This document shows, piece by piece, positions 1 to 60,313 of a stretch of DNA of 60,313 bases. The notes beneath the pieces are model-generated. The model ran no database searches. It had not been told where the DNA came from and saw only the letters and a list, made by a program, of their open reading frames with translations. The number at the start of each line of letters is the position of its first letter. The stretch's first letter is position 1. Origin of the DNA: an uncultured Alphaproteobacteria bacterium (GTDB taxonomy: Bacteria; Pseudomonadota; Alphaproteobacteria; HIMB59); NCBI GenBank assembly GCA_902527545.1, contig CABZPR010000007.1:1-60313 (forward strand), given 5' to 3'. The position numbers were made by a program, and so were the translations under genes.

Positions 1-555
1 CCAATTCGTTTCTTTGGATCAGGAGAAAATATTGAAGATTTTGAAGTTTTTCACCCAGAGAGAATAGCTTCTAGAATTCTTGGTATGGGAGATGTTGTTT
101 CATTAGTTGAAAAAGCACAAAAAGATTTTGATCAAAAAGAAATGGAAAATCTCCAATCTCAGATGATGAGTGGGAAATTCAATATGAATGATCTTTTAAA
201 ACAGTTTTCTCAAATGAAAAAAATGGGAGGAATGTCTGGACTAATGTCGCACATGCCAGGTGTCAGCAAAATTAAAAATATGATGGAGAGTGGAGATTTT
301 GACGAAAAAGTTATTGATCATCAGATTGCAATTATTTGCTCAATGACAAGAGAAGAAAGAGTTGATCCTGATTTACTAAAAGCTTCAAGAAAAAGAAGAA
401 TAGCAACAGGGTCTGGTAGACAGGTAAACGAGGTCAACAGGCTTTTAAAACAATTTGAGCAAACTAAAAAACTTATGAAACAAGCTCAAAAACCAGGTTT
501 TGCAAATAAAATAAAAAGTTTATTAGGCGGAAACCAAATGCCAACGATTGAATAA
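1..555 (+). CDS. ffh: Signal recognition particle GTPase Ffh, C-terminal part
   Basis: The reading frame is open from the first base, so this is the 3' end (184 codons) of a gene that starts outside the window. It begins inside the end of the G domain (PIRFFGSGENIEDFEVFHP, then RIASRILGMGDV), followed by the methionine-rich M domain that binds SRP RNA and signal sequences (many Met in residues about 50-95, then SRKRRIATGSG). In the family Ffh works with 4.5S RNA and FtsY in co-translational membrane targeting. It lies 18 bp upstream of rpsP, the usual alphaproteobacterial order. An internal ATG at 85 is not the start, because conserved Ffh sequence continues upstream of it. Confidence 0.96.
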   Translation, partial: PIRFFGSGENIEDFEVFHPERIASRILGMGDVVSLVEKAQKDFDQKEMENLQSQMMSGKFNMNDLLKQFSQMKKMGGMSGLMSHMPGVSKIKNMMESGDFDEKVIDHQIAIICSMTREERVDPDLLKASRKRRIATGSGRQVNEVNRLLKQFEQTKKLMKQAQKPGFANKIKSLLGGNQMPTIE

Positions 556-573
556 ATACAGAAGGGAGAAATC

Positions 574-1167
574 ATGGCGACAAAAATAAGACTAGCAAGA
601 GGAGGTTCAAAAAAAAGACCTTTCTATAGAATTGTGGTTGCAGATGAGAGAGCACCAAGAGACGGTAACTTCATTGAAAAAATAGGCAACTTCAATCCAA
701 TGGTTCCCAAAGATCACAAGGAAAGAGTAATGCTTAGCAAAGAAAGAACTGAACATTGGCTTAAGGTTGGGGCCCTGCCAACAGAAAGAGTTCAAAAAAT
801 TCTCTCTGAATTAGGAATGATGGAAGCTCCAAAAATAACTGAGAAAACAAAAAAGCATTTACCAAAGGCAAAGGCTCAAGAAAGAGTTAAAGCAAAAGAA
901 GAAGCAGCATCAAAGGCTGCAGAAGATGCAAAAGCTACTGAAGAAGCAGCTAAAGCAGAGGACGAAAAACCTACTGAGGAGGTAACTACCACAGAGGAGC
1001 AACCGCCTGTTGAAGAAGTAGCAGTTGAAAAACCAGCTGAAGAGGTGAAGACAGAAGAGACTTCTGAGCCGGAGGAAAAGAAAGGAGAGGCTCCTGCAAA
1101 AGAAGAACCCAAAGAGGAAGAGGGTTCAACTGAGGTTTCAGAGGATAAACCCGAAACTAAAGAGTAA
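574..1167 (+). CDS. rpsP: 30S ribosomal protein S16 with long acidic C-terminal tail
   Basis: Residues 1-85 are canonical S16 ([20 protein letters not shown], then [12 protein letters not shown]), a 30S assembly protein. AGGGAG sits just upstream of the ATG. At 197 aa it is about twice the usual 80-100 aa. From about residue 105 to the end it is low complexity, rich in Glu, Lys, Ala, Pro and Thr, and is predicted to be disordered and acidic. Alphaproteobacterial S16 often has some Ala/Glu-rich extension, but this one is long, and L19 in the same operon has a matching tail. The gene is part of the ffh-rpsP-rimM-trmD-rplS block and is followed after 6 bp by rimM. Confidence 0.97.
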
Positions 1168-1173
1168 TTACTT

Positions 1174-1671
1174 GTGACTCCCTTTGAGAAGCATTTCATA
1201 CAAGTTGGTGTAATTGGCAGACCTAAAGGAACTAAGGGTCTGCTAAGGTTTCACAGTTATTTAAATGATGATCGTGATGTAAATAAATTTAAAAAATTTT
1301 ATTTAGATAATGAAAAAACTATTAACTTAAAACTAGTATCTTTTGATAAAAAAAGCCCACTTATAACAATCGACGAAATAAATAATAGAACAGACATTGA
1401 AAAGTTTGTTAATAAAAAAATTTTTTTAAAAAAAGAACAACTATCACCAGTAAAAGGAAATGAATATTATTTCCACGATCTAGAGGGACTTGAGGTATTT
1501 GATAATAAAGACCAGAGAGTTGGAGAAGTTGCTTCAGTTGTAAATTTTGGTGCAGGGGATTTATTGGAAATATATTTTATTAAAAGTAAAAAAAAGGAAT
1601 TTTTCAGATTTACTGAGCAAAACTTTCCATTAGTAAATATTAAAGAAAAAAAAATTATAATTAAAAATTAA
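1174..1671 (+). CDS. rimM: 16S rRNA processing protein RimM
   Basis: A 165-aa protein with the RimM N-terminal domain (QVGVIGRPKGTKGLLRF, residues 11-27) and a C-terminal PRC-barrel (YYFHDLEGLEVFD, then VGEVASVVNFGAGDLLEI). RimM binds S19 and helps mature the 30S head. The start is GTG, 6 bp after rpsP. The last base of its TAA stop is the first base of the trmD ATG (TAATG), which implies translational coupling. Length and position are normal for the family. Confidence 0.95.
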   Translation: MTPFEKHFIQVGVIGRPKGTKGLLRFHSYLNDDRDVNKFKKFYLDNEKTINLKLVSFDKKSPLITIDEINNRTDIEKFVNKKIFLKKEQLSPVKGNEYYFHDLEGLEVFDNKDQRVGEVASVVNFGAGDLLEIYFIKSKKKEFFRFTEQNFPLVNIKEKKIIIKN

Positions 1672-2396
1672 TGTTAAAATTTAATATTCTTACTTTATTT
1701 CCGGAAGTTTTTCCTGGAATTTTACAACATGGTTTGCTAGGCAAAGCTCTGTCAAAAAATCATTTCGAAATCAATACGATCAATATAAGAGATTACAGTG
1801 ATTTATCTGCGAACTCTGTTGATGATAAACCATTTAGTGGTGGCGCAGGTATGGTATTAAGACCTGATATAATTTCAAAATCTATCGAAGCAAACTTTAA
1901 TAAAAATGAATTAGATAGCTGTATTAAAATATGTTTTTCTGCCAAAGGTAAAAAACTCACTCAAAAAAAATTAACTAACTATAATTTCAATCAAGATTTT
2001 ATCTTACTAAATGGTAGATATGAGGGCATTGACCAAAGAGTAATTGATTATTATAAATTTCAAGAGATTTCTGTGAGCGATGTCATCTTAAACGGAGGAG
2101 AGATAGCATCATTATTATTTATTGAGGCGTTAATGAGACTTCAACCTGGTGTTCTTGGAAATAATGATACTCACATTATTGAGTCATTTCAAAATGGACT
2201 AGTTGAACATGATCAATTTACTAGACCAAACCCATGGATAACCCCTGATCAGTCAGAAATAGAAGTACCATCTATACTCGTGAGTGGCAAACATGCTGAT
2301 ATAGATCTTTGGAAACACCAAAATTCGTTGGAAAATACTAAAAAAAATAGACCAGATTTATTTAAAAACTATTTAAAAAAAAACAAAAATGAGTAG
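1671..2396 (+). CDS. trmD: tRNA (guanine-N1)-methyltransferase TrmD
   Basis: A 241-aa SPOUT methyltransferase that makes m1G37 in tRNAs with G36. Family motifs are present: FNILTLFPEVFPG at the N terminus, SVDDKPFSGGAGMVLRPD, LLNGRYEGIDQRVID, and SDVILNGGEIASL, which contributes to the knotted SAM site. The start overlaps the rimM stop by one base. A 50-bp gap separates it from rplS, the largest gap inside this ribosomal block. Confidence 0.97.
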   Translation: MLKFNILTLFPEVFPGILQHGLLGKALSKNHFEINTINIRDYSDLSANSVDDKPFSGGAGMVLRPDIISKSIEANFNKNELDSCIKICFSAKGKKLTQKKLTNYNFNQDFILLNGRYEGIDQRVIDYYKFQEISVSDVILNGGEIASLLFIEALMRLQPGVLGNNDTHIIESFQNGLVEHDQFTRPNPWITPDQSEIEVPSILVSGKHADIDLWKHQNSLENTKKNRPDLFKNYLKKNKNE

Positions 2397-2446
2397 AATA
2401 TGCCGCTCCGATACCACCCATATATTAATATTGGATGGAGCACACA

Positions 2447-3118
2447 ATGAATGAAATTATTAAAAATTACGAACAATCACAAATTCAGCAGATTTTAAAA
2501 AGTTCAAAGGTTTCAGACTTCGCGCCAGGTGACACTGTCAAAGTTAACGTTAAGATCAAAGAAGGAAACAAAGAGAGAGTGCAAGCATTTCAAGGTGTCT
2601 GTATTGGTAAAAAAAATAATGGTCTTAATTCTTCATTTACTGTTAGAAAAATTTCTAGTGGTGAAGGTGTTGAAAGGGTTTTTCCATTATACAGTAATGT
2701 TATCGACTCAATTGAACGTGTAAAAATTGGTGATGTAAGAAGAGCTAAATTATATTATCTAAGAGGTTTGTCTGGTAAAAAAGCAAGAATTGCCGAAAGA
2801 ACTGACGGTCGATCATATGATGATAACCAATTTGTATCCACAATCGAAGATGTTGAAGAGATTTCAGAAGTTAGTACTGAAGAAAATAAATCAGATACAC
2901 CTGTAACTGACGTTTCACCAAAGGAAGAAGCTAAAAAGACCAAAACAGAGGAAACTTCATCTCAAGAAGCCCCTAAGTCTGAAGACAGCTCTAAAGAAGA
3001 AATTAAAGAAACTAAATCAGAGGAATCATCGCCACAAGAAGAACCCAAAGTTGAAGATGAGCCAAAAGAGGGAAAGCCTGTAGAGAAAAAAATAGAAGAG
3101 GCAGAAACTAAAAGCTAA
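2447..3118 (+). CDS. rplS: 50S ribosomal protein L19 with long acidic C-terminal tail
   Basis: The L19 core occupies residues 1-118 ([65 protein letters not shown]). L19 sits at the 30S-50S interface. I start at ATG 2447 because GGAG at 2437-2440 is ideally spaced for it. An in-frame ATG at 2435 would overlap that site and add four non-conserved residues. Residues 125-223 form a low-complexity Glu/Lys/Ser/Thr/Pro tail that L19 normally lacks, compositionally like the S16 tail in the same operon. leuC follows after 10 bp. Confidence 0.96.
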
Positions 3119-3128
3119 AAGTATTATC

Positions 3129-4538
3129 TTGAGCAACCAAGGCCCAAAAACACTTTTTGATAAAATCTGGTCTGAGCATCTTGTCGGTCAAAGAGAAGAT
3201 GGGACTAATCTTTTATATATTGATCGTCATTTAGTTCATGAAGTAACTAGCCCTCAAGCCTTCGAAGGATTAAAACTTTCCAATCGTCCTGTTCATCGAC
3301 CAGAGGCTACGATAGCTGTCGCAGACCATAATGTTCCTACTGTAAATAGACAAAATATTGAGGACCCACAAAGTAAAATTCAGGTCGAAACTCTAGCAAA
3401 AAACACTAAAGAGCATGGAATTCAATATTTTGATTTAATGGACCAAAGACAAGGTATTGTTCATATCATTGGTCCTGAGCAGGGAATTACCCAACCGGGC
3501 ATGACAATTGTCTGTGGAGACAGTCACACCTCTACCCATGGAGCTTTCGGAGCTCTCGCTTTTGGTATCGGAACAAGTGAAGTTGAGCATGTTCTGGCTA
3601 CGCAAACAATTGTTCAAAATCCAGCAAAAAATATGAGAATTTCGGTCAATGGTGAACTTCCTTTTGGTGTAAATTCTAAAGATTTAATCTTGTACATAAT
3701 TGGAAAAATTGGAACAGCTGGAGGAACTGGTCATGTAATTGAGTATGCTGGTTCATCTATTATGGGTCTTTCAATGGAAGGCAGAATGACTATTTGTAAT
3801 ATGAGCATTGAAGCTGGTGCTCGCGCCGGTTTAATTAGCCCAGATCAAACAACTTTTAATTATATAAAAGGCAGACCTTATGCTCCTGGAACTGAACACT
3901 GGGATCAAGCAGTAGAATACTGGTCATCTCTTCCCTCAGATAATGATGCAAATTACGATCATGAAATAGTTATAGATAGTTCAGAAATTGACCCAATGGT
4001 GACATGGGGAACTAGCCCTGAGGATGTTGTGTCAGTGAAAGGCACAGTACCAAATCCGAGCAGTGCTAAAACAGAAAATAAAAAGAAAAGTATAGAAAGA
4101 TCACTTGAGTATATGGGCCTTAAGCCTGGGACAAAAATTACAGACATAAAATTAGATAAAATATTCATTGGCTCTTGTACAAATGGTCGAATTGAGGATT
4201 TAAGAAAAGTTGCATCTATCGTTAAGGACAAAAAGATTGCTTCACACGTTCAAGCAATGATAGTACCAGGATCAGGCTTAGTTAAAAAACAAGCTGAAGA
4301 AGAAGGAATTGATAAAATTTTAAAAGATGCTGGCTTTGAATGGAGAGAGGCTGGATGTTCAATGTGCCTTGGTATGAATCCTGATCAATTAAAACCTGGT
4401 GAAAGGTGCGCATCAACTTCTAATAGAAATTTTGAAGGTAGACAAGGCCGAGGTGGTAGAACTCATTTGATGAGTCCTGAGCTTGCCGCAGCATCTGCTA
4501 TTACGGGAAACATTTCAGACATAAGAGATTTTACATAA
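3129..4538 (+). CDS. leuC: 3-isopropylmalate dehydratase large subunit
   Basis: A 469-aa aconitase-superfamily subunit that isomerises 2-isopropylmalate to 3-isopropylmalate in leucine biosynthesis, together with LeuD. The [4Fe-4S] ligands are visible as Cys350 (FIGSCTNGR) and Cys410/Cys413 ([10 protein letters not shown]). Other motifs are [14 protein letters not shown] and [15 protein letters not shown]. The start is TTG, 10 bp after rplS, in the order rplS-leuC-leuD-leuB-asd common in alphaproteobacteria. I see no leader peptide or attenuator before it. leuD follows after 1 bp. Confidence 0.97.
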
Positions 4539-4539
4539 A

Positions 4540-5148
4540 ATGGATAAGTTTCATTCTTTAAAAGGTATAGCAGCTCCTTTGCCAATTGTTAATATCGATA
4601 CTGATATGATCATCCCAAAGCAATTTCTCAAAACAATCAAAAGGACTGGTCTTGGTGTAAGTTTGTTTTATGAGATGAGATATGATAACGATGGAAACCT
4701 CATCAAAGATTTTGTTTTAAATACATCTCCTTTTGATCAGTCAAAAATTTTGGTTGCTGGTGATAATTTTGGATGTGGATCAAGTAGAGAGCACGCCCCT
4801 TGGTCCCTAAAAGATTTTGGAATAAGAAGCGTAATTTCAACAAGTTTTGCAGATATTTTCTATAATAATTGCTTTCAAAATGGAATTTTACCGATTGTTG
4901 TAAGCCCTGAAAATCTTGATCAGTTAATGACAGCAGCTAAAAATCAAATTGAGTTCACTATTGACCTTCCGGAGCAAATTATTAAAGCTGGCAATCATTC
5001 AATCAATTTTGAAATTGAAGAATTCAGAAAAGAAAGACTTTTGCAGGGATTAGACGATATAGGCATTACCCTTGGTTACCAAGACAAAATTAATGCATAC
5101 GAAGAGGATAAAAAAAATAAAAAACCTTGGTTATTTAAAGATAATTAA
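4540..5148 (+). CDS. leuD: 3-isopropylmalate dehydratase small subunit
   Basis: A 202-aa swivel-domain subunit of isopropylmalate isomerase. Motifs are [16 protein letters not shown] near the N terminus and the substrate loop [17 protein letters not shown]. Length is normal. It is packed between leuC (1 bp) and leuB (0 bp), so the three leucine genes are almost certainly one transcript. Confidence 0.97.
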
Positions 5149-6231
5149 ATGAGTTCTAAAATTTTAGTTTTGCCAGGAGACGGCATAGGTGTGGAAGTTG
5201 CAGATCAAGCAATTAGAGTAATTGAAAAATTAAACGAGCAAGGCCTTAATGTTAGTTATGAAAAAGATTTAGTTGGAGGCGCTTCATATGATGTTAATGG
5301 CGAACCTTTAACTAACTCTGTTTTAGAGAAAGCAAAAAATTCAGATGCTATATTATTGGGAGCAGTTGGTGGATCAAAGTGGGATGACGTAGAAAGATCA
5401 AAAAGACCAGAAGCTGGACTTTTAGGTTTAAGGAAGGAATTAGAGCTTTTTGCAAATCTGAGACCTGCTTTAGTTTTTGATGCTCTTGTTTCGGCTTCAA
5501 CTTTAAAAAATGAAGTGGTAAACAATTTAGATATTATGATTGTAAGAGAGTTGACTGGTGGAGTATATTTTGGTCAACCTCGAGGAATAGAAGACACACC
5601 AAATGGTAAGAAAGCGATCGACACACAAATATATCACGATTACGAAATAGATAGAATTGCTAGAGTTGCTTTTGATTTAGCCAGGAAAAGAAATAATAAA
5701 GTGACATCTGTTGAGAAAGCCAACGTTATGGAAACGGGCGTACTCTGGAGGGAGATTGTGAAAGAAACTCATAAAGATTTTTCAGATATTACACTAGAAA
5801 ATATGTTAGCAGATAATTGTGCCATGCAACTTGTTAGAAACCCAAAACAATTTGATGTAATAGTTACAGATAACCTTTTTGGAGATCTGCTGAGTGATTG
5901 TGCTGCTATGCTGACTGGTTCGCTTGGAATGTTACCATCGGCATCATTGGGTGAAGAAAAAAATGGCAAAAGACATGGACTTTTTGAGCCTGTTCATGGA
6001 AGTGCCCCTGATATTGCGGGTCAAGATAAAGCAAATCCAATCGCTACCATTTTAAGTTTGTCTATGATGCTAAAATATAATCTCAATAAACCAGAGTTAT
6101 CAAATAAAGTAGAAAGTGCTGTCCAACAAATTCTTTCTGAGGGTTACAGAACTGGAGACATTTACACAAATGAAGACCAAACTCTTGTTTCCTGTTCTAA
6201 AATGGGCGATTTAATAATTGAGAGAATTTAA
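5149..6231 (+). CDS. leuB: 3-isopropylmalate dehydrogenase
   Basis: A 360-aa NAD-dependent beta-decarboxylating dehydrogenase that converts 3-isopropylmalate to 2-oxoisocaproate. Motifs are LPGDGIGVEV at the N terminus, RELTGGVYFGQPRG, the metal/substrate region VTDNLFGDLLSDCAAMLTGS, and the NAD-binding GLFEPVHGSAPDIAGQ. The ATG directly follows the leuD stop. The annotated length matches the family. Confidence 0.97.
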   Translation: MSSKILVLPGDGIGVEVADQAIRVIEKLNEQGLNVSYEKDLVGGASYDVNGEPLTNSVLEKAKNSDAILLGAVGGSKWDDVERSKRPEAGLLGLRKELELFANLRPALVFDALVSASTLKNEVVNNLDIMIVRELTGGVYFGQPRGIEDTPNGKKAIDTQIYHDYEIDRIARVAFDLARKRNNKVTSVEKANVMETGVLWREIVKETHKDFSDITLENMLADNCAMQLVRNPKQFDVIVTDNLFGDLLSDCAAMLTGSLGMLPSASLGEEKNGKRHGLFEPVHGSAPDIAGQDKANPIATILSLSMMLKYNLNKPELSNKVESAVQQILSEGYRTGDIYTNEDQTLVSCSKMGDLIIERI

Positions 6232-6232
6232 G

Positions 6233-7264
6233 TTGGCTTCTTCTAAAAAACCTAAAATTGCTGTTGTCGGAGCAACTGGAAATGTCGGTAGAGAGGTTTT
6301 AGATATTATTGATGAAAAAGAAATTCAATATTCTGATTTAATTGCTTTAGCTTCTTCTCGTTCTAAAGGAAGCACAATTGATTACGGAGAAAACAAGTCT
6401 GTTGTAGTAGCAGACTTAGCTGAATATGATTTTTCTGATACTGACATAGCTATTTTTTCACCAGGTGCGAAAGTTTCAAGTGAGTTTGCTCCTAAAGCTG
6501 CTAAGCAAGGTTGTATAGTAATTGACAATACCTCTCATTTTCGAACAGATCCAGATGTCCCATTAGTAGTCGCTGAGGTCAATCCTGAGGCGCTAAAAGA
6601 CTTTAGAAAAAAAAACATCATTTCTAATCCTAATTGTTCAACTATGGGGATGCTAGTTGCGGTTAAACCTTTGCATGATCATTTCAAAGTTAAAAGAATT
6701 GTTGTTTCAACTTATCAATCAGTATCTGGTGCAGGTAAAGAGGCTGCAGATGAATTATTCAATCAAACTAAATCAATCTATGCAAATGAAGCAGTAGTGA
6801 AAGAAAAATTTACTAAACAAATTGCTTTTAATGTTATCCCGCATATAGATGTTTTTTTAGAGGACGGTCAAACCAAAGAAGAGTGGAAAATGTATAATGA
6901 AACAAAAAAAATTCTTGATCAAAACATTGAACTAACTGCAACTTGCGTTCGTGTACCAGTATTTATATCTCATTCACTAGCTGTAAACATCGAGTTTGAA
7001 AAGCCTTATGATGAGGACCAAATAAGAGAAATATTTAAGAAATCCCCTGGTCTGAAAATGATTGATTATCGTGCTGATGAGGGGTACGTAACTCCGATTG
7101 AATCTGCAGGTTTAGACCCTGTTTACGTTAGCAGAATTAGAAGAGACCCTACTATTCCAAATGGTCTTAATTTCTGGTGCGTGTCTGACAATTTAAGAAA
7201 GGGAGCTGCTTTAAACACTGTACAAATAGCAGAAATCTTGATCAAAGATTATTTAAGCTCTTAG
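6233..7264 (+). CDS. asd: Aspartate-semialdehyde dehydrogenase
   Basis: Reduces aspartyl phosphate to aspartate semialdehyde, the branch point to Lys/DAP, Thr and Met. The 343-aa protein shows the NADP loop VVGATGNVGREVL, the catalytic Cys in SNPNCSTMGMLVAVKPLHD, and TYQSVSGAGKEAADEL. I choose TTG at 6233, directly after the leuB stop, with GAGAG upstream at 6220-6224. An in-frame TTG at 6218 would add five residues inside leuB. The last 23 bp overlap the convergent pyridoxal-kinase-like gene, so no terminator separates them. Confidence 0.95.
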   Translation: MASSKKPKIAVVGATGNVGREVLDIIDEKEIQYSDLIALASSRSKGSTIDYGENKSVVVADLAEYDFSDTDIAIFSPGAKVSSEFAPKAAKQGCIVIDNTSHFRTDPDVPLVVAEVNPEALKDFRKKNIISNPNCSTMGMLVAVKPLHDHFKVKRIVVSTYQSVSGAGKEAADELFNQTKSIYANEAVVKEKFTKQIAFNVIPHIDVFLEDGQTKEEWKMYNETKKILDQNIELTATCVRVPVFISHSLAVNIEFEKPYDEDQIREIFKKSPGLKMIDYRADEGYVTPIESAGLDPVYVSRIRRDPTIPNGLNFWCVSDNLRKGAALNTVQIAEILIKDYLSS

Positions 7265-8042
7265 CTCTAAATCTTTTTTTTCTTTTTTTAGAACGTATTT
7301 TATTTTTTAGCAAAATATCATAAATATCATTCGTGACATTTTCTAGTATTTCTCTTGTTGTATTTTTTTTATAGATATAGTGAGCATATAGAGCTGTAGA
7401 TTGGTCGCCAGCTCCATGAAATCTTTCTTTAAAATTTATGTAAGGTGTTTCTATGACAAAAATCTCTCTTTTATTACAAATAATATTTAATATTTTTTTA
7501 TTTTTTGGAATGCTTCTTAATAATACTTGACTATTAAACTTCCTCGTAAACGATTTGAGGTCGGTTATGATCTCGCTAATACTATAGTTTTTTACATCTT
7601 TATTATTTAAGTATGACCACTCAAAAAAATTTGCTGATATAAATTTAACTTTTGTAATTACTTTTTTAAAAAAATTTGCAACGTCTTTTTTTACATATAG
7701 ACCTATTCCTATATCTCCCATTACAGGGTCTAAAACAATTCTATTTTGCACATTAATAATTTTACCAATTGATTTTGAAATCTTTGAGTTGGGTGTGTAG
7801 CCAATAATTGTTAAATCATTTAAGCTTAATTTATATGTTTTCCTGACTTTATTAAAAATTACCCATGGATTTAAACTGTTGTTATTGATTTGAAGGGTGC
7901 CCTTTACAGCTTTATGAGATGTTAAAATTACAGTCGGTATCTCATAAATGTTATAACCTTTGTCACTTAAGATTGATCGAGCGGCATGATTTCCAACTTT
8001 ATCATTTAATACAGTAGACTGAATACTAACTATATTCCTCAT
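7242..8042 (-). CDS. Pyridoxal kinase-like protein (PdxK/PdxY family), divergent
   Basis: A 266-aa protein of the ribokinase-like fold that resembles PdxY. It opens with NIVSIQSTVLNDKVGNHAA (PdxY proteins start with a similar ILSIQS...GN.AA), has VLDPVMGDIGIGLYV (the family DPVMGD.G..YV motif), and ends with the phosphoryl-transfer GAGD loop (FHGAGDQSTALYAHY) in place of the usual GTGD. The family phosphorylates pyridoxal and pyridoxine with ATP. Sequence between motifs is diverged and Lys/Asn-rich, so vitamin specificity is an inference. It is convergent with asd (23-bp overlap) and divergent from sodB. Confidence 0.75.
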   Translation of the reverse strand: MRNIVSIQSTVLNDKVGNHAARSILSDKGYNIYEIPTVILTSHKAVKGTLQINNNSLNPWVIFNKVRKTYKLSLNDLTIIGYTPNSKISKSIGKIINVQNRIVLDPVMGDIGIGLYVKKDVANFFKKVITKVKFISANFFEWSYLNNKDVKNYSISEIITDLKSFTRKFNSQVLLRSIPKNKKILNIICNKREIFVIETPYINFKERFHGAGDQSTALYAHYIYKKNTTREILENVTNDIYDILLKNKIRSKKRKKRFRAKSLNNL

Positions 8043-8132
8043 ATTTTATGTATCTATTTCTTCAAAGGTTGTCATTGTTTCCACAATAATATAAAAAATA
8101 CGCATTAAGAATTTTAATTAAAGGAAATAAAT

Positions 8133-8726
8133 ATGACTTTTGAATTACCAAGCTTACCTTATGCAAATGATGCTTTAGCTCCATATATGTCATCAGAAAC
8201 TCTTGATTTTCATCATGGCAAACATCATCAAACATATGTAACAAATTTAAATAATCTTGTTAAAGACACTGATATGAAAGACTCTTCTCTTGAGGAAATA
8301 GTTGTAAAATCAAGTAAAGACTCATCGATGGCAGGAATTTTTAATAATGCAGGTCAACATTGGAACCATATTTTATTTTGGCAATGTATGAAACCCAATG
8401 GGGGAGGCTCTATGCCGTCCGAATTGGAGAGTAGAATTACATCAGACCTAGGAGGGATTGATCAATTCAAAGAAGCTTTTATTCAGGCAGGAACAACTCA
8501 ATTTGGTTCTGGATGGGCTTGGCTTGCCATCGATAATGGTAAATTAGTGGTCACAAAGTCACCTAATGCTTCTAATCCTCTAGTTGATGGTATGAAGCCA
8601 ATACTGGGATGTGACGTATGGGAACACTCTTATTATATAGATTATAGAAACAAACGACCTGATTATCTAAAAGCTTTTTTAGATAGTTTAGTCAACTGGG
8701 AATTTGTTGCTTCTCAATTAGATTAA
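8133..8726 (+). CDS. sodB: Superoxide dismutase, Fe/Mn family
   Basis: A 197-aa cytosolic enzyme that dismutates superoxide. Metal ligands are His27 (LDFHHGKHHQTY), a His in NNAGQHWNHILFW, and the Asp/His pair in DVWEHSYYIDYRN. The tyrosine/glycine pattern and the GQHWNH motif favour the iron type, but metal choice cannot be proved from sequence. AAAGGA lies just upstream of the ATG. It is monocistronic, with its own promoter region at 8043-8132 and a terminator hairpin at 8731-8757 shared with the convergent hsp20 gene. Confidence 0.95.
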   Translation: MTFELPSLPYANDALAPYMSSETLDFHHGKHHQTYVTNLNNLVKDTDMKDSSLEEIVVKSSKDSSMAGIFNNAGQHWNHILFWQCMKPNGGGSMPSELESRITSDLGGIDQFKEAFIQAGTTQFGSGWAWLAIDNGKLVVTKSPNASNPLVDGMKPILGCDVWEHSYYIDYRNKRPDYLKAFLDSLVNWEFVASQLD

Positions 8727-8730
8727 ATAT

Positions 8731-8757
8731 TAGGGCTGCTTATAAAAAACAGCCCTA
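8731..8757. terminator. Bidirectional terminator between sodB and hsp20
   Basis: TAGGGCTG (8731-8738) pairs with CAGCCCTA (8750-8757) around an A-rich loop. The right side is followed by ATTTTTAT and the left side is preceded by an A-rich run, so it can act as a rho-independent terminator for either convergent gene. Confidence 0.8.
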
Positions 8758-8766
8758 TTTTTATAT

Positions 8767-9216
8767 TTAAGCTGATAAAAGTTTAGAATTCGTATTAACT
8801 TTTATTTTTCTAGGTTTTTGGTGTTCAGGTATTTCTCTTTCAAGATTTATACTTAACAGACCATTATTTAAATCAGCCTCTATAACTTTTACAGTATCAG
8901 CTAACTCAAACTTTCTCTCAAAATTTCTGTTGGCAATTCCTCGATAAAGATATTCTGATTTATTCATAGTTTTATCTTCACTCATTTCACCTTTTACAGT
9001 CAAAAGATTACCCTCTTGGGATATATCTATTTGGTCCTTACCAAAACCAGCGATTGCCATGGTAATTTGATAAATATTTTTGTCATGTTTGACGATATTA
9101 TAAGGTGGATAAGAAGCACCTTTATTGTTCGTAGAAAAGACGGTATCAAAAAGTTTATCAAACTCATCGAAACCAACTGATGATCTCCATAGTGGAGATA
9201 AGTCAAATGTAGTCAT
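8767..9216 (-). CDS. Small heat shock protein, Hsp20/IbpA family
   Basis: A 149-aa alpha-crystallin-domain chaperone that holds unfolding proteins. The N terminus TTFDLSPLWRSSVGFDEFDKL is the IbpA-type start. The core shows YQITMAIAGFGKDQIDIS and LTVKGE, with the closing motif GLLSINLERE followed by IPEHQKPRKI. The start has a strong AAGGAGG ribosome site (CCTCCTT at 9223-9229 on the + strand), which lies in a predicted hairpin. A heat-shock-type promoter sits at 9305-9333. It is monocistronic and convergent with sodB. Confidence 0.95.
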   Translation of the reverse strand: MTTFDLSPLWRSSVGFDEFDKLFDTVFSTNNKGASYPPYNIVKHDKNIYQITMAIAGFGKDQIDISQEGNLLTVKGEMSEDKTMNKSEYLYRGIANRNFERKFELADTVKVIEADLNNGLLSINLEREIPEHQKPRKIKVNTNSKLLSA

Positions 9217-9217
9217 A

Positions 9218-9295
9218 ATTAACCTCCTTAAGCGTTAATTGTTAATTGCAGTTTTTAAACCTGCGTTAATAAAGAAATTCCAAATGGCAATTTCT
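9218..9295 (-). promoter_or_regulatory. Candidate RNA thermometer in the hsp20 5' UTR
   Basis: Reading the minus strand, three hairpins follow each other before the hsp20 start: AGAAATT..AATTTCT (9273-9295), GCAG..CTGC (9248-9264), and ATTAAC..GTTAAT (9218-9239), which encloses the AAGGAGG ribosome site. Several hairpins with the last one closing the Shine-Dalgarno is the layout of ROSE-type thermometers found before rhizobial and other alphaproteobacterial hsp20 genes. No exact ROSE consensus is claimed; this rests on visible pairing and gene context. Confidence 0.5.
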
Positions 9296-9304
9296 CTTAC
9301 CATT

Positions 9305-9333
9305 AATTTGGGATTTCAATTGTGAATTTCAAG
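9305..9333 (-). promoter_or_regulatory. Candidate sigma-32 (RpoH) promoter of hsp20
   Basis: On the minus strand CTTGAAA (9333-9327) is followed after 14 bp by CCCAAATT (9312-9305). The RpoH consensus is close to CTTGAAA, 11-15 bp, then CCCCATNT. The implied transcript start, near 9297, falls just before the first leader hairpin, which supports both calls. Confidence 0.6.
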
Positions 9334-9382
9334 ACTTTCAAATTGACTGTTGGATCATTTTTTTAGATGATAGGCTCCTTTA

Positions 9383-10354
9383 ATGTATTCAATTGTTGCA
9401 AATAAGCCAGGTGATACAAGCGTTCTTCAAAGGAAAAGTATTGATCTAACTGACCTTAAATCGAATGAAATTTTGATTAAAAATAGAGCAATTGGAGTAA
9501 ATTTCATCGATATTTATTTTAGAGCAGGGTTATATCCTTGGCCTGTTGACAAAGATCTTGTTTTAGGCTCTGAAGGTGCAGGCGAGGTTGAAGCTATAGG
9601 CGCTAATGTTAAAAAGTTTAAAATAGGGGATCGCGTAGCATATGCGCAACCTAATAATGCATACGCAACACATAGAATGATATCAGAGGATCTCGTAGTT
9701 TCTGTCCCGGATAGCATATCTTTCGATCAAGCAGCCGCATCAATTCTTAAAGGGCTAACAGTAAAGTATCTTGTTTGTGACAGTTATAACTTACAAAGTA
9801 ATCATGAGGTATTATTTCATGCTGCGGCTGGAGGCGTAGGATTGATCGCAGGCCAATGGATAAAAGACATCGGTGCAAAATTAATAGGTACAGCTGGTAA
9901 TTCAAATAAATGTGAGTTAGCAAAACAAAGAGGCTTTGACGAGGTTATAAACTACTCTGAAAAAAATTTTTTAGATGAAGTATTAAAAATCACAAATAAC
10001 AAAGGTCTTGACGTGGTTTATGACAGTGTAGGTAAAGATACAATGTTTCAATCATTTAAATGTTTAAAAAAACATGGGATGTTAGTTAGCTTTGGTCAAT
10101 CATCTGGACCATATAAAGACATTCAAATGACAGATCTAGCATTTGGTTCTTTTTATTTAACTCGACCTACACTTTTCCATTTTTACGCTAATAGAGAGTG
10201 GCTTGAAATTGCAAGCCATAAATTATTTGAGATGATTGTAAAAGATAAAATTAAATTGGATAAAATTACAAAATATGATCTTGATAATGTTGCTAACGCT
10301 CACACAGATATGGAAAATAGAAAGACTTCGGGATCTATTGTCCTAAAGATTTAA
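9383..10354 (+). CDS. NADPH:quinone oxidoreductase, zinc-independent MDR family
   Basis: A 323-aa medium-chain reductase like QorA. It has the family start with NFIDIYFRAGLYPWP, the nucleotide-binding loop HAAAGGVGLIAGQWI, and FGQSSGPYKDIQM near the C terminus. It lacks the structural-zinc cysteine lobe of alcohol dehydrogenases. In the family it reduces quinones or enones with NADPH. It is transcribed divergently from hsp20. Its last 20 bp overlap the convergent aminotransferase. The exact substrate is unknown. Confidence 0.85.
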   Translation: MYSIVANKPGDTSVLQRKSIDLTDLKSNEILIKNRAIGVNFIDIYFRAGLYPWPVDKDLVLGSEGAGEVEAIGANVKKFKIGDRVAYAQPNNAYATHRMISEDLVVSVPDSISFDQAAASILKGLTVKYLVCDSYNLQSNHEVLFHAAAGGVGLIAGQWIKDIGAKLIGTAGNSNKCELAKQRGFDEVINYSEKNFLDEVLKITNNKGLDVVYDSVGKDTMFQSFKCLKKHGMLVSFGQSSGPYKDIQMTDLAFGSFYLTRPTLFHFYANREWLEIASHKLFEMIVKDKIKLDKITKYDLDNVANAHTDMENRKTSGSIVLKI

Positions 10355-11684
10355 CTTCACTAAATACTTCTTTAAGAGTTTTCTCTAGAGTATCAAATAT
10401 TATACCCATCTCCTCCTCTGATGTAATAAAAGGGGGACATAACACAATTGATGGGCCAAGAGGTCTACATATCAAACCATTTTCAATACACTTATTAGCA
10501 ACACGCTCACCAATGGATATCGAACCATCGAAGGGTAGTTTATTTTTTTTATCTTGAACCATCTCTAAAGCACCCATAAGTCCAATGCCGCGAGACTCAC
10601 CTATAAACTCTAAATCTTCAAAGTTCTTTAAACCACCCATAAAAATTGGCTCAAGGTGTCTAACATTTTCAATCATTTTCTCATTAATTATAATATCAAT
10701 TGCTTCTAGTGCTAGGGCACAACCTACAGGGTGTCCACCGGCTGTGAAGCCATGAAAAAATTCCTCTGCCTCATAAGAAGCCCCCATCATTTCTTTTGTC
10801 ATTTTTTCTCCCAAAATAACTGCACCAAGTGGAAAGAAACCTGATGTGATACATTTAGAGGCAATAATAATATCGGGATCAATATTGTATGTTTGAGATC
10901 CCCATAAGTTACCAGTTCTACCAAAACCACAAATTACCTCATCAGCAATAAATGGAATATTGTATTTTTTTAAAATTTTTTGAACTATCTCAAAATATCC
11001 CTTTGAAGGAGGTATCACACCACCTGCCCCCATAACAGGTTCTGCAAAAAAACCTGCAATGGTATCAGGTCCCTCTCTTAAAATTAAATTTTCTAAATCT
11101 TCACCCATTCTTTTAGTAAACATTTCCTCACTCTCTTTTTCTAAGCCATATTTCCAATAATGAGGACAAGCTGAATGTAAAAAACCATCTAAGGGTAATC
11201 CAAATTCACTATTGTATGGTTTTCCTGTCATCGAAGCAGAAACAGCCGTTACACCATGATATGAATTTATTCGAGTAATTATTTTCCTTCGATTGGGATG
11301 CCCTTTTCTTTTATTAATAAACCATAATAATTTTACAGTAGTGTCATTAGCTTCAGATCCTGAGTTTGTAAAAAAAACTTTACCATCCGTGAAAGGAGAT
11401 ATTTCAATTAATTTATCTGCAAGTTCTACAGCTGGTTCAGATATTCTTCCAAAAAAAGCGTGGTAACCAGAAAATTTTTCATATTGTTTTTTTGCTGTTT
11501 CAACCATTCTGGGATGATCGAAACCAACCACAGAATTCCATAATCCTGAATTGGCATCTAAATATTTTTTTCCATCTTGATCGTAAACATATATTCCCTT
11601 CGCTTGGTTTAAAACAATAGGACCAAGTACATTTAAATTTTTAAGATCGGTAAAACCATGCAAAACTTTATCTGTATTAATCAT
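10335..11684 (-). CDS. Class III PLP-dependent aminotransferase
   Basis: A 449-aa omega-aminotransferase-type enzyme. Motifs are LDANSGLWNSVVGFDHP, the PLP phosphate region FTNSGSEANDTTVKL, ADEVICGFGRTG with the cofactor-contacting Asp, the Schiff-base Lys in IIASKCITSGFFPLGAVIL, and GFTAGGHPVGCAL. Relatives act on beta-alanine, putrescine, taurine or 4-aminobutyrate with pyruvate or another oxo acid. I cannot choose among these from sequence. The ATG directly abuts the stop of a 41-codon membrane ORF, so the two may be co-translated. Confidence 0.85.
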   Translation of the reverse strand: MINTDKVLHGFTDLKNLNVLGPIVLNQAKGIYVYDQDGKKYLDANSGLWNSVVGFDHPRMVETAKKQYEKFSGYHAFFGRISEPAVELADKLIEISPFTDGKVFFTNSGSEANDTTVKLLWFINKRKGHPNRRKIITRINSYHGVTAVSASMTGKPYNSEFGLPLDGFLHSACPHYWKYGLEKESEEMFTKRMGEDLENLILREGPDTIAGFFAEPVMGAGGVIPPSKGYFEIVQKILKKYNIPFIADEVICGFGRTGNLWGSQTYNIDPDIIIASKCITSGFFPLGAVILGEKMTKEMMGASYEAEEFFHGFTAGGHPVGCALALEAIDIIINEKMIENVRHLEPIFMGGLKNFEDLEFIGESRGIGLMGALEMVQDKKNKLPFDGSISIGERVANKCIENGLICRPLGPSIVLCPPFITSEEEMGIIFDTLEKTLKEVFSEVKSLGQ

Positions 11685-11810
11685 TTAATTTACAACCTCA
11701 TATAAACTTTTTAAAATTGGAATATTTCTAAATGGAATATCCACTAATCCTGTATCAGCAAGAAAATATCCAATAAAAAAAAAGAGTATCATGAAAATTA
11801 ACTTCAACAT
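11685..11810 (-). CDS. Small membrane protein ORF (41 aa) abutting the aminotransferase
   Basis: On the minus strand an ATG at 11810 opens 41 codons and stops with TAA at 11687-11685, directly next to the aminotransferase ATG at 11684. The peptide starts MLKLIFMILFFFIGYFLA (one membrane segment, residues 2-18) and has a polar tail with FRNIP and a terminal YEVVN. The exact abutment and the hydrophobic start suggest a real coupled gene. I do not recognise a family, and the length is short enough that chance is possible. Confidence 0.5.
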   Translation of the reverse strand: MLKLIFMILFFFIGYFLADTGLVDIPFRNIPILKSLYEVVN

Positions 11811-11838
11811 CTTTAAAAAAGATAATATAGAAATCAAA

Positions 11839-11941
11839 AAAGGGTTAGAACAATTTGTCCTAACCCTTTAAGAAAGAAGTGGCCCACTAAGAAAAAAGCC
11901 GCTTCTATAAGGCTGTAAAAAGAGATTAATCTCTTATTTTT
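11839..11941. ncRNA. Three-hairpin element, possible sRNA or leader attenuator
   Basis: Three stem-loops are packed together: AAAGGGTTAG/CTAACCCTTT (11839-11869), AGAAG.GGC/GCC.CTTCT (11875-11906) and AAGAGA/TCTCTT (11920-11935). Each outer hairpin is flanked by T-runs in a terminator-like way: the right one on the + strand (ATTTTT, 11936-11941), the left one on the minus strand (CCC followed by six T). On the minus strand the element sits just 5' of the 41-codon ORF and aminotransferase, so it could be their leader with an attenuator. It could also be a short independent RNA. The rest of 11811-12042 shows nothing else I can support. Confidence 0.45.
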
Positions 11942-12042
11942 GATTATAATTATGGGTAAAAATAACATCAAGAAAATTGAAATAACCACAATATATAGAA
12001 TAAATTATATCTATATGCTACTAAACTTAGTTAAATCAGAAA

Positions 12043-13533
12043 ATGAGTATCTTTAGATTCCTAGATAATATTCCGACTGTTTTTTTCACAATTATTTGGA
12101 TTGGATTACTCGGTGCAATAACTTTAGGTGCACCATATATTTCTATTGAAGACATAAAAATTCTTATCACAATAAAAGATAATGAATTAGTTTCAAATTT
12201 TTCAGAGTTTTTCAATCCACATTTGATATTTCTAAATATCGCATCAAAGCTCACAAATTTTTTTGGTTTTAACAATTACTTTCTATTTAGACTACCGAAT
12301 TTTATATACTTAGGATTATTAATTTTTGTCTCATATAAAATTATTAAATTAAAATTTTATGACCTCAATTATTTTATGCCTCTCACAGCAGTGATGTTAA
12401 GTGGCACAATTTTAATTTCAATGACAACAATTGATGGTTCTCTTATTTCAGGCTTGGTGACTTTATTAATATTCTATTATTTATTAAAAATTTTCGACGA
12501 TGAAAATTTTTATAATGTATTTTTTTTTATATTATTTAGTTTAATTGCATTAATTCTCAATAATTTCTATTTTGTTATATTAATAACATTTTTGATATTC
12601 ATAAAATTATTTAATTTAAAGCTAGAGAAAAAAAAACGTCTTAACTTAATTTCTTATCTAAGTTTTATTTATATATTTTTTTTATTTTTTCTGATTATTC
12701 AGGGTATTAATAAAACGGATTACTATTCCATACTTAATTTTAATCCAAATATTTTATTAAAGAAACTTTTAAAGAGTGTTATTTTTTTACTACCTTTATT
12801 AAGTTTGCTAATTATTTCTATTTTTTATAATGGCATAAAAAGAATTAACTGGAATAAGGAATTGATTATATTCCTTTTTTCAATAATTCTTTGTTGGTTT
12901 ATATTTATTTTTTCTAATAAATTAAATATATCGATTTTAATCTTTTTATTACCAATAATGTCTATTTATATTTTTAGAACACTAGAATTTGTGGAATTAA
13001 AATGGTCGAAAATAGTTTTAGTTACCCTTTTTTTTATACCAGCAGGCATAATTTATTTTGATACCTCCCTTTATCACAGTACTTCAGAGATACCTCAGAT
13101 GAATTATATTTTTTATTTAATGATAATTTTAGTATCATTAATTAATCCAGTTTTTTCTCTCCAAGAAAAATCTTTAACTACAGTATATAAAACTATTTCA
13201 TTTTCTTTAATTTTAGTTGTATTTTTCACTTCAGTCTTTTTTTATTCACAATATAAGAATAAAACATTGAGTCCTGTTATCTATGATACTTTAAAAAATG
13301 ATTTAAATTGTGATATAAAAAAATCCGAATTTATATTGGAAGAAAATTATCCACTAGATTTAATGTTGTTTTTTAGTGACAAAGTGAAACCAGACTATTT
13401 CTCAGATTGCCAAATAGAATTAAAATTTAGTTCCCTTGATACAATGCCAATAGAAGATAGTGACTCAATAAATAAAACCATACTCGATATGACATCAAAA
13501 TCATTCATCAATATCAACTTTAATAAATTATGA
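12043..13533 (+). CDS. GT-C type glycosyltransferase-like multi-pass membrane protein
   Basis: A 496-aa protein, very rich in Phe, Ile and Leu, with about ten predicted membrane segments and a short soluble C terminus (residues about 415-496). Near the N terminus it has an acidic first-loop motif (SIEDIKIL), then FNPHLIFLNIASKL and NYFLFRLPNFIYLG. This matches the layout of PMT_2/ArnT enzymes, which have an acidic loop, then PPL-type, then RLPS-type motifs. Those enzymes transfer sugars from polyprenyl phosphates. The neighbouring double PAP2 phosphatase (4-bp ATGA overlap) fits lipid-linked sugar or lipid A modification. The donor and acceptor are unknown. Confidence 0.6.
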   Translation: MSIFRFLDNIPTVFFTIIWIGLLGAITLGAPYISIEDIKILITIKDNELVSNFSEFFNPHLIFLNIASKLTNFFGFNNYFLFRLPNFIYLGLLIFVSYKIIKLKFYDLNYFMPLTAVMLSGTILISMTTIDGSLISGLVTLLIFYYLLKIFDDENFYNVFFFILFSLIALILNNFYFVILITFLIFIKLFNLKLEKKKRLNLISYLSFIYIFFLFFLIIQGINKTDYYSILNFNPNILLKKLLKSVIFLLPLLSLLIISIFYNGIKRINWNKELIIFLFSIILCWFIFIFSNKLNISILIFLLPIMSIYIFRTLEFVELKWSKIVLVTLFFIPAGIIYFDTSLYHSTSEIPQMNYIFYLMIILVSLINPVFSLQEKSLTTVYKTISFSLILVVFFTSVFFYSQYKNKTLSPVIYDTLKNDLNCDIKKSEFILEENYPLDLMLFFSDKVKPDYFSDCQIELKFSSLDTMPIEDSDSINKTILDMTSKSFININFNKL

Positions 13534-14972
13534 CTTTCTTCAATCAGTTAAACTCGCAAGAAAAAAGAATAAGTATTTATCTGTTAATTGGAGCTTTTTT
13601 TTTCTTATTATTTGATTATTCAGTAGCATCTTTTTTTGACAGTATTAATCATCAAACAAAGTCTCTTTTTGGAACACTTACTCATTTTGGTGACTCTTTA
13701 TATTTTTTTGTACCTACTATTTTAATCTGGGGGTTAATAAAAATTATTAAAAGTAAAAATCAAATTATGGAAACTATAAGTGACATTAGTCTATTTATTT
13801 TTTTAAATATCTTATTAAGTGGTATAGTTACACAAATATCAAAACATATAATTGGAAGACCACGACCAGTTTTATATAATGGCTTTGAATTAAAATCGTT
13901 AGATATAATACAATTTGACTCCAAATGGCATTCATTCCCATCAGGTCATACTGCAACTATTTTTGCTTTTATCTTTTGTATGATATTTCTCTTTCCGAAA
14001 ATTAAAAATGCATTAATAACAATTGCAATTATTATTGCATCTACGAGAGTCATAGTTGGTGCTCATTTTATTAGTGATATCTTTGGTGGTACGCTTGTTG
14101 CATACCTTTCAACAATATTTATTTCAAAAAAACTAGCAGATAAAAACAAGTTATTTACATCAGAAAATGACAAATTAATCCCAAATAATAATGTTGAAAT
14201 AATTTCAAGTAATATTGCCAATCTTTATCAAAACATTTTCTCTCTTTACTTAAATTTTAATTTTTACTTTAAAACCCTTACCATTACTCTCCTACTTTCT
14301 ATAGTATTTTTCATATTTCCCTCATTAGACATAACTGTTAGTGGCCTATTTTTTGGACAGGACGGTAAATTTATTGCTTCAGAGTCTGACTGGTTTATTT
14401 ACTTTGTTCGAAAAATGTTGCTACCACTTATGGCTTTACTGGTATTCTTTGTACCCATAGCTGCTGTTTTCAAACAAATTTATTACAAAGAAAAAATTTT
14501 AAATATTGCTGTTCGAGAATGGGTCTACTTGTTTTCGTGTCTTATAATTGGAACAGGTATTGTTGTAAACTCAATTTTTAAAAATTTGTGGGGTCGTGCA
14601 AGGCCTAATGACACCATTCAATTTGGAGGAGAAGAGCCTTTTACCATTCCATGGTTAAATGTTGATTATTGTAGCACTAATTGTAGTTTCGTTTCAGGTG
14701 ACGTGTCTTTTTTTACGTTATCTTTGGCTTTATTAATTATAATCAATAAAACTTCATGGAACACATTTGCTTATGCTTCAATTCTTTTAATCTCATTATT
14801 AAGAATTATGGAGGGTGATCATTTTTTGAGTGATACGATTATGAGTTTTATAATCACATATGTAATAATTAAGGGACTCAATGATATTTTTAAGAATTTT
14901 CCAGAGGATCTAAATTTAAATCAATTAAAAAAAATCTCTTGGCGGTTCCGCAAGGATTCGAACCCTGACTAA
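13530..14972 (+). CDS. Membrane protein with two tandem PAP2 phosphatase domains
   Basis: A 480-aa protein with about twelve membrane segments and two PAP2 (type 2 phosphatidic acid phosphatase) units. Unit 1 has a full active site: K105..R112-P113, PSGH at 137-140, and H179..D183. Unit 2 has K351..R358-P359, FVSGD at 387-391 and H431..D435. In it SGD replaces SGH, as in a known NCSFVSG(E/D) subgroup. PAP2 enzymes dephosphorylate lipid phosphates such as undecaprenyl pyrophosphate or lipid A. It is coupled to the upstream GT-C-like gene. The final 33 bp overlap the 3' end of tRNA-Arg on the other strand, so the last 11 codons are constrained by the tRNA. Confidence 0.85.
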   Translation: MTFFNQLNSQEKRISIYLLIGAFFFLLFDYSVASFFDSINHQTKSLFGTLTHFGDSLYFFVPTILIWGLIKIIKSKNQIMETISDISLFIFLNILLSGIVTQISKHIIGRPRPVLYNGFELKSLDIIQFDSKWHSFPSGHTATIFAFIFCMIFLFPKIKNALITIAIIIASTRVIVGAHFISDIFGGTLVAYLSTIFISKKLADKNKLFTSENDKLIPNNNVEIISSNIANLYQNIFSLYLNFNFYFKTLTITLLLSIVFFIFPSLDITVSGLFFGQDGKFIASESDWFIYFVRKMLLPLMALLVFFVPIAAVFKQIYYKEKILNIAVREWVYLFSCLIIGTGIVVNSIFKNLWGRARPNDTIQFGGEEPFTIPWLNVDYCSTNCSFVSGDVSFFTLSLALLIIINKTSWNTFAYASILLISLLRIMEGDHFLSDTIMSFIITYVIIKGLNDIFKNFPEDLNLNQLKKISWRFRKDSNPD

Positions 14973-15014
14973 ATGATCCGAAGTCATTTGTGCTATCCGT
15001 TACACCACGGAACC
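14940..15014 (-). tRNA. tRNA-Arg (anticodon TCG)
   Basis: On the minus strand the acceptor stem GGTTCCG (15014-15008) pairs with CGGAACC, followed by G and an encoded CCA (14942-14940). The D-arm is GTGTAACGGATAGCAC. The anticodon arm is AATGA-CTTCGGA-TCATT, with anticodon TCG at + positions 14981-14979. The T-arm is CAGGG-TTCGAAT-CCTTG. All helices are formed in 75 nt. It decodes CGA and probably other CGN codons. A degenerate copy of its 5' half lies 1,515 bp to the right. Confidence 0.93.
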
Positions 15015-15119
15015 TTTATTTGATTTTATTTACTTTTTTTCCAATTAATACAATTTTTCAAATACCATCCGCCAAATTTCCGCCAACTATGATAAACTAA
15101 CTATATGAAAACCCTCTTA
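14980..15119. repeat. 140-bp repeat, copy A (tRNA-Arg 5' half plus upstream region)
   Basis: This segment spans the anticodon-to-5'-end half of tRNA-Arg, about 90 bp of its upstream region, and the first five codons of the next gene. It is repeated at 16495-16634 with 128 of 140 positions identical in an ungapped alignment. It contains CCGCCAA twice (15069-15075, 15080-15086), separated by ATTT. Confidence 0.9.
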
Positions 15120-15596
15120 GCCCTATTGTTATTAATCCCTAGTTTGAGTTGGGGAGATGTTGAGAAATATTTAGAGTGCCAAATACAAGAATCTAGAGAG
15201 TATAAAGAAAATGAATTATTTGTTGATAATAATTTAGATACTAAATTTTTTTTAGGACTTATAATATATGAAAATGATGGTGAAGACACGGTCAAATGCT
15301 ATCATCAGCCAGGTACGGCAGACCAAATTAGACCTGAATTAAGTGGGAGTTGTTTGAAAGCAAAAGTTACAACTAGCTTAGGTGGTATTTGTCCAAACCT
15401 ATATACTATTAATTCTATCGAAGATGAAATTACTGCCTACTCTTCTAGAGAGGGATTAATTTGTTCAAAAATTCAAGACACTTATTTGAGATTAAATAGA
15501 AAAAGTGGTGAATTTTTTATTTCTCATAGTTATTTAGACTCATCATTTTATTTTCACTTAATTGGTTATTGTCTAGAAAAAAAACCAATATATTAA
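15105..15596 (+). CDS. Unrecognised secreted protein
   Basis: A 163-aa protein with a clear Sec signal peptide (MKTLLALLLLIPSLSWG, cleavage likely near residue 17). The mature part has seven Cys, which suggests disulfides in the periplasm. I recognise no domain. The start region (ATGAAAACCCTCTTAGCC) is shared with a remnant at 17566 and, degenerately, with the repeat at 16495-16634. That points to a family of small exported proteins spread by local duplication. It is the first gene of the accessory patch beside tRNA-Arg. Confidence 0.7.
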   Translation: MKTLLALLLLIPSLSWGDVEKYLECQIQESREYKENELFVDNNLDTKFFLGLIIYENDGEDTVKCYHQPGTADQIRPELSGSCLKAKVTTSLGGICPNLYTINSIEDEITAYSSREGLICSKIQDTYLRLNRKSGEFFISHSYLDSSFYFHLIGYCLEKKPIY

Positions 15597-15600
15597 ATTA

Positions 15601-16041
15601 ATGTATGCACTTATAGCTGGGTTAAACCCTGAAAGTATTAAACCAAATGAAATAAACTGTACCAGTATTATCTCTAAAGATGGGCAAAACAATGTTCTTA
15701 CTCCTCAATTTAAAAAAATTCATCCTGAATTGGAGAAAATGCACTGGGTTTATATTAATTTGAAATACCAACCAAATATTTCTAAAGATGAAAGAGGTAA
15801 TATTATAAAAACTGTTGATGAAAGGGGAAGATTTGCGATTAGGATTGATTTAAACCTAATCACAAAAGGTGAATTTGACTCTTTGGCAAAAGATTTTAAA
15901 AATTATAAAAACTATAATTCTGATTTAGAGTCCAATTTTATTGATATGATTATAGAATTTAGCAAACCTTTTGGAGTTATAGATAAATACATATTTTGGA
16001 ATAAAAAACATTATACAAAATTGTGGCAAGATAAAATTTAA
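15601..16041 (+). CDS. Unrecognised 146-aa protein
   Basis: A soluble-looking protein with no signal peptide or membrane segment. It carries a single Cys and a charged, Tyr/Phe-containing second half that ends FWNKKHYTKLWQDKI. It starts 4 bp after the upstream secreted-protein gene, so it probably shares its transcript. Its stop overlaps the convergent coiled-coil gene by 4 bp. I do not recognise the family. Confidence 0.55.
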   Translation: MYALIAGLNPESIKPNEINCTSIISKDGQNNVLTPQFKKIHPELEKMHWVYINLKYQPNISKDERGNIIKTVDERGRFAIRIDLNLITKGEFDSLAKDFKNYKNYNSDLESNFIDMIIEFSKPFGVIDKYIFWNKKHYTKLWQDKI

Positions 16042-16313
16042 ACTTTAAATACTTTATTTATCTTTTCTAAGTGTTCTCTGTATTTTTTATTATAAATCTT
16101 TCTTATGCCTTCTAATTCTTTTTTTGGAGTATCGCCACGTTTGAATAATTTCTTAATATTTGAAACTAATTTTTTTAATTCCTTGATTTCAGAGGAGTGA
16201 AGTTTAGATAAATCTTTTTTAATATTAGACAAAGAGTGATAACAGCTAGTAATGTTTTCAGCAGCTTTCTCAGCAATTCCTTTTTTTTGTTTTTTGTCAA
16301 CCTGCAGATTCAT
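16038..16313 (-). CDS. Unrecognised small Lys-rich helical protein
   Basis: A 91-aa, strongly basic protein with heptad-like helical content (for example [18 protein letters not shown], then IYNKKYREHLEKINK). It has no signal or membrane segment. It lies on the minus strand, tail-to-tail with the 15601 gene (4-bp overlap). Helical basic proteins of this kind can bind nucleic acid, but nothing specific supports that here. Confidence 0.5.
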   Translation of the reverse strand: MNLQVDKKQKKGIAEKAAENITSCYHSLSNIKKDLSKLHSSEIKELKKLVSNIKKLFKRGDTPKKELEGIRKIYNKKYREHLEKINKVFKV

Positions 16314-16400
16314 AATTAAATCATACTTAACAAAAACTAAAAAATTAAGAGCAGAAATTTAATTACTGTGGAGTAGTTGATAATTAAAATTCAATTTTTT

Positions 16401-16420
16401 TATACGGGCTCTATACGGGC
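16401..16420. repeat. Tandem TATACGGGC direct repeat
   Basis: TATACGGGC occurs at 16401-16409 and again at 16412-16420. It is GC-rich for its surroundings and lies in the gene-free stretch 16314-16668, upstream of the degenerate tRNA copy. It could be a recombinase or regulator site. No function is shown. Confidence 0.5.
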
Positions 16421-16494
16421 GACATTGATAAATTGTTGTTAAAGCTCCAAGAATTGTATTGATAATAAATGAATTAAAGAGACGTAGGATATCC

Positions 16495-16529
16495 GTAGTC
16501 AAGTGTGATATCCGTTACACCACGGAACC
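16495..16529 (-). pseudogene. tRNA-Arg 5'-half fragment
   Basis: On the minus strand 16529-16495 begins GGTTCCGTGGTGTAACGGAT, identical to the acceptor 5' strand and D-arm of tRNA-Arg at 15014. It then diverges in the anticodon arm and stops. There is no 3' half, so it cannot form a tRNA. It marks a duplication or recombination endpoint inside the tRNA gene. Confidence 0.85.
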
Positions 16530-16634
16530 TTTAGTTGATTTTATTTACTTTTTTTCCAATTAATACAATTTTTCAAATGCCATCCGACAAATTTCCGACA
16601 ACTATGATAAATTAACCATATGAAAATCCTCTAA
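16495..16634. repeat. 140-bp repeat, copy B (degenerate)
   Basis: This is the second copy of 14980-15119, with 12 mismatches and no gaps. It keeps the upstream region of tRNA-Arg, but the gene start that follows is broken: ATGAAAATCCTC is followed at once by TAA. The paired CCGCCAA motifs of copy A are both CCGACAA here (16584-16590, 16595-16601). With the Lys-rich gene ending at 16313 and the coiled-coil gene starting at 16669, this is the main content of the 355-bp gap. Confidence 0.9.
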
Positions 16635-16668
16635 TGACTCATTTGAATAATTTGGTAGTTTGATATCT

Positions 16669-17565
16669 ATGCAGGGTATAATTATACTAAGTACAATACT
16701 TTTTCTATCCACTCTTGTTATTGTTGATACTTCTTTTATAAACCCATCTTATGCAGTTTTTATTTTTGTACCAGTATTCTTTATATTTCTTATTGTCAGT
16801 AGAAAAAAAATGATTAGTGACTCAAAATCGAGAATCTTATTAGAAGAGGAAAAAATAAAAAAAGAAATTAAGCTAAAAAAAATTCAAGAAGAATTAGAAT
16901 TGAAAAAAGAAGAAGAGCGCAAATTAAACTTAAAAAATCAAAAAATAATAGATGAAGAAATTAGACAAGCTAAAATTAAAAAAATAAAGTTAGCTGAGGA
17001 ACTAGAGCTATATAATGCTATTTTGAAAGAAAAAGAAATAGAAGAGAAAAAGGCTAATAAAGAAAAAAAAATAAAAGATTTAAAAAAATTAAGTTTAAAA
17101 CAATTAAAGGAAAAGAAACAGGAGCTTGAAAAAGAAAATCAAAAACTAGAGAAATCCAATTCCAAAAGCCTAATTAAATTCCTCGGTATTAATATAAGTG
17201 CAATCGAAAAAGAACAATTAATTAAAATAGCCAATTTTTATAACAACTTTGAAATAGGTCTAATTTCTTTAGATAACTTTGAAAACAAAGCTAATCTTGA
17301 TGATTTTAAATCAAAAGTATCTTTAGTTTTTGTAGAGATTGTCGATTTAGTTTACATTGACTTTAAAACTTTAGCAGATGAAGCTAATTTGATGAAAAAT
17401 GCTCCGATAGGATTAATACTGTCAGAATTAGTAAATCTTAGCTATATACAAGAAGAAAAATTAATCAGAGTTCAGTCTGAACTTAAAGAATTAAAAGAAG
17501 CTGCCGACCTACTAGATTTGTCAGATGATTTAAAAAACTCTCTAAACGTTTTAGTTGGTATTTAA
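16669..17565 (+). CDS. Membrane-anchored coiled-coil protein, unrecognised
   Basis: The protein is 298 aa from ATG 16669; an in-frame TTG at 16660 would add three residues. Two membrane segments fill residues about 1-45. A long Lys/Glu coiled coil follows to about residue 160 (repeated KIKKE and ELEKKEE-type heptads). The C-terminal half is a helical domain with acidic residues and Leu (LISLDNFENKANLDDFKSK). I recognise no family; the shape resembles envelope-linked scaffold proteins. Its TAA directly precedes the remnant at 17566. Its upstream region is the degenerate copy B repeat. Confidence 0.6.
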   Translation: MQGIIILSTILFLSTLVIVDTSFINPSYAVFIFVPVFFIFLIVSRKKMISDSKSRILLEEEKIKKEIKLKKIQEELELKKEEERKLNLKNQKIIDEEIRQAKIKKIKLAEELELYNAILKEKEIEEKKANKEKKIKDLKKLSLKQLKEKKQELEKENQKLEKSNSKSLIKFLGINISAIEKEQLIKIANFYNNFEIGLISLDNFENKANLDDFKSKVSLVFVEIVDLVYIDFKTLADEANLMKNAPIGLILSELVNLSYIQEEKLIRVQSELKELKEAADLLDLSDDLKNSLNVLVGI

Positions 17566-17753
17566 ATGAAAACCCTCTTAGCCAAGTTTTTAACGGTAAA
17601 ATCACAGCTTGGTATGATGGAATTGCCAGAGCAAAAAAATGCACTGATAAAAATTTTTCTGAATTATTATCTAACTTGGGATACTCATGTGACTCTTTGG
17701 GGGATAAAGATAATCAGGTTATAAAACCTACTTTTATCCAATATAAAGATTGA
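17566..17753 (+). pseudogene. Remnant of a small secreted-protein gene, frame broken
   Basis: It opens with ATGAAAACCCTCTTAGCC, identical over 18 bases to the start of the secreted-protein gene at 15105, but then departs. The sensible downstream reading lies in another frame from 17586 (VFNGKITAWYDGIARAKKC, then ELLSNLGYSCDSLGDKD, TGA at 17751-17753). It looks like a signal-peptide start joined out of frame to the 3' end of a different exported protein. The alternative ATG frame encodes only 52 low-confidence codons. Confidence 0.45.
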
Positions 17754-17794
17754 TAAAACTAGCAAGAACTATGGAGTAGGTTTATATTAGCAAG

Positions 17795-18031
17795 ATGACA
17801 ACTTTATCTAGCTCTATTTTTTACATACTAACAGGATGGACTTGTGCAATAAATATATACAAATTTTTTTACCAAAAAAAATTAAAGGACTCTCAAAAAC
17901 AACACGGGCAAAATGTAGCTCAGCTTAATGAAATGAAATCACATTTTAAAAAGGCAGATAAACTAGGTAAGATTTTTTTAACACTTTGGTGTTTATCTGC
18001 AGTATGGTTTTTCTATAATTTAAATGCGTAA
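17795..18031 (+). CDS. Unrecognised small membrane protein
   Basis: A 78-aa protein with two predicted membrane segments (residues about 5-22 and 60-76) joined by a Lys/Gln-rich polar stretch (KKLKDSQKQHGQNVAQLNE). No family is recognised. It lies 11 bp upstream of the DUF4177-like gene and probably shares its transcript. Confidence 0.5.
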   Translation: MTTLSSSIFYILTGWTCAINIYKFFYQKKLKDSQKQHGQNVAQLNEMKSHFKKADKLGKIFLTLWCLSAVWFFYNLNA

Positions 18032-18042
18032 GTTATAAAGAA

Positions 18043-18258
18043 ATGATTAACCCAACTTTCGATAAAAAAGAACATTCAAAGTGGGAGTATAGAATTTACA
18101 CTCAATATTTAGATGATGAAGAATTAAAGTCGGAAAATGACTGGCTTAATAAAGGTGGAAAAGAAGGTTGGGAGTTGGTCAATGTAATTAAGGATAAATC
18201 TGATATCCCCTCAAAACACAAAATGATTTATTATTTTAAGAGAGAAAAAATATCTTAA
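18043..18258 (+). CDS. DUF4177-like small protein
   Basis: A 71-aa protein with the pattern WEYRIYTQYLD...NDWLNKGGKEGWELVNVI...IYYFKRE. This matches the small DUF4177 fold, in which a WEY start, an LN..G..GWELV core and a final YYF(K/R)R strand are typical. The function of the family is unknown. It sits between a small membrane protein and a 26-codon membrane ORF, in front of the thioesterase operon. Confidence 0.65.
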   Translation: MINPTFDKKEHSKWEYRIYTQYLDDEELKSENDWLNKGGKEGWELVNVIKDKSDIPSKHKMIYYFKREKIS

Positions 18259-18285
18259 GTATTTCTATAATAGGTATTTAATTTA

Positions 18286-18366
18286 ATGAATGAATATAAA
18301 TATTTAATATTTGGAATAGTTATAATTATTATAACTTATATATTGTATTTAGGTCTGACTACTTAA
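18286..18366 (+). CDS. 26-aa membrane peptide ORF coupled to the thioesterase gene
   Basis: ATG at 18286 opens 26 codons that encode one membrane helix (IFGIVIIIITYILYLGL) with a short NEYKY head. The TAA at 18364-18366 shares its last base with the ATG of the thioesterase gene (TAATG). The overlap and hydrophobic content suggest either a real micro-protein or a translated leader that couples to the next gene. The AT-rich background makes such ORFs possible by chance. Confidence 0.35.
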   Translation: MNEYKYLIFGIVIIIITYILYLGLTT

Positions 18367-18764
18367 TGTTTCAATACAACTTCAAAATTTATTATGAAGA
18401 CACAGACTCTGGTGGAGTTGTATATTACGCAAATTATTTAAAATTTATTGAAAGAGCCCGTACTGAAATCATCAATGAATTGGGATTTACACTTAATTCT
18501 TTATTGAAAGATCATGATCGACTTTTTTTAGTAAAAAAGATTGAATGTGATTATATTGAGTCATGCAAACTAGAGGATCAATTAACTGTTAAAAGCAATA
18601 TTTTGTCTCTTAAAAATGCATCGTTTGAGCTCGAACAAAATATTTACAAACAAAATAATATTATTTTTAAATCAAAGATTTTGATGGTTTGCGTCAATTC
18701 TCAAGGAACTCCAAGTAAAATACCAGATGATCTTCAAAGATTAATGAAAAACAAAGATGGATAA
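18366..18764 (+). CDS. YbgC-like acyl-CoA thioesterase (hot-dog fold)
   Basis: A 132-aa 4-hydroxybenzoyl-CoA-thioesterase-type protein. The active-site segment YYEDTDSGGVVYYANYLKF (residues 9-27, catalytic Asp near 13) and FIERARTE are typical of YbgC. Such enzymes hydrolyse short- or medium-chain acyl-CoAs. Most YbgC genes lie in tol-pal operons. Here the gene overlaps acetoacetyl-CoA synthetase by 8 bp instead, which suggests a role in acyl-CoA balance of that pathway. Confidence 0.85.
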   Translation: MFQYNFKIYYEDTDSGGVVYYANYLKFIERARTEIINELGFTLNSLLKDHDRLFLVKKIECDYIESCKLEDQLTVKSNILSLKNASFELEQNIYKQNNIIFKSKILMVCVNSQGTPSKIPDDLQRLMKNKDG

Positions 18765-20673
18765 GTTATTTGAGCCAAGTAGAAAATTTATTAAATCTAC
18801 AAATCTTTATAAATTTCAGACCTATCTAGAACAAAAATTTTCTAAAAAATTTTTAAATTATAACAAGCTTTGGTTATGGACCAATAAGAACCCTGGTGAG
18901 TTTTGGGAGTCTATAGTTGAGTATTTTAATATCGAGCTTGAGAGGAAAAAATTTTTTAAAGCTTATAAAAAAAAATCTTTTTGGAATTCAATTTTTTTTG
19001 ATAACAGTAATCTTAATTATTATGATTTAATTTCTAAAAATAATTCATCAGATTTAGCCATTGAATTTATTGGAGAAAACAAATTCAGTGAAAAAATTAT
19101 TTATAGTGATTTAAATAAAAGAATTAATGCATTAAGCAATTTTTTTAGAGATAAAGGCATTAAAAAAGGTGATGTAATTGTTGGATATCTGCCAAATATA
19201 CCTGATACAGTAATAAGCTTCCTTTCTGCAGCAAAAATTGGTGCTGTTTGGTCTTCTTGCTCTGCTGACTTTGGAACACAAGCAGTGATTGACAGATTTT
19301 CCCAGCTTAAGCCTAAGCTTTTAATTGTTGCTGACTATTATTTTTATAACGGCAAGAAATTTCAATATTCAAAAAACTTAAGAACATTAAAAGTAAATTT
19401 AAATAATCCACTAATTTTAAAAACTAGTTATCCTTCAAAAAACAACACTTCTGAATTAAAAAAAATTTACAATCAAAAAAAATATTCAAAACTAAATAAA
19501 AATATATCATTGAGTTTTAATCATCCGCTATATGTTTTATTTTCTAGTGGAACGACAGGGCTCCCCAAGTGTATTACGCACGGCCACGGAGGCTCACTCC
19601 TTCAACATTTAAAAGAACTAGCATTACACACAAATGTTAAATCTGAAGATAAAATGCTTTTCTTAACTACTTGCGGGTGGATGATGTGGAACTGGACAGT
19701 TTCAAACTTACTACTAGGTTCCTCAATCGTTCTTTATGATGGCTCCCCATTTTATCCAAATATAAATCGAGTTATCAATATTACAAAAGATACTAATTCA
19801 ACAATGCTAGGTGCGGGAGCAAAAGTTTATGAAACTATCCAGAATAATTATAAATCAAATAAAAAAGATATTTTAAAAAAAATTAATTGTTTTATATCAA
19901 CTGGCTCTCCTTTAAGCCCAGAAACTTTTAAGTTTATTAATGAAAGTTTAAATTCAAAATCTTTTATATACTCGGTGAGTGGCGGTACAGACATAGTTTC
20001 GTGTTTTATGTTAGGAATACCAACTTTACCTGTCTATTCAGGTGAAATTCAAGGACCGGGTTTGGGCATGGATATTGATGTTTTCAATGATCATGGCAAG
20101 CCAACCAAAAAGACAGGAGAGCTAGTTTGCAAGACCCCTTTCCCCTCTAAGCCTATCTACTTTTGGAATGACAGATTGCAAGATAAGTATAAATCCGCAT
20201 ATTTTAAAAAATTTCCAAACATATGGTCTCATGGAGATTATGTGAAAAAAACCAAAAATGGAGGTTATGTAATCTTTGGAAGATCAGATGCTACTTTAAA
20301 TCCAGGTGGTGTCAGAATAGGAACAGGTGAAATATACAGTTGCTTACAAAAATTTCATTGGATCGAGGACTGTTTGGCAACAGGTTATTTGACTAAAAAT
20401 GATGAAAAAATTGTCCTTTTTTTGAAATTGTTAAACACAAAAATTAATGTTGATTTTAATACAATATTGAAAAAACACCTCAAGACATCGCTTAGTCCAA
20501 GGCATGTTCCTTGGAAAATATTTATAGTTAAAGACATTCCAAGAACAAAAAGTGGTAAAAACTCTGAAATACTTGTCAAAAAAATTATCAATAATGATAA
20601 AGTGCAGAACTTGGGATCGTTGGCAAATCCTGAGTCAATAATTGAATACAGAAGGATAAATATTAATGAGTGA
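18757..20673 (+). CDS. Acetoacetyl-CoA synthetase
   Basis: A 638-aa ANL-superfamily ligase that activates acetoacetate (or a close 3-oxo acid) with ATP and CoA. It has the P-loop LFSSGTTGLPKCITHGHGGS, the AACS-typical TTCGWMMWNWTVSNLLLGSS, SVSGGTDIVSCFMLG, the A8 hinge GRSDATLNPGGVRIGTGE, and the A10 lysine K601 (PRTKSGKNSE). Length and the LWLWTNKNPGEFWESIVEYF start agree with AacS rather than acetyl-CoA synthetase. It overlaps the thioesterase (8 bp) and the thiolase (8 bp), forming an acetoacetate-to-acetyl-CoA module. Confidence 0.9.
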   Translation: MDKLFEPSRKFIKSTNLYKFQTYLEQKFSKKFLNYNKLWLWTNKNPGEFWESIVEYFNIELERKKFFKAYKKKSFWNSIFFDNSNLNYYDLISKNNSSDLAIEFIGENKFSEKIIYSDLNKRINALSNFFRDKGIKKGDVIVGYLPNIPDTVISFLSAAKIGAVWSSCSADFGTQAVIDRFSQLKPKLLIVADYYFYNGKKFQYSKNLRTLKVNLNNPLILKTSYPSKNNTSELKKIYNQKKYSKLNKNISLSFNHPLYVLFSSGTTGLPKCITHGHGGSLLQHLKELALHTNVKSEDKMLFLTTCGWMMWNWTVSNLLLGSSIVLYDGSPFYPNINRVINITKDTNSTMLGAGAKVYETIQNNYKSNKKDILKKINCFISTGSPLSPETFKFINESLNSKSFIYSVSGGTDIVSCFMLGIPTLPVYSGEIQGPGLGMDIDVFNDHGKPTKKTGELVCKTPFPSKPIYFWNDRLQDKYKSAYFKKFPNIWSHGDYVKKTKNGGYVIFGRSDATLNPGGVRIGTGEIYSCLQKFHWIEDCLATGYLTKNDEKIVLFLKLLNTKINVDFNTILKKHLKTSLSPRHVPWKIFIVKDIPRTKSGKNSEILVKKIINNDKVQNLGSLANPESIIEYRRININE

Positions 20674-21817
20674 TGTTTTTATAATCGATGCAGTTAGAAC
20701 ACCAATAGGAGCTTATCTAGGTAATTACAAAAAAACTGAATCAGTAGAATTAGGAACCTCTTGTCTCAAAGAATTATTTGATAGAAATAAAACAATCAAT
20801 ACTAAAGAAGTTGAAGGATTAATTTTAGGACAAGTATTAACTAGTGGACTAGGAATGAATACAGCAAGGCAAGTTGCACTAGGTTCCGGAATGCAACAGA
20901 CATCCTTTGCTTATGTAGTAAATCAAGTTTGTGGAAGTGGTATGAGAGCTACAATAGATGGTTCATCTAAAATTTATTCCGGCGAGTCAAATTTATTAAT
21001 TGTTGGTGGTCAAGAAAGTATGTCCAGGGCACGCCACGCGTATCTGAGTAGAACTGGAGAAAAAAAATTAGGAAACAATATCTTTATAGACACTTTAGTT
21101 AACGATGGCCTAACAGATGCTTTTTCAAAAGAACATATGGGCATAACAGCTGAAAACGTTTCAAGAAAATATAATGTTACAAGACAAGACCAAGATCAAT
21201 TTGCTTATCAGTCTTATCTCAAAACTTATAAGGCAATTAAAAATAATTACTTCAAAAACGAATTGACAAAAACATCTCTTAAAGATGAAATTCGAAAAGA
21301 CACGACCTTGCCAAAATTAAGCCAATTAAAAGCTGTTTTTAAAAAATCTGGAACAGTTACTGCTGGAAATGCCTCTTCATTAAATGATGGAGCTAGTTTT
21401 TTGGCTCTAGCTTCAGAAAAATATGTAACTTCTAACAAAATTAAACCAATAGCAAAAGTACTATCTTGGGCGTCCTCAGCGGGCAATCCCGATTATATGG
21501 GTGTTACTCCAATTACAGCTATAAAGAAATTAATGAAGAAAATGAGTGTAAATATTAACTATTTTAATTTGGTTGAGGTCAATGAGGCGTTTGCTGCAAC
21601 TTCAGTTGCTGTCCAAAGATCTTTAAAGATTGATCCAAGTAAATTAAATATTGCTGGGGGCGCTATTGCATTAGGACACCCCATTGGCTGTTCAGGTGCA
21701 AGAATTATTACAACCTTGTCTCATCAACTTAGAAGAACAAAACAAAAGTTTGGTGTTGCAAGTATGTGTATCGGTGGTGGTCAAGGTCTAGCAATTGCTA
21801 TTGAAAATTTAAAATAA
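20666..21817 (+). CDS. Acetyl-CoA acetyltransferase (thiolase)
   Basis: A 383-aa thiolase that interconverts acetoacetyl-CoA and two acetyl-CoA. Catalytic residues are Cys89 (NQVCGSGMRA), a His in GGAIALGHPIGCSGARI and the second Cys in MCIGGGQGLA. Length and motifs are of the biosynthetic/degradative acetoacetyl type (PhaA/AtoB). The start overlaps the end of the acetoacetyl-CoA synthetase gene by 8 bp, so the pair would take acetoacetate to acetyl-CoA. Confidence 0.93.
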   Translation: MSDVFIIDAVRTPIGAYLGNYKKTESVELGTSCLKELFDRNKTINTKEVEGLILGQVLTSGLGMNTARQVALGSGMQQTSFAYVVNQVCGSGMRATIDGSSKIYSGESNLLIVGGQESMSRARHAYLSRTGEKKLGNNIFIDTLVNDGLTDAFSKEHMGITAENVSRKYNVTRQDQDQFAYQSYLKTYKAIKNNYFKNELTKTSLKDEIRKDTTLPKLSQLKAVFKKSGTVTAGNASSLNDGASFLALASEKYVTSNKIKPIAKVLSWASSAGNPDYMGVTPITAIKKLMKKMSVNINYFNLVEVNEAFAATSVAVQRSLKIDPSKLNIAGGAIALGHPIGCSGARIITTLSHQLRRTKQKFGVASMCIGGGQGLAIAIENLK

Positions 21818-21826
21818 AAAATCTAA

Positions 21827-22717
21827 GTGAGTGTTTCTCTTAAAGCAGCGATATTTTTATGTTTTGCCTCCTTATTTTGGTCAGGCAATTTTATAGTAGG
21901 AAGATTATCTTCAGTCGAGGATTTAGTATCACCCTTATCGTTATCTTTTTATAGGTGGGTAATAGCTTTAATTATTTTAACTCCCTTTTGTTTAAAAAAT
22001 GCTTTAGTTGACTTACCCCTTTTAAAAAAACAACCAGGAATGGTTTTTTTGATCATTTTAACTGGTCCAACACTTTTTAACACATTAACTTATATTGGTC
22101 TAACAGCGACAACTGTTATTAATTCTTTATTAGTTATTTCGACAACCCCCATGTTGATAATCCTTCTAAACAAATTGATTTATAAAAACCAAACAAACTT
22201 GTTTCAAATGTTAGGTGTCATTTTATCTCTTATTGGTGTTAGCTATGTTATAACAAAAGGTAACTATCAAAATATATTTGATTCAAAATTTTACTCTGGA
22301 GATTTATTCATTCTACTTGCTGTTATATCTTGGGCATTGTATTCAATATTTCTAAAAAAAAATGAAACAGGTGTTTCAGGATTTAGTTTTTTATATTTAT
22401 CATTTGTATTTACAGTAATCTTACTCTTACCTGTTTATTTATATGACGTTATAATCCAAAACAATTTCATAATATTTGACCACAAAACCTTATTAGTAAT
22501 TGGCTATACCGGAACTTTTCCTAGCATCTTGTCATATATTTGTTGGAATACTGGAGTGGCTTTAATTGGCCCAAATAAATCAGGCCCTTTTCTCCACTTA
22601 ATGCCTATTTTTGGCGGGATTCTTGCATATTTAGTCTTTCAAGAAACACTTCAGGGTTATCATTACGCTGGAATTTTATCTGTGATTGTTGGTATAATGA
22701 TAGCTAATAAAAAATAA
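21827..22717 (+). CDS. EamA-family (DMT) transporter
   Basis: A 296-aa inner-membrane protein with about ten helices in two EamA repeats. The first starts ASLFWSGNFIVGRLSS, the second LLAVISWALYSIFLKK, and the protein ends with HLMPIFGGILAYLVF...YAGILSVIVGIMI. Members export or import amino acids and other small metabolites. The substrate is not predictable. GTG start, 9 bp after the thiolase stop, so it is probably in the same operon. Confidence 0.85.
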   Translation: MSVSLKAAIFLCFASLFWSGNFIVGRLSSVEDLVSPLSLSFYRWVIALIILTPFCLKNALVDLPLLKKQPGMVFLIILTGPTLFNTLTYIGLTATTVINSLLVISTTPMLIILLNKLIYKNQTNLFQMLGVILSLIGVSYVITKGNYQNIFDSKFYSGDLFILLAVISWALYSIFLKKNETGVSGFSFLYLSFVFTVILLLPVYLYDVIIQNNFIIFDHKTLLVIGYTGTFPSILSYICWNTGVALIGPNKSGPFLHLMPIFGGILAYLVFQETLQGYHYAGILSVIVGIMIANKK

Positions 22718-22750
22718 TTAATTATTTCTTAATTTAGGAGGGGAATATTT

Positions 22751-23878
22751 ATGGCAAAAAAGAAGTCTAATAATAAGACCATGAAAAGAAGAAATTTCCT
22801 TAAAGGTGCAGGTGCTGCAGCACTGGGTGCCGCAGCAGTTTCTTCATTTCCAGCACCGGCAATATCAGGTGGACACATGGAATGGATTGCATGTTCTGCT
22901 TTTGGTAAAGCAGGAGGTCTTGGTAAAGCAATAGATAGATTTGCAAGTTACGTTAACAATGCTTCTGATAAATTAAAAATTACTGTTTATCATGGTGGCG
23001 AATTAGTACCACCTCTTGAGTCATTGGACGCAGTAAGATCTGGTGCTGCACAAATGGCTTACGGTGCAGGTTACTATTGGACAAACATTAGTATGGCACC
23101 ATCATTTTCTGCAGCTTTACCTTTTGGTTTAACAGCTCAAGAACAAAATGCATGGTGTTACTATGGTGGAGGAATTGAAGCAGCAGATAAAGCTTATAAT
23201 GCTATCGGTGTAAAATTTCTTCCAATGGGTAATACTGGTAACCAGATGGGGGGTTGGTTTAATAAAGAAATTAATTCTCTAGCAGACTTTGAAGGTCTAA
23301 AAATCAGAATGCCTGGTCTTGGTGGAGAGGTATTAAAATCTTTTGGCGCTAATACAGTTCTTTTGGCTGGAGCGGATGTGCTTCCATCACTTGCATCAGG
23401 TGCGATTGATGCAACAGAATGGATTGGTCCTGCTGCTGACTTAGGTAAAGGATTACACCAAGCAGCTAAGTATTACTATAACCCAGGATGGCATGAGCCA
23501 GCAACTATCTTAGATTGTTCAATAGATATGTTTGAGTGGGAAAAACTTGATGACGCAACTAAAGAGCTAGTCACAATTGCAACTAAGGCAGTTAACATGG
23601 AAGTTCTATCTATGTTCCAAGCTGCAAACGATAGTTCGTATCAAAAACTTATTAATGAGCATGGTGTTCAAATGAGACAATTGCCAGATCCAGTTATGAA
23701 TGCATTGGGTCAAAGAGCAGGAGAGGTTTGTAGCTCAATAGCAGCGGAAGACCCTGTTTCTCAGGCTCTTTTCTCACATATTGTTGAATTTAGATCATCA
23801 ATTCTGAGATGGACAAATACATCTGAAAAAGAGTACATGAGAGTAAGAAGTCTCCCATTTACTTATCCATCAGCATAA
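22751..23878 (+). CDS. TRAP transporter solute-binding protein, TakP-like
   Basis: A 375-aa periplasmic DctP-type receptor with a twin-arginine signal (RR at 13-14, KRRNFLKGAGAAALGAAAVS) and a strong AGGAGGGG ribosome site. The motifs LKIRMPGLGGEVLKSFGAN, SGAIDATEWIGP and YYYNPGWHEPA are those of the TakP group, which binds 2-oxo acids such as pyruvate. Ligand identity here is inferred. It is followed by an 11-bp-stem terminator. The membrane subunits lie convergently at 23928-25828, so the transporter is split over two transcripts. Confidence 0.9.
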   Translation: MAKKKSNNKTMKRRNFLKGAGAAALGAAAVSSFPAPAISGGHMEWIACSAFGKAGGLGKAIDRFASYVNNASDKLKITVYHGGELVPPLESLDAVRSGAAQMAYGAGYYWTNISMAPSFSAALPFGLTAQEQNAWCYYGGGIEAADKAYNAIGVKFLPMGNTGNQMGGWFNKEINSLADFEGLKIRMPGLGGEVLKSFGANTVLLAGADVLPSLASGAIDATEWIGPAADLGKGLHQAAKYYYNPGWHEPATILDCSIDMFEWEKLDDATKELVTIATKAVNMEVLSMFQAANDSSYQKLINEHGVQMRQLPDPVMNALGQRAGEVCSSIAAEDPVSQALFSHIVEFRSSILRWTNTSEKEYMRVRSLPFTYPSA

Positions 23879-23891
23879 ATATAAAATTAAA

Positions 23892-23920
23892 ATCATCCCC
23901 GATACCTATTCGGGGATGAT
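23892..23920. terminator. Strong bidirectional hairpin between dctP-like and dctM-like genes
   Basis: ATCATCCCCGA (23892-23902) pairs perfectly with TCGGGGATGAT (23910-23920) around a 7-base loop. It is 13 bp after the binding-protein stop and 7 bp before the end of the convergent DctM gene. Flanking T-runs are weak, so it may stabilise mRNA 3' ends as well as terminate. Confidence 0.75.
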
Positions 23921-23927
23921 CTATCTA

Positions 23928-25304
23928 TCAGAACATTTTATTTGGCAACCAGGTTGCTATTTCAGGATAAAAACCAACAATTAATATAGCTAATACCTGA
24001 ATTCCTATGAAGGGAATTACGCCTCTGTACATGTTTCTAGTTTTAATACTACTTGGTGCCACTCCTCTTAAAAAAAACAAAGAAAATCCAAATGGAGGCG
24101 TTAAAAAACTAGTCTGTAAATTCAGTGAAATAAGAATACCTAACCATAAGGGGTCTGCCCCGTTTGCTATTAATATTGGACCAACTAATGGAACGATGAC
24201 AAAAATTATTTCGATATAGTCTAGAAAAAAACCTAAAAGAAAAATTACTACCATCACTAAAATAAGCGCTGCGTAAAGTCCACCAGGTAGAGTTCCAAGA
24301 AAATGCTCTATCATTTCATCACCACCAAAACCACGAAATACAAGAGAGAACATTGAGGCACCAATTAAAATTACAAATACAAATGAACTAAGTTTCACAG
24401 TTCCTAAAGCTGTCTCTTTAATATTCTTGAAATTTAATTCACCCTTTAACAGTGCAATTACCGCAGCTCCAACAGCCCCAACTGAAGCAGACTCTGTGGG
24501 GGTAGCTATTCCAAATAAAATTGATCCTAATACTAGCACTATAAGAGTTATGGGAGGCACAACCGATTTAGCAGCTTCGATATATATCTCAGTTCTTGAC
24601 TTGGTAGTCTCAACAGGTGGACAACTTAATGGGTTTATTCTAGCGTAAATGAAAATAAAAATTATAAATAAAACCACTAACATCAATCCAGGTAGAATAG
24701 CACCTGCAAATAAATCAATTGCTGTAACCGGATCTGGAGCTAAATTACCAACTAACATCGCTGCTTCTTCATTTGCGCCCTGTAAAATTGTTGCCAGTAA
24801 AACTAAAACAATTGAGGGAGGTATTATTTGTCCTAATGTACCAGCGGCACAAATTGTGCCTGTGGCTATTTTCTGATCATAGCCAGCTTTCATCATTGAG
24901 GGCAAAGATAACATTCCCATAGTTACAACTGTTGCACCGACAATGCCTGTTGATGCAGCTAGCAACATACCCACTATTACAACTCCTATTCCAAGACCTC
25001 CTTTTGTAGTTCCAAAAAGTTCACCAATTGAGTGTAATAGTCCGGCTGCAATTTTTGTTTTTTCTAACATTATTCCCATAAAAATGAATAGGGGCACAGC
25101 CACAAGGGGCTCATTAATCATTGTTCCAAAAATGCGTTGAGGAAAAAATCCTAGCATTCTGAAATTAAATATTTCCAGAGCATCTCCTAAAAATCCAAAC
25201 AGAAGAGCTGTTCCAGCGAGTGTAAAAGCAACGGGAAAACCGAAAAGTAATAACCCCAATGTTGTTACAAACATTACAATTGCTAAAATTTCAGGACTAA
25301 TCAT
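23928..25304 (-). CDS. dctM: TRAP transporter large permease (DctM)
   Basis: A 458-aa protein of about 12 membrane helices, the ion-coupled translocation subunit of a TRAP transporter. Family features are FGFPVAFTLAGTALLFGFLG near the start, ASTGIVGATVVTMGMLSLP, GTICAAGTLGQIIPPSI and ATPTESASVGAVGA. It uses Na+ or H+ gradients to import the ligand delivered by the binding protein. Its start overlaps the DctQ stop by 4 bp. It converges on the TakP-like binding-protein gene, which presumably works with it. Confidence 0.94.
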   Translation of the reverse strand: MISPEILAIVMFVTTLGLLLFGFPVAFTLAGTALLFGFLGDALEIFNFRMLGFFPQRIFGTMINEPLVAVPLFIFMGIMLEKTKIAAGLLHSIGELFGTTKGGLGIGVVIVGMLLAASTGIVGATVVTMGMLSLPSMMKAGYDQKIATGTICAAGTLGQIIPPSIVLVLLATILQGANEEAAMLVGNLAPDPVTAIDLFAGAILPGLMLVVLFIIFIFIYARINPLSCPPVETTKSRTEIYIEAAKSVVPPITLIVLVLGSILFGIATPTESASVGAVGAAVIALLKGELNFKNIKETALGTVKLSSFVFVILIGASMFSLVFRGFGGDEMIEHFLGTLPGGLYAALILVMVVIFLLGFFLDYIEIIFVIVPLVGPILIANGADPLWLGILISLNLQTSFLTPPFGFSLFFLRGVAPSSIKTRNMYRGVIPFIGIQVLAILIVGFYPEIATWLPNKMF

Positions 25305-25828
25305 GACTTATTATCAGACAAATGATAGTTTGAAAGTGTTAGTATTGATTTAATTACATTAGAGACTAATTGAAGAAATAAAACTAAACAAAACCATAGT
25401 ATTGCACTTTTTAAAATATATAAAGCAGGCATACCGCCCGCTTCTCTAGAAACCTCCCCCATTAAAAAAGATCTATATACAAAGGGATAGCTGTAATTCC
25501 AAATAATATATAAAAAAGGTAAAAGTAAAAAAATATTTCCAAATAGATCAACAGTGGCTTTATATTTTTTTGATGCCTCTCGGTAAAAGACGTCTATTCT
25601 GACATGTTCATTAGCTAAATAAGTAAAACCAGCACCCAACATAAAAACAAAACTATGAAGCCAAACATAAACTTCTTGCATCCATATAAATCCAATATTG
25701 AACCCATATCTTAAGACGACAACAGTGAATACAACTATGACCATAGAGAAAACAAAAAAAGCACATAGATATCCTATGATTGTATTAAATCGATCAATAA
25801 ATTTGGATAATTGTGCCAAAGCAGACAT
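25301..25828 (-). CDS. dctQ: TRAP transporter small permease (DctQ)
   Basis: A 175-aa protein with four predicted membrane helices. Typical DctQ features are RYGFNIGFIWMQEVYVWLHSFVF, LGAGFTYLANEHVRIDVFYR and REAGGMPALYILKSAI. It completes the transporter with the downstream DctM gene (4-bp overlap). ATG start at 25828. Its promoter must lie in the shared 296-bp region with sdhC. Confidence 0.92.
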   Translation of the reverse strand: MSALAQLSKFIDRFNTIIGYLCAFFVFSMVIVVFTVVVLRYGFNIGFIWMQEVYVWLHSFVFMLGAGFTYLANEHVRIDVFYREASKKYKATVDLFGNIFLLLPFLYIIWNYSYPFVYRSFLMGEVSREAGGMPALYILKSAILWFCLVLFLQLVSNVIKSILTLSNYHLSDNKS

Positions 25829-25879
25829 AGCAGCAGATTATATATAGACAATAAACATATTAAAGAGAGTATATTGATA

Positions 25880-25961
25880 GGTCGTGGTGCCAACTTTATA
25901 TTAATAAAGCTTTCTCATGCGGGGTGAGATTCGGCACATTTAAACAAAAATGTTCACGACC
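25880..25961 (+). ncRNA. Candidate structured RNA upstream of sdhC
   Basis: A 7-bp outer stem GGTCGTG/CACGACC (25880-25886, 25955-25961) encloses a 5-bp stem GTGCC/GGCAC (25887-25891, 25933-25937). That stem holds two hairpins: CTTTAT/ATAAAG (25894-25909) and TCTCA/TGAGA with loop TGCGGGG (25913-25929). A weak ATTT/AAAT hairpin fills the remaining gap. This nested three-way layout is GC-rich in an AT-rich spacer. The strand is uncertain; + is chosen because sdhC follows. I match it to no known riboswitch class. Confidence 0.5.
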
Positions 25962-26052
25962 TGATTGAATTTTAATTGAATATAGGGCATTTTCAGAACC
26001 TTAATTTTAATGAATGGGCAATTTGATTAACAATTTTTCCACAGCCTTATTT

Positions 26053-26071
26053 ATTCATGTTACGCATGAAT
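26053..26071 (+). other. Hairpin between the structured element and sdhC
   Basis: ATTCATG (26053-26059) pairs with CATGAAT (26065-26071) around TTACG. A T-run (TTTTTT at about 26086) follows 14 bp later. That is too far for a classic terminator, but it could be part of an attenuator together with 25880-25961. Confidence 0.4.
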
Positions 26072-26124
26072 TAATAAAATAATAGTTTTTTACTATAAGA
26101 CATTTTTAAATATATTGCCTCTCT

Positions 26125-26490
26125 ATGGCTCCGATATCACCTCATTTGCAAATATATAGGCCTTTTTTGACAATGGTATTTTCTATCTCCAGCAGGATAG
26201 GAGTAATTGCATTTGCGTTTTCTTTACCTTTTTTTGCAATTTGGTTAGGAAGCTTAAATTTTCTCCCTCAACTTAATCAAGTATTAACATTGTTGATAAA
26301 CTTGCTACCTATAAAGCTAATATTCGTCTTTTGGTTTTTTATCTTTAATCATCATTTGTTAAACGGTTTTAAATATTTCTTATGGTCATTTTCAATTGGA
26401 ATGGATCTTAAAAATGTCTACTTAGTTACATATCTTATTCTAGTAGCAAATATTATAATGACTTTGATTTTTGCTTGGATGATATTTTAA
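26125..26490 (+). CDS. sdhC: Succinate dehydrogenase cytochrome b556 subunit
   Basis: A 121-aa membrane anchor with three helices. It has the family N terminus SPHLQIYRPFLTMVFSISSRIG and the heme-ligand segment FNHHLLNGFKYFLW. It anchors SdhAB and carries the quinone/heme site of complex II. It is first in sdhCDAB and follows the RNA-like element in the 25829-26124 spacer. Its last base is the first base of the sdhD ATG. Confidence 0.92.
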   Translation: MAPISPHLQIYRPFLTMVFSISSRIGVIAFAFSLPFFAIWLGSLNFLPQLNQVLTLLINLLPIKLIFVFWFFIFNHHLLNGFKYFLWSFSIGMDLKNVYLVTYLILVANIIMTLIFAWMIF

Positions 26491-26801
26491 TGAAAGCATC
26501 CCAAAAATGGAAAATAGAAAGAATTTTATATCTAGCGTTAATTCCTATTAGTTATTGGTTTATTTTATTTTTTTTAAGTTCTTACTCCGATGTAAATTCT
26601 CTTAATATCTCATTGTCTACTATCACTAATAAAATTTTATTATTAATTTTTTTTATCATATCAATTCTCCATATTAGAATTCAACTGGGCAAAGCTTATG
26701 AGGATTATTTTCAATTAAATAAAATGAAACTTTATTCTTTAATAACTGACGGCATTATTGGTATTTCCTTTCTCTTTTTTTTACCGGTGTTATTTATTTA
26801 A
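26490..26801 (+). CDS. sdhD: Succinate dehydrogenase membrane anchor subunit
   Basis: The protein is 103 aa from ATG 26490, which overlaps the sdhC stop in TAATG. An in-frame upstream ATG at 26475 lies within sdhC and is less likely. It has three membrane helices and a conserved-position His ([16 protein letters not shown]), expected to serve heme or quinone binding. Sequence conservation in SdhD is low. The call rests on size, topology, that motif and position between sdhC and sdhA. Confidence 0.88.
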
Positions 26802-26802
26802 A

Positions 26803-28581
26803 ATGAATTATACAGATCATAAATTAGATGTAGTTGTATTAGGTGCTGGTGGAGCGGGCTTGAGAGCGGCTTTAGGGTGCTCTGAACAAGGCCTTAAAAC
26901 TGCATGTGTCTCAAAAGTTTACCCTACAAGAAGTCATACTGTTGCGGCCCAAGGTGGAATTGGAGCTGCCTTAGCTAATATGGGCGAGGATAGCTGGCAG
27001 TGGCATATGTTTGACACTGTAAAAGGATCAGACTGGCTGGGTGATCAAGACAGTATTGAGTATTTATGTTCAAATGCAGTCGACTCTATTGTTGAGCTTG
27101 AACATTATGGTATGCCATTTTCAAGAACAGATGATGGTAAGATCTATCAAAGACCTTTTGGTGGCCATATGACAAAAAATGGTAAAGGCGAGCCAGCAAG
27201 CCGAGCTTGCGCTGCTGCTGATAGGACTGGCCATGCATTACTCCATACTCTTTACCAACAAAGCCTCAAAAATAACGTTGATTTTTATAACGAATATTTC
27301 GCTGTAGACTTACTAAAAGATGACAATGATACAATTTGTGGTCTTTTAGCAATTAGTATAGAGGACGGATCATTGCATCGTTTTATTGCAAAAATGACTA
27401 TTCTCGCAACTGGGGGTTATGGAAGAATTTTTCAATCCTCAACAAGTGCCCATATTTGCACTGGTGATGGAGCAGGCATAGCGCTGAGAGCCGGTCTTCC
27501 CCTATCTGATATGGAGTTTATTCAATTTCATCCAACAGGAATATATGGTGTGGGTGTTTTAATTTCAGAAGCAGCTAGAGGTGAAGGAGGTATTCTTAAG
27601 AACAACGAAGGCACAAGGTTTATGTTAGAATATGCCCCGAATGCAAAAGACCTGGCTGCAAGAGATGTTATATCAAGATTCATAAGTAAAGAGATTAGCG
27701 CAGGTAGAGGATGCGGACCTAACAAAGATTATATAAATCTCCATTTGGAACATCTTGATGCGGATATGCTTGCAAAAAGATTACCTGGTATTTCTGAGTC
27801 AGTTAAAGCCTTTTGTGGAAGAGATATTTCAAAAGAGCCAATCCCAGTAATTCCAACTGTTCATTATTGTATGGGTGGAATTCCTACAAACTTTAAAGCA
27901 GAGGTTTTGAAACCAAATGACTCCAATTCAGAAGAAGTCTGTGAGGGACTAATGGCTATCGGAGAAGCTGCATGCGCTTCAGTTCATGGAGCTAATCGAC
28001 TTGGAACAAATGCTTTAGCTGAGCTCGTAGTTTTTGGAAGGGGCGCAGCAATTCAGGCTGGCCAAGTTATTGATACCAAAGAGTCATTGAGAACACCATC
28101 TCTGTCGCAAACAAATTCTATCATAGAGAGATTAGAGTCCATTAAAAGTAACAAAGGAGATGTTTCAGTCGGCGAGCTAAGAGAGAGGATGCAAAAGACT
28201 GTTCAAAAAAGATTTGGTGTTTACAGAGAAAGTGAAACTTTGAAATTAGGCAATGATGAATTAGCCTCGATGTCACAAGATTTAAAACATATAAAAGTTA
28301 AAGATCAGTCTGATGTTTTTAATACAGATTTAGTTGAAGCTTTAGAACTACATAATTTAATGCAGGTTGCTGGAAGTGTTGGTGTTTCTGCTGAGCAAAG
28401 AACTGAAAGTAGAGGTGCTCACGCTAGAGAGGATTTTCCAGACAGAGATGATGAAAATTGGTTAAAACACACTCTTTTTTGGGGTGATGTCACTGATTAT
28501 AAAGTCACCCATAGACCAGTGAGAATGACTACACTGAGTAATCAAATCTCTGTCATCCAACCACAAGTAAGGGTTTATTAA
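26803..28581 (+). CDS. sdhA: Succinate dehydrogenase flavoprotein subunit
   Basis: A 592-aa FAD subunit that oxidises succinate to fumarate. The start at 26803 gives [19 protein letters not shown]; a longer frame upstream lies inside sdhD. Motifs are the FAD-attaching His in [20 protein letters not shown], the active site [20 protein letters not shown], and the C-terminal [14 protein letters not shown]. It starts 1 bp after sdhD and abuts sdhB with no gap. Confidence 0.97.
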
Positions 28582-29385
28582 ATGGTACAACTTACTCTTC
28601 CAAAAAACTCAGTTCCAGTTAAAGGAAAATCTTATTCCAATGTCGATCTCATTGACGAGCAATCTCAACAAAATCATGATATCCGAATTATAAATGTTTA
28701 TAGGTGGTCTGGTGATGAAAATACCCCTCCTCAAATCGATCGATTTGAAATTGATGTAGCTAAAGCAGGAACAATGGTTCTAGATATATTAAATAAAATT
28801 AAAGCTGAAGTTGATCCAAGTTTAACTTTTAGAAAATCTTGTAGAGAGGGTGTTTGTGGATCATGTGCAATGAACATAGATGGAGTAAATACACTTGCAT
28901 GTCAAAAACATATAGAAGAGTGTTCTGATGAAATAAATATTTATCCTCTTCCTCATATGAAGGTTTTAAAAGATCTAGTGGTTGATCTAAAAAAAGCATT
29001 TGAACAATTTAAATCTATAAAACCATGGTTAAATAAAAAGTCCCCAAATAATAAACGTGAAAACTTACAGTCAGTCGAAGACAGAGATAAGTTAGATGGT
29101 AAATGGGAATGTGTTATGTGTTTCTCATGTAGCACTTCTTGTCCTAGTTATTGGTGGAACGAGGATAAATATTTAGGACCAGCTGTATTGCTTCAAGCAA
29201 ATCGCTGGATACAAGATAGTAGAGATGAAGAAAAAAAAGAAAGGTTGAATGAATTAGATGATAGTTTTAAACTATATAAATGTCATTCGATTATGAATTG
29301 CACGAACTCTTGTCCGAAAGGATTAAATCCAGCTAAAGCGATAGCTGAAATAAAACATGAAATATCCAAAATGGATAATAAGTGA
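28582..29385 (+). CDS. sdhB: Succinate dehydrogenase iron-sulfur subunit
   Basis: A 267-aa subunit that passes electrons from FAD to quinone. Three clusters are visible: [2Fe-2S] in [15 protein letters not shown] with a further Cys in NTLACQKH, [4Fe-4S] in [12 protein letters not shown], and the third centre with [17 protein letters not shown]. Length is normal. The ATG directly follows the sdhA stop. Its end overlaps the mdh GTG start by 4 bp. Confidence 0.97.
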
Positions 29386-30326
29386 ATAAAATCTCATTAA
29401 TTGGTGCTGGAAATATTGGAGGCACACTCGCACATCTATTAGCTTTAAAAAAACTCGGAAATATAACACTTATTGATGTTGTTACCGGGATGCCTCAAGG
29501 AAAAGCTTTAGACCTTAGTCAATCATCAGCAGTCGAAGGTTTCACAGGTTCAATAGAGGGTACCAATGATTTTTCAAAAATGAAGGGATCTGACGTTATA
29601 ATCATAACTGCTGGCTTACCCCGTAAACCTGGAATGAGTAGAGATGATTTACTCGAGATCAATGGAAAAATAATAAAAAAAATTGCACTAGATATAAAAA
29701 AATATGCTCCTAAGGCATTTGTTATTTGTATTACAAACCCACTAGATGCGATGGTATACGTTCTCCAGAAATATTCCAAACTACCCAAAAACATGTGTGT
29801 GGGCATGGCGGGAGTATTGGACTCCTCCCGAATGAAATACTTCTTATCAGATGCTTTGAAGGTATCAGTGAATGATGTTGAAACATTTGTATTAGGAGGC
29901 CATGGAGATGACATGGTGCCTCTAATTAATTACACAACAATAGGAGGTGTCCCTTTAATCGATTTTATAAAGCTAAAAAAATTCCCTTATTCAAAAATTG
30001 AAAAAATAGTCGATCGAACAAGAATGGGCGGTGGTGAAATCGTGAAGTTATTAAAAAATGGATCAGCTTTCTACGCACCTGCTAGTTCGGCAATTCAGAT
30101 GGCAGAGGCTTTTTTATTAAATCAAAAAAAACTTTTACCTTGTGCTGCTTATATCAATGGCCAATATGGCCTTAAAAATATGTATATGGGAGTACCTACA
30201 ATTATTGGAAATAAAGGAATTGAAAAAATTATTGAGGTAAAACTTACAGCCAAAGAGAAATTAATGTTAAAAAAATCTGTCAAATCTGTGCAGGGTTTAG
30301 TATCAGCTGTTGACAAGCTTTTATGA
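29382..30326 (+). CDS. mdh: Malate dehydrogenase
   Basis: A 314-aa NAD-dependent enzyme of the lactate-dehydrogenase-like MDH group used by alphaproteobacteria. Motifs are [17 protein letters not shown] at the N terminus, [14 protein letters not shown] with the substrate arginines, [29 protein letters not shown] and the catalytic His in [14 protein letters not shown] start overlapping sdhB by 4 bp. In many relatives sucCD follows mdh. Here sucA follows after 51 bp. Confidence 0.95.
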
Positions 30327-30377
30327 TCAAAAATCAAATGACATCTTTATTAGATAGGCGTATACATAAACCTATTA

Positions 30378-33227
30378 ATGAGATCTTATAATTCATTTCT
30401 CACAACTAATAATGCCTCTCAAGTAATAGCGATATATAGAGATTATATAAAAGACCCAAATCTTGTTGATAAGAGCTGGCATGAATTCTTTAAAGCTCTC
30501 GCTCCTGAGGAAATCTCTATTCTAGCTGACTATCAAAAAATAAATTGGTCAGAGACCTCAAGAGACATTGATTTTAATCAGATTTCCCTTGATCAGGCAA
30601 TTACTGACTCTCTTCGACTTGTTATGATGATAAGAGCTTACAGAGAGATAGGGCACCTTATAGCTGATCTTGACCCTTTAGGTTTAATGGCAAAGAACAA
30701 TCCATCAGGTTTAGATCCCGAGTATTACGGTTTTCAAAAAAAAGATTATGATCGAAAAATTTTTCTATTTGGATATTTAGGATTTCAGAAAGCTACTGTT
30801 CGTGAAGTTTTTGAAAAACTTCAAAGCATCTATTCTGGCACCTTGGCAATTGAATACAAACATATTCAGTCCGCCGAAGAGTACAAATGGCTGAAGGATA
30901 GAATAGAAGAAAAAAAAGACATGCAATTAACCCCTAAGGGTAAAAGAACAATCTTGGAGAGATTAATTACAGCAGAATATTTTGAAAAGTTTCTAGATAC
31001 AAAGTATAGAGGTACCAAAAGATTTGGACTTGAAGGAGCTGAGTCTACAATACCAGCGCTTGAACAGATTTTAAAAAGATCCTCAGAATATGGTGTAGAA
31101 GATTTTTCCTTTGCATGCGCCCACAGAGGAAGACTAAATATATTAGCTAACATAGTAAAAAAACCTCATGTTCAAATTTTTGGAGAATTTATCCATGGAG
31201 GCGAGAATGCCCTCAGTGATCAGGGCTCTGGTGATGTTAAATATCATTTAGGTGCAAGCTCTGATAGAAGTTTTGGAGGTAAGATTATTCATGTGAGTAT
31301 GGCAGCTAATCCCTCTCACTTAGAAGCGGTAAATCCAGTTGTAGCCGGCAAAATAAGAGCTAAACAAACAATCATTCAAGACAAAAATAATACGAAAGTT
31401 TCTGGTCTACTAATTCATGGAGATGCAGCAATTGCTGGACAAGGTATTGTTGCTGAAACCTTTACTATGTCACAATTAAATGGCTACAGAATTGGTGGAC
31501 TAATTCACTTTATTATTAATAATCAAATTGGATTTACAACTAGTCCTCAATATAGCCGATCTGCACCTTACTCTTCAGAGATAGGAAAAATTGTTCAATC
31601 CCCAATATTTCATGTAAATGGAGATGACCCAGAGGCTGTTGTTTTAGCCTCAAGAGCTGCAACAGAATTTAGAAACACATTCAAAAAAGATACGCTTGTC
31701 GATATGTTTTGTTACAGAAAACATGGACATAACGAGGGTGATGAGCCCTCTTTCACTCAACCATTGATGTATCAAACTATAAAAAAGAAAAAAACAGTTG
31801 CCAGTATTTATGCAGATAAACTTATAAGCCAAGAAGTAGTAAATACAAAACAGGTAGACTTCATTAAAGACAGAATATGGTCTGATCTCGAGAAGAAATT
31901 TGAAAAAGCAAAAAACTATAAATTAAAAACAAAATCTTGGATGGGTGGACAATGGAGTGGATTAAGTCTTGCACCAAAAGATCCACTTAGAAGAGGTAGA
32001 ACAGCTGAGTCAGAAAAATCCTTAAAGGAAATTGGCACAAAAATTTCACAAATACCTAAAGGATTTAATCTTCATCCGAAATTAGAAAAATTTAATAAAT
32101 CTCGATTAACTTCAATAAAATCAGGAAAGAATATTGACTGGTCTTTTGCTGAGGCTTTAGCATTTGGAGCATTGTTAAAGGAAGGATATAGAGTGAGACT
32201 TGCAGGTCAAGATTCTGGAAGGGGAACTTTCAGTCAGAGACACTCAGTTTTTTATGATCAAAAATCAGAAGAGAGATATATTCCACTCAATCACATTGCT
32301 AAAAATCAAAAACAATTTGAAGTAATTGATAGTTTTCTCTCTGAATTAGGTGTCCTAGGTTTTGAATATGGGTACTCATTAGCAGACCCAAATACTTTGG
32401 TTTTATGGGAGGCCCAATTTGGAGATTTTGCCAACGGTGCCCAAATTATTATTGACCAGTTTATTGCTTCAAGTGAGAGAAAATGGATGCAAATGAGTGG
32501 ACTAGTCATGTTATTACCTCATGGTCATGAGGGTATGGGTCCTGAACACTCCAGTGCAAGAATAGAAAGATTTCTTCAAATGGCAGCAGAAGATAACGTT
32601 CAGATTTTAAATTGCACCACTCCTGCGAGCTACTTTCATGCTTTGAGAAGGCAAATACATAGAAATTTTAGAAAGCCACTAATAGTATTTACCCCTAAAT
32701 CCACACTGCGCCACCCAAATAATGTATCCTCTATTAGTGATTTTACTGGACGCTCATCTTTTCATCGCCTTATTGAAGATGAAATCAAAAACCCAAAAAG
32801 GATAATTTTCTGCTCTGGAAAAATATTTTATGAATTAGATGATTTTAGAACAAAGAATAATATTAAAGATGTAAAAATAGTTCGTATTGAGCAAATTTAT
32901 CCATTTCCATTTGATGCCATAGGAGAGGTTATATTAAAACATAAAGAAAGTGAGATTTTATGGGTTCAAGAGGAGCCAAAAAATATGGGAGCATGGAGTT
33001 TCGTTAAAAGTCGTATTAGACATGTTTTAGTGAAAAATAATTTAACCAAAAAAGTTCATTATGTTGGAAGACGCCCTGCAGCAGCTCCTGCTACAGGTAT
33101 ATCAAAAAGACATAGTACTAATCAGCAACTAATAAAAGAATTAGCTCTTAAATCATCACTAAAACGTGTTATAAAAGAAAGAAGTGGTGTCAGTTTTATG
33201 AAATTTAAAAACTTACCGAAAGAGTAA
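30378..33227 (+). CDS. sucA: 2-Oxoglutarate dehydrogenase E1 component
   Basis: A 949-aa thiamine-diphosphate enzyme that decarboxylates 2-oxoglutarate and transfers succinyl to the E2 lipoyl group. It has the start [54 protein letters not shown], the ThDP segment [19 protein letters not shown], and [18 protein letters not shown] in the pyrimidine domain. Length is typical. The stop overlaps the sucB ATG by 1 base (TAATG), so E1 and E2 are coupled. Confidence 0.97.
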
Positions 33228-34312
33228 TGAAAAACATAACAGTACCTGAACTTGGGGAGTCAATCATTGAAGGCACGCTTACATCTTGGTTGATCAAAGA
33301 GGGAGATAGCTTTGAGTCTGGCGATAATTTAGCTGAAATTGAAACAGAGAAAATTACAATTGAAATTCCTGCTCAAACCTCTGGAAAATTAACAAAGATA
33401 ATAACCCCAGAGGGATCTACTGTGAATGTTGGTCAATCTATTGCTGAAATATTAGAAAATACGACTACTGAACAAAAGCCCAAACCAGAGACAAGTCAAA
33501 TCGAAGAAATAAATAAAGAAAAACAAACAATTGACCCATCTAATGTCACTAAAGTTAGCGAAAATCAAACAAAAACTCCAGCTAAGGTAGTTGATCTCCC
33601 AAACTTCGACAAAGATGACTCTACGTTAGATGAAAAAACTATCCCAATGTCAAAATTAAGGCAAACAATTGCCAGAAGGTTAAAAGAAGCTCAAAATACA
33701 GCTGCCATTCTCACAACATTTAACGAAGTCGATATGTCAGCAATTATGTCTCTTAGAAAAAAAGAACAAACAAGTTTTCAAAAAAAACATGGTGTGAAAC
33801 TTGGCATTATGTCTTTTTTTGTTAAAGCCTGCACAGAAGTTTTAAAAGAAATACCAGAGATTAATTCAGAAATTCACGAAGATAAAATAATTTATAAAAA
33901 CTACTTTGATATAGGTATTGCAATTGGATCTGAAAAGGGGCTTGTTGTTCCAATAATTAGAAATGCTGGAGATTTATCAAATGCAGAAATTGAAAAGTAT
34001 ATTATTGAATTATCTGAGAAAGCAAATTCAAATAAACTTTCCATGAGTGATTTATCAGGAGGAACATTCTCAATTACAAATGGAGGAATATATGGTTCTA
34101 TGATGAGCACCCCAATTATCAACCCACCTCAAAGTGCTATATTAGGTATGCACTCAATAATTGATAGACCTATCGCTGTAAAAAAGAAGATTGTTATAAA
34201 ACCAATGATGTATATTGCATTAAGTTATGACCACAGATTAATAGATGGTAAGCAAGCAGTAACTTTTTTAGTTAGACTGAAAGAACTGTTAGAAAATCCA
34301 AAAATTATTTAA
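33227..34312 (+). CDS. sucB: 2-Oxoglutarate dehydrogenase E2 (dihydrolipoyl succinyltransferase)
   Basis: A 361-aa E2 core enzyme. The lipoyl domain spans residues 1-76, with lipoyl Lys42 ([11 protein letters not shown]). The acyltransferase domain starts near residue 135 ([14 protein letters not shown]) and has the catalytic SYDHRLIDG, with His336 and Asp340. The linker 77-134 is Lys/Thr/Glu-rich and shows no recognisable peripheral subunit-binding domain (no SPAxRKL..GTG..GRI pattern), so the protein is shorter than the usual 400 or so aa. Mammalian E2o also lacks this domain. It ends in a 4-bp overlap with the convergent acnA; no lpd follows. Confidence 0.95.
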
Positions 34313-36942
34313 TTTTTTAGAATATTTTTTAAAACAAAATTTAATATGCCGTCTGCTTTATAATATTGTAGCTCATTGATAGTATCAATTCTTAAAATAC
34401 AATCTATTTTTATATTTCTCACATTGCTTTGAATAATGACTTCTAATTCTTGTAAAGGCTTCAGGTCTTCAGTAAGTTTTATATTTATTAAATCAGATGA
34501 TTGAATATTTAAATCATTTATTGGGTGACTTTTAAGTTGTATAGGCAGAACTCCCATTCCAACCAAATTTGATCGGTGTATTCTCTCAAAACTTTCAGCA
34601 ATAACCGCCTTAATACCTAATAACTTCGTGCCTTTTGCAGCCCAATCACGAGATGATCCAGTTCCGTATTCTTCTCCTGCAAAAACTACAACATTTTCAG
34701 ACCTTTTTACGTACTCCATAGCAACATCATAAACACTCATTTTTTTCTTATCAGGTTCTAAAATTGAGTATCCGCCCTCAACGTTTGATAGCAGTTGGTT
34801 TTTAATTCTTATATTGGCAAAAGTACCCCTTACCATTACTTCATGATTGCCCCTTCTAGCACCATATGAATTAAATTCATTTTGACGTATTTGCCGTTCC
34901 ATGAAGTAGTTGCCAGCAGGACTATCAACTTTAATAGCCCCTGCAGGTGAAATGTGATCTGTAGTAACACTATTGCCTAGAAGTAATAAAGGTCTTGCAT
35001 TCTCAATTGGCTTAAAATCTTTGTCATCATTTGATTGATTATCAAAAAACGGAGGTTTCTGCACGTAAGTTGATGAAGAATTCCAATTATACAGGTCTCC
35101 CGTAGAAGTATTAATTTTTTGCCATTCTTTTGGCCCATCTAAAGCATTAGAATATTGTTTTTTAAACATTTCAGGCGATACATTTTTTTCAACAGCATTT
35201 CGGATTTCGCTATTGCTTGGCCAAATGTCTTTTAAAAATACTTCATTACCATCTGTGTCAATACCAATGGGATCACTTGTTAAATTTATAAGTACAGATC
35301 CTGCTAAAGCATATGCTACAACTAAAGGTGGTGAGGCAAGATAATTAGCTTTAACGTGTGGATTAACTCTGCCTTCAAAATTTCTATTACCTGAAAGTAC
35401 TGAAGCAACTGTTAAATCATTTTTTGAGATACACTCGGCAATATCTTTATCAAGTGGCCCTGAGTTTCCTATACATGTAGTGCATCCATAACCAACAAGA
35501 TGAAAACCAAGTTGGTCTAAATATTTATTCAAACCCGATTTATCCAAATAATCAGTAACAACTTTTGAACCAGGTGCTAAAGAAGTCTTAACCCAAGGTT
35601 TTACTTGTAGACCTAATTCACAAGCCTTTTTTGCGACTAAGCCTGCTGCAACTAAAACATCTGGATTAGAGGTATTAGTACATGAAGTAATAGCAGCTAT
35701 TACTACGTTACCATCTTGCATTTTATAATTGTGATTTTTAATTTCTTTTTCAACGGGTTTGTTTTTTGAAAATTCTTTAAAGTTTAAATTAACTTTTTCT
35801 AAATTAATTCTGTCTTGAGGTCTTTTTGGCCCTGCTAATGATGCTTGAACATTTTCTAGTTGTAAATGAACGGTATCATTATAATTACATGTGTCATCGG
35901 CCCACAAACCTTGAATTCTGTTATATTTTTCAACAGTATTTATCAGATCGGAGTCTCTAGATGTCAACTTCAAGTATTTGATAGTCTCTTCATCAACTGC
36001 AAAAAAACCACAAGTTGCTCCATATTCTGGTGCCATATTGGCAATAGTTGCTCTGTCAGCGAGTGATAAATTTTTTAAGCCATCGCCATAAAATTCTACA
36101 AATTTTCCAACAACTCCTTTTTCTCGTAGCATTTGAACAATTGTTAAAACCAAATCTGTTGCTGTAAGACCTTCTTTCATTTTTCCTGATACTTCAAAAC
36201 CAATAACCTCAGGAAGCAGCATAGAAACAGATTGACCAAGCATAGCAGCTTCAGCTTCAATCCCTCCTACTCCCCAACCTAGAACTCCTAGAGCATTTAC
36301 CATTGTTGTATGGCTATCAGTTCCAACTAAAGTGTCAGGGTATAAGAAATTTTTTTCATTTATTTCTCTGCTCCACACCACTTGTGCCAAATATTCTAAA
36401 TTAACTTGATGACATATTCCCGTGCCTGGAGGAATAACTCTAAAATTTTTAAAAGCTTGTTGCCCCCATTTCAGAAATTCATACCTCTCTGCATTTCTTC
36501 CAAATTCCATATCCACATTTTTTTGGAAAGCATTTGGGCTTGCAAAATAATCAACCATTACAGAATGATCTATAACTAAATCAACTTGCGACATAGGATT
36601 AACTTTTGATGGATCTCCTCCATTTTTTGAAACAGCATCACGCATAGCTGCTAAATCTGCAACTGCAGGAACTCCAGTGAAGTCTTGCATTAATACTCTT
36701 GATGGAAGAAAAAATATTTCGTGTTTTTTTTCAGGATTTTCTAATACATTTTCGATAAGATCTTTATTAACATCTTTTCCATCTTCTAATCTCAACAAGT
36801 TTTCAATAAGTATTTTTTTGGATTTAGGTAGATTTTTTATTTTGGGAAAACTATCTGCTAATTTCGATAAATTAAAAAAATTGTATTGTTTTCCATTATT
36901 TGAAAATTGATCTAGAGTATTAAAACTATCTACTGACAACAT
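34309..36942 (-). CDS. acnA: Aconitate hydratase A
   Basis: An 877-aa monofunctional aconitase that isomerises citrate to isocitrate. Cluster ligands are in [14 protein letters not shown] and [13 protein letters not shown], where two Cys are spaced by two residues. Other motifs are [38 protein letters not shown], and the swivel-domain [16 protein letters not shown]. The length matches AcnA/IRP1-type enzymes. It is convergent with sucB (4-bp overlap) and lies 53 bp downstream of a lysR-type gene of the same strand, from which it may be read in part. Confidence 0.97.
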
Positions 36943-36995
36943 AGTTTTATTATTAACATTAATTAGTGAATTTATTTATGCATTATGCTAATTAA

Positions 36996-37886
36996 TTATC
37001 TTTTAAATCTTTCTTTTAAAAGATCATATAACTTTTGCGAGTCATAACTAAGATCCCTTCCAGATCTTTTTATCAAACCTATTGTTCTTGTTACGGACGG
37101 ATCAATTAAAGGTCTGTAAGATAAAGAAGAATAATCTTTAGAAATAGCCAACTTAGGAGCTAAAGTTATGCCAAGTCCTTGCTCAACCATATTCAATGCT
37201 GTTGGTATATGTCTCACCTCGTAGGCCCAATCTATATCTTCATCTTGCAGGGCAAGCGCATTTTCAATGTAAATTCTACTCCCAGAGCCTTTCCAAATTG
37301 AAATAAAGTTCCTACCTTTGATTTCAGATATTTTTATTTTTCTTTTTTTTTCTAACTTATCCCCTTTAGGAAAGACTACTACGTAATCTTCCACAAATAA
37401 ATTTTCAAAATTTATTCCAGGTTCTTGTTTGCCAGTAAAATTAATACCAAAGTCACATTCTCCCCCTAAAACACTATCAACAACATTATTGGATGACCTT
37501 TCAATAATTTGAACCTTGCATCTTGGTTCAATCTCTTTAAATTTTTTTAAAGACGAAAATAATATATTTCTTAGAGCTGAGTGAACTACTCCAATTTTAA
37601 TAATCGAGGGGAAACTGTATTTTTCGTTAAGAGTTTTTGTTGCTGTTTTAACAGCCTCTATAATTCCTCTGGCACGGTCATAAAAGTTTCTACCAGAATA
37701 AGACAATTGAACTTTTCTTGTAGTTCTGTCAAATAAAGTAGTGCCTAATTCATGTTCTAATTTCTGAATTCTTCTTGAAAGAGCAGGTTGAGATAAATTC
37801 AAATTATTTGCAGCTTTTGCAAATGAATTAGTTTCGGTTAATTCTATAAATGCTTCTATATCACCAATCTCAATATTTATGCGCAT
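36996..37886 (-). CDS. LysR-type transcriptional regulator
   Basis: A 296-aa LTTR. The N-terminal winged helix-turn-helix is clear (FIELTETNSFAKAANNLNLS, then QPALSRRIQKLEHELGTTLF, residues about 12-52), followed by a periplasmic-binding-like effector domain. It lies 24 bp downstream of glpK and probably forms the end of a glpD-glpK-lysR transcript. LTTRs usually control adjacent or divergent genes, so targets could be glpDK, acnA or the divergent aldolase operon. The effector is unknown. Confidence 0.9.
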   Translation of the reverse strand: MRINIEIGDIEAFIELTETNSFAKAANNLNLSQPALSRRIQKLEHELGTTLFDRTTRKVQLSYSGRNFYDRARGIIEAVKTATKTLNEKYSFPSIIKIGVVHSALRNILFSSLKKFKEIEPRCKVQIIERSSNNVVDSVLGGECDFGINFTGKQEPGINFENLFVEDYVVVFPKGDKLEKKRKIKISEIKGRNFISIWKGSGSRIYIENALALQDEDIDWAYEVRHIPTALNMVEQGLGITLAPKLAISKDYSSLSYRPLIDPSVTRTIGLIKRSGRDLSYDSQKLYDLLKERFKR

Positions 37887-37910
37887 ACAACATAAATATC
37901 AAAATTTTTT

Positions 37911-39401
37911 TTATTTTCTATTCTTTTTTACAATTATTTTATTAACTGCCTTTAACCAACCTTGGTAAAGATATTTTACTTCTTTTTTGTGTAACTTTGG
38001 TTTGAATAATTTTTGACTTTGCCATTTTTTAGAAATTTCTTTCGTGCTTCCAAGCATTCCACTAGATAGTCCAGCTAAATACGCGGCTCCTAATGAAGTG
38101 GTTTCTGTAATCTTAGGACGATCACACTCTGATAATAAGATATTTGAGAGAAATTGAAGAAACTGTTCATTTTTTACCATGCCACCATCGACCTTTATTT
38201 TATTGATTTTTATTCCACTGTCTTTTTCCATAGAAATAATCAAGTCTTTCGTTTGATAAGCAACACTATCTATTGCTGATTTCACAAGTTCTGAAACACC
38301 AGTATTTCTTGTCATCCCAAAAATTGCTCCCCTTGCCTCACCGTCCCAATAAGGTGCACCTAATCCTACAAATGCAGGCACAAAGTAGATTTGTTGAGAT
38401 TTGTCATTACTTTTGTATAAATCCTCGGTTTCTTCTGCACTACTAATTACTTTTAATGAATCTCGAAGCCATTGTATAGCTGCACCCGCAATAAAAATTG
38501 AACCCTCAAGAGCGTATGTAGTTTTCCCTTTGATACGGTAGGCAATTGTTGTTAACAAATTATTCTTAGATATCTTTATATTTTTTCCTATATTCATAAT
38601 CATAAAACAGCCAGTACCATATGTTGACTTTATAGAGCCTGGCTCAAAGCATGCTTGCCCTATAGTTGCTGCTTGTTGATCTCCAGCAATCCCCCCAATT
38701 TTAATTTTTGAGCCAAAAATCGTAGTGTAGCCAAATTCATCTACGCTATCTTTAACCATAGGTAAAATCGATGCTGGTATATTAAATATTTTTAATAGGC
38801 TTTTAGACCATGAATTTTTAGTTATATCATAAAGCATTGTTCTAGATGCATTAGTAGCCTCAGTATAGTGTGACCTGCCCTCAGTTAACTTCCAAAGAAT
38901 CCAAGTATCAATTGTCCCAAATAAAAGCCTATTTTCTTTTAAAAGTTTTTTAGAGGATTCTATATTGTCGATAATCCATTTTATTTTGGTTGCTGAAAAA
39001 TATGAGTCAATCACTAATCCAGTAATTTTTTGAATTTTTTTTGTATAACCTTTTTTTTGTAATTCTTTACAATAATTTACTGTTCTCCGATCTTGCCATA
39101 CTATTGCTTTGTAAACAGGTTCTCCTGTCTCCTTATCCCAAAGCACTGTCGTCTCTCTCTGATTTGTTATACCAATTGCAGATATATCTGTTGGTCTGAT
39201 GTTGGATTTTTTTATAGCATTTTTAGATGTTTTTAGGACTGTTTCAAAAATCTCTTTAGGGTCATGTTCAACGCACCCATCTTTTGGAAAATATTGTTTT
39301 AACTCTATCTGATCAAATGAAACTATTTCAAATTTATTATTGAAAACTATAGACCTAGTTGAGGTAGTCCCTTGATCAATAGAAAGAATGTATTTACTCA
39401 T
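37911..39401 (-). CDS. glpK: Glycerol kinase
   Basis: A 496-aa FGGY kinase that phosphorylates glycerol to sn-glycerol 3-phosphate. It has SIDQGTTSTRSIVF at the N terminus, QYFPKDGCVEHDPKEI, GITNQRETTVLWDKETGEPV, WQDRRTV, and the FGGY signatures FVPAFVGLGAPYWDGEARG and VDGGMVKNEQFLQFLSN. These are true GlpK hallmarks, unlike the other two FGGY kinases in the window. It lies 27 bp downstream of glpD on the minus strand. No glycerol facilitator gene is nearby. Confidence 0.94.
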   Translation of the reverse strand: MSKYILSIDQGTTSTRSIVFNNKFEIVSFDQIELKQYFPKDGCVEHDPKEIFETVLKTSKNAIKKSNIRPTDISAIGITNQRETTVLWDKETGEPVYKAIVWQDRRTVNYCKELQKKGYTKKIQKITGLVIDSYFSATKIKWIIDNIESSKKLLKENRLLFGTIDTWILWKLTEGRSHYTEATNASRTMLYDITKNSWSKSLLKIFNIPASILPMVKDSVDEFGYTTIFGSKIKIGGIAGDQQAATIGQACFEPGSIKSTYGTGCFMIMNIGKNIKISKNNLLTTIAYRIKGKTTYALEGSIFIAGAAIQWLRDSLKVISSAEETEDLYKSNDKSQQIYFVPAFVGLGAPYWDGEARGAIFGMTRNTGVSELVKSAIDSVAYQTKDLIISMEKDSGIKINKIKVDGGMVKNEQFLQFLSNILLSECDRPKITETTSLGAAYLAGLSSGMLGSTKEISKKWQSQKLFKPKLHKKEVKYLYQGWLKAVNKIIVKKNRK

Positions 39402-39428
39402 TTAATTGAAGTACTATACATTAAGATA

Positions 39429-40859
39429 CTATATATATTTTTTTAAAATATTTTCTAAAATTGCCAATTTTTCATTTGGAAATTTTATCCCTAATTTAGT
39501 CCTCCTAAAGAGTATATCTTCTGGAGTTTTTGCCATTTCCTCTTGAACGAGATATTTAATTTCGAATTCATAAAGATCCTCAAAAATATGTTCACCACCA
39601 TCCATAAAACTCTGATAATATTGGTTTAAATTAATTATTTTATCTCCATATGTTTTTATTAACCTTTTTGTGAGTTTTTCAGGTATTAAAAAATTTTTAT
39701 CTATAATCTCTTTTGCGCCGGGTAAAATCTCATTTCCAGTCCAAGATTTATTAGTAATTTTAATATATTTTGAAATTTTCTTTATCGCATGTTCTGATAA
39801 TTTTCTGTAGGTAGTAAGTTTCCCACCAAAAATTGTAAGTATCGGAGCACCGTTATCATCTATCTCAAATGTATAGTCTCTTGTAATCTTCGAAGCATTT
39901 TCGTTTAAGTCTTCAACCAAGGGCCTAACACCTGAATACGTCCAAATAATATCATCTTCAGTAATTTCTTTTTTGATAAATTTATTAACTGATTTTATAA
40001 GGTAATTTTTTTCTATATCAGTTATTACAGGATTGTCGTAAGTTTTAACTTCATGATCTGTTGTTCCAATTAAAGTAAAATTATCCAGATAGGGAATTAA
40101 AAATATTATTCGTTTATCACTTAACTGTAGAATGTAAGCCTGTTCACCATCATATAGTCTCTCTGTAATAATATGACTCCCTTGCACATGGCGTATTTTC
40201 TTTTTAGATTCAATTCCAATAATATTTTTTAGTACATCTAAAACATAGGGACCTGAAGCATTTATAATAACTTTTGATTGCAATATCTCGCCATTACTTA
40301 AAAAAACTTCCCAATAATTTTTTTTTCTCACAACTTTTTGGACTTTTGAATTAGTGTAAATTTTAGCTCCTCTGCTTATGGCATCTTGAGCATTTAAGAG
40401 AACTAACCTAGCATCATCAACAAATAAGTCTGAGTATTCATAGCCAGTTAAGAAATTAGGTTTAATAGGATTTTCATTATAATCAGTACCTAAGTTTACC
40501 ACTTTTGATTTTGGAAATGATATAAAACCCCCCATCCAATCGTAGAGCATTAGTCCTAAACGTATCAACCATGTAGGGCGCAAACTTGGAACATGGGGTA
40601 AAACAAATCTTATCGGTTTGGTAATATGGGGTGCTATTTTTCTAATCACCTCACGCTCTTTTAAAGACTCTCGTACCAATCTAAATTCGTAATTTTCTAA
40701 GTATCTTATTCCACCATGTATTAATTTTGTTGACCAAGATGAAGTTTTCGAGGCTAAATCTCCTTTTTCAATTAATGTAACTTTTAAACCTCTTCCGGCC
40801 GCATCTCTTGCGATTCCTACTCCATTGATCCCACCACCAATAATTAATAAATCTTGCAA
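39429..40859 (-). CDS. glpD: Glycerol-3-phosphate dehydrogenase, FAD-dependent
   Basis: A 476-aa membrane-associated flavoenzyme that oxidises sn-glycerol 3-phosphate to DHAP and feeds the quinone pool. It has the FAD dinucleotide fold LLIIGGGINGVGIARDAAGRG, SKTSSWSTKLIHGGIRYLEN, and FGGKLTTYRKLSEHA near residue 345-360. TTG start at 40859, with AAGG upstream. It heads the leftward glpD-glpK-lysR group and is divergent from the aldolase/kinase operon at 41036. The intergenic region has an imperfect palindrome at 40936-40971. Confidence 0.93.
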   Translation of the reverse strand: MQDLLIIGGGINGVGIARDAAGRGLKVTLIEKGDLASKTSSWSTKLIHGGIRYLENYEFRLVRESLKEREVIRKIAPHITKPIRFVLPHVPSLRPTWLIRLGLMLYDWMGGFISFPKSKVVNLGTDYNENPIKPNFLTGYEYSDLFVDDARLVLLNAQDAISRGAKIYTNSKVQKVVRKKNYWEVFLSNGEILQSKVIINASGPYVLDVLKNIIGIESKKKIRHVQGSHIITERLYDGEQAYILQLSDKRIIFLIPYLDNFTLIGTTDHEVKTYDNPVITDIEKNYLIKSVNKFIKKEITEDDIIWTYSGVRPLVEDLNENASKITRDYTFEIDDNGAPILTIFGGKLTTYRKLSEHAIKKISKYIKITNKSWTGNEILPGAKEIIDKNFLIPEKLTKRLIKTYGDKIINLNQYYQSFMDGGEHIFEDLYEFEIKYLVQEEMAKTPEDILFRRTKLGIKFPNEKLAILENILKKYI

Positions 40860-40935
40860 AGCGTCTTAACCTTAAAGGAAAAAAAATAATTTTTTTAAAT
40901 TTTCTATTTTTTTTTGTCAATCTTAATCAAAATAG

Positions 40936-40971
40936 TTGAAAAATTTATTGACAAATCGATCAATATTTCAA
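40936..40971. promoter_or_regulatory. Candidate operator between glpD and the aldolase operon
   Basis: TTGAAA (40936-40941) and ATTGA (40947-40951) are mirrored by TCAAT (40960-40964) and TTTCAA (40966-40971), an imperfect nested palindrome. TTGACA at 40948-40953 could be a rightward -35 box inside it, but I see no good -10 at standard spacing. Its position in the 176-bp divergent spacer (40860-41035) suggests a regulator site. Confidence 0.4.
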
Positions 40972-41035
40972 TCTTTTATTAAGTAGTCATTTAAGGTTCT
41001 TGTATATTGAGCAACATGTGAATAGGATCTGTCAA

Positions 41036-41677
41036 ATGACTAAAAATGAGACAAAAATTAGAAAACAGATAATAGAAGCTTGCCTTTTAATGGAAAAAAA
41101 GGGTTTGAATCAAGGTAAAGCGGGCAACATCAGCGTTCGATGGAAAGATGGGATGCTTATAACCCCATCTGGTATTTCCTATGAGGGCATGAAACCCAAA
41201 GATATAGTTTTTGTAGACTCTAAGACTAAACCTCATGGAATATGGAAGCCCTCAAGTGAGTGGAGATTTCATTTTGATATATTAAAAGAAAGAAAAGAAT
41301 TTGATGCAGTCGTGCACAATCATCCTGCTTATGGTACAGGCATGTCTGTACTAAGAAAGGATATTAAAGCCTATCACTATATGATTGCCTTTTTAGGCGG
41401 TGACACAATTAAATGTTCTACTTTTGCAGTTCCAGGATCACAGGAATTATCAGATGCAGCATTAAAAGCTCTTAAAGGGAGGAAAGCATGTTTATTAGCA
41501 AATCATGGTACAATTACTTGTGGTAAAAATTTAGATGAAGCAATGTTTCTGACTGAAGAATTTGAAATTTTATGTAAGCAAATTACTATTGCAAAAATAA
41601 ACGGTAAACCCCAATTGGTCGAAAAAAAACATATGAAAAAAATAATTGAGGCTATAAAAATGTATGGTAAATACTAA
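41036..41677 (+). CDS. Class II aldolase, FucA/AraD-like
   Basis: A 213-aa zinc-dependent class II aldolase or epimerase. Zinc ligands are His94 and His96 (VVHNHPAYGTG) and His157 (LANHGTITCG). The acid/base is Glu75 (SSEWRFH). They sit at nearly the same numbering as in E. coli fuculose-phosphate aldolase (73, 92, 94, 155). I start at ATG 41036, with AGGA at 41024-41027; a TTG at 41000 would add 12 non-conserved residues. It would cleave a ketose 1-phosphate to DHAP and an aldehyde. The ketose is unknown. It overlaps the next aldolase gene by 14 bp. Confidence 0.88.
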   Translation: MTKNETKIRKQIIEACLLMEKKGLNQGKAGNISVRWKDGMLITPSGISYEGMKPKDIVFVDSKTKPHGIWKPSSEWRFHFDILKERKEFDAVVHNHPAYGTGMSVLRKDIKAYHYMIAFLGGDTIKCSTFAVPGSQELSDAALKALKGRKACLLANHGTITCGKNLDEAMFLTEEFEILCKQITIAKINGKPQLVEKKHMKKIIEAIKMYGKY

Positions 41678-42692
41678 TCCCTCATTTTCTCAGGAAGACT
41701 TAAAATCTTTTAAAGATATTTCTTTCAAACTTGGCTCAAATAGCCATTTAGTACAAGCAGCAGGAGGAAATACTTCAGTTAAATCTGATGGAAGAATGCT
41801 TATTAAAGCATCCGGAACTTGGTTAATTAATTCTTTAGATAAAGATATTTTTGTTGAGGTTGATTTAAATTCAATAACTGAAAAAATAAATAATGGTAAA
41901 GAAGATAATTTTATAGATGATATAATATCTAAAAATAATTTACATCCTTCATCTGAAACTTCATTTCATGCATTAATTAAGCATAAATATGTTTTACATG
42001 TCCATTCTACTACAACAATTGCAAATGCAATTTCACAAAGTAGTGAGTCTGATTTGAAAAAATATCTCGATGAAGATTTTATCTTTATTCCTTACTGTCG
42101 ACCTGGTTTTACTTTAACAATGGAAATAAAAAAACTAATTTTACCCTCAACTAAAATATTAATTCTCGAAAATCATGGATTGATAGTTGCTGGTGATGAT
42201 ATTGAGGATACCTATAAATTGCTCTTAAAAATTCATAAAAAATTAGACTTAATCAGAAATAAAAAATTAGCCTTCGATTATTTAGAGGACACCACAAATA
42301 TTGATGGTTATATGCATAAAAATGCTGATAAATATAAATTATTCTCAACACAGAATGAGAAATTATTCTCACTTTTCTCTAAATCTTTTTATCCAGATCA
42401 CGTAATTTTTTTAGGCCCTGGCATACCTACATTTTTAGAAGTGAAAGAAGCAAATGAATTTATTCAAAATCTAAAAAGAAAGAATATCAATCTCCCCCCC
42501 TATTTAATTTTAAAATATAAAGGTCTTTTTGAAAACACTTTAGCTATTCCAGCTGCAAAAGAAATGATCGACTGTTTTTTGGAAGTTCTGCTAAGAATTG
42601 ATTTATCAAAGTCTTTAAAATTTTTGTCAAATCAACAAGAGAGTGAATTATTGAATTGGGATATTGAGATATATCGTCAATCAATAAACTAA
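41664..42692 (+). CDS. Class II aldolase, RhaD-like stand-alone
   Basis: A 342-aa class II aldolase/adducin family protein. Expected metal residues are His112 and His114 (VLHVHSTTT) and His171 (LENHGLIVAG), with Glu98 (HPSSETSFH) as acid/base. AAGGNTSVKSDG and the domain layout resemble the aldolase half of the fusion protein at 56122, so the two are paralogues. The C-terminal 140 residues (YPDHVIFLGPGIPTFLEVKE) match the extension found in RhaD-type enzymes. It overlaps the FucA-like gene (14 bp) and the kinase (1 bp). Confidence 0.82.
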   Translation: MVNTNPSFSQEDLKSFKDISFKLGSNSHLVQAAGGNTSVKSDGRMLIKASGTWLINSLDKDIFVEVDLNSITEKINNGKEDNFIDDIISKNNLHPSSETSFHALIKHKYVLHVHSTTTIANAISQSSESDLKKYLDEDFIFIPYCRPGFTLTMEIKKLILPSTKILILENHGLIVAGDDIEDTYKLLLKIHKKLDLIRNKKLAFDYLEDTTNIDGYMHKNADKYKLFSTQNEKLFSLFSKSFYPDHVIFLGPGIPTFLEVKEANEFIQNLKRKNINLPPYLILKYKGLFENTLAIPAAKEMIDCFLEVLLRIDLSKSLKFLSNQQESELLNWDIEIYRQSIN

Positions 42693-43960
42693 TGTCATTT
42701 TATCTAGGAATTGACTTTGGAACGACTGGTGTCAGAACTTCTATAATTGATAAAAATAAAAAAAAATTAATTAATTTTTCAGTTTCTATTGTCGACCCAA
42801 TAAGCAAGGGGGCATTGGTATATCAAAATCCAAGTTTATGGTGGAATGCATTAATCAAAAATCTTACATATTTAAAAACTAAATTTGAATTAAACAAAAT
42901 TGAAAGATTATCAATCGATGGAACATCCGGTACAATACTTATAACCGATCATTCTGGTAACCCTTTAGATAATGCTTTAATGTATAATGATGCTTCAGCT
43001 GTAAAAGAGTCTAAGTTAGTTGAGAGTATATCTGATAACCATCCAATTGTATCCACTTCTACTAACGCATTAGTAAGGGCATTATCACTAATCAACAAAC
43101 TTAAAAAAGAAAAATATAGGATACTTCATCAAGCAGATTGGATAGCTTGTAAAATAATTGATGATTATATGTATTCAGATGAAAATAATGCTCTTAAACT
43201 AGGTTATGATTGTATAGAAAGATCTTGGCCAAAATGGTTTGATCGGTTACCTATTGAAATGAATAGCCTACCAAATATAAAAATACCAGGACAGTCTATA
43301 GGCGAATTAAGAAACACCGAACTTATTGATTTAGGTTTTAGTAACAAAACCAAGGTTATAGCAGGCACTACTGACAGCATCGCAGCATTTTTAGCGACTG
43401 GAGCTAAAAATATTGGAGAAGCAGTTTCCTCTATTGGCACAACTCTGGTAGTAAAAGCTATTTCAAATAAGCCAATTTATAATAAGGAATTTGGGATCTA
43501 CAGTCATCGTTTGGGCGAAAATTGGCTAGCTGGGGGAGCTTCCAATGTTGGAGGAAAAATACTAAAAGAACTATTTTCAGATAGAATAGAGGAATTATCA
43601 AAAGACATAGACCCAAATAATTTATTGAATTTAAATTTCTATCCTCTGGCACAAAAAGGTGAAAGATTTCCTTTTAATGACCCTAACAAATTACCAATTT
43701 TAGAACCTCGTCCTAATTCTGAGATAAAATTTTTTCAGGCTGTGCTTGAGGGTATAACTAATGTTGAAAAATTGAGCTACGAAAAGATATTTGAGATAGG
43801 TGGTAAATATCCTAAAACTATTTTCACAATAGGAGGTGGAGGAAAAAATTTAAAGTGGAATGAAATTAGAAAAAAAATACTAGGTGTGGAGCTAAATAAG
43901 CCTTTATCAAATGATGCTTCTTTTGGATCTGCTCTTATAGCGTTAGGAAATATTTTTTAA
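42692..43960 (+). CDS. FGGY-family kinase resembling plant/cyanobacterial D-ribulose kinase
   Basis: A 422-aa sugar kinase, shorter than GlpK or XylB. Motifs are GIDFGTTGVRTSIID, the unusual SIDGTSGTILITDHSGNPL followed by ALMYND, GTTDSIAAFLATGAKNIGEA, and a C-terminal FTIGGGGKNLKWNEI. The TSGT and SHRLGENWLAGGASN patterns recall the cyanobacterial/plant ribulokinase branch, which makes D-ribulose 5-phosphate. That placement is from memory of the family. It abuts the HAD gene and overlaps the aldolase by one base, so it is firmly within the operon. Confidence 0.75.
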   Translation: MSFYLGIDFGTTGVRTSIIDKNKKKLINFSVSIVDPISKGALVYQNPSLWWNALIKNLTYLKTKFELNKIERLSIDGTSGTILITDHSGNPLDNALMYNDASAVKESKLVESISDNHPIVSTSTNALVRALSLINKLKKEKYRILHQADWIACKIIDDYMYSDENNALKLGYDCIERSWPKWFDRLPIEMNSLPNIKIPGQSIGELRNTELIDLGFSNKTKVIAGTTDSIAAFLATGAKNIGEAVSSIGTTLVVKAISNKPIYNKEFGIYSHRLGENWLAGGASNVGGKILKELFSDRIEELSKDIDPNNLLNLNFYPLAQKGERFPFNDPNKLPILEPRPNSEIKFFQAVLEGITNVEKLSYEKIFEIGGKYPKTIFTIGGGGKNLKWNEIRKKILGVELNKPLSNDASFGSALIALGNIF

Positions 43961-44809
43961 ATGGTAAAAAAATTATTATCTCTTAAAGAAATTTCAGAGC
44001 ATTACGATACTTATTATTTTGATCAATGGGGGGTTGTTCATGATGGAATAAATATTTTTAATGAAGCAGAACAAGTCTTTTCATATTTACAGTCACTAAA
44101 TAAAAAAATTTATATAATTAGTAACTCAGGAAAAAAATCTTCAGACAATACTAACCGTTTGATAAAAATGGGTGCAAAAAATATTTTAAAATCTCATTTA
44201 ATTACATCAGGAGATGTATGCCTAGAATACTTAAAATCAAAAAAGAGTCCTTTTGAAAATATTGGAAATAAATATTTTGTGGTTGGAACAGATTACCCCT
44301 TATTACAAAACACAACATTTGAAAAGGCGAATTCTTTAGAAAATGCTAATTTTCTTTTATTAACCTCTACTACTGGTCTTAAAAAAACTCATTTAATTGA
44401 GGAAATTTATACAAGTGCTATAGAAATGAAGTTACCTCTAGTGTGCTCAAATCCTGATATTCTTGGCGTTTCTGGAGAAAATATTCATCCCTCAACAGGA
44501 GACCTTGCAGTTAATTACAAAAAAATGGGAGGACAAGCATTTATAATTGGTAAACCAAATATTGAAATTTTTCATTATGTTCAAGAGTTATCCAATAGTA
44601 ATAAATCAAAAACTTTGATGATAGGAGACTCTCTATTTAATGATATTGCAGGCGCAAATAGCTTTGGTATAGACTCATTATTGATTACCTCTGGAATTCA
44701 TAAAGAAGAATTTATGCAAAATATACCAACGAATGATATAATTGATAATATAAAATCAGATTTCCAAATTACTGGAAAGCCGGACTACATAATGGATAAA
44801 CTTAAATGA
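43961..44809 (+). CDS. HAD-superfamily class IIA phosphatase (TIGR01459-like)
   Basis: A 282-aa HAD hydrolase. Motif I is YYFDQWGVVHDG, matching the D.WGV.H.G form of the TIGR01459 family. Motif II is IISNSGKKSSDN, the IIA cap follows, and motif IV is MIGDSLFNDIAGANSFGID. The family is related to NagD-like sugar-phosphate phosphatases. In this operon it may remove phosphate from a dead-end or pathway sugar phosphate. It abuts the kinase gene with no gap and overlaps the SDR gene by 4 bp. Confidence 0.85.
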   Translation: MVKKLLSLKEISEHYDTYYFDQWGVVHDGINIFNEAEQVFSYLQSLNKKIYIISNSGKKSSDNTNRLIKMGAKNILKSHLITSGDVCLEYLKSKKSPFENIGNKYFVVGTDYPLLQNTTFEKANSLENANFLLLTSTTGLKKTHLIEEIYTSAIEMKLPLVCSNPDILGVSGENIHPSTGDLAVNYKKMGGQAFIIGKPNIEIFHYVQELSNSNKSKTLMIGDSLFNDIAGANSFGIDSLLITSGIHKEEFMQNIPTNDIIDNIKSDFQITGKPDYIMDKLK

Positions 44810-45576
44810 CTTTAGATTTTAGTGAATTTAAGAACAAAAAGATTATTGTTACGGGTTCAAGTACAGGTATAGGTTATGAGACAGGCGTTGAATTTTTAAA
44901 CTTGGGGGCTAACGTAATTTTTCATGGTAACAAATCAATTGCTGATCTTGAGGCTAGAATAAAAACTAAATCTCAAAGTAAAAATTTTAAAATATTCAAA
45001 TCTGATTTTACAAATTTATCTCAAGTAGATAACTTTATGAACAACGCTATAAATTATTTAAATGGTCTAGATATATTAGTTAATAATGCTGGAACAATGG
45101 TAGGAAGATATCAATTAGAAACAATCAGTGAAAAAGATTTTTTAAAAATTTTTGATCTCAATGCCAAATCAGCATATTTTGCTACAAAAAGTGCGTGCAC
45201 TATATTCAAAAAACAGAATTATGGAAATATTATTAATGTATCAACTATCAGTGCAAGAACAGGAGGCAGTGCGGGGTCGAGTGTATATGCTGCGTCTAAA
45301 GCTTTTGTTTCAGGAATTACTAGATCGCTTGTTTCAGAATTATCACCCTACAATATAAGAATAAACGCTATTTCACCTGGCACAATTACCACAAAGTTTC
45401 ATGAACAATATTCTTCACCAGAAAAATTAGAAGCCACAAGATTAAAAATACCAATGAAAAGACTTGGCACGGCAGAGGACTGCGTTGGGCCAATAATTTT
45501 TTTATCCTCACAGACAATGAGCGGCTATATAACAGGACAAATACTAGAGGTAAACGGAGGCCAATTCATTTCATAA
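44806..45576 (+). CDS. Short-chain dehydrogenase/reductase
   Basis: A 256-aa classical SDR. The cofactor loop VTGSSTGIGYETG (residues about 16-28), NNAG (LDILVNNAGT), catalytic Ser in VSTISAR and the YAASK pair (SVYAASKAFVSG) are all present. The C terminus SGYITGQILEVNGGQF is family-typical. The lack of an acidic residue after strand 2 and the NKS there do not settle NAD versus NADP. In this operon it probably oxidises a polyol or sugar. It overlaps both neighbours by 1-4 bp. Confidence 0.9.
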   Translation: MTLDFSEFKNKKIIVTGSSTGIGYETGVEFLNLGANVIFHGNKSIADLEARIKTKSQSKNFKIFKSDFTNLSQVDNFMNNAINYLNGLDILVNNAGTMVGRYQLETISEKDFLKIFDLNAKSAYFATKSACTIFKKQNYGNIINVSTISARTGGSAGSSVYAASKAFVSGITRSLVSELSPYNIRINAISPGTITTKFHEQYSSPEKLEATRLKIPMKRLGTAEDCVGPIIFLSSQTMSGYITGQILEVNGGQFIS

Positions 45577-46583
45577 TGTCAAAAATATTATCTATAGGTG
45601 CGGGCGTTATGGGAACAGCAATTACTGTTCCTGCAGTTTCAAACGGTCACGAAGCAAAACTCGTTGGAACTAATTTTGATGAGGACATAATTAACTCAAT
45701 TAATAAAAACTCTTCTCACCCAAAACTCGGTATTAAATTAACAAATACGTCAGCAATCCGATTTAATGAAATGTCTCAAGAGGACATTAATGAATCTGAA
45801 GTCATTGTCGTTGGAATTAGTTCATCAGGTGTTGATTGGTTCATTGACTTCATTAAAAATTTTAATGTTACGAATAAACACTTTCTTATCGTTACTAAAG
45901 GTCTGTATATTAACGAAAAAGAGGAGTTAGATATTTTCCCAAATAAAATTAAAAAACAAATTAATCAAGATTTCACTTTAACCGCTGTTACTGGCCCTTG
46001 TAAAGCAGTTGAGCTAGCAAAAAAAAATTTAACAAATATATGTTTTGTAAATCCTGATCTAGATATTGCTAAGAATTTATCCAATATATTCAAAAATGAT
46101 TATTATATAGTAAATGTACAGACTGACTTATTAGGCTCAGAGCTTTGCGCAGCTCTTAAGAACATATACGCAATTGCTGTTGGTTATTCACAAACGTATT
46201 TCTCCAATGAAGAAAAAATCTTTAATCCTGAGTCCGCATTATTTTCACACTGTGTTAATGAGATGAGCCATTTTGTAAAATTAATAGGCGGTCTTCAAGA
46301 AACAGTATATGGGCTATCTGGGATTGGAGACTTACATGTTACTTCGGGAACTGGAAGAAATGGTCTTTTAGGTAATTTCTTAGCAAAGAACAGAACATAT
46401 GAGGATATCATGTCTAAAGAATTAAAAGATGAAACTGTTGAAGGAGCACAAACCATTAGAGAATTAGACCATCTATTTAACAAACTGGTAAAACAAAACA
46501 AACTTCCAATTTTGGATAGTTTAGTGAGATGTATCTGTCAAAACGAAAAACTGCATATACCTTGGAATGATTTAAATATATAA
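45576..46583 (+). CDS. GpsA-like NAD(P)-dependent glycerol-3-phosphate dehydrogenase family protein
   Basis: A 335-aa 6-phosphogluconate-dehydrogenase-fold protein like GpsA. It has the N-terminal SIGAGVMGTAITVPAVSNG, VTGPCKAVELAKK (GpsA has GPS.A.E), the catalytic-Lys segment ELCAALKNIYAIAVG, and SGIGDLHVTSGTGRNGLLG. It is diverged from canonical GpsA, so the polyol phosphate it uses may not be glycerol 3-phosphate. Its place between an SDR and an RpiB-like isomerase suggests oxidation of another polyol phosphate to a ketose phosphate. Confidence 0.78.
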   Translation: MSKILSIGAGVMGTAITVPAVSNGHEAKLVGTNFDEDIINSINKNSSHPKLGIKLTNTSAIRFNEMSQEDINESEVIVVGISSSGVDWFIDFIKNFNVTNKHFLIVTKGLYINEKEELDIFPNKIKKQINQDFTLTAVTGPCKAVELAKKNLTNICFVNPDLDIAKNLSNIFKNDYYIVNVQTDLLGSELCAALKNIYAIAVGYSQTYFSNEEKIFNPESALFSHCVNEMSHFVKLIGGLQETVYGLSGIGDLHVTSGTGRNGLLGNFLAKNRTYEDIMSKELKDETVEGAQTIRELDHLFNKLVKQNKLPILDSLVRCICQNEKLHIPWNDLNI

Positions 46584-46589
46584 TTAACT

Positions 46590-47033
46590 ATGCTCAAAAA
46601 AATTGTTATTGGTGCAGACCATTTAGGAAAAAATCTTAAAGATGAAATCAAAGAGCATCTAGAGTCTAGAGGTATTGAAGTCATGGATGTAGGGGTCTCT
46701 GATGACTCACAAGTAGATTATCCAGACGTTGGTAAAACATTAGCAAAAAAGGTACAAGATAGTGAATTTGAAAGGGGTATTCTAGTTTGTGGAACTGGTG
46801 CTGGAATGGCTATTGTCGCTAATAAATTTTCAGGTGTGAGGGCGGTTTGTGTGAACGATGCTTACACAGCAGAGAGATCTATTGCGAGCAACAACGCTCA
46901 AATTATTACCTTTGGTGCTTTAATCACAGGTACTCCAAATGCAATTATGTATACAGATATTTGGTTGAAAAATAATTTTCAATCTGAGAGATCTGGAAAA
47001 AAAGTTGATAAAATTAATCAGTTAGATAACTAG
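46590..47033 (+). CDS. RpiB/LacAB-family sugar-phosphate isomerase
   Basis: A 147-aa aldose-ketose isomerase. Active-site positions are Asp10-His11 (IGADHLGKNL), Tyr44 (SQVDYPDVG) and the acid/base Cys67 in ILVCGTGAGM. RpiB interconverts ribose and ribulose 5-phosphates. Relatives act on tetrose, allose or galactose phosphates (for example in erythritol catabolism). As the last gene of the 41036-47033 operon, it would link the ribulokinase-like product to the pentose phosphate pool. The spacer 47034-47135 has only weak hairpins. Confidence 0.88.
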   Translation: MLKKIVIGADHLGKNLKDEIKEHLESRGIEVMDVGVSDDSQVDYPDVGKTLAKKVQDSEFERGILVCGTGAGMAIVANKFSGVRAVCVNDAYTAERSIASNNAQIITFGALITGTPNAIMYTDIWLKNNFQSERSGKKVDKINQLDN

Positions 47034-47066
47034 TTTTTAAAATAATAATTACAAAAAAATTTTAAA

Positions 47067-47103
47067 ATCCTTTCAAGGCAAGGATAAAGAATGAATCTTT
47101 TTT
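47067..47103. terminator. Weak hairpins after the rpiB-like gene
   Basis: ATCCTT/AAGGAT (47067-47072, 47080-47085) and AAAGA/TCTTT (47086-47090, 47096-47100), followed by three T, lie between convergent genes. The second could end rightward transcripts, but both stems are short. Confidence 0.35.
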
Positions 47104-47135
47104 CATTTCTATAAAATTCATAAAGAGGTAAGCAT

Positions 47136-47969
47136 CTATTCTTTAACAGTTCCAAGAGTCAACCCTCTGACAAAGTGTTTTCTAACTACTAAAATCATAA
47201 TAAATACTGGGATTATTGAAATTGTTGTAAATGCAGCCATCATATCCCAACTGGGTATAGTTTTCATTATAGAGGCTTGAATCGGGATAGTCTTAATTTT
47301 CATTTGTCCTATCATCAATGCACAAATAAATTCTGTCCAACTGAATATTATAGATAAAATAAATGTGACAGCTATCCCACCTTTTGCACAAGGTATAATT
47401 AATTCATGAAGAATTTTAATTTTACTTGCACCATCTATAAAAGCATTTTCATCAATTTGTTTTGGCACTTCGTCAAAAAAACTTTTCAATAAAAGAACTG
47501 CTAGGGGTAGATTGATAAATGTATGTATTAATATTAAACCAATATATGTATCAAGGAGATTAATTTTTTCGTAAACAAAATATATTGGAATGGCAATTGA
47601 TATTAATGGCATCATCCTCGCACTAAGAATTGACATGATTAAAAAATTTTTATATTTGAAATTAGCTCTAGAAATATAGTAACCAGCATAAATTCCAATT
47701 ATCAATGTTAGAGATGATGAACCAATTCCTACAATTAAACTATCTAATATCCTTGATGTTAAATATAGCTCACCGTAAGAAGGGTCAAATTTTAGTAATT
47801 TTGAAAAACCAAAAACTCTCTCATACGCTGAAAAGTCAAAATCAAATATAAATAATTTTGGAGGTAATGAAAAAAGATCAATATTATTTTTAAAAGAAGA
47901 TGTAATTAGAAAAAATATCGGAAATATAAAAATTAAAGCAATAGAGAATGCTAAAATTTTTCTAATCAA
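47136..47969 (-). CDS. ABC sugar transporter permease, MalG/UgpE type (second copy)
   Basis: A 277-aa inner-membrane permease of about six helices. It has the EAA coupling loop DENAFIDGASKIKILHELIIP, and a C-terminal RGLTLGTVKE almost identical to that of the neighbouring permease. TTG start. It lies 6 bp downstream of the 47976 permease, and the two are clear paralogues throughout. MalG-type importers normally have one such subunit, so this is an extra. It is the last gene of the leftward permease operon and is more Ile/Lys-rich than its neighbour. Confidence 0.87.
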   Translation of the reverse strand: MIRKILAFSIALIFIFPIFFLITSSFKNNIDLFSLPPKLFIFDFDFSAYERVFGFSKLLKFDPSYGELYLTSRILDSLIVGIGSSSLTLIIGIYAGYYISRANFKYKNFLIMSILSARMMPLISIAIPIYFVYEKINLLDTYIGLILIHTFINLPLAVLLLKSFFDEVPKQIDENAFIDGASKIKILHELIIPCAKGGIAVTFILSIIFSWTEFICALMIGQMKIKTIPIQASIMKTIPSWDMMAAFTTISIIPVFIMILVVRKHFVRGLTLGTVKE

Positions 47970-47975
47970 ACTACT

Positions 47976-48842
47976 TTATTGTTTTACTGAACCTAAAGTC
48001 AATCCTCTTACTAAATGTCTTTGAACTAAAAGTATAAAAATGAAGGCAGGTATAATAGCGGCTGTGCCTAATGCAGCCATGTTATCCCACGCAGTTCCAG
48101 TAGAAGTAACAAAAGATGTTGAAACCACAGGTATTGTTTTAAGTCCCGTTTGTGTGAGCATCAGTACAAAGATAAATTCTGTCCAACTAAATATAAAACA
48201 AAGCACAGCAGTCGCCGCTATTCCACCTATGGCTAATGGCACTACTAATCTCCAAAATACAAAAAATCTCGTAGCCCCATCTAGTAACGCAGCTTCATCT
48301 ATGTCCTTTGGAATGTCATCAAAAAAGCTTTTCATTAGTAAAACAGCAAGCGGGAGATTCATTAACGCGTGAATGATAATGATACCCAGATGCGTATCCA
48401 TTAAACCTATATTTTTGTATATAAAAAACATTGGTATTGCTACTGCAACTGGGGGCATCATTCTTGTTGATAAAATCCATCCCATAAAATGCTGTTGACC
48501 CCTAATAGGTAATCTTGAGAGAGAATACGCTGCTAGTATAGATATAAGCATTGCTACTCCTGTAGAGCCTAAAGCAATAATGATACTATCCACAAGATTT
48601 GGCATCATATAAAAATCTCCACCACCAGGTCGAACAGCTCCCATATCTTCTACATAGAGAAAGCGTGAAATACCAAACACCTCTTCATAAGCAGCGAATG
48701 ATACTTCAAAATCAAATAATTTCGGAGGTAGAGCAAAAATATCTTTATCCTTTTTAATTGATACGGTAATCCAGAAATATATAGGAAAGAAAAATATCGC
48801 AGCAATAAACCAACCTAATACTTGTTTAAATACTTTATTCAA
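47976..48842 (-). CDS. ABC sugar transporter permease, MalG/UgpE type
   Basis: A 288-aa permease of about six helices. It has SIKKDKDIFALPPKLFDFEVS near the N terminus, STRMMPPVAVAIPMFFIY, and the EAA loop DEAALLDGATRFFVFWRLVVP that contacts the ATPase. It pairs with the MalF-like gene at 48847, 4 bp upstream. The binding protein and ATPase are in the divergent operon. Substrate cannot be read from sequence; linked enzymes suggest a polyol or sugar. TTG start. Confidence 0.9.
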   Translation of the reverse strand: MNKVFKQVLGWFIAAIFFFPIYFWITVSIKKDKDIFALPPKLFDFEVSFAAYEEVFGISRFLYVEDMGAVRPGGGDFYMMPNLVDSIIIALGSTGVAMLISILAAYSLSRLPIRGQQHFMGWILSTRMMPPVAVAIPMFFIYKNIGLMDTHLGIIIIHALMNLPLAVLLMKSFFDDIPKDIDEAALLDGATRFFVFWRLVVPLAIGGIAATAVLCFIFSWTEFIFVLMLTQTGLKTIPVVSTSFVTSTGTAWDNMAALGTAAIIPAFIFILLVQRHLVRGLTLGSVKQ

Positions 48843-48846
48843 TTCC

Positions 48847-49740
48847 TCACCATTTTACTTTTGCGAAATGAATAAATGCATTTCCGACTATTAAAATTAC
48901 AATTAAAGAAAATAAACTAATCGTTGCTCCGTAACCCCATTGAACAAAAGTAAACCTCTGCCACGAATATAAACTTAAAGTGTAAGTGGCTGTACCTGGC
49001 CCACCTGATGTTAAAACAAATACATAATCTACCATCCTCCATAGATCTATTCCTCTTATCAAAATTGCTACAGCAATAACTTTGTGAAGCATTGGTAGTG
49101 TTAATCTTCTAAAAACTTGAAAAGGTCTTGCACCATCTATGACAGCTGACTCAAAAGGTTCACTTGGCAAAGATCTTAAACCAGCAACTAAGATTAAAAC
49201 CATAAAGGGAGTCCATTGCCAAATATCAACTATCATTACACCCCACAGGGCTAGTGTTGGGTCAGCTAAAATTGTATCTTCAGGACCTATAAGCCCAACT
49301 GATTTCAAGAGCCATGGTATTAAACCATAATTAGCATCCTCCATTATTAAGAATATCATACCAGCAATTGCTGGAGGTATGACTAAAGTGAGAGTTAAAA
49401 TAGATCTTATAATTCCAAATCCAGGATCGTCGGAGTCAATTAATAGAGCAATTCCCATGCCCAAAACTAGTTGAATTAATAAACACATAAATGTGTAATA
49501 TAAGGACACCTTTAAAGATCCCCAGAATACTCCATCAGTGAATAGCCTTATCCAATTATCCCATCCTACAAAAAGTAGAGCCCTTTTTGCTGGGACAAAC
49601 TCATGAAAGCTTAGGTAAATATTGTAAAAGAAAGGAATAATTGCAAATACTATCAGCATAGTGATCAATGGCAAAAGCCATGGCAGAGAACTGTCAGAAT
49701 TCATAAAACTTGGCAAAGAATAAGACTTTTGAGCGGCCAT
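48847..49740 (-). CDS. ABC sugar transporter permease, MalF/UgpA type
   Basis: The protein is 297 aa from ATG 49740; a GTG at 49755 in the same frame is the alternative, and neither has a clear ribosome site. Six helices, with FHEFVPAKRALLFVGWDNWIRLF typical of UgpA-type permeases and the EAA loop ESAVIDGARPFQVFRRLTLP. It is the first gene of the leftward three-permease operon, divergent from the binding protein. Confidence 0.9.
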   Translation of the reverse strand: MAAQKSYSLPSFMNSDSSLPWLLPLITMLIVFAIIPFFYNIYLSFHEFVPAKRALLFVGWDNWIRLFTDGVFWGSLKVSLYYTFMCLLIQLVLGMGIALLIDSDDPGFGIIRSILTLTLVIPPAIAGMIFLIMEDANYGLIPWLLKSVGLIGPEDTILADPTLALWGVMIVDIWQWTPFMVLILVAGLRSLPSEPFESAVIDGARPFQVFRRLTLPMLHKVIAVAILIRGIDLWRMVDYVFVLTSGGPGTATYTLSLYSWQRFTFVQWGYGATISLFSLIVILIVGNAFIHFAKVKW

Positions 49741-49882
49741 AGTGAGACTATACACTTAAATTTCAAAGAGTTTATTTTAAAATACCTCTATTTTTCTATT
49801 AGAAATTCTTAATGAAGCTGAGGATTATTAGAAGAAGTCAACATAATAAAATAATATTTTGTGTATAACTATATTAAGCCTC

Positions 49883-49907
49883 TTGCGTAGAAACATTGTT
49901 TATGCAA
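49883..49907. promoter_or_regulatory. Inverted repeat upstream of the ABC binding-protein gene
   Basis: TTGCGTA (49883-49889) and TATGCAA (49901-49907) form an inverted repeat with 6 of 7 matching positions and an 11-bp spacer. It lies 26 bp before the binding-protein ATG, within the 192-bp divergent spacer, where an operator could control both operons. Nothing else stands out in 49741-49932. Confidence 0.35.
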
Positions 49908-49932
49908 AAATTTTATATCGGAGGGATATCAT

Positions 49933-51453
49933 ATGCGCGATATGTATAGAAAAATGCACCTTGCAAACATTGTAGGCAAGTACGTAAACGGTAATATGAA
50001 GAGAAGAGATTTTCTTAAAAATGCCGGTATGCTTGGCCTAGGAGCTGGTTGCTTGGGCACAATGGGAACTATGAGCAGAAAATTTATTCCTCAAGCTCAT
50101 GCTGGTTCTCATGGAATAGAATGGAGAGGGGATATGATGGATTGGTTAAAAGATGTATCATCTCCTTTCAGAGGCCAAACAGTATCTTTGGCAACTGAGT
50201 CAACTCCTCCTTCTAATGCGATAAATACAACTTTAAAACCTTTCTTTGAGGAAGTAACAGGTATTAAAGTTAACATTGAGGTTTTACCTTTAGAGCAAGT
50301 TTTACAAAAACTAACTTTAGACGTTGCCTCTGGATTAGGAACTTACGACACTTATTACCTAGATCAAAGTTGGATGGCAGCCTTTAGAGGTGATGCAGAA
50401 GATCCTCGTGAGCTTTATGCAGCAAATCCTACATTAGCTATGCCTAATTATAACTTTGACGATTTCCTAGGACCACTTGTAGATGGTATTTCCATGTACG
50501 ACGGCACTATGGTTGGTGTTCCTTATGACATTCCTGTCTTTATTATGATGTACAGAGATGATGTTTACAAAGAGCTTGGACTAAGTGTTCCAACAACATT
50601 TGATCAGTACATGAGTAATGCTCAAGTAATACAGGCAGCAAAACTTGGTCATTTAAATCCAGACGGAAGACCAATATACGGAACTAATGGTCAAATGAAA
50701 TCCGGTCACTACAGCTTAGAGTGTGACTGGACTATGTTTGCCTGGGCTTTCGGTGGTTCAATTACCAATCCTGATGGAAGTTTTGCAGGTAATGATGCAA
50801 ACGGTTTAGCAGGTATGGATTACTGGACAAAACTGAAAGAGTATATGCCTTCGGGTGTTACAAGTTGGACATGGGATGGTCAAGGACAGGATATCCTTCA
50901 AGGTGGTTCTGCTCAAACAATCTCATGGGGTGAATTCTTCCCATGGTGGGACTCTGATGAGTCAAATGTTCAAGGGAAAATGATGGCTGCAGCCTGCCCT
51001 GCTCCTGCGAGTCCTCTAAGATCAACAAGTGACTGTGGTTATGGTGAAATTCCAGGTGTTGCACACCAAGGTGGATCTTCACTAGCTGTTTCTAAATATT
51101 CAAAAAATAAAGATGCAGCTTGGTTATTTGCACAATGGGCAACTAGCTATGAAACACAAGTCTATATCACTGCACTTGGTGGTGGTACTGGTCCAACTAG
51201 ATCAGCTGTTTATGACGATGAGAGAGTTAAAGCTAATAATAGAAGCGGTAACGGTACAACTCGTCACCTAGATGTTGTTAGAGATGCTATCTTTAATGAT
51301 ATGGGGTCAGAACCAGATCTTCCTGAATGGGCTGACATGTCAAGCAACATGATACCTATTGAGCTTGGTAGGTATTTTGCTGGAGAATACGGATCAGCAA
51401 AAGATTGTTTAGACACTATTGCTAAAAACTTCAACAAAACTGTTGGGGTTTAA
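49933..51453 (+). CDS. ABC transporter extracellular solute-binding protein, TAT-exported
   Basis: A 506-aa family-1 type sugar/polyol binding protein. The start has GGAGGG upstream. A 22-residue cytoplasmic extension precedes a twin-arginine signal (RR at 24-25, MKRRDFLKNAGMLGLGAGC) with cleavage near QAHAG. The mature part shows DSWM-like aromatic ligand regions (YYLDQSWMAAF, VGVPYDIPVFIMMYRDD) and SWGEFFPWWDSDESNVQGK. It is the receptor for the permeases at 47136-49740 and the ATPase at 55046. A strong hairpin follows, which would raise its level over downstream genes. Confidence 0.92.
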   Translation: MRDMYRKMHLANIVGKYVNGNMKRRDFLKNAGMLGLGAGCLGTMGTMSRKFIPQAHAGSHGIEWRGDMMDWLKDVSSPFRGQTVSLATESTPPSNAINTTLKPFFEEVTGIKVNIEVLPLEQVLQKLTLDVASGLGTYDTYYLDQSWMAAFRGDAEDPRELYAANPTLAMPNYNFDDFLGPLVDGISMYDGTMVGVPYDIPVFIMMYRDDVYKELGLSVPTTFDQYMSNAQVIQAAKLGHLNPDGRPIYGTNGQMKSGHYSLECDWTMFAWAFGGSITNPDGSFAGNDANGLAGMDYWTKLKEYMPSGVTSWTWDGQGQDILQGGSAQTISWGEFFPWWDSDESNVQGKMMAAACPAPASPLRSTSDCGYGEIPGVAHQGGSSLAVSKYSKNKDAAWLFAQWATSYETQVYITALGGGTGPTRSAVYDDERVKANNRSGNGTTRHLDVVRDAIFNDMGSEPDLPEWADMSSNMIPIELGRYFAGEYGSAKDCLDTIAKNFNKTVGV

Positions 51454-51464
51454 TTAAAAAAATT

Positions 51465-51492
51465 AACTAGGGTGGTTTTAACCACCCTAGTT
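51465..51492. terminator. Strong hairpin after the binding-protein gene
   Basis: AACTAGGGTGG (51465-51475) pairs perfectly with CCACCCTAGTT (51482-51492) around TTTTAA. No T-run follows, so it is more likely an mRNA-stabilising or attenuating hairpin than a complete terminator. This is common after binding-protein genes at the head of transporter operons. Confidence 0.75.
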
Positions 51493-51511
51493 ATGATGTG
51501 TTTGATAAAAT

Positions 51512-52234
51512 ATGAAAAAACCTTTAGCAGTTATAACTGGTGCAAGTAGTGGTATAGGTGCAGCGACTGCAAAAGCATTTTCAAAAGCAGGGTACCCTAC
51601 ATTATTGATAGCAAGAAGGCTTGATATAATGGAGTCGTTTAAATTAGAAGACTCAATGTGTAGAAAAGTAGATGTTCGAGACAGAGAGGCGCTTATAGCT
51701 GCTATACGTGAGGCTGAAAAAGAGTATGGACCAACTGACATGATTTTTAACAATGCTGGTGTGGCCAGACTTGCAGAAATTGGAACTCAAGATCCATCTG
51801 AATGGGATGAAATGATTGACGTTAACACGAAAGGCGTAATGAATGGAATTTATGCTGTGATGAGCGATATGAAAGCCCGAAAAGGTGGTACTATTGTTAA
51901 TATGAGTTCAATAGCAGGAAGAAAAATTTATGAAGACCATACCGTCTATTGTGGGACAAAATTTTTTGTTCATGCAATATCAGAGAGTATTAGAGGTTAT
52001 CTGTCACCGCATAATGTTAGAGTGATAGTAATGTCACCTGGAAATATTGAAGCAGAAGTTTTAAATGGAATTACTGACCCTAACACTTTAGAAGCTTATA
52101 AAAAAAATATCGAGAGAATTGGAGGAAGAATATCCCCAGATTATGTTGCAAAAATGATACTTTTTGCATATGAAATGCCACAAAATGTAATCATGCAAGA
52201 AGTGGTAGTGACACCAACAAAACAAGATTACTAA
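51512..52234 (+). CDS. Short-chain dehydrogenase/reductase
   Basis: A 240-aa classical SDR. It has TGASSGIGAATAKAF at the N terminus, NNAG (MIFNNAGVARL), catalytic Ser in NMSSIAGRK, and the Tyr-Lys pair in YCGTKFFVHAISES. An ARRLD motif after strand 2 favours NADP. It lies 58 bp after the binding-protein gene and abuts the kinase. It probably oxidises the imported polyol or sugar before or after phosphorylation. Confidence 0.9.
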   Translation: MKKPLAVITGASSGIGAATAKAFSKAGYPTLLIARRLDIMESFKLEDSMCRKVDVRDREALIAAIREAEKEYGPTDMIFNNAGVARLAEIGTQDPSEWDEMIDVNTKGVMNGIYAVMSDMKARKGGTIVNMSSIAGRKIYEDHTVYCGTKFFVHAISESIRGYLSPHNVRVIVMSPGNIEAEVLNGITDPNTLEAYKKNIERIGGRISPDYVAKMILFAYEMPQNVIMQEVVVTPTKQDY

Positions 52235-53755
52235 ATGACACGTCTAGTTATTGGCGTCGACAGTTCTACACAATCAACAAAAGCAATTGCATGGGATGAT
52301 AAAGGTAATGCGATCGCTGAGGGCAGATGTGATATTCCTTTAAACAACCCAAGCCTTGAAAAATTTGAACAGGATGTCGAGGATTGGTGGAAAGCTTTTT
52401 GCGTATCATGCAGCGAATTAGCTAAAAAAATAGATATAACTAAAGTTGAAGGACTAGCCATATCCAATCAACGTGAAACTTTAGCAAAATTAGACAAGTC
52501 AGGGAAAGCAGTTTACCCAGCCACAGTTTGGATGGACAAAAGATCTTTAGAGGAAGTAGAAGAGTTGAATTCTATAATGGGTGAAGGTCAAATTCACAAA
52601 ATTACAGGACGTCCAAAAGATCCATGTCCATGTCTTTATAGAGTTTATTGGCTTAAGAAAAATGAAAAAAAAATATTTGATAAAGTTGCTTGTTTTGCAG
52701 ATGTTCAAGCTTTTTTAGTTCATAGATTATCAGGGGAATTTAACACCGGTTGGATAAGTTCGGATCCTCATGGAATGTTTGATGTTGTCAATAAATGTTG
52801 GTCTAAAGATATATTGGAGCATTTGAATATTGATGAATCAAGACTTCCTAAATCGTTCAAACCAGGAACCTGCATAGGCAAAGTTTCAAAGGATGCATCT
52901 CACCAAACTGGTTTAAAAGAAGGTTTAAGTATATTTGCTGCAGGGGGTGATGGGCAACTCGCTGGTCTTGGCACAAATTGTACAAAATCAGATAGAGCAT
53001 ATATCAATCTCGGAACAGCTGTCGTTTCTGGAGTTTGGTCAAAGGACTATAAAATTTCAAAAAATTGGAGAACAGAAATTGCTGCACACGGAGAAGGTTT
53101 TATAATGGAAAATGTATTATTGTCAGGAGCTTTATTAGTCAACTGGTATGTCGACCAATTTATACATGGTGATAGGAAAGATCCAAATTTTTTTAAAAAC
53201 TTAGAAGAACAAATTAATAAAATACCAATTGGAAGTGATGGATTGATTTTACAACCATACACTGGTGGAGTAATGGATCCTTATTGGGATTCATATGCAA
53301 GAGGGATTATAGTTGGTTTAAGTATAAGTCACACCCCATATCATGTTTATAGATCGATATTAGAAGGATTGACCCTAGACTCTGTTTTTAGAACTCAAAA
53401 TATCGAAAAAGAAACAGGTATAAATGTAAAAGAATATCTAGCGATAGGAGGAGGGGCGAATAGTCCTGCTTGGGTGCAAATGTTGGCTGATGCCTCTGGA
53501 AAGAATGTACTTATCGCAGACACTGTAGAAGCATCTTCATTGGGCGCTGGTATGATAGCTGCTTATGGCGCAGGTTGGTATAGCAGCATAAAAGAGTCCG
53601 CAGAAAATATGTCAGGAAAAACTCGACTTATCGAACCTAACCTAGATAACAAATCAAAATATCAAGATTTAATTAATATTTACCAAAATGTTTATGACTC
53701 AAATAAATCAATTAATAAATCTCTTGTTCAATTTACTGAAAAATATAAATCATGA
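52235..53755 (+). CDS. FGGY-family carbohydrate kinase, xylulokinase-like
   Basis: A 506-aa sugar kinase. Motifs are GVDSSTQSTKAIAWDDKG, GLAISNQRETLAKLDKSGK, WMDKRSLEEVEE, GGDGQLAGLGTNC, and the C-terminal IGGGANSPAWVQMLADASGK. It is closer to xylulokinase-type enzymes than to GlpK; it lacks the GlpK segment QYFP..GWVEHD. It would phosphorylate a pentulose or polyol delivered by the ABC importer. It abuts the SDR (0 bp) and overlaps the metal dehydrogenase (4 bp). Confidence 0.87.
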   Translation: MTRLVIGVDSSTQSTKAIAWDDKGNAIAEGRCDIPLNNPSLEKFEQDVEDWWKAFCVSCSELAKKIDITKVEGLAISNQRETLAKLDKSGKAVYPATVWMDKRSLEEVEELNSIMGEGQIHKITGRPKDPCPCLYRVYWLKKNEKKIFDKVACFADVQAFLVHRLSGEFNTGWISSDPHGMFDVVNKCWSKDILEHLNIDESRLPKSFKPGTCIGKVSKDASHQTGLKEGLSIFAAGGDGQLAGLGTNCTKSDRAYINLGTAVVSGVWSKDYKISKNWRTEIAAHGEGFIMENVLLSGALLVNWYVDQFIHGDRKDPNFFKNLEEQINKIPIGSDGLILQPYTGGVMDPYWDSYARGIIVGLSISHTPYHVYRSILEGLTLDSVFRTQNIEKETGINVKEYLAIGGGANSPAWVQMLADASGKNVLIADTVEASSLGAGMIAAYGAGWYSSIKESAENMSGKTRLIEPNLDNKSKYQDLINIYQNVYDSNKSINKSLVQFTEKYKS

Positions 53756-55053
53756 CAGATTATAATGGCGTAATAAAAGATTTAATTGCAGGCAAATGGG
53801 TTAACCCTGAAGATAAAAGGAAATACGGCATCCCAATTAAAAAAATTGAAATAGATAAAAGCTTAGACGGTAAAGAGTCATTATTGATTTCTCAATTACA
53901 TCCAAACCAAAATCTTCTTATTGTAAGTGATCAATTTACACACAAAGCCCTTGGTTCAAGAATTTATAAAAATCTTCAAGGTAAAGTAAAAGCAGATGAG
54001 TATATATGGGAGAGCCCATCTTCAAGTATAGAGGGTGTAGAATTTTTAAGAAAAAAAATAAATGATTACGATGGAGTTATTGCAGTAGGGTCAGGAACAG
54101 TCAGTGATAGTATAAAGTATGCAACTTTTCTTGAAAAAAAATCTTACTCTGTCTTTGCAACCACTCCTATGAATGCTTACACAACAGGCACAGCCTCTAT
54201 ATCTTTTGAAGGGATCAAAAAATCATTGGTTGCGCATTATGCACAAGGCGTTTTCTTTGATTTAGAGGTTCTCAGTATGTGTCCCAAAAGACTAACTGCT
54301 GCTGCTTTTGCAGATGTGATTTGTCGAACAACTGCACAGGTTGATTGGTTGATGTCACATAAAATTTTGAAGACTGATTATCAAACAGCACCGTATTCTC
54401 TTTTAGCTTTATATGAGAAAGATATGATTGAAAGCGCTTCATTAATTGCAAAAGGAGATATAGAAGCTCTTGCTTTACTTACACGTATCTCTGCAATAAT
54501 GGGATTGGGTACTTCATTTACACAGACAACTCATGTGGGGAGTATGGGTGAACATGGCATTTCTCATTACATAGATATGTTTGCAAAAGACAACCATCCC
54601 GGAACGTCTCATGGAGAACAAGTGGGAATTGCAACTATTAGTATTTCAAAAATTCAAAATTCTATTTTAAATAATAATACTCCACCAATAATAAAACCAA
54701 CTCAAATACCTGAGCAAGAAATCATTCAAAAACTTGGTCATCAAATGTTAGACACAATTCATGATGCAATGAAGACAAAAATATTTGATGAAAAGAGAGC
54801 AGAGATGATAAATAATTTTTTTCAAAAGAACTGGCTCGAATTTGTTCAACCACTAAGAGAGAAAATGTTACACTACGATATTATTTGGAATTCTATGGGA
54901 GAGTGCGGTGCATTAAGAACTCCCGAAGACGCTAAACTTGATAGTAATTTTTACAAAGATGCTCTAAGATATGCTAGGTTCATAAGAGATCGATACACTA
55001 TTCTTGATTTAGCCGGGGATAGCAATCAACTAGATGGATTAATAAATGTCTGA
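53752..55053 (+). CDS. Iron-containing alcohol dehydrogenase family, AraM/G1PDH-like
   Basis: A 433-aa NAD(P)-dependent dehydrogenase of the sn-glycerol-1-phosphate dehydrogenase (EgsA/AraM) group. It has the cofactor loop AVGSGTVSDSIKY (residues 111-123), TTPMNAYTTGTAS, and metal ligands Asp188 (AFADVI), His268/His272 (GSMGEHGISHYID) and His287 (TSHGEQVGI). AraM reduces DHAP to glycerol 1-phosphate. Between a kinase and an ABC ATPase, this copy may instead oxidise another polyol phosphate. An N-terminal stretch of about 40 residues (PEDKRKYGIPIKKIEID) is typical of the group. Confidence 0.85.
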   Translation: MTDYNGVIKDLIAGKWVNPEDKRKYGIPIKKIEIDKSLDGKESLLISQLHPNQNLLIVSDQFTHKALGSRIYKNLQGKVKADEYIWESPSSSIEGVEFLRKKINDYDGVIAVGSGTVSDSIKYATFLEKKSYSVFATTPMNAYTTGTASISFEGIKKSLVAHYAQGVFFDLEVLSMCPKRLTAAAFADVICRTTAQVDWLMSHKILKTDYQTAPYSLLALYEKDMIESASLIAKGDIEALALLTRISAIMGLGTSFTQTTHVGSMGEHGISHYIDMFAKDNHPGTSHGEQVGIATISISKIQNSILNNNTPPIIKPTQIPEQEIIQKLGHQMLDTIHDAMKTKIFDEKRAEMINNFFQKNWLEFVQPLREKMLHYDIIWNSMGECGALRTPEDAKLDSNFYKDALRYARFIRDRYTILDLAGDSNQLDGLINV

Positions 55054-56104
55054 AGTAGAATATATAAATATAAAAAAAAACTTTGGCTCTGTAGAGGTAC
55101 TAAAAGACATAAATCTAAATATTGGTAATCAAAAATTTGTTGTTTTACTTGGCCCTTCAGGGTGTGGAAAGACTACTTTGCTGAGAATGACCGCTGGATT
55201 AGAAACTATATCTAGTGGGGAAATTTCAATAGGTGGAGACATTATTAATAACATCCACCCAAGAGATAGAGATATAGCAATGGTTTTTCAAAACTACGCT
55301 TTATACCCTCAAATGAATGTCTTTGATAATATTGCATTCAGTTTACAGATCAGAAAAATGGCTAGCCAAGAGATAAAGGAAAAAGTTGAGTGGGCGGCTT
55401 CTGTATTAAATTTAACAGATTTTTTAAACAGAACACCAAAAGAGCTGTCAGGTGGACAAAGGCAAAGGGTAGCTATGGGCAGAGCATTAGTAAGAGATCC
55501 AAAGGTATTTTTGTTCGATGAGCCTTTGTCAAATCTTGATGCAAAATTAAGAGCTCATATGAGATTGGAAATTAGAAAATTACATAATCAACAAAATGCT
55601 ACCACTATTTATGTAACTCATGATCAAATTGAGGCTATGACTATGGCTGACGAGATAGTGATTATGAACAATGGTATTATTGAACAAATAGCAACTCCAA
55701 ATGAAATTTATGAAAAACCAAATAATTTATTTGTTGCCGATTTTATTGGCACTCCTGCAATTAATCTTCTTGAGGGAGTTGTAACAGATAAGAGTAGTAT
55801 TAAATTAAAGTCACAGGACCTACCTCACTCAAAAAAAAATGTATCAAATAATCAAAATGTAGTTTATGGCATAAGACCTACTGACGTGAGCATAGATCCA
55901 AGCTCAAATATAAAAGCAGAGGTAGTTTTAGTTGAAACAACTGGTTCAGAGACTCATATAATAGCAATGTTAGATGATAATGAATTTAGAGTAGTTCAAA
56001 ATGGTGGACGTACCACAATTAAAAATGGTGATGTCATTCCTCTTTCAATCAATATTGAAAAAGCACATTTATTTGATCATTCATCAACCAAAAGAATAGA
56101 TTAA
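55046..56104 (+). CDS. ABC transporter ATP-binding protein, MalK/UgpC type
   Basis: A 352-aa ATPase that energises the sugar importer. It has Walker A GPSGCGKTT (36-44), Q-loop MVFQNYALYPQMNVFDN, signature LSGGQRQRVAMGRALVRDP, Walker B FLFDEPLSNLDAKL and the H-loop YVTHDQIEA. The C-terminal MalK-type OB domain is present (YGIRPTDVSI). It overlaps the AraM-like gene by 8 bp. With the two permease types and the binding protein it completes the transporter from two divergent operons. Confidence 0.95.
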   Translation: MSEVEYINIKKNFGSVEVLKDINLNIGNQKFVVLLGPSGCGKTTLLRMTAGLETISSGEISIGGDIINNIHPRDRDIAMVFQNYALYPQMNVFDNIAFSLQIRKMASQEIKEKVEWAASVLNLTDFLNRTPKELSGGQRQRVAMGRALVRDPKVFLFDEPLSNLDAKLRAHMRLEIRKLHNQQNATTIYVTHDQIEAMTMADEIVIMNNGIIEQIATPNEIYEKPNNLFVADFIGTPAINLLEGVVTDKSSIKLKSQDLPHSKKNVSNNQNVVYGIRPTDVSIDPSSNIKAEVVLVETTGSETHIIAMLDDNEFRVVQNGGRTTIKNGDVIPLSINIEKAHLFDHSSTKRID

Positions 56105-56121
56105 TTTATTTAACTAGTTAG

Positions 56122-58152
56122 ATGAAAAGTAAATATAACGAAAACGAAGCAAAATCTTACATCAAAAAATATGCAAAAAGAGGTGTTCCTAAAGACTTAG
56201 CACTTCGCATTTATACAACACAACTTTTGGGAAATGATCCAACCGTTGTTCTTCACGGAGGAGGAAACACATCTGTGAAATCATCATTAGATACCCTTCT
56301 AGGTAAAAATGAGGAAATTATTTATGTAAAAGGTAGTGGTAAAGATATGGGTAATATTGAGGAGGATGGTTTCCCGGCTTTAGAAATGAAAAATCTTCTT
56401 AGTATGAGAAAATTCATTGAGCTAGATGATTTTCAAATGGTTAATTATCAGCGTAAATATATGCTTGATACTTCTTTCCCAAATGCTTCTGTAGAAACTC
56501 TTTTACACGCGTTCCTCCCTCACAAATTTGTTGATCACTCCCACTCTAATGCAATTCTCTCACTTATTGATCAACCTAATCCAGAAAAAATTTGTAAACA
56601 TGTATTTGGTGATGAAATGGGTATCGTTCCATACATTATGCCTGGTTTTGAATTAGCAAAAAAAGCTTCTGAGGTATTTGATAAAAATCCAAATGTAAAA
56701 GGATTAATTCTTTTAAATCATGGAATTTTCACTTTTGCAAATAATGCAAAAGAAAGTTACGAAAGAATGATTAAATATATAACAAAGGCTGAAAAAGAAC
56801 TCACAAAAAAATCTAAGCGTATTAGGGTTAGCAAATACTTTGAAAAAAAAATTAGCATTTCAGAAGTTTCAAATCTGATAAGGCAACAAATAGCCAACAA
56901 ACGTGGGGATGATTTTGAAAGAAAGGTTGTGCATTTTAATAAACCGAAATTCTTTGACGAATTATTTTCACATCCTAATTTAAAAAAATTTACAAATGAA
57001 GGACCTGTGACACCTGATCATGTTATAAGGATTAAATCAAAACCATTAATAATCGATTTATCAAAAGAAAAATCTAATAATCTAGAAAAAATTATTATTC
57101 AATCCATTCAAAATTTTAAAGAAATTTATAAGAAATATTTTAAACGTAATCATAAATATAACTCTACCGCCTCAATGCTAGACCCCTATCCAAGATTAAT
57201 TTTAGTAAAAGGCATTGGTATTTTTTCCACAGGGCCGACATTTAAAGATGCCAAAATAGCAATGGATGTAGGTTTAAATTCTCTCTCAGTTATTTTACAA
57301 GCTGCAAAGTTTGGAAATTTTAAGTCAATACCTGAAAAAGAAATTTTTAGAATGGAATATTGGCCCCTTGAGCTAGCAAAAATTAAAAATTCATCTCAAA
57401 AACTTAAAGGACAGGTAGCTGTTGTTACAGGCGGCCTTGGAGGTATCGGTTATGTTACAGCACAAAAATTTAAAGCAGAAGGAGCAGATGTAATAATTAT
57501 AGATATTACCAGCTCCAAAGATATCAAACAGGATATAACGGGTATGAGTTATATAAAATGTGATATTACAAATGAAAACAAAATTAGGGATGTATTTAAA
57601 CAAATATCCTCTATTTATGGCGGTGTGGACATCCTCATTTCTAATGCAGGGTTTGCTACTGTTGAGTCTTTGGAAAAACTCACAAAGCAACAATTTGATA
57701 AAAGTTTTGATTTGAATCTTTTTGCACATCACTATTTCGTTAAACACGGAGTTGAAATAATGAAAAGGCAAAAAACCCGTGGAGTAGTTTTGTTTAATAT
57801 TTCTAAACAAGCTGTAAATCCAGGAAAAAATTATGCTGCTTATGGTCTTACAAAAGCTGCCCTATTATTTTTAATGAAACAATATGTAACAGAGTACAGC
57901 GATTACGGAATTCGTTTTAATGGAGTGAATGCTGATAGAATAAGAAGTGGTTTAATGACTGATGATATGATTACAAAGAGATCTAAAGCAAGAGGTTTAA
58001 CTATTAAGCAATATATGTCTGGAAACTTATTAAAACAGGAAGTTAAAGCAATCGATGTAGCCGATGCTTTTTATCATTTGGCTTTGTCTTACAAGTCAAC
58101 TGCAAGTGTAATAACTGTAGATGGTGGAAATTTAGAGTCTTCGTTTAGGTAA
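56122..58152 (+). CDS. Bifunctional class II aldolase/short-chain dehydrogenase (RhaD-SDR fusion)
   Basis: A 676-aa two-domain enzyme. The N-terminal aldolase (residues about 1-410) has GGGNTSVKS (46-54), Glu125, His139/His141 (DHSHSN) and His200 (LNHGIFT). The C-terminal SDR (about 428-676) has the cofactor loop TGGLGGIGY (436-444), SNAGFA and the YGLTK pair. Characterised relatives such as RhaEW cleave L-rhamnulose 1-phosphate and oxidise lactaldehyde. Related fusions are common in marine bacteria with unknown substrates. It would produce DHAP plus an acid from a phosphorylated sugar. Last gene of the operon, 17 bp after the ATPase. Confidence 0.9.
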   Translation: MKSKYNENEAKSYIKKYAKRGVPKDLALRIYTTQLLGNDPTVVLHGGGNTSVKSSLDTLLGKNEEIIYVKGSGKDMGNIEEDGFPALEMKNLLSMRKFIELDDFQMVNYQRKYMLDTSFPNASVETLLHAFLPHKFVDHSHSNAILSLIDQPNPEKICKHVFGDEMGIVPYIMPGFELAKKASEVFDKNPNVKGLILLNHGIFTFANNAKESYERMIKYITKAEKELTKKSKRIRVSKYFEKKISISEVSNLIRQQIANKRGDDFERKVVHFNKPKFFDELFSHPNLKKFTNEGPVTPDHVIRIKSKPLIIDLSKEKSNNLEKIIIQSIQNFKEIYKKYFKRNHKYNSTASMLDPYPRLILVKGIGIFSTGPTFKDAKIAMDVGLNSLSVILQAAKFGNFKSIPEKEIFRMEYWPLELAKIKNSSQKLKGQVAVVTGGLGGIGYVTAQKFKAEGADVIIIDITSSKDIKQDITGMSYIKCDITNENKIRDVFKQISSIYGGVDILISNAGFATVESLEKLTKQQFDKSFDLNLFAHHYFVKHGVEIMKRQKTRGVVLFNISKQAVNPGKNYAAYGLTKAALLFLMKQYVTEYSDYGIRFNGVNADRIRSGLMTDDMITKRSKARGLTIKQYMSGNLLKQEVKAIDVADAFYHLALSYKSTASVITVDGGNLESSFR

Positions 58153-58154
58153 AA

Positions 58155-58562
58155 TTATCTATAAACCCTTTTTAAATTAAGCCCTAACTTTTTAAATTTG
58201 TTTTTGAAACTATAGAATTCCTTATTATGTTTGGCAGTATTTTGTTTTAAAATTAGCTTTTGGTAGTAATGAACCATTTCATGACCAAGAATTTCTACGA
58301 ATTCTTTAAAATTTTTAAATTTATTATGAATAGTTATTTTGTAACAAAATTTTGTAGCGTAAGGATTAAATTCAAATAGACCCAGAGCTCCATGCATTCT
58401 TCGTATTGTAATCTTTGGATTTTTGAGTCGATTATTGAAGATATGCTTATTTAATATTTTATAAATAGCAGGCACTTTATTTGGTTTAGGATTATATATT
58501 CTTTCTTCACCATAATGCTCTATGAGCGCTGCTAAGCTTTTTGTTCTAGGCATGAATTTCAA
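58155..58562 (-). CDS. SprT-like zinc metalloprotein
   Basis: A 135-aa protein with a zinc-peptidase signature HEMVH at residues 94-98 (ILGHEMVHYYQ) and a third ligand candidate His112 (AKHNKEF), the SprT-domain arrangement H-E-x-x-H...H. SprT/Spartan domains are often found in phage and genomic-island genes. Activity is not proved. It has the start MKFMPRTKSL (alternative ATG at 58553). It converges on the aldolase-SDR gene 2 bp away and is probably of accessory origin. Confidence 0.7.
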   Translation of the reverse strand: MKFMPRTKSLAALIEHYGEERIYNPKPNKVPAIYKILNKHIFNNRLKNPKITIRRMHGALGLFEFNPYATKFCYKITIHNKFKNFKEFVEILGHEMVHYYQKLILKQNTAKHNKEFYSFKNKFKKLGLNLKRVYR

Positions 58563-58600
58563 TTTACAAATAAAGTTTATCAGAAAAAAATCAAGAAAAT

Positions 58601-58828
58601 TTAGTTAGGATTCTTTCTCAAATTCTCTAAAAACAAAATGACCTCTTCATATTGATCATCAGGAATATCTTTGTAGCTGCAACCATACTTATCTTTAATG
58701 CTAAGTGCAATATGTGCATATGCGTTTCTACCCCTTGGATGAAAAGGCGAGGGCTTTAAAAGTGATTGAATTTCGTCCCCGATTAACTGAACTTTATTCC
58801 AAATTTTTTTTCTTTTATCTTCATTCAA
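58601..58828 (-). CDS. Small protein resembling the phage ORF6C domain
   Basis: The protein is 75 aa from TTG 58828 (MNEDKRKKIWNKVQLIGDEI). A longer frame to 58894 is open, but its extra N terminus overlaps a tiny membrane ORF in another frame and reads unconvincingly. The C-terminal part (HIALSIKDKYGCSYKDIPD, then EEVILFLENL) resembles the ORF6C domain of phage antirepressor-type proteins. The gene lies 38 bp upstream of the SprT-like gene, and both look accessory. Confidence 0.5.
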   Translation of the reverse strand: MNEDKRKKIWNKVQLIGDEIQSLLKPSPFHPRGRNAYAHIALSIKDKYGCSYKDIPDDQYEEVILFLENLRKNPN

Positions 58829-58929
58829 AGTGATATTCCACCAGGAAAAAATGACTCTAGTAAAATTCTTATGATTGCAAACCCTATCCCACAAAAAATG
58901 ATAATAGTAATTAATTGTTTATTCATCAT
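58825..58929 (-). CDS. 34-aa membrane peptide ORF
   Basis: Minus strand, ATG at 58929, TGA at 58827-58825. It encodes MMNKQLITIIIFCGIGFA and IIRILLESFFPGG, a single membrane helix. The stop overlaps the TTG start of the ORF6C-like gene. Like the ORF at 18286-18366 it is tiny, hydrophobic and coupled to the next gene. No family is recognised. Confidence 0.35.
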   Translation of the reverse strand: MMNKQLITIIIFCGIGFAIIRILLESFFPGGISL

Positions 58930-58947
58930 GATATATAAGTACCCAAT

Positions 58948-59334
58948 ATGAAAAACTTTATCATTATTTTCTTTATAATACTGCCAAATTTAACATATGC
59001 AGATTTATTAGATAAATTTTCTCTCGCCTGTATTTGTGATAAGAGTATCAATGCGCTCAAGTATTTTGACTGTAAGCAAAAAGTTTCTGGTACACAATTA
59101 GACTTATTAAAAGAAGAAAACTTAAAAGATAAAATTTATATTTATAGTAGTTTTGATGAGAAAAAATATGAGCTTATCAAAAATTACCCTAATTTCGTTT
59201 TTAATTATGAGACTGAAGACTATATTTCCATTTTATCAATTAACAGTAATTTGGATTTAGACTTTTCAATATCATACAAAGAATTCGACAAAAACTGGTC
59301 GTATGAATTAAAGTGTGTTTCTCTAAAAAAATAA
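58948..59334 (+). CDS. Unrecognised secreted protein
   Basis: A 128-aa protein with a Sec signal peptide (MKNFIIIFFIILPNLTYA, cleavage near residue 18-19). The mature part holds four Cys (ACICDKS, FDCKQK, ELKCVSL), suggesting disulfides. No domain recognised. It lies 19 bp upstream of the EamA gene and may share its transcript. Confidence 0.55.
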   Translation: MKNFIIIFFIILPNLTYADLLDKFSLACICDKSINALKYFDCKQKVSGTQLDLLKEENLKDKIYIYSSFDEKKYELIKNYPNFVFNYETEDYISILSINSNLDLDFSISYKEFDKNWSYELKCVSLKK

Positions 59335-59353
59335 TGATCATAATTTTTCTTAA

Positions 59354-60226
59354 ATGATTAATAGAGTTTTTATAATACCTTTTTTTGTATCTTTAATTGG
59401 ATTTGTTTTACTAGTTTCAATGGACTCTGTAATTAAAATTCTAGGTGACAGATATCCTATTTTGCAATTATTATTTTATAACGCATTGTTTTCTTTAATA
59501 CCCTTAGCTTATTTCGTATTTAAAAATTACGGCTTTAAATTTTATCAAAATCAAAATTACACTTTTCAGATTATAAGAGGAATAGTGCATACGATAGGAT
59601 TTCTATTTGTTTTAAAAGGAGTACTGCTTCTACCTCTTTCAATTGTTTATCCCGTTTTATTTACTTCGCCTTTAATGCTTTTAGTTATGTCTCATTTTTT
59701 TTTGAGTGATGATATAAACATTATTAGAGTGATGGCTATACTTATGGGTTTTTTTGGAGTATTGATTTCAGCAGAGCCCTTTGGTTCTAGCACTGTATCT
59801 TTTGAAGGAGTTTTGTATGTATTTATTGGTGCTTTTTGTATTGCAGTTACCCACTTAATTACGCGTAAATATAATTATTTAACATCTTCATATTCTGCAG
59901 CTTTTTTTAGCATGGCCGTAAGTGTTGTAATCTTTTTTTTTACAACAAAATTTCAGTTCGTAACAATGACATATAATGATCTGTCTTTATCCATTTTAGG
60001 CGGTCTCTTTGCAGGACTTGGTGTTAGCGCTGTAATTTATGGTTCCAGAAAACTACCTTCTGCAGTATTTGGTCTTACAAGTTATTTTCAAATTATTTAT
60101 GGTGTATTTTTAGGCTGGATTATTTTTAATCAATTACCCTCCATATATAATTATTTTGGAATAATTATAGTTATACTTGCGGGCCTCCTTCTTTTTTACT
60201 TCGATAAGACCAAAAATGAGAGTTAG
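59354..60226 (+). CDS. EamA-family (DMT) transporter
   Basis: A 290-aa inner-membrane protein with about ten helices. It has LVSMDSVIKILGDRYPILQL in the first EamA unit and a second unit starting YVFIGAFCIAVTHLITRKY. The central QIIRGIVHTIGFLFVLKGVLLLPLS is typical of the family. Substrate unknown. It shares little with the EamA protein at 21827 beyond the fold. Its 3' end overlaps a partial gene that starts at 60216. Confidence 0.82.
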   Translation: MINRVFIIPFFVSLIGFVLLVSMDSVIKILGDRYPILQLLFYNALFSLIPLAYFVFKNYGFKFYQNQNYTFQIIRGIVHTIGFLFVLKGVLLLPLSIVYPVLFTSPLMLLVMSHFFLSDDINIIRVMAILMGFFGVLISAEPFGSSTVSFEGVLYVFIGAFCIAVTHLITRKYNYLTSSYSAAFFSMAVSVVIFFFTTKFQFVTMTYNDLSLSILGGLFAGLGVSAVIYGSRKLPSAVFGLTSYFQIIYGVFLGWIIFNQLPSIYNYFGIIIVILAGLLLFYFDKTKNES

Positions 60227-60313
60227 GGTAATGTTATCTATCATCACTCTTTACTTCATTTCGTATTTAATTTTTATATTTCCATTTGATGTTTTGTCTA
60301 CTTGGCTAGGTAA
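60216..60313 (+). CDS. Partial membrane protein at the window edge
   Basis: From ATG 60216 (or ATG 60231 in frame) the frame is open to the last base. It encodes a hydrophobic start (MLSIITLYFISYLIFIFPFD, then VLSTWLG). It overlaps the EamA stop by 11 bp. Too short to assign. Confidence 0.4.
   Translation, partial: MRVRVMLSIITLYFISYLIFIFPFDVLSTWLG

Follow-up and report, generated by a model that had tools for sequence, protein, structure and literature searches.

In the window, that is, the whole stretch of 60,313 nucleotides that was analysed, positions 41000–58152 form an island of about 17 kb consisting of two operons, A and B, in a genome of 1.30 Mb. The host is probably of the HIMB59/AEGEAN-169 type and probably a small, streamlined marine bacterium. 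Families were assigned to the 19 ORFs of 36996–58152 based on the ORFs and on Pfam and NCBIfam annotations (Table 1). A1, A3, B2, A6 and B3 scored below the curated function cut-offs; thus, they were assigned at family level only, and any substrate named for them is predicted. A scan for promoters and terminators gave counts not above those of shuffled sequences (63 vs. 83.8 and 7 vs. 7.8).

Table 1. Positions, strands and family assignments of the genes in the island and its left flank
Feature	Positions	Strand	Domain or model match
LysR-type regulator, core flank	36996..37886	-	Pfam HTH_1 + LysR_substrate
GlpK glycerol kinase, core flank	37911..39401	-	TIGR01311, 681 bits (cut-off 590)
GlpD glycerol-3-phosphate dehydrogenase, flank	39429..40859	-	PRK12266, 617 bits (cut-off 360)
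A1, FucA1-like class II aldolase	41000..41677	+	PRK08087, 223 bits (below cut-off 264)
A2, lone class II aldolase, LalA-like	41664..42692	+	Aldolase_II domain
A3, FGGY kinase, RbtB-like, SePSK (D-ribulose kinase) type	42692..43960	+	PDB 5htn
A4, HAD-IIA protein, RbtC-like	43961..44809	+	TIGR01459, 142 bits (cut-off 104)
A5, SDR oxidoreductase	44806..45576	+	adh_short
A6, GpsA-like NAD(P) glycerol-3-phosphate dehydrogenase	45576..46583	+	PRK00094, 143 bits (below cut-off 257)
A7, RpiB-type isomerase	46590..47033	+	PRK05571, 160 bits (cut-off 135)
permC, extra MalG-type permease	47136..47969	-	BPD_transp_1
permB, MalG-type permease	47976..48842	-	BPD_transp_1
permA, MalF-type permease	48847..49755	-	BPD_transp_1
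SBP, solute-binding protein	49933..51453	+	
B1, SDR oxidoreductase	51512..52234	+	adh_short
B2, FGGY kinase, separate clade	52235..53755	+	XylB, 312 bits (below cut-off 380)
B3, AraM/G1PDH-like, iron-alcohol-dehydrogenase fold	53752..55053	+	Fe-ADH_2; PRK00843, 129 bits (below cut-off 413)
B4, UgpC-type ABC ATPase	55046..56104	+	PRK11650, 470 bits (cut-off 432)
B5, class II aldolase fused to SDR	56122..58152	+	NF006192, 797 bits (cut-off 639)

The enzyme inventory given by the sequence-only reading was borne out. It comprises three FGGY kinases (GlpK, by TIGR01311, and two others), five dehydrogenases each recognised by Pfam or NCBIfam (GlpD, two SDRs, a GpsA-like and an AraM/G1PDH-like enzyme), three class II aldolases (two separate and one SDR fusion), an RpiB-like isomerase and a HAD protein of the HAD-IIA type. 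The genes overlap or nearly abut, and the permease genes diverge from that of the SBP, as had been described. The importer reported as complete does include an SBP, permeases and a UgpC-type ATPase; it is of the CUT1 type, and its description was corrected to three permeases, of which permB and permC are MalG-type and 48% identical.

The island does not include LysR and GlpK, which are core genes. Both were kept in all six hand-picked island-free relatives that were read, where the flanks are joined at the empty site, and on this basis they were rejected as members of the system. GlpD, of the same family as EryB, adjoins operon A on the opposite strand; it was kept in five of the six and was missing from G019. 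In G002, GlpD adjoins the island, which lies on a different contig, and neither GlpK nor GlpD was seen at the old site. As for the earlier claim of a system that imports polyols or ketoses and sends them to DHAP and pentose phosphates, the comparisons support a system that could do this, but LysR and GlpK drop out of it.

According to the available text of PMC3599248, a Sinorhizobium locus used for erythritol, adonitol and L-arabitol contains mptABCDE, eryA, rbtA, fucA1, eryB, lalA-rbtB-rbtC, eryC and eryR-tpiB-rpiB, and its EryA kinase accepts pentitols too. The order A1-A2-A3-A4 corresponds to fucA1-(eryB)-lalA-rbtB-rbtC in S. medicae and S. meliloti, where gene names were assigned by order against that text. 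A1 is 42% identical to the FucA1-position protein of S. medicae, and its best PDB matches are L-fuculose-phosphate aldolases; an alternative start (ATG 41036) gives a 213-aa form, the same as listed for several relatives. A2 shares 33% identity with the lalA-position protein of S. medicae (32–33% over S. medicae and S. meliloti), and its E98, H112, H114 and H171 are invariant in 20/20 sequences. A3 is 41% identical to the S. medicae kinase in the rbtB position and forms one clade with it (support 100/99). Its closest solved relative is SePSK (PDB 5htn, E 1.9e-86), a Synechococcus D-ribulose kinase with tested residues D8, T11 and D221 (PMC4880283, in part); these correspond to D8, T11 and D228 of A3, invariant in 14/14. 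A4 is 30% identical to the rbtC-position protein of S. medicae (29–30% over the two species). A5 is conserved across the island carriers read, and A6 is the sole PF07479 protein detected in the window's genome (87% complete). A7 is a second RpiB copy (the other is at G000:C4) and fails the erythrulose-4-P isomerase model (130 vs. cut-off 240). The S. medicae RpiB passes this model (250 vs. 240) and TpiB is present there, in agreement with the published locus.

Judging by these likenesses, operon A represents the lower half of a polyol operon of the Sinorhizobium type. The two-ATPase mptABCDE importer is absent from the window, neither B2 nor A3 groups with EryA in the kinase tree, and no EryC or TpiB, the erythritol-specific genes, was found among the 19 ORFs. 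In the window, only operon B supplies an importer and a first kinase. The sequence-only reading had called the combination undescribed and had set already characterised orthologous clusters against that claim. Such a cluster exists for operon A, and the claim falls in part because the fucA-lalA-rbtB-rbtC core sits in the characterised Sinorhizobium polyol locus (PMC3599248, in part).

In operon B, B2 forms a clade of its own (support 100/100), with R80, E81, W99 and D239 invariant in 24/24 sequences. Three of the five residues of the GlpK signature (R83, E84, D245), plus W103, are kept in B2, while Y135 and F270 are changed. B3 contains PF13685 (Fe-ADH_2), and D188, H268 and H287, which we take to be the metal ligands, are invariant in 10/10. 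Relatives of B1 with 68–72% identity adjoin B2/B3 in at least six loci outside the genus. The top solved-structure match of the SBP model was 5iai, presumably a ribitol complex, ahead of the SQ-glycerol protein.

Based on the above results, we suggest that the island lets the cell take up and degrade at least one C5 sugar alcohol or the corresponding ketose, with compounds of the ribitol, D-arabitol or L-arabitol type as the likeliest substrates; resting on sequence comparison, this reading has in our view about an even chance of being right. The operon B importer would take up the pentitol, both the substrate and the order of steps being predicted. B2 would phosphorylate the polyol at its end, and B3 (with the hand of AraM) and A6 (with the hand of GpsA), perhaps with GlpD, would oxidise C2 of the polyol-1-phosphates. 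Through oxidation by B3 and A6 with opposite hands, C2-epimeric pentitols are proposed to converge on one ketose-1-phosphate. In a first branch, the aldolases A1, A2 and B5 may split it into DHAP and a short aldehyde; the latter may be oxidised by the SDR part of B5. In a second branch, the ketose-1-phosphate would be dephosphorylated to D-ribulose, a step for which A4 is the sole, and doubtful, candidate in the island. A3 would then convert D-ribulose to ribulose-5-phosphate, to be isomerised by A7. More tentatively, and rather improbably in its entirety, this may be an undescribed pentitol route in which the B2 clade makes polyol-1-phosphates, B3 and A6 act as an opposite-hand pair, several pentitols share one importer and A6 has replaced the canonical GpsA that serves lipid synthesis.

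It is possible, though rather unlikely, that the island holds two pathways, B degrading its own substrate with B1, B2, B3 and B5, and A serving another with a transporter elsewhere. An orthologue of B3 was found in 19 of the 52 genus genomes and one of A2 (57–100% identity) in 17; absences are soft because many of these genomes are incomplete (50–99%). Fifteen genomes have both, 14 of them on one contig and G039 on two contigs, and the operons stand side by side in relatives, as the sequence-only reading had proposed to check. The Fisher p of about 1e-7 is descriptive, the genomes being related and kinship ignored. In the ten genomes at least 90% complete, four have both A2 and B3 and six have neither. 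Five relatives (G002, G004, G010, G026 and G007) still have an importer-EryA-RbtA half upstream of operon A, that is, an importer and kinase of its own, which speaks for two pathways; in G007, this importer has broken reading frames. In the kinase tree, C6 of G004 falls with the EryA of S. medicae (support 100/100). However, all four carriers at least 90% complete kept A and B but lack AraM2, which marks the upstream half, and the stretches read in G001 and G029 contain none of this importer half. Furthermore, seven relatives have a DeoR-type regulator between operons A and B, which also argues against separate pathways.

Outside the genus, evidence was taken from the best 80 of 213 B3 relatives (18 from the same genus, 62 from others). 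Gene counts at these loci are best-match labels above 60 bits and are lower bounds because contig ends interrupt several loci. Relatives of operon B occur in rhizobia, Pelagibius, Granulosicoccaceae and Desulfobacterales, and 53 of 54 B2-like loci carry a kinase of at least 35% identity. A relative of A3 or A7 is present in at least 20 of the 62 non-genus loci. Among the 18 non-genus loci with a Rhizobium-type kinase within the best 80 of 213, A3 was found in only one (at least), which favours two pathways. The same holds for lalA-rbtB-rbtC, not found in the annotated rhizobial stretches read, and for S. meliloti 4H41, whose ery/rbt locus lies on a different contig from its B-type cluster. On the other hand, B2-B3 stand together with A3, A4, A7 or GpsA in Pelagibius, Taklimakanibacter and others; Pelagibius brings B-type genes, GpsA, RpiB and an A3-type kinase into one run.

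A tetritol or a hexitol in place of the pentitol seems unlikely. Erythritol is among the substrates of the Sinorhizobium locus (PMC3599248, in part), sorbitol and mannitol use is predicted for a clade isolate in the available text of PMC10308909, and no assays of B-type enzymes were found. However, the likeness of A3 to D-ribulose kinase speaks for a pentitol, and the island lacks the core erythritol genes. The plain erythritol pathway was set aside based on the absence of EryC and TpiB from the island and on the A7 scores.

We consider it improbable that the genes form a glycerol-phosphate or glyceryl-glycoside system, with B3 as a true sn-glycerol-1-phosphate dehydrogenase and A6 as a true GpsA, both leading to DHAP. 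B3 is far under the G1PDH cut-off, the island has no glycoside hydrolase, the SBP model matches 5iai ahead of the SQ-glycerol protein, and A3, A4, A7 and the three aldolases would be left unexplained. Ordinary use of L-fucose or L-rhamnose, in spite of the FucA-like A1, the membership of B5 in an aldolase/SDR family that includes RhaD fusions and a rhamnose ABC transporter predicted in the clade (PMC10308909, in part), is highly improbable and was set aside: neither FucI nor RhaA isomerase was found among the 19 ORFs, and B2 and A3 stand apart from E. coli FucK and RhaB in the tree, on long branches.

According to the text available, AEGEAN-169 accounts for up to 6% of cells in surface water of the South Pacific gyre (PMC11366302) and is richer in sugar transport than SAR11 (PMC10308909). 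The available parts of the clade papers contain no description of the island, and nothing on HIMB59 with pentitols was among the open-licence literature matches listed. If the pentitol reading is true, part of the clade would use pentitols as a source of carbon. A functional context would also be gained for the B2/AraM-like pair of Alphaproteobacteria, Granulosicoccaceae and Desulfobacterales, for which the annotated records read give only the names 'FGGY-family carbohydrate kinase' and 'sn-glycerol-1-phosphate dehydrogenase' or 'iron-containing alcohol dehydrogenase'.

The core of operon A is thus already known, and operon B is a widespread gene set; among the open-licence matches listed, there was no paper testing its function or pathway and no tested AraM-FGGY polyol system. 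Rhizobial clusters of the AraM type (R. leguminosarum CP090116, S. meliloti CP090106 and A. salinitolerans NZ_CP109970) share with operon B the SBP (57–59% identity), the AraM-like enzyme (36–38%), permeases, SDR, FGGY kinase, ATPase and aldolase-SDR, and a GpsA-like enzyme is annotated in two of the three. Unlike the island, they include a HAD-IIB protein and, in two of three each, an annotated GlpD and a sugar-binding regulator. Pelagibius litoralis DSM 21314 (L115/L182) has, in common with the island, the genes permA-permB-SBP-B2-B3-UgpC-GpsA-RpiB-A3, here in a single run, but the lone aldolase, HAD, SDR and aldolase-SDR were unmatched in the stretch read, and its GpsA is closer to that of Rhizobium than to A6.

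SePSK is the nearest solved structure to A3, with catalytic residues retained; the available text of PMC4880283 mentions no polyol operon, and the role of A3 in one is predicted. The Sinorhizobium locus shares with operon A the order FucA, LalA-like, RbtB-like, RbtC-like and RpiB, and with G002, G004, G010 and G026 the upstream two-ATPase importer, EryA-like kinase and 345-aa-type dehydrogenase. In contrast to that locus, the window lacks this importer, EryA, RbtA, EryC and TpiB, and it adds an SDR, a GpsA-like enzyme, an RpiB not of the erythrulose-phosphate type and the adjoining operon B.

The 1.30 Mb genome to which the window belongs (36 contigs, 86.75% complete) was studied within a sample of 52 genomes of its genus, itself included. 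The sequence-only reading had proposed an undescribed polyol/pentose catabolic system here. The observation itself is real, and every gene family named in it was confirmed. Several of the enzymes scored below the curated function cut-offs, so the family is established in these cases and the substrate is not. The best-supported scheme is pentitol use, in which a pentitol would be imported and then phosphorylated, oxidation at C2 would follow, and central metabolism would be reached through DHAP and ribulose-5-phosphate. Among the open-licence papers listed by our literature search, none dealt with pentitol use in HIMB59/AEGEAN-169, the probable source clade, and none tested operon B.

Positions of the island, its flanking genes and the comparison loci
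Feature	Position	Strand	Description
LysR	36996–37886		flanks operon A
GlpK	37911–39401		flanks operon A
GlpD	39429–40859		flanks operon A
Island	~41000–58152		insert
Operon A	41000–47033	+	A1 to A7
A4	43961–44809		RbtC-like HAD protein
A6	45576–46583		GpsA-like protein
Operon B	47136–58152		permC to B5
permC	47136–47969		second MalG-type permease
permB, permA, SBP, B1	47976–52234		GC 0.36–0.41
Inverted repeat	51464–51493		13 pairs with a loop of 4 bases; separates the SBP gene from B1
Island with adjoining GlpD, and old site, G002	G002:C22:1-38000; G002:C20:26000-42000		loci L075, L076, L195
Matched genes, G007	G007:C2:124000-160000		loci L081/L082
Galactose-type cluster, G040	G040:C1:328000-347000		locus L083

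Six genomes (G016, G019, G025, G040, G044 and G046) were picked for the absence of the operons. At their empty site, LysR-GlpK-(GlpD)-(canonical GpsA) is followed directly by the three genes lying to the right of 58155 in the window, and aconitase adjoins LysR; GlpD is absent at the site in G019 and canonical GpsA in G016. The limits of the insert were set from this direct joining of the flanks, and the same empty sites indicate that LysR and GlpK are core genes. The exception is G002, where the island is located on a different contig with GlpD adjoining it, and the old site contains aconitase, LysR and GpsA, without GlpK and without GlpD between LysR and GpsA. GlpD may move together with the island.

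B3 (AraM/G1PDH-like) has an orthologue in 19 of the 52 genomes and A2, a lone class II aldolase, has one in 17 (57–100% identity); both were present in 15 genomes, on the same contig in 14. Among the ten genomes at least 90% complete, four carried both genes and six neither. The gene order of A and B was identical in G001, G029, G004, G026, G002, G010 and G020. In G007, nearly all genes of A, B and the half upstream of A1 were matched with many broken frames, resulting from decay or sequencing error. In the island-free G040, a galactose-type cluster (GalK, GalT, GH4, SBP, epimerase) has two further genes beside it, one for a LalA-like aldolase and one for an FGGY protein, and the same aldolase occurs within a similar series of ORF lengths at three further loci (L084-L086).

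The measured genes flanking the GC-richer stretch of operon B have values of 0.27–0.35. The inverted repeat is a likely stem-loop following the SBP message. PermC matches permB at 48%, and its conservation among the relatives read was 57–97%, versus 92–100% for permA and permB. A gene for a DeoR-type regulator, missing in the window, lies between A7 and permC in G001, G002, G007, G010 and loci L094, L099 and L102.

As for the enzymes of operon A, A2 retains Glu98, His112, His114 and His171, the class II aldolase residue set, in 20/20 cases. HAD phosphatases usually have a DxD motif; A4 and 12 RbtC-like HAD relatives (13/13 aligned) have DQ[W/F/Y]GV instead, the usual second Asp being missing, which makes the phosphatase step uncertain. 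In 15 of the 17 genomes carrying A6, no other PF07479 protein was found, and A6 may thus perform the ordinary GpsA duty; among the 35 genomes without A6, a canonical GpsA was found in 21 and none in 14 (Fisher p 0.0011, relatedness ignored). A7, the second RpiB of the window's genome, passes the RpiB subfamily model and fails the erythrulose-phosphate one. RpiA (TIGR00021) was found in 0/52 genomes and RpiB-family proteins (PF02502) in 41/52; 13 genomes have two copies, 12 of them carrying the island and one (G025) not. The nearest solved relative of the FGGY kinase A3 is SePSK, which phosphorylates D-ribulose according to PMC4880283, and the tested residues of SePSK are retained in 14/14 A3-type proteins.

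Operon B genes are widespread beyond the genus. Plasmid records of R. leguminosarum, S. meliloti and Agrobacterium contain relatives of operon B (SBP 57–59% identity, AraM 36–38%) together with an FGGY kinase, HAD-IIB protein, permeases, SDR, ATPase and aldolase-SDR; GlpD and a GpsA-like gene are annotated in two of the three. A scan of GTDB species genomes gave 213 AraM relatives, of which the best 80 were retained, 62 of them outside the genus, with neighbours labelled by the best match above 60 bits. Among these 62 loci from the best 80, a B2-like kinase occurred in 54 (at 35% identity or more in 53), SBP in 47, GpsA-like in 34, HAD-IIB in 29, SDR in 28, FucA in 21, A3 in 14, A4 in 13, and A2 in 11, with 10 loci each for RpiB, GlpD and aldolase-SDR. 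A3 or A7 was present in 20, and the 14 A3-bearing loci included A2 in 11 and A4 in 12. Among these loci outside the genus, only one of the 18 with a Rhizobium-type kinase had A3. Pelagibius litoralis has a single run permA-permB-SBP-B2-B3-UgpC-GpsA-RpiB-A3, and in Taklimakanibacter and several others A1, A3, A4 or GpsA is joined to B2-B3. Linkage between genes of operons A and B is thus also seen beyond the genus, and this answers the co-occurrence check set by the sequence-only reading.

In the roughly 9.5 kb that precede A1 (FucA1-like aldolase), G002, G004, G010 and G026 carry genes for an AraM-like protein, an SBP, permeases and ATPases (two of each), an FGGY kinase and a member of the 2-hydroxyacid dehydrogenase family. 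Sinorhizobium counterparts were located by searching the S. meliloti 4H41 and S. medicae genomes with A3. The 4H41 run comprises the upstream-half genes except the AraM-like one, then FucA, a GlpD-family enzyme, relatives of A2, A3 and A4, an EryC-position gene, a DeoR-type regulator (about 31–32% identical to that of the genus), TpiB and RpiB. S. medicae has the same run over the stretch read, which starts at the permeases; its RpiB passes the NCBIfam rhizobial erythrulose-4-phosphate isomerase model (250 bits, cut-off 240) and its TpiB the triose-phosphate isomerase model (419/293). The run and these scores are consistent with the erythritol/adonitol/L-arabitol locus described in PMC3599248. 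According to that paper, the use of adonitol and L-arabitol also draws on mptABCDE and eryA, lalA-rbtABC act on the pentitols but not on erythritol, and S. meliloti can dispense with fucA1. The names LalA, RbtB and RbtC were assigned from the order of the genes. A kinase tree with several long reference branches grouped the upstream-half kinase of G004 (C6) with S. medicae EryA (100/100) and united A3 and the rbtB-position kinase of S. medicae in a single clade (100/99).

In S. meliloti 4H41, the B-type cluster and the ery/rbt locus lie on separate contigs, an arrangement that fits two pathways as well as one. This separation, the A4 motif, the possible GpsA duty of A6 and the dispensability of fucA1 all weigh against too simple a picture. 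Operon A corresponds to one half of an already known type of locus; the description of the system as undescribed is therefore not supported for operon A, and applies at most to operon B.
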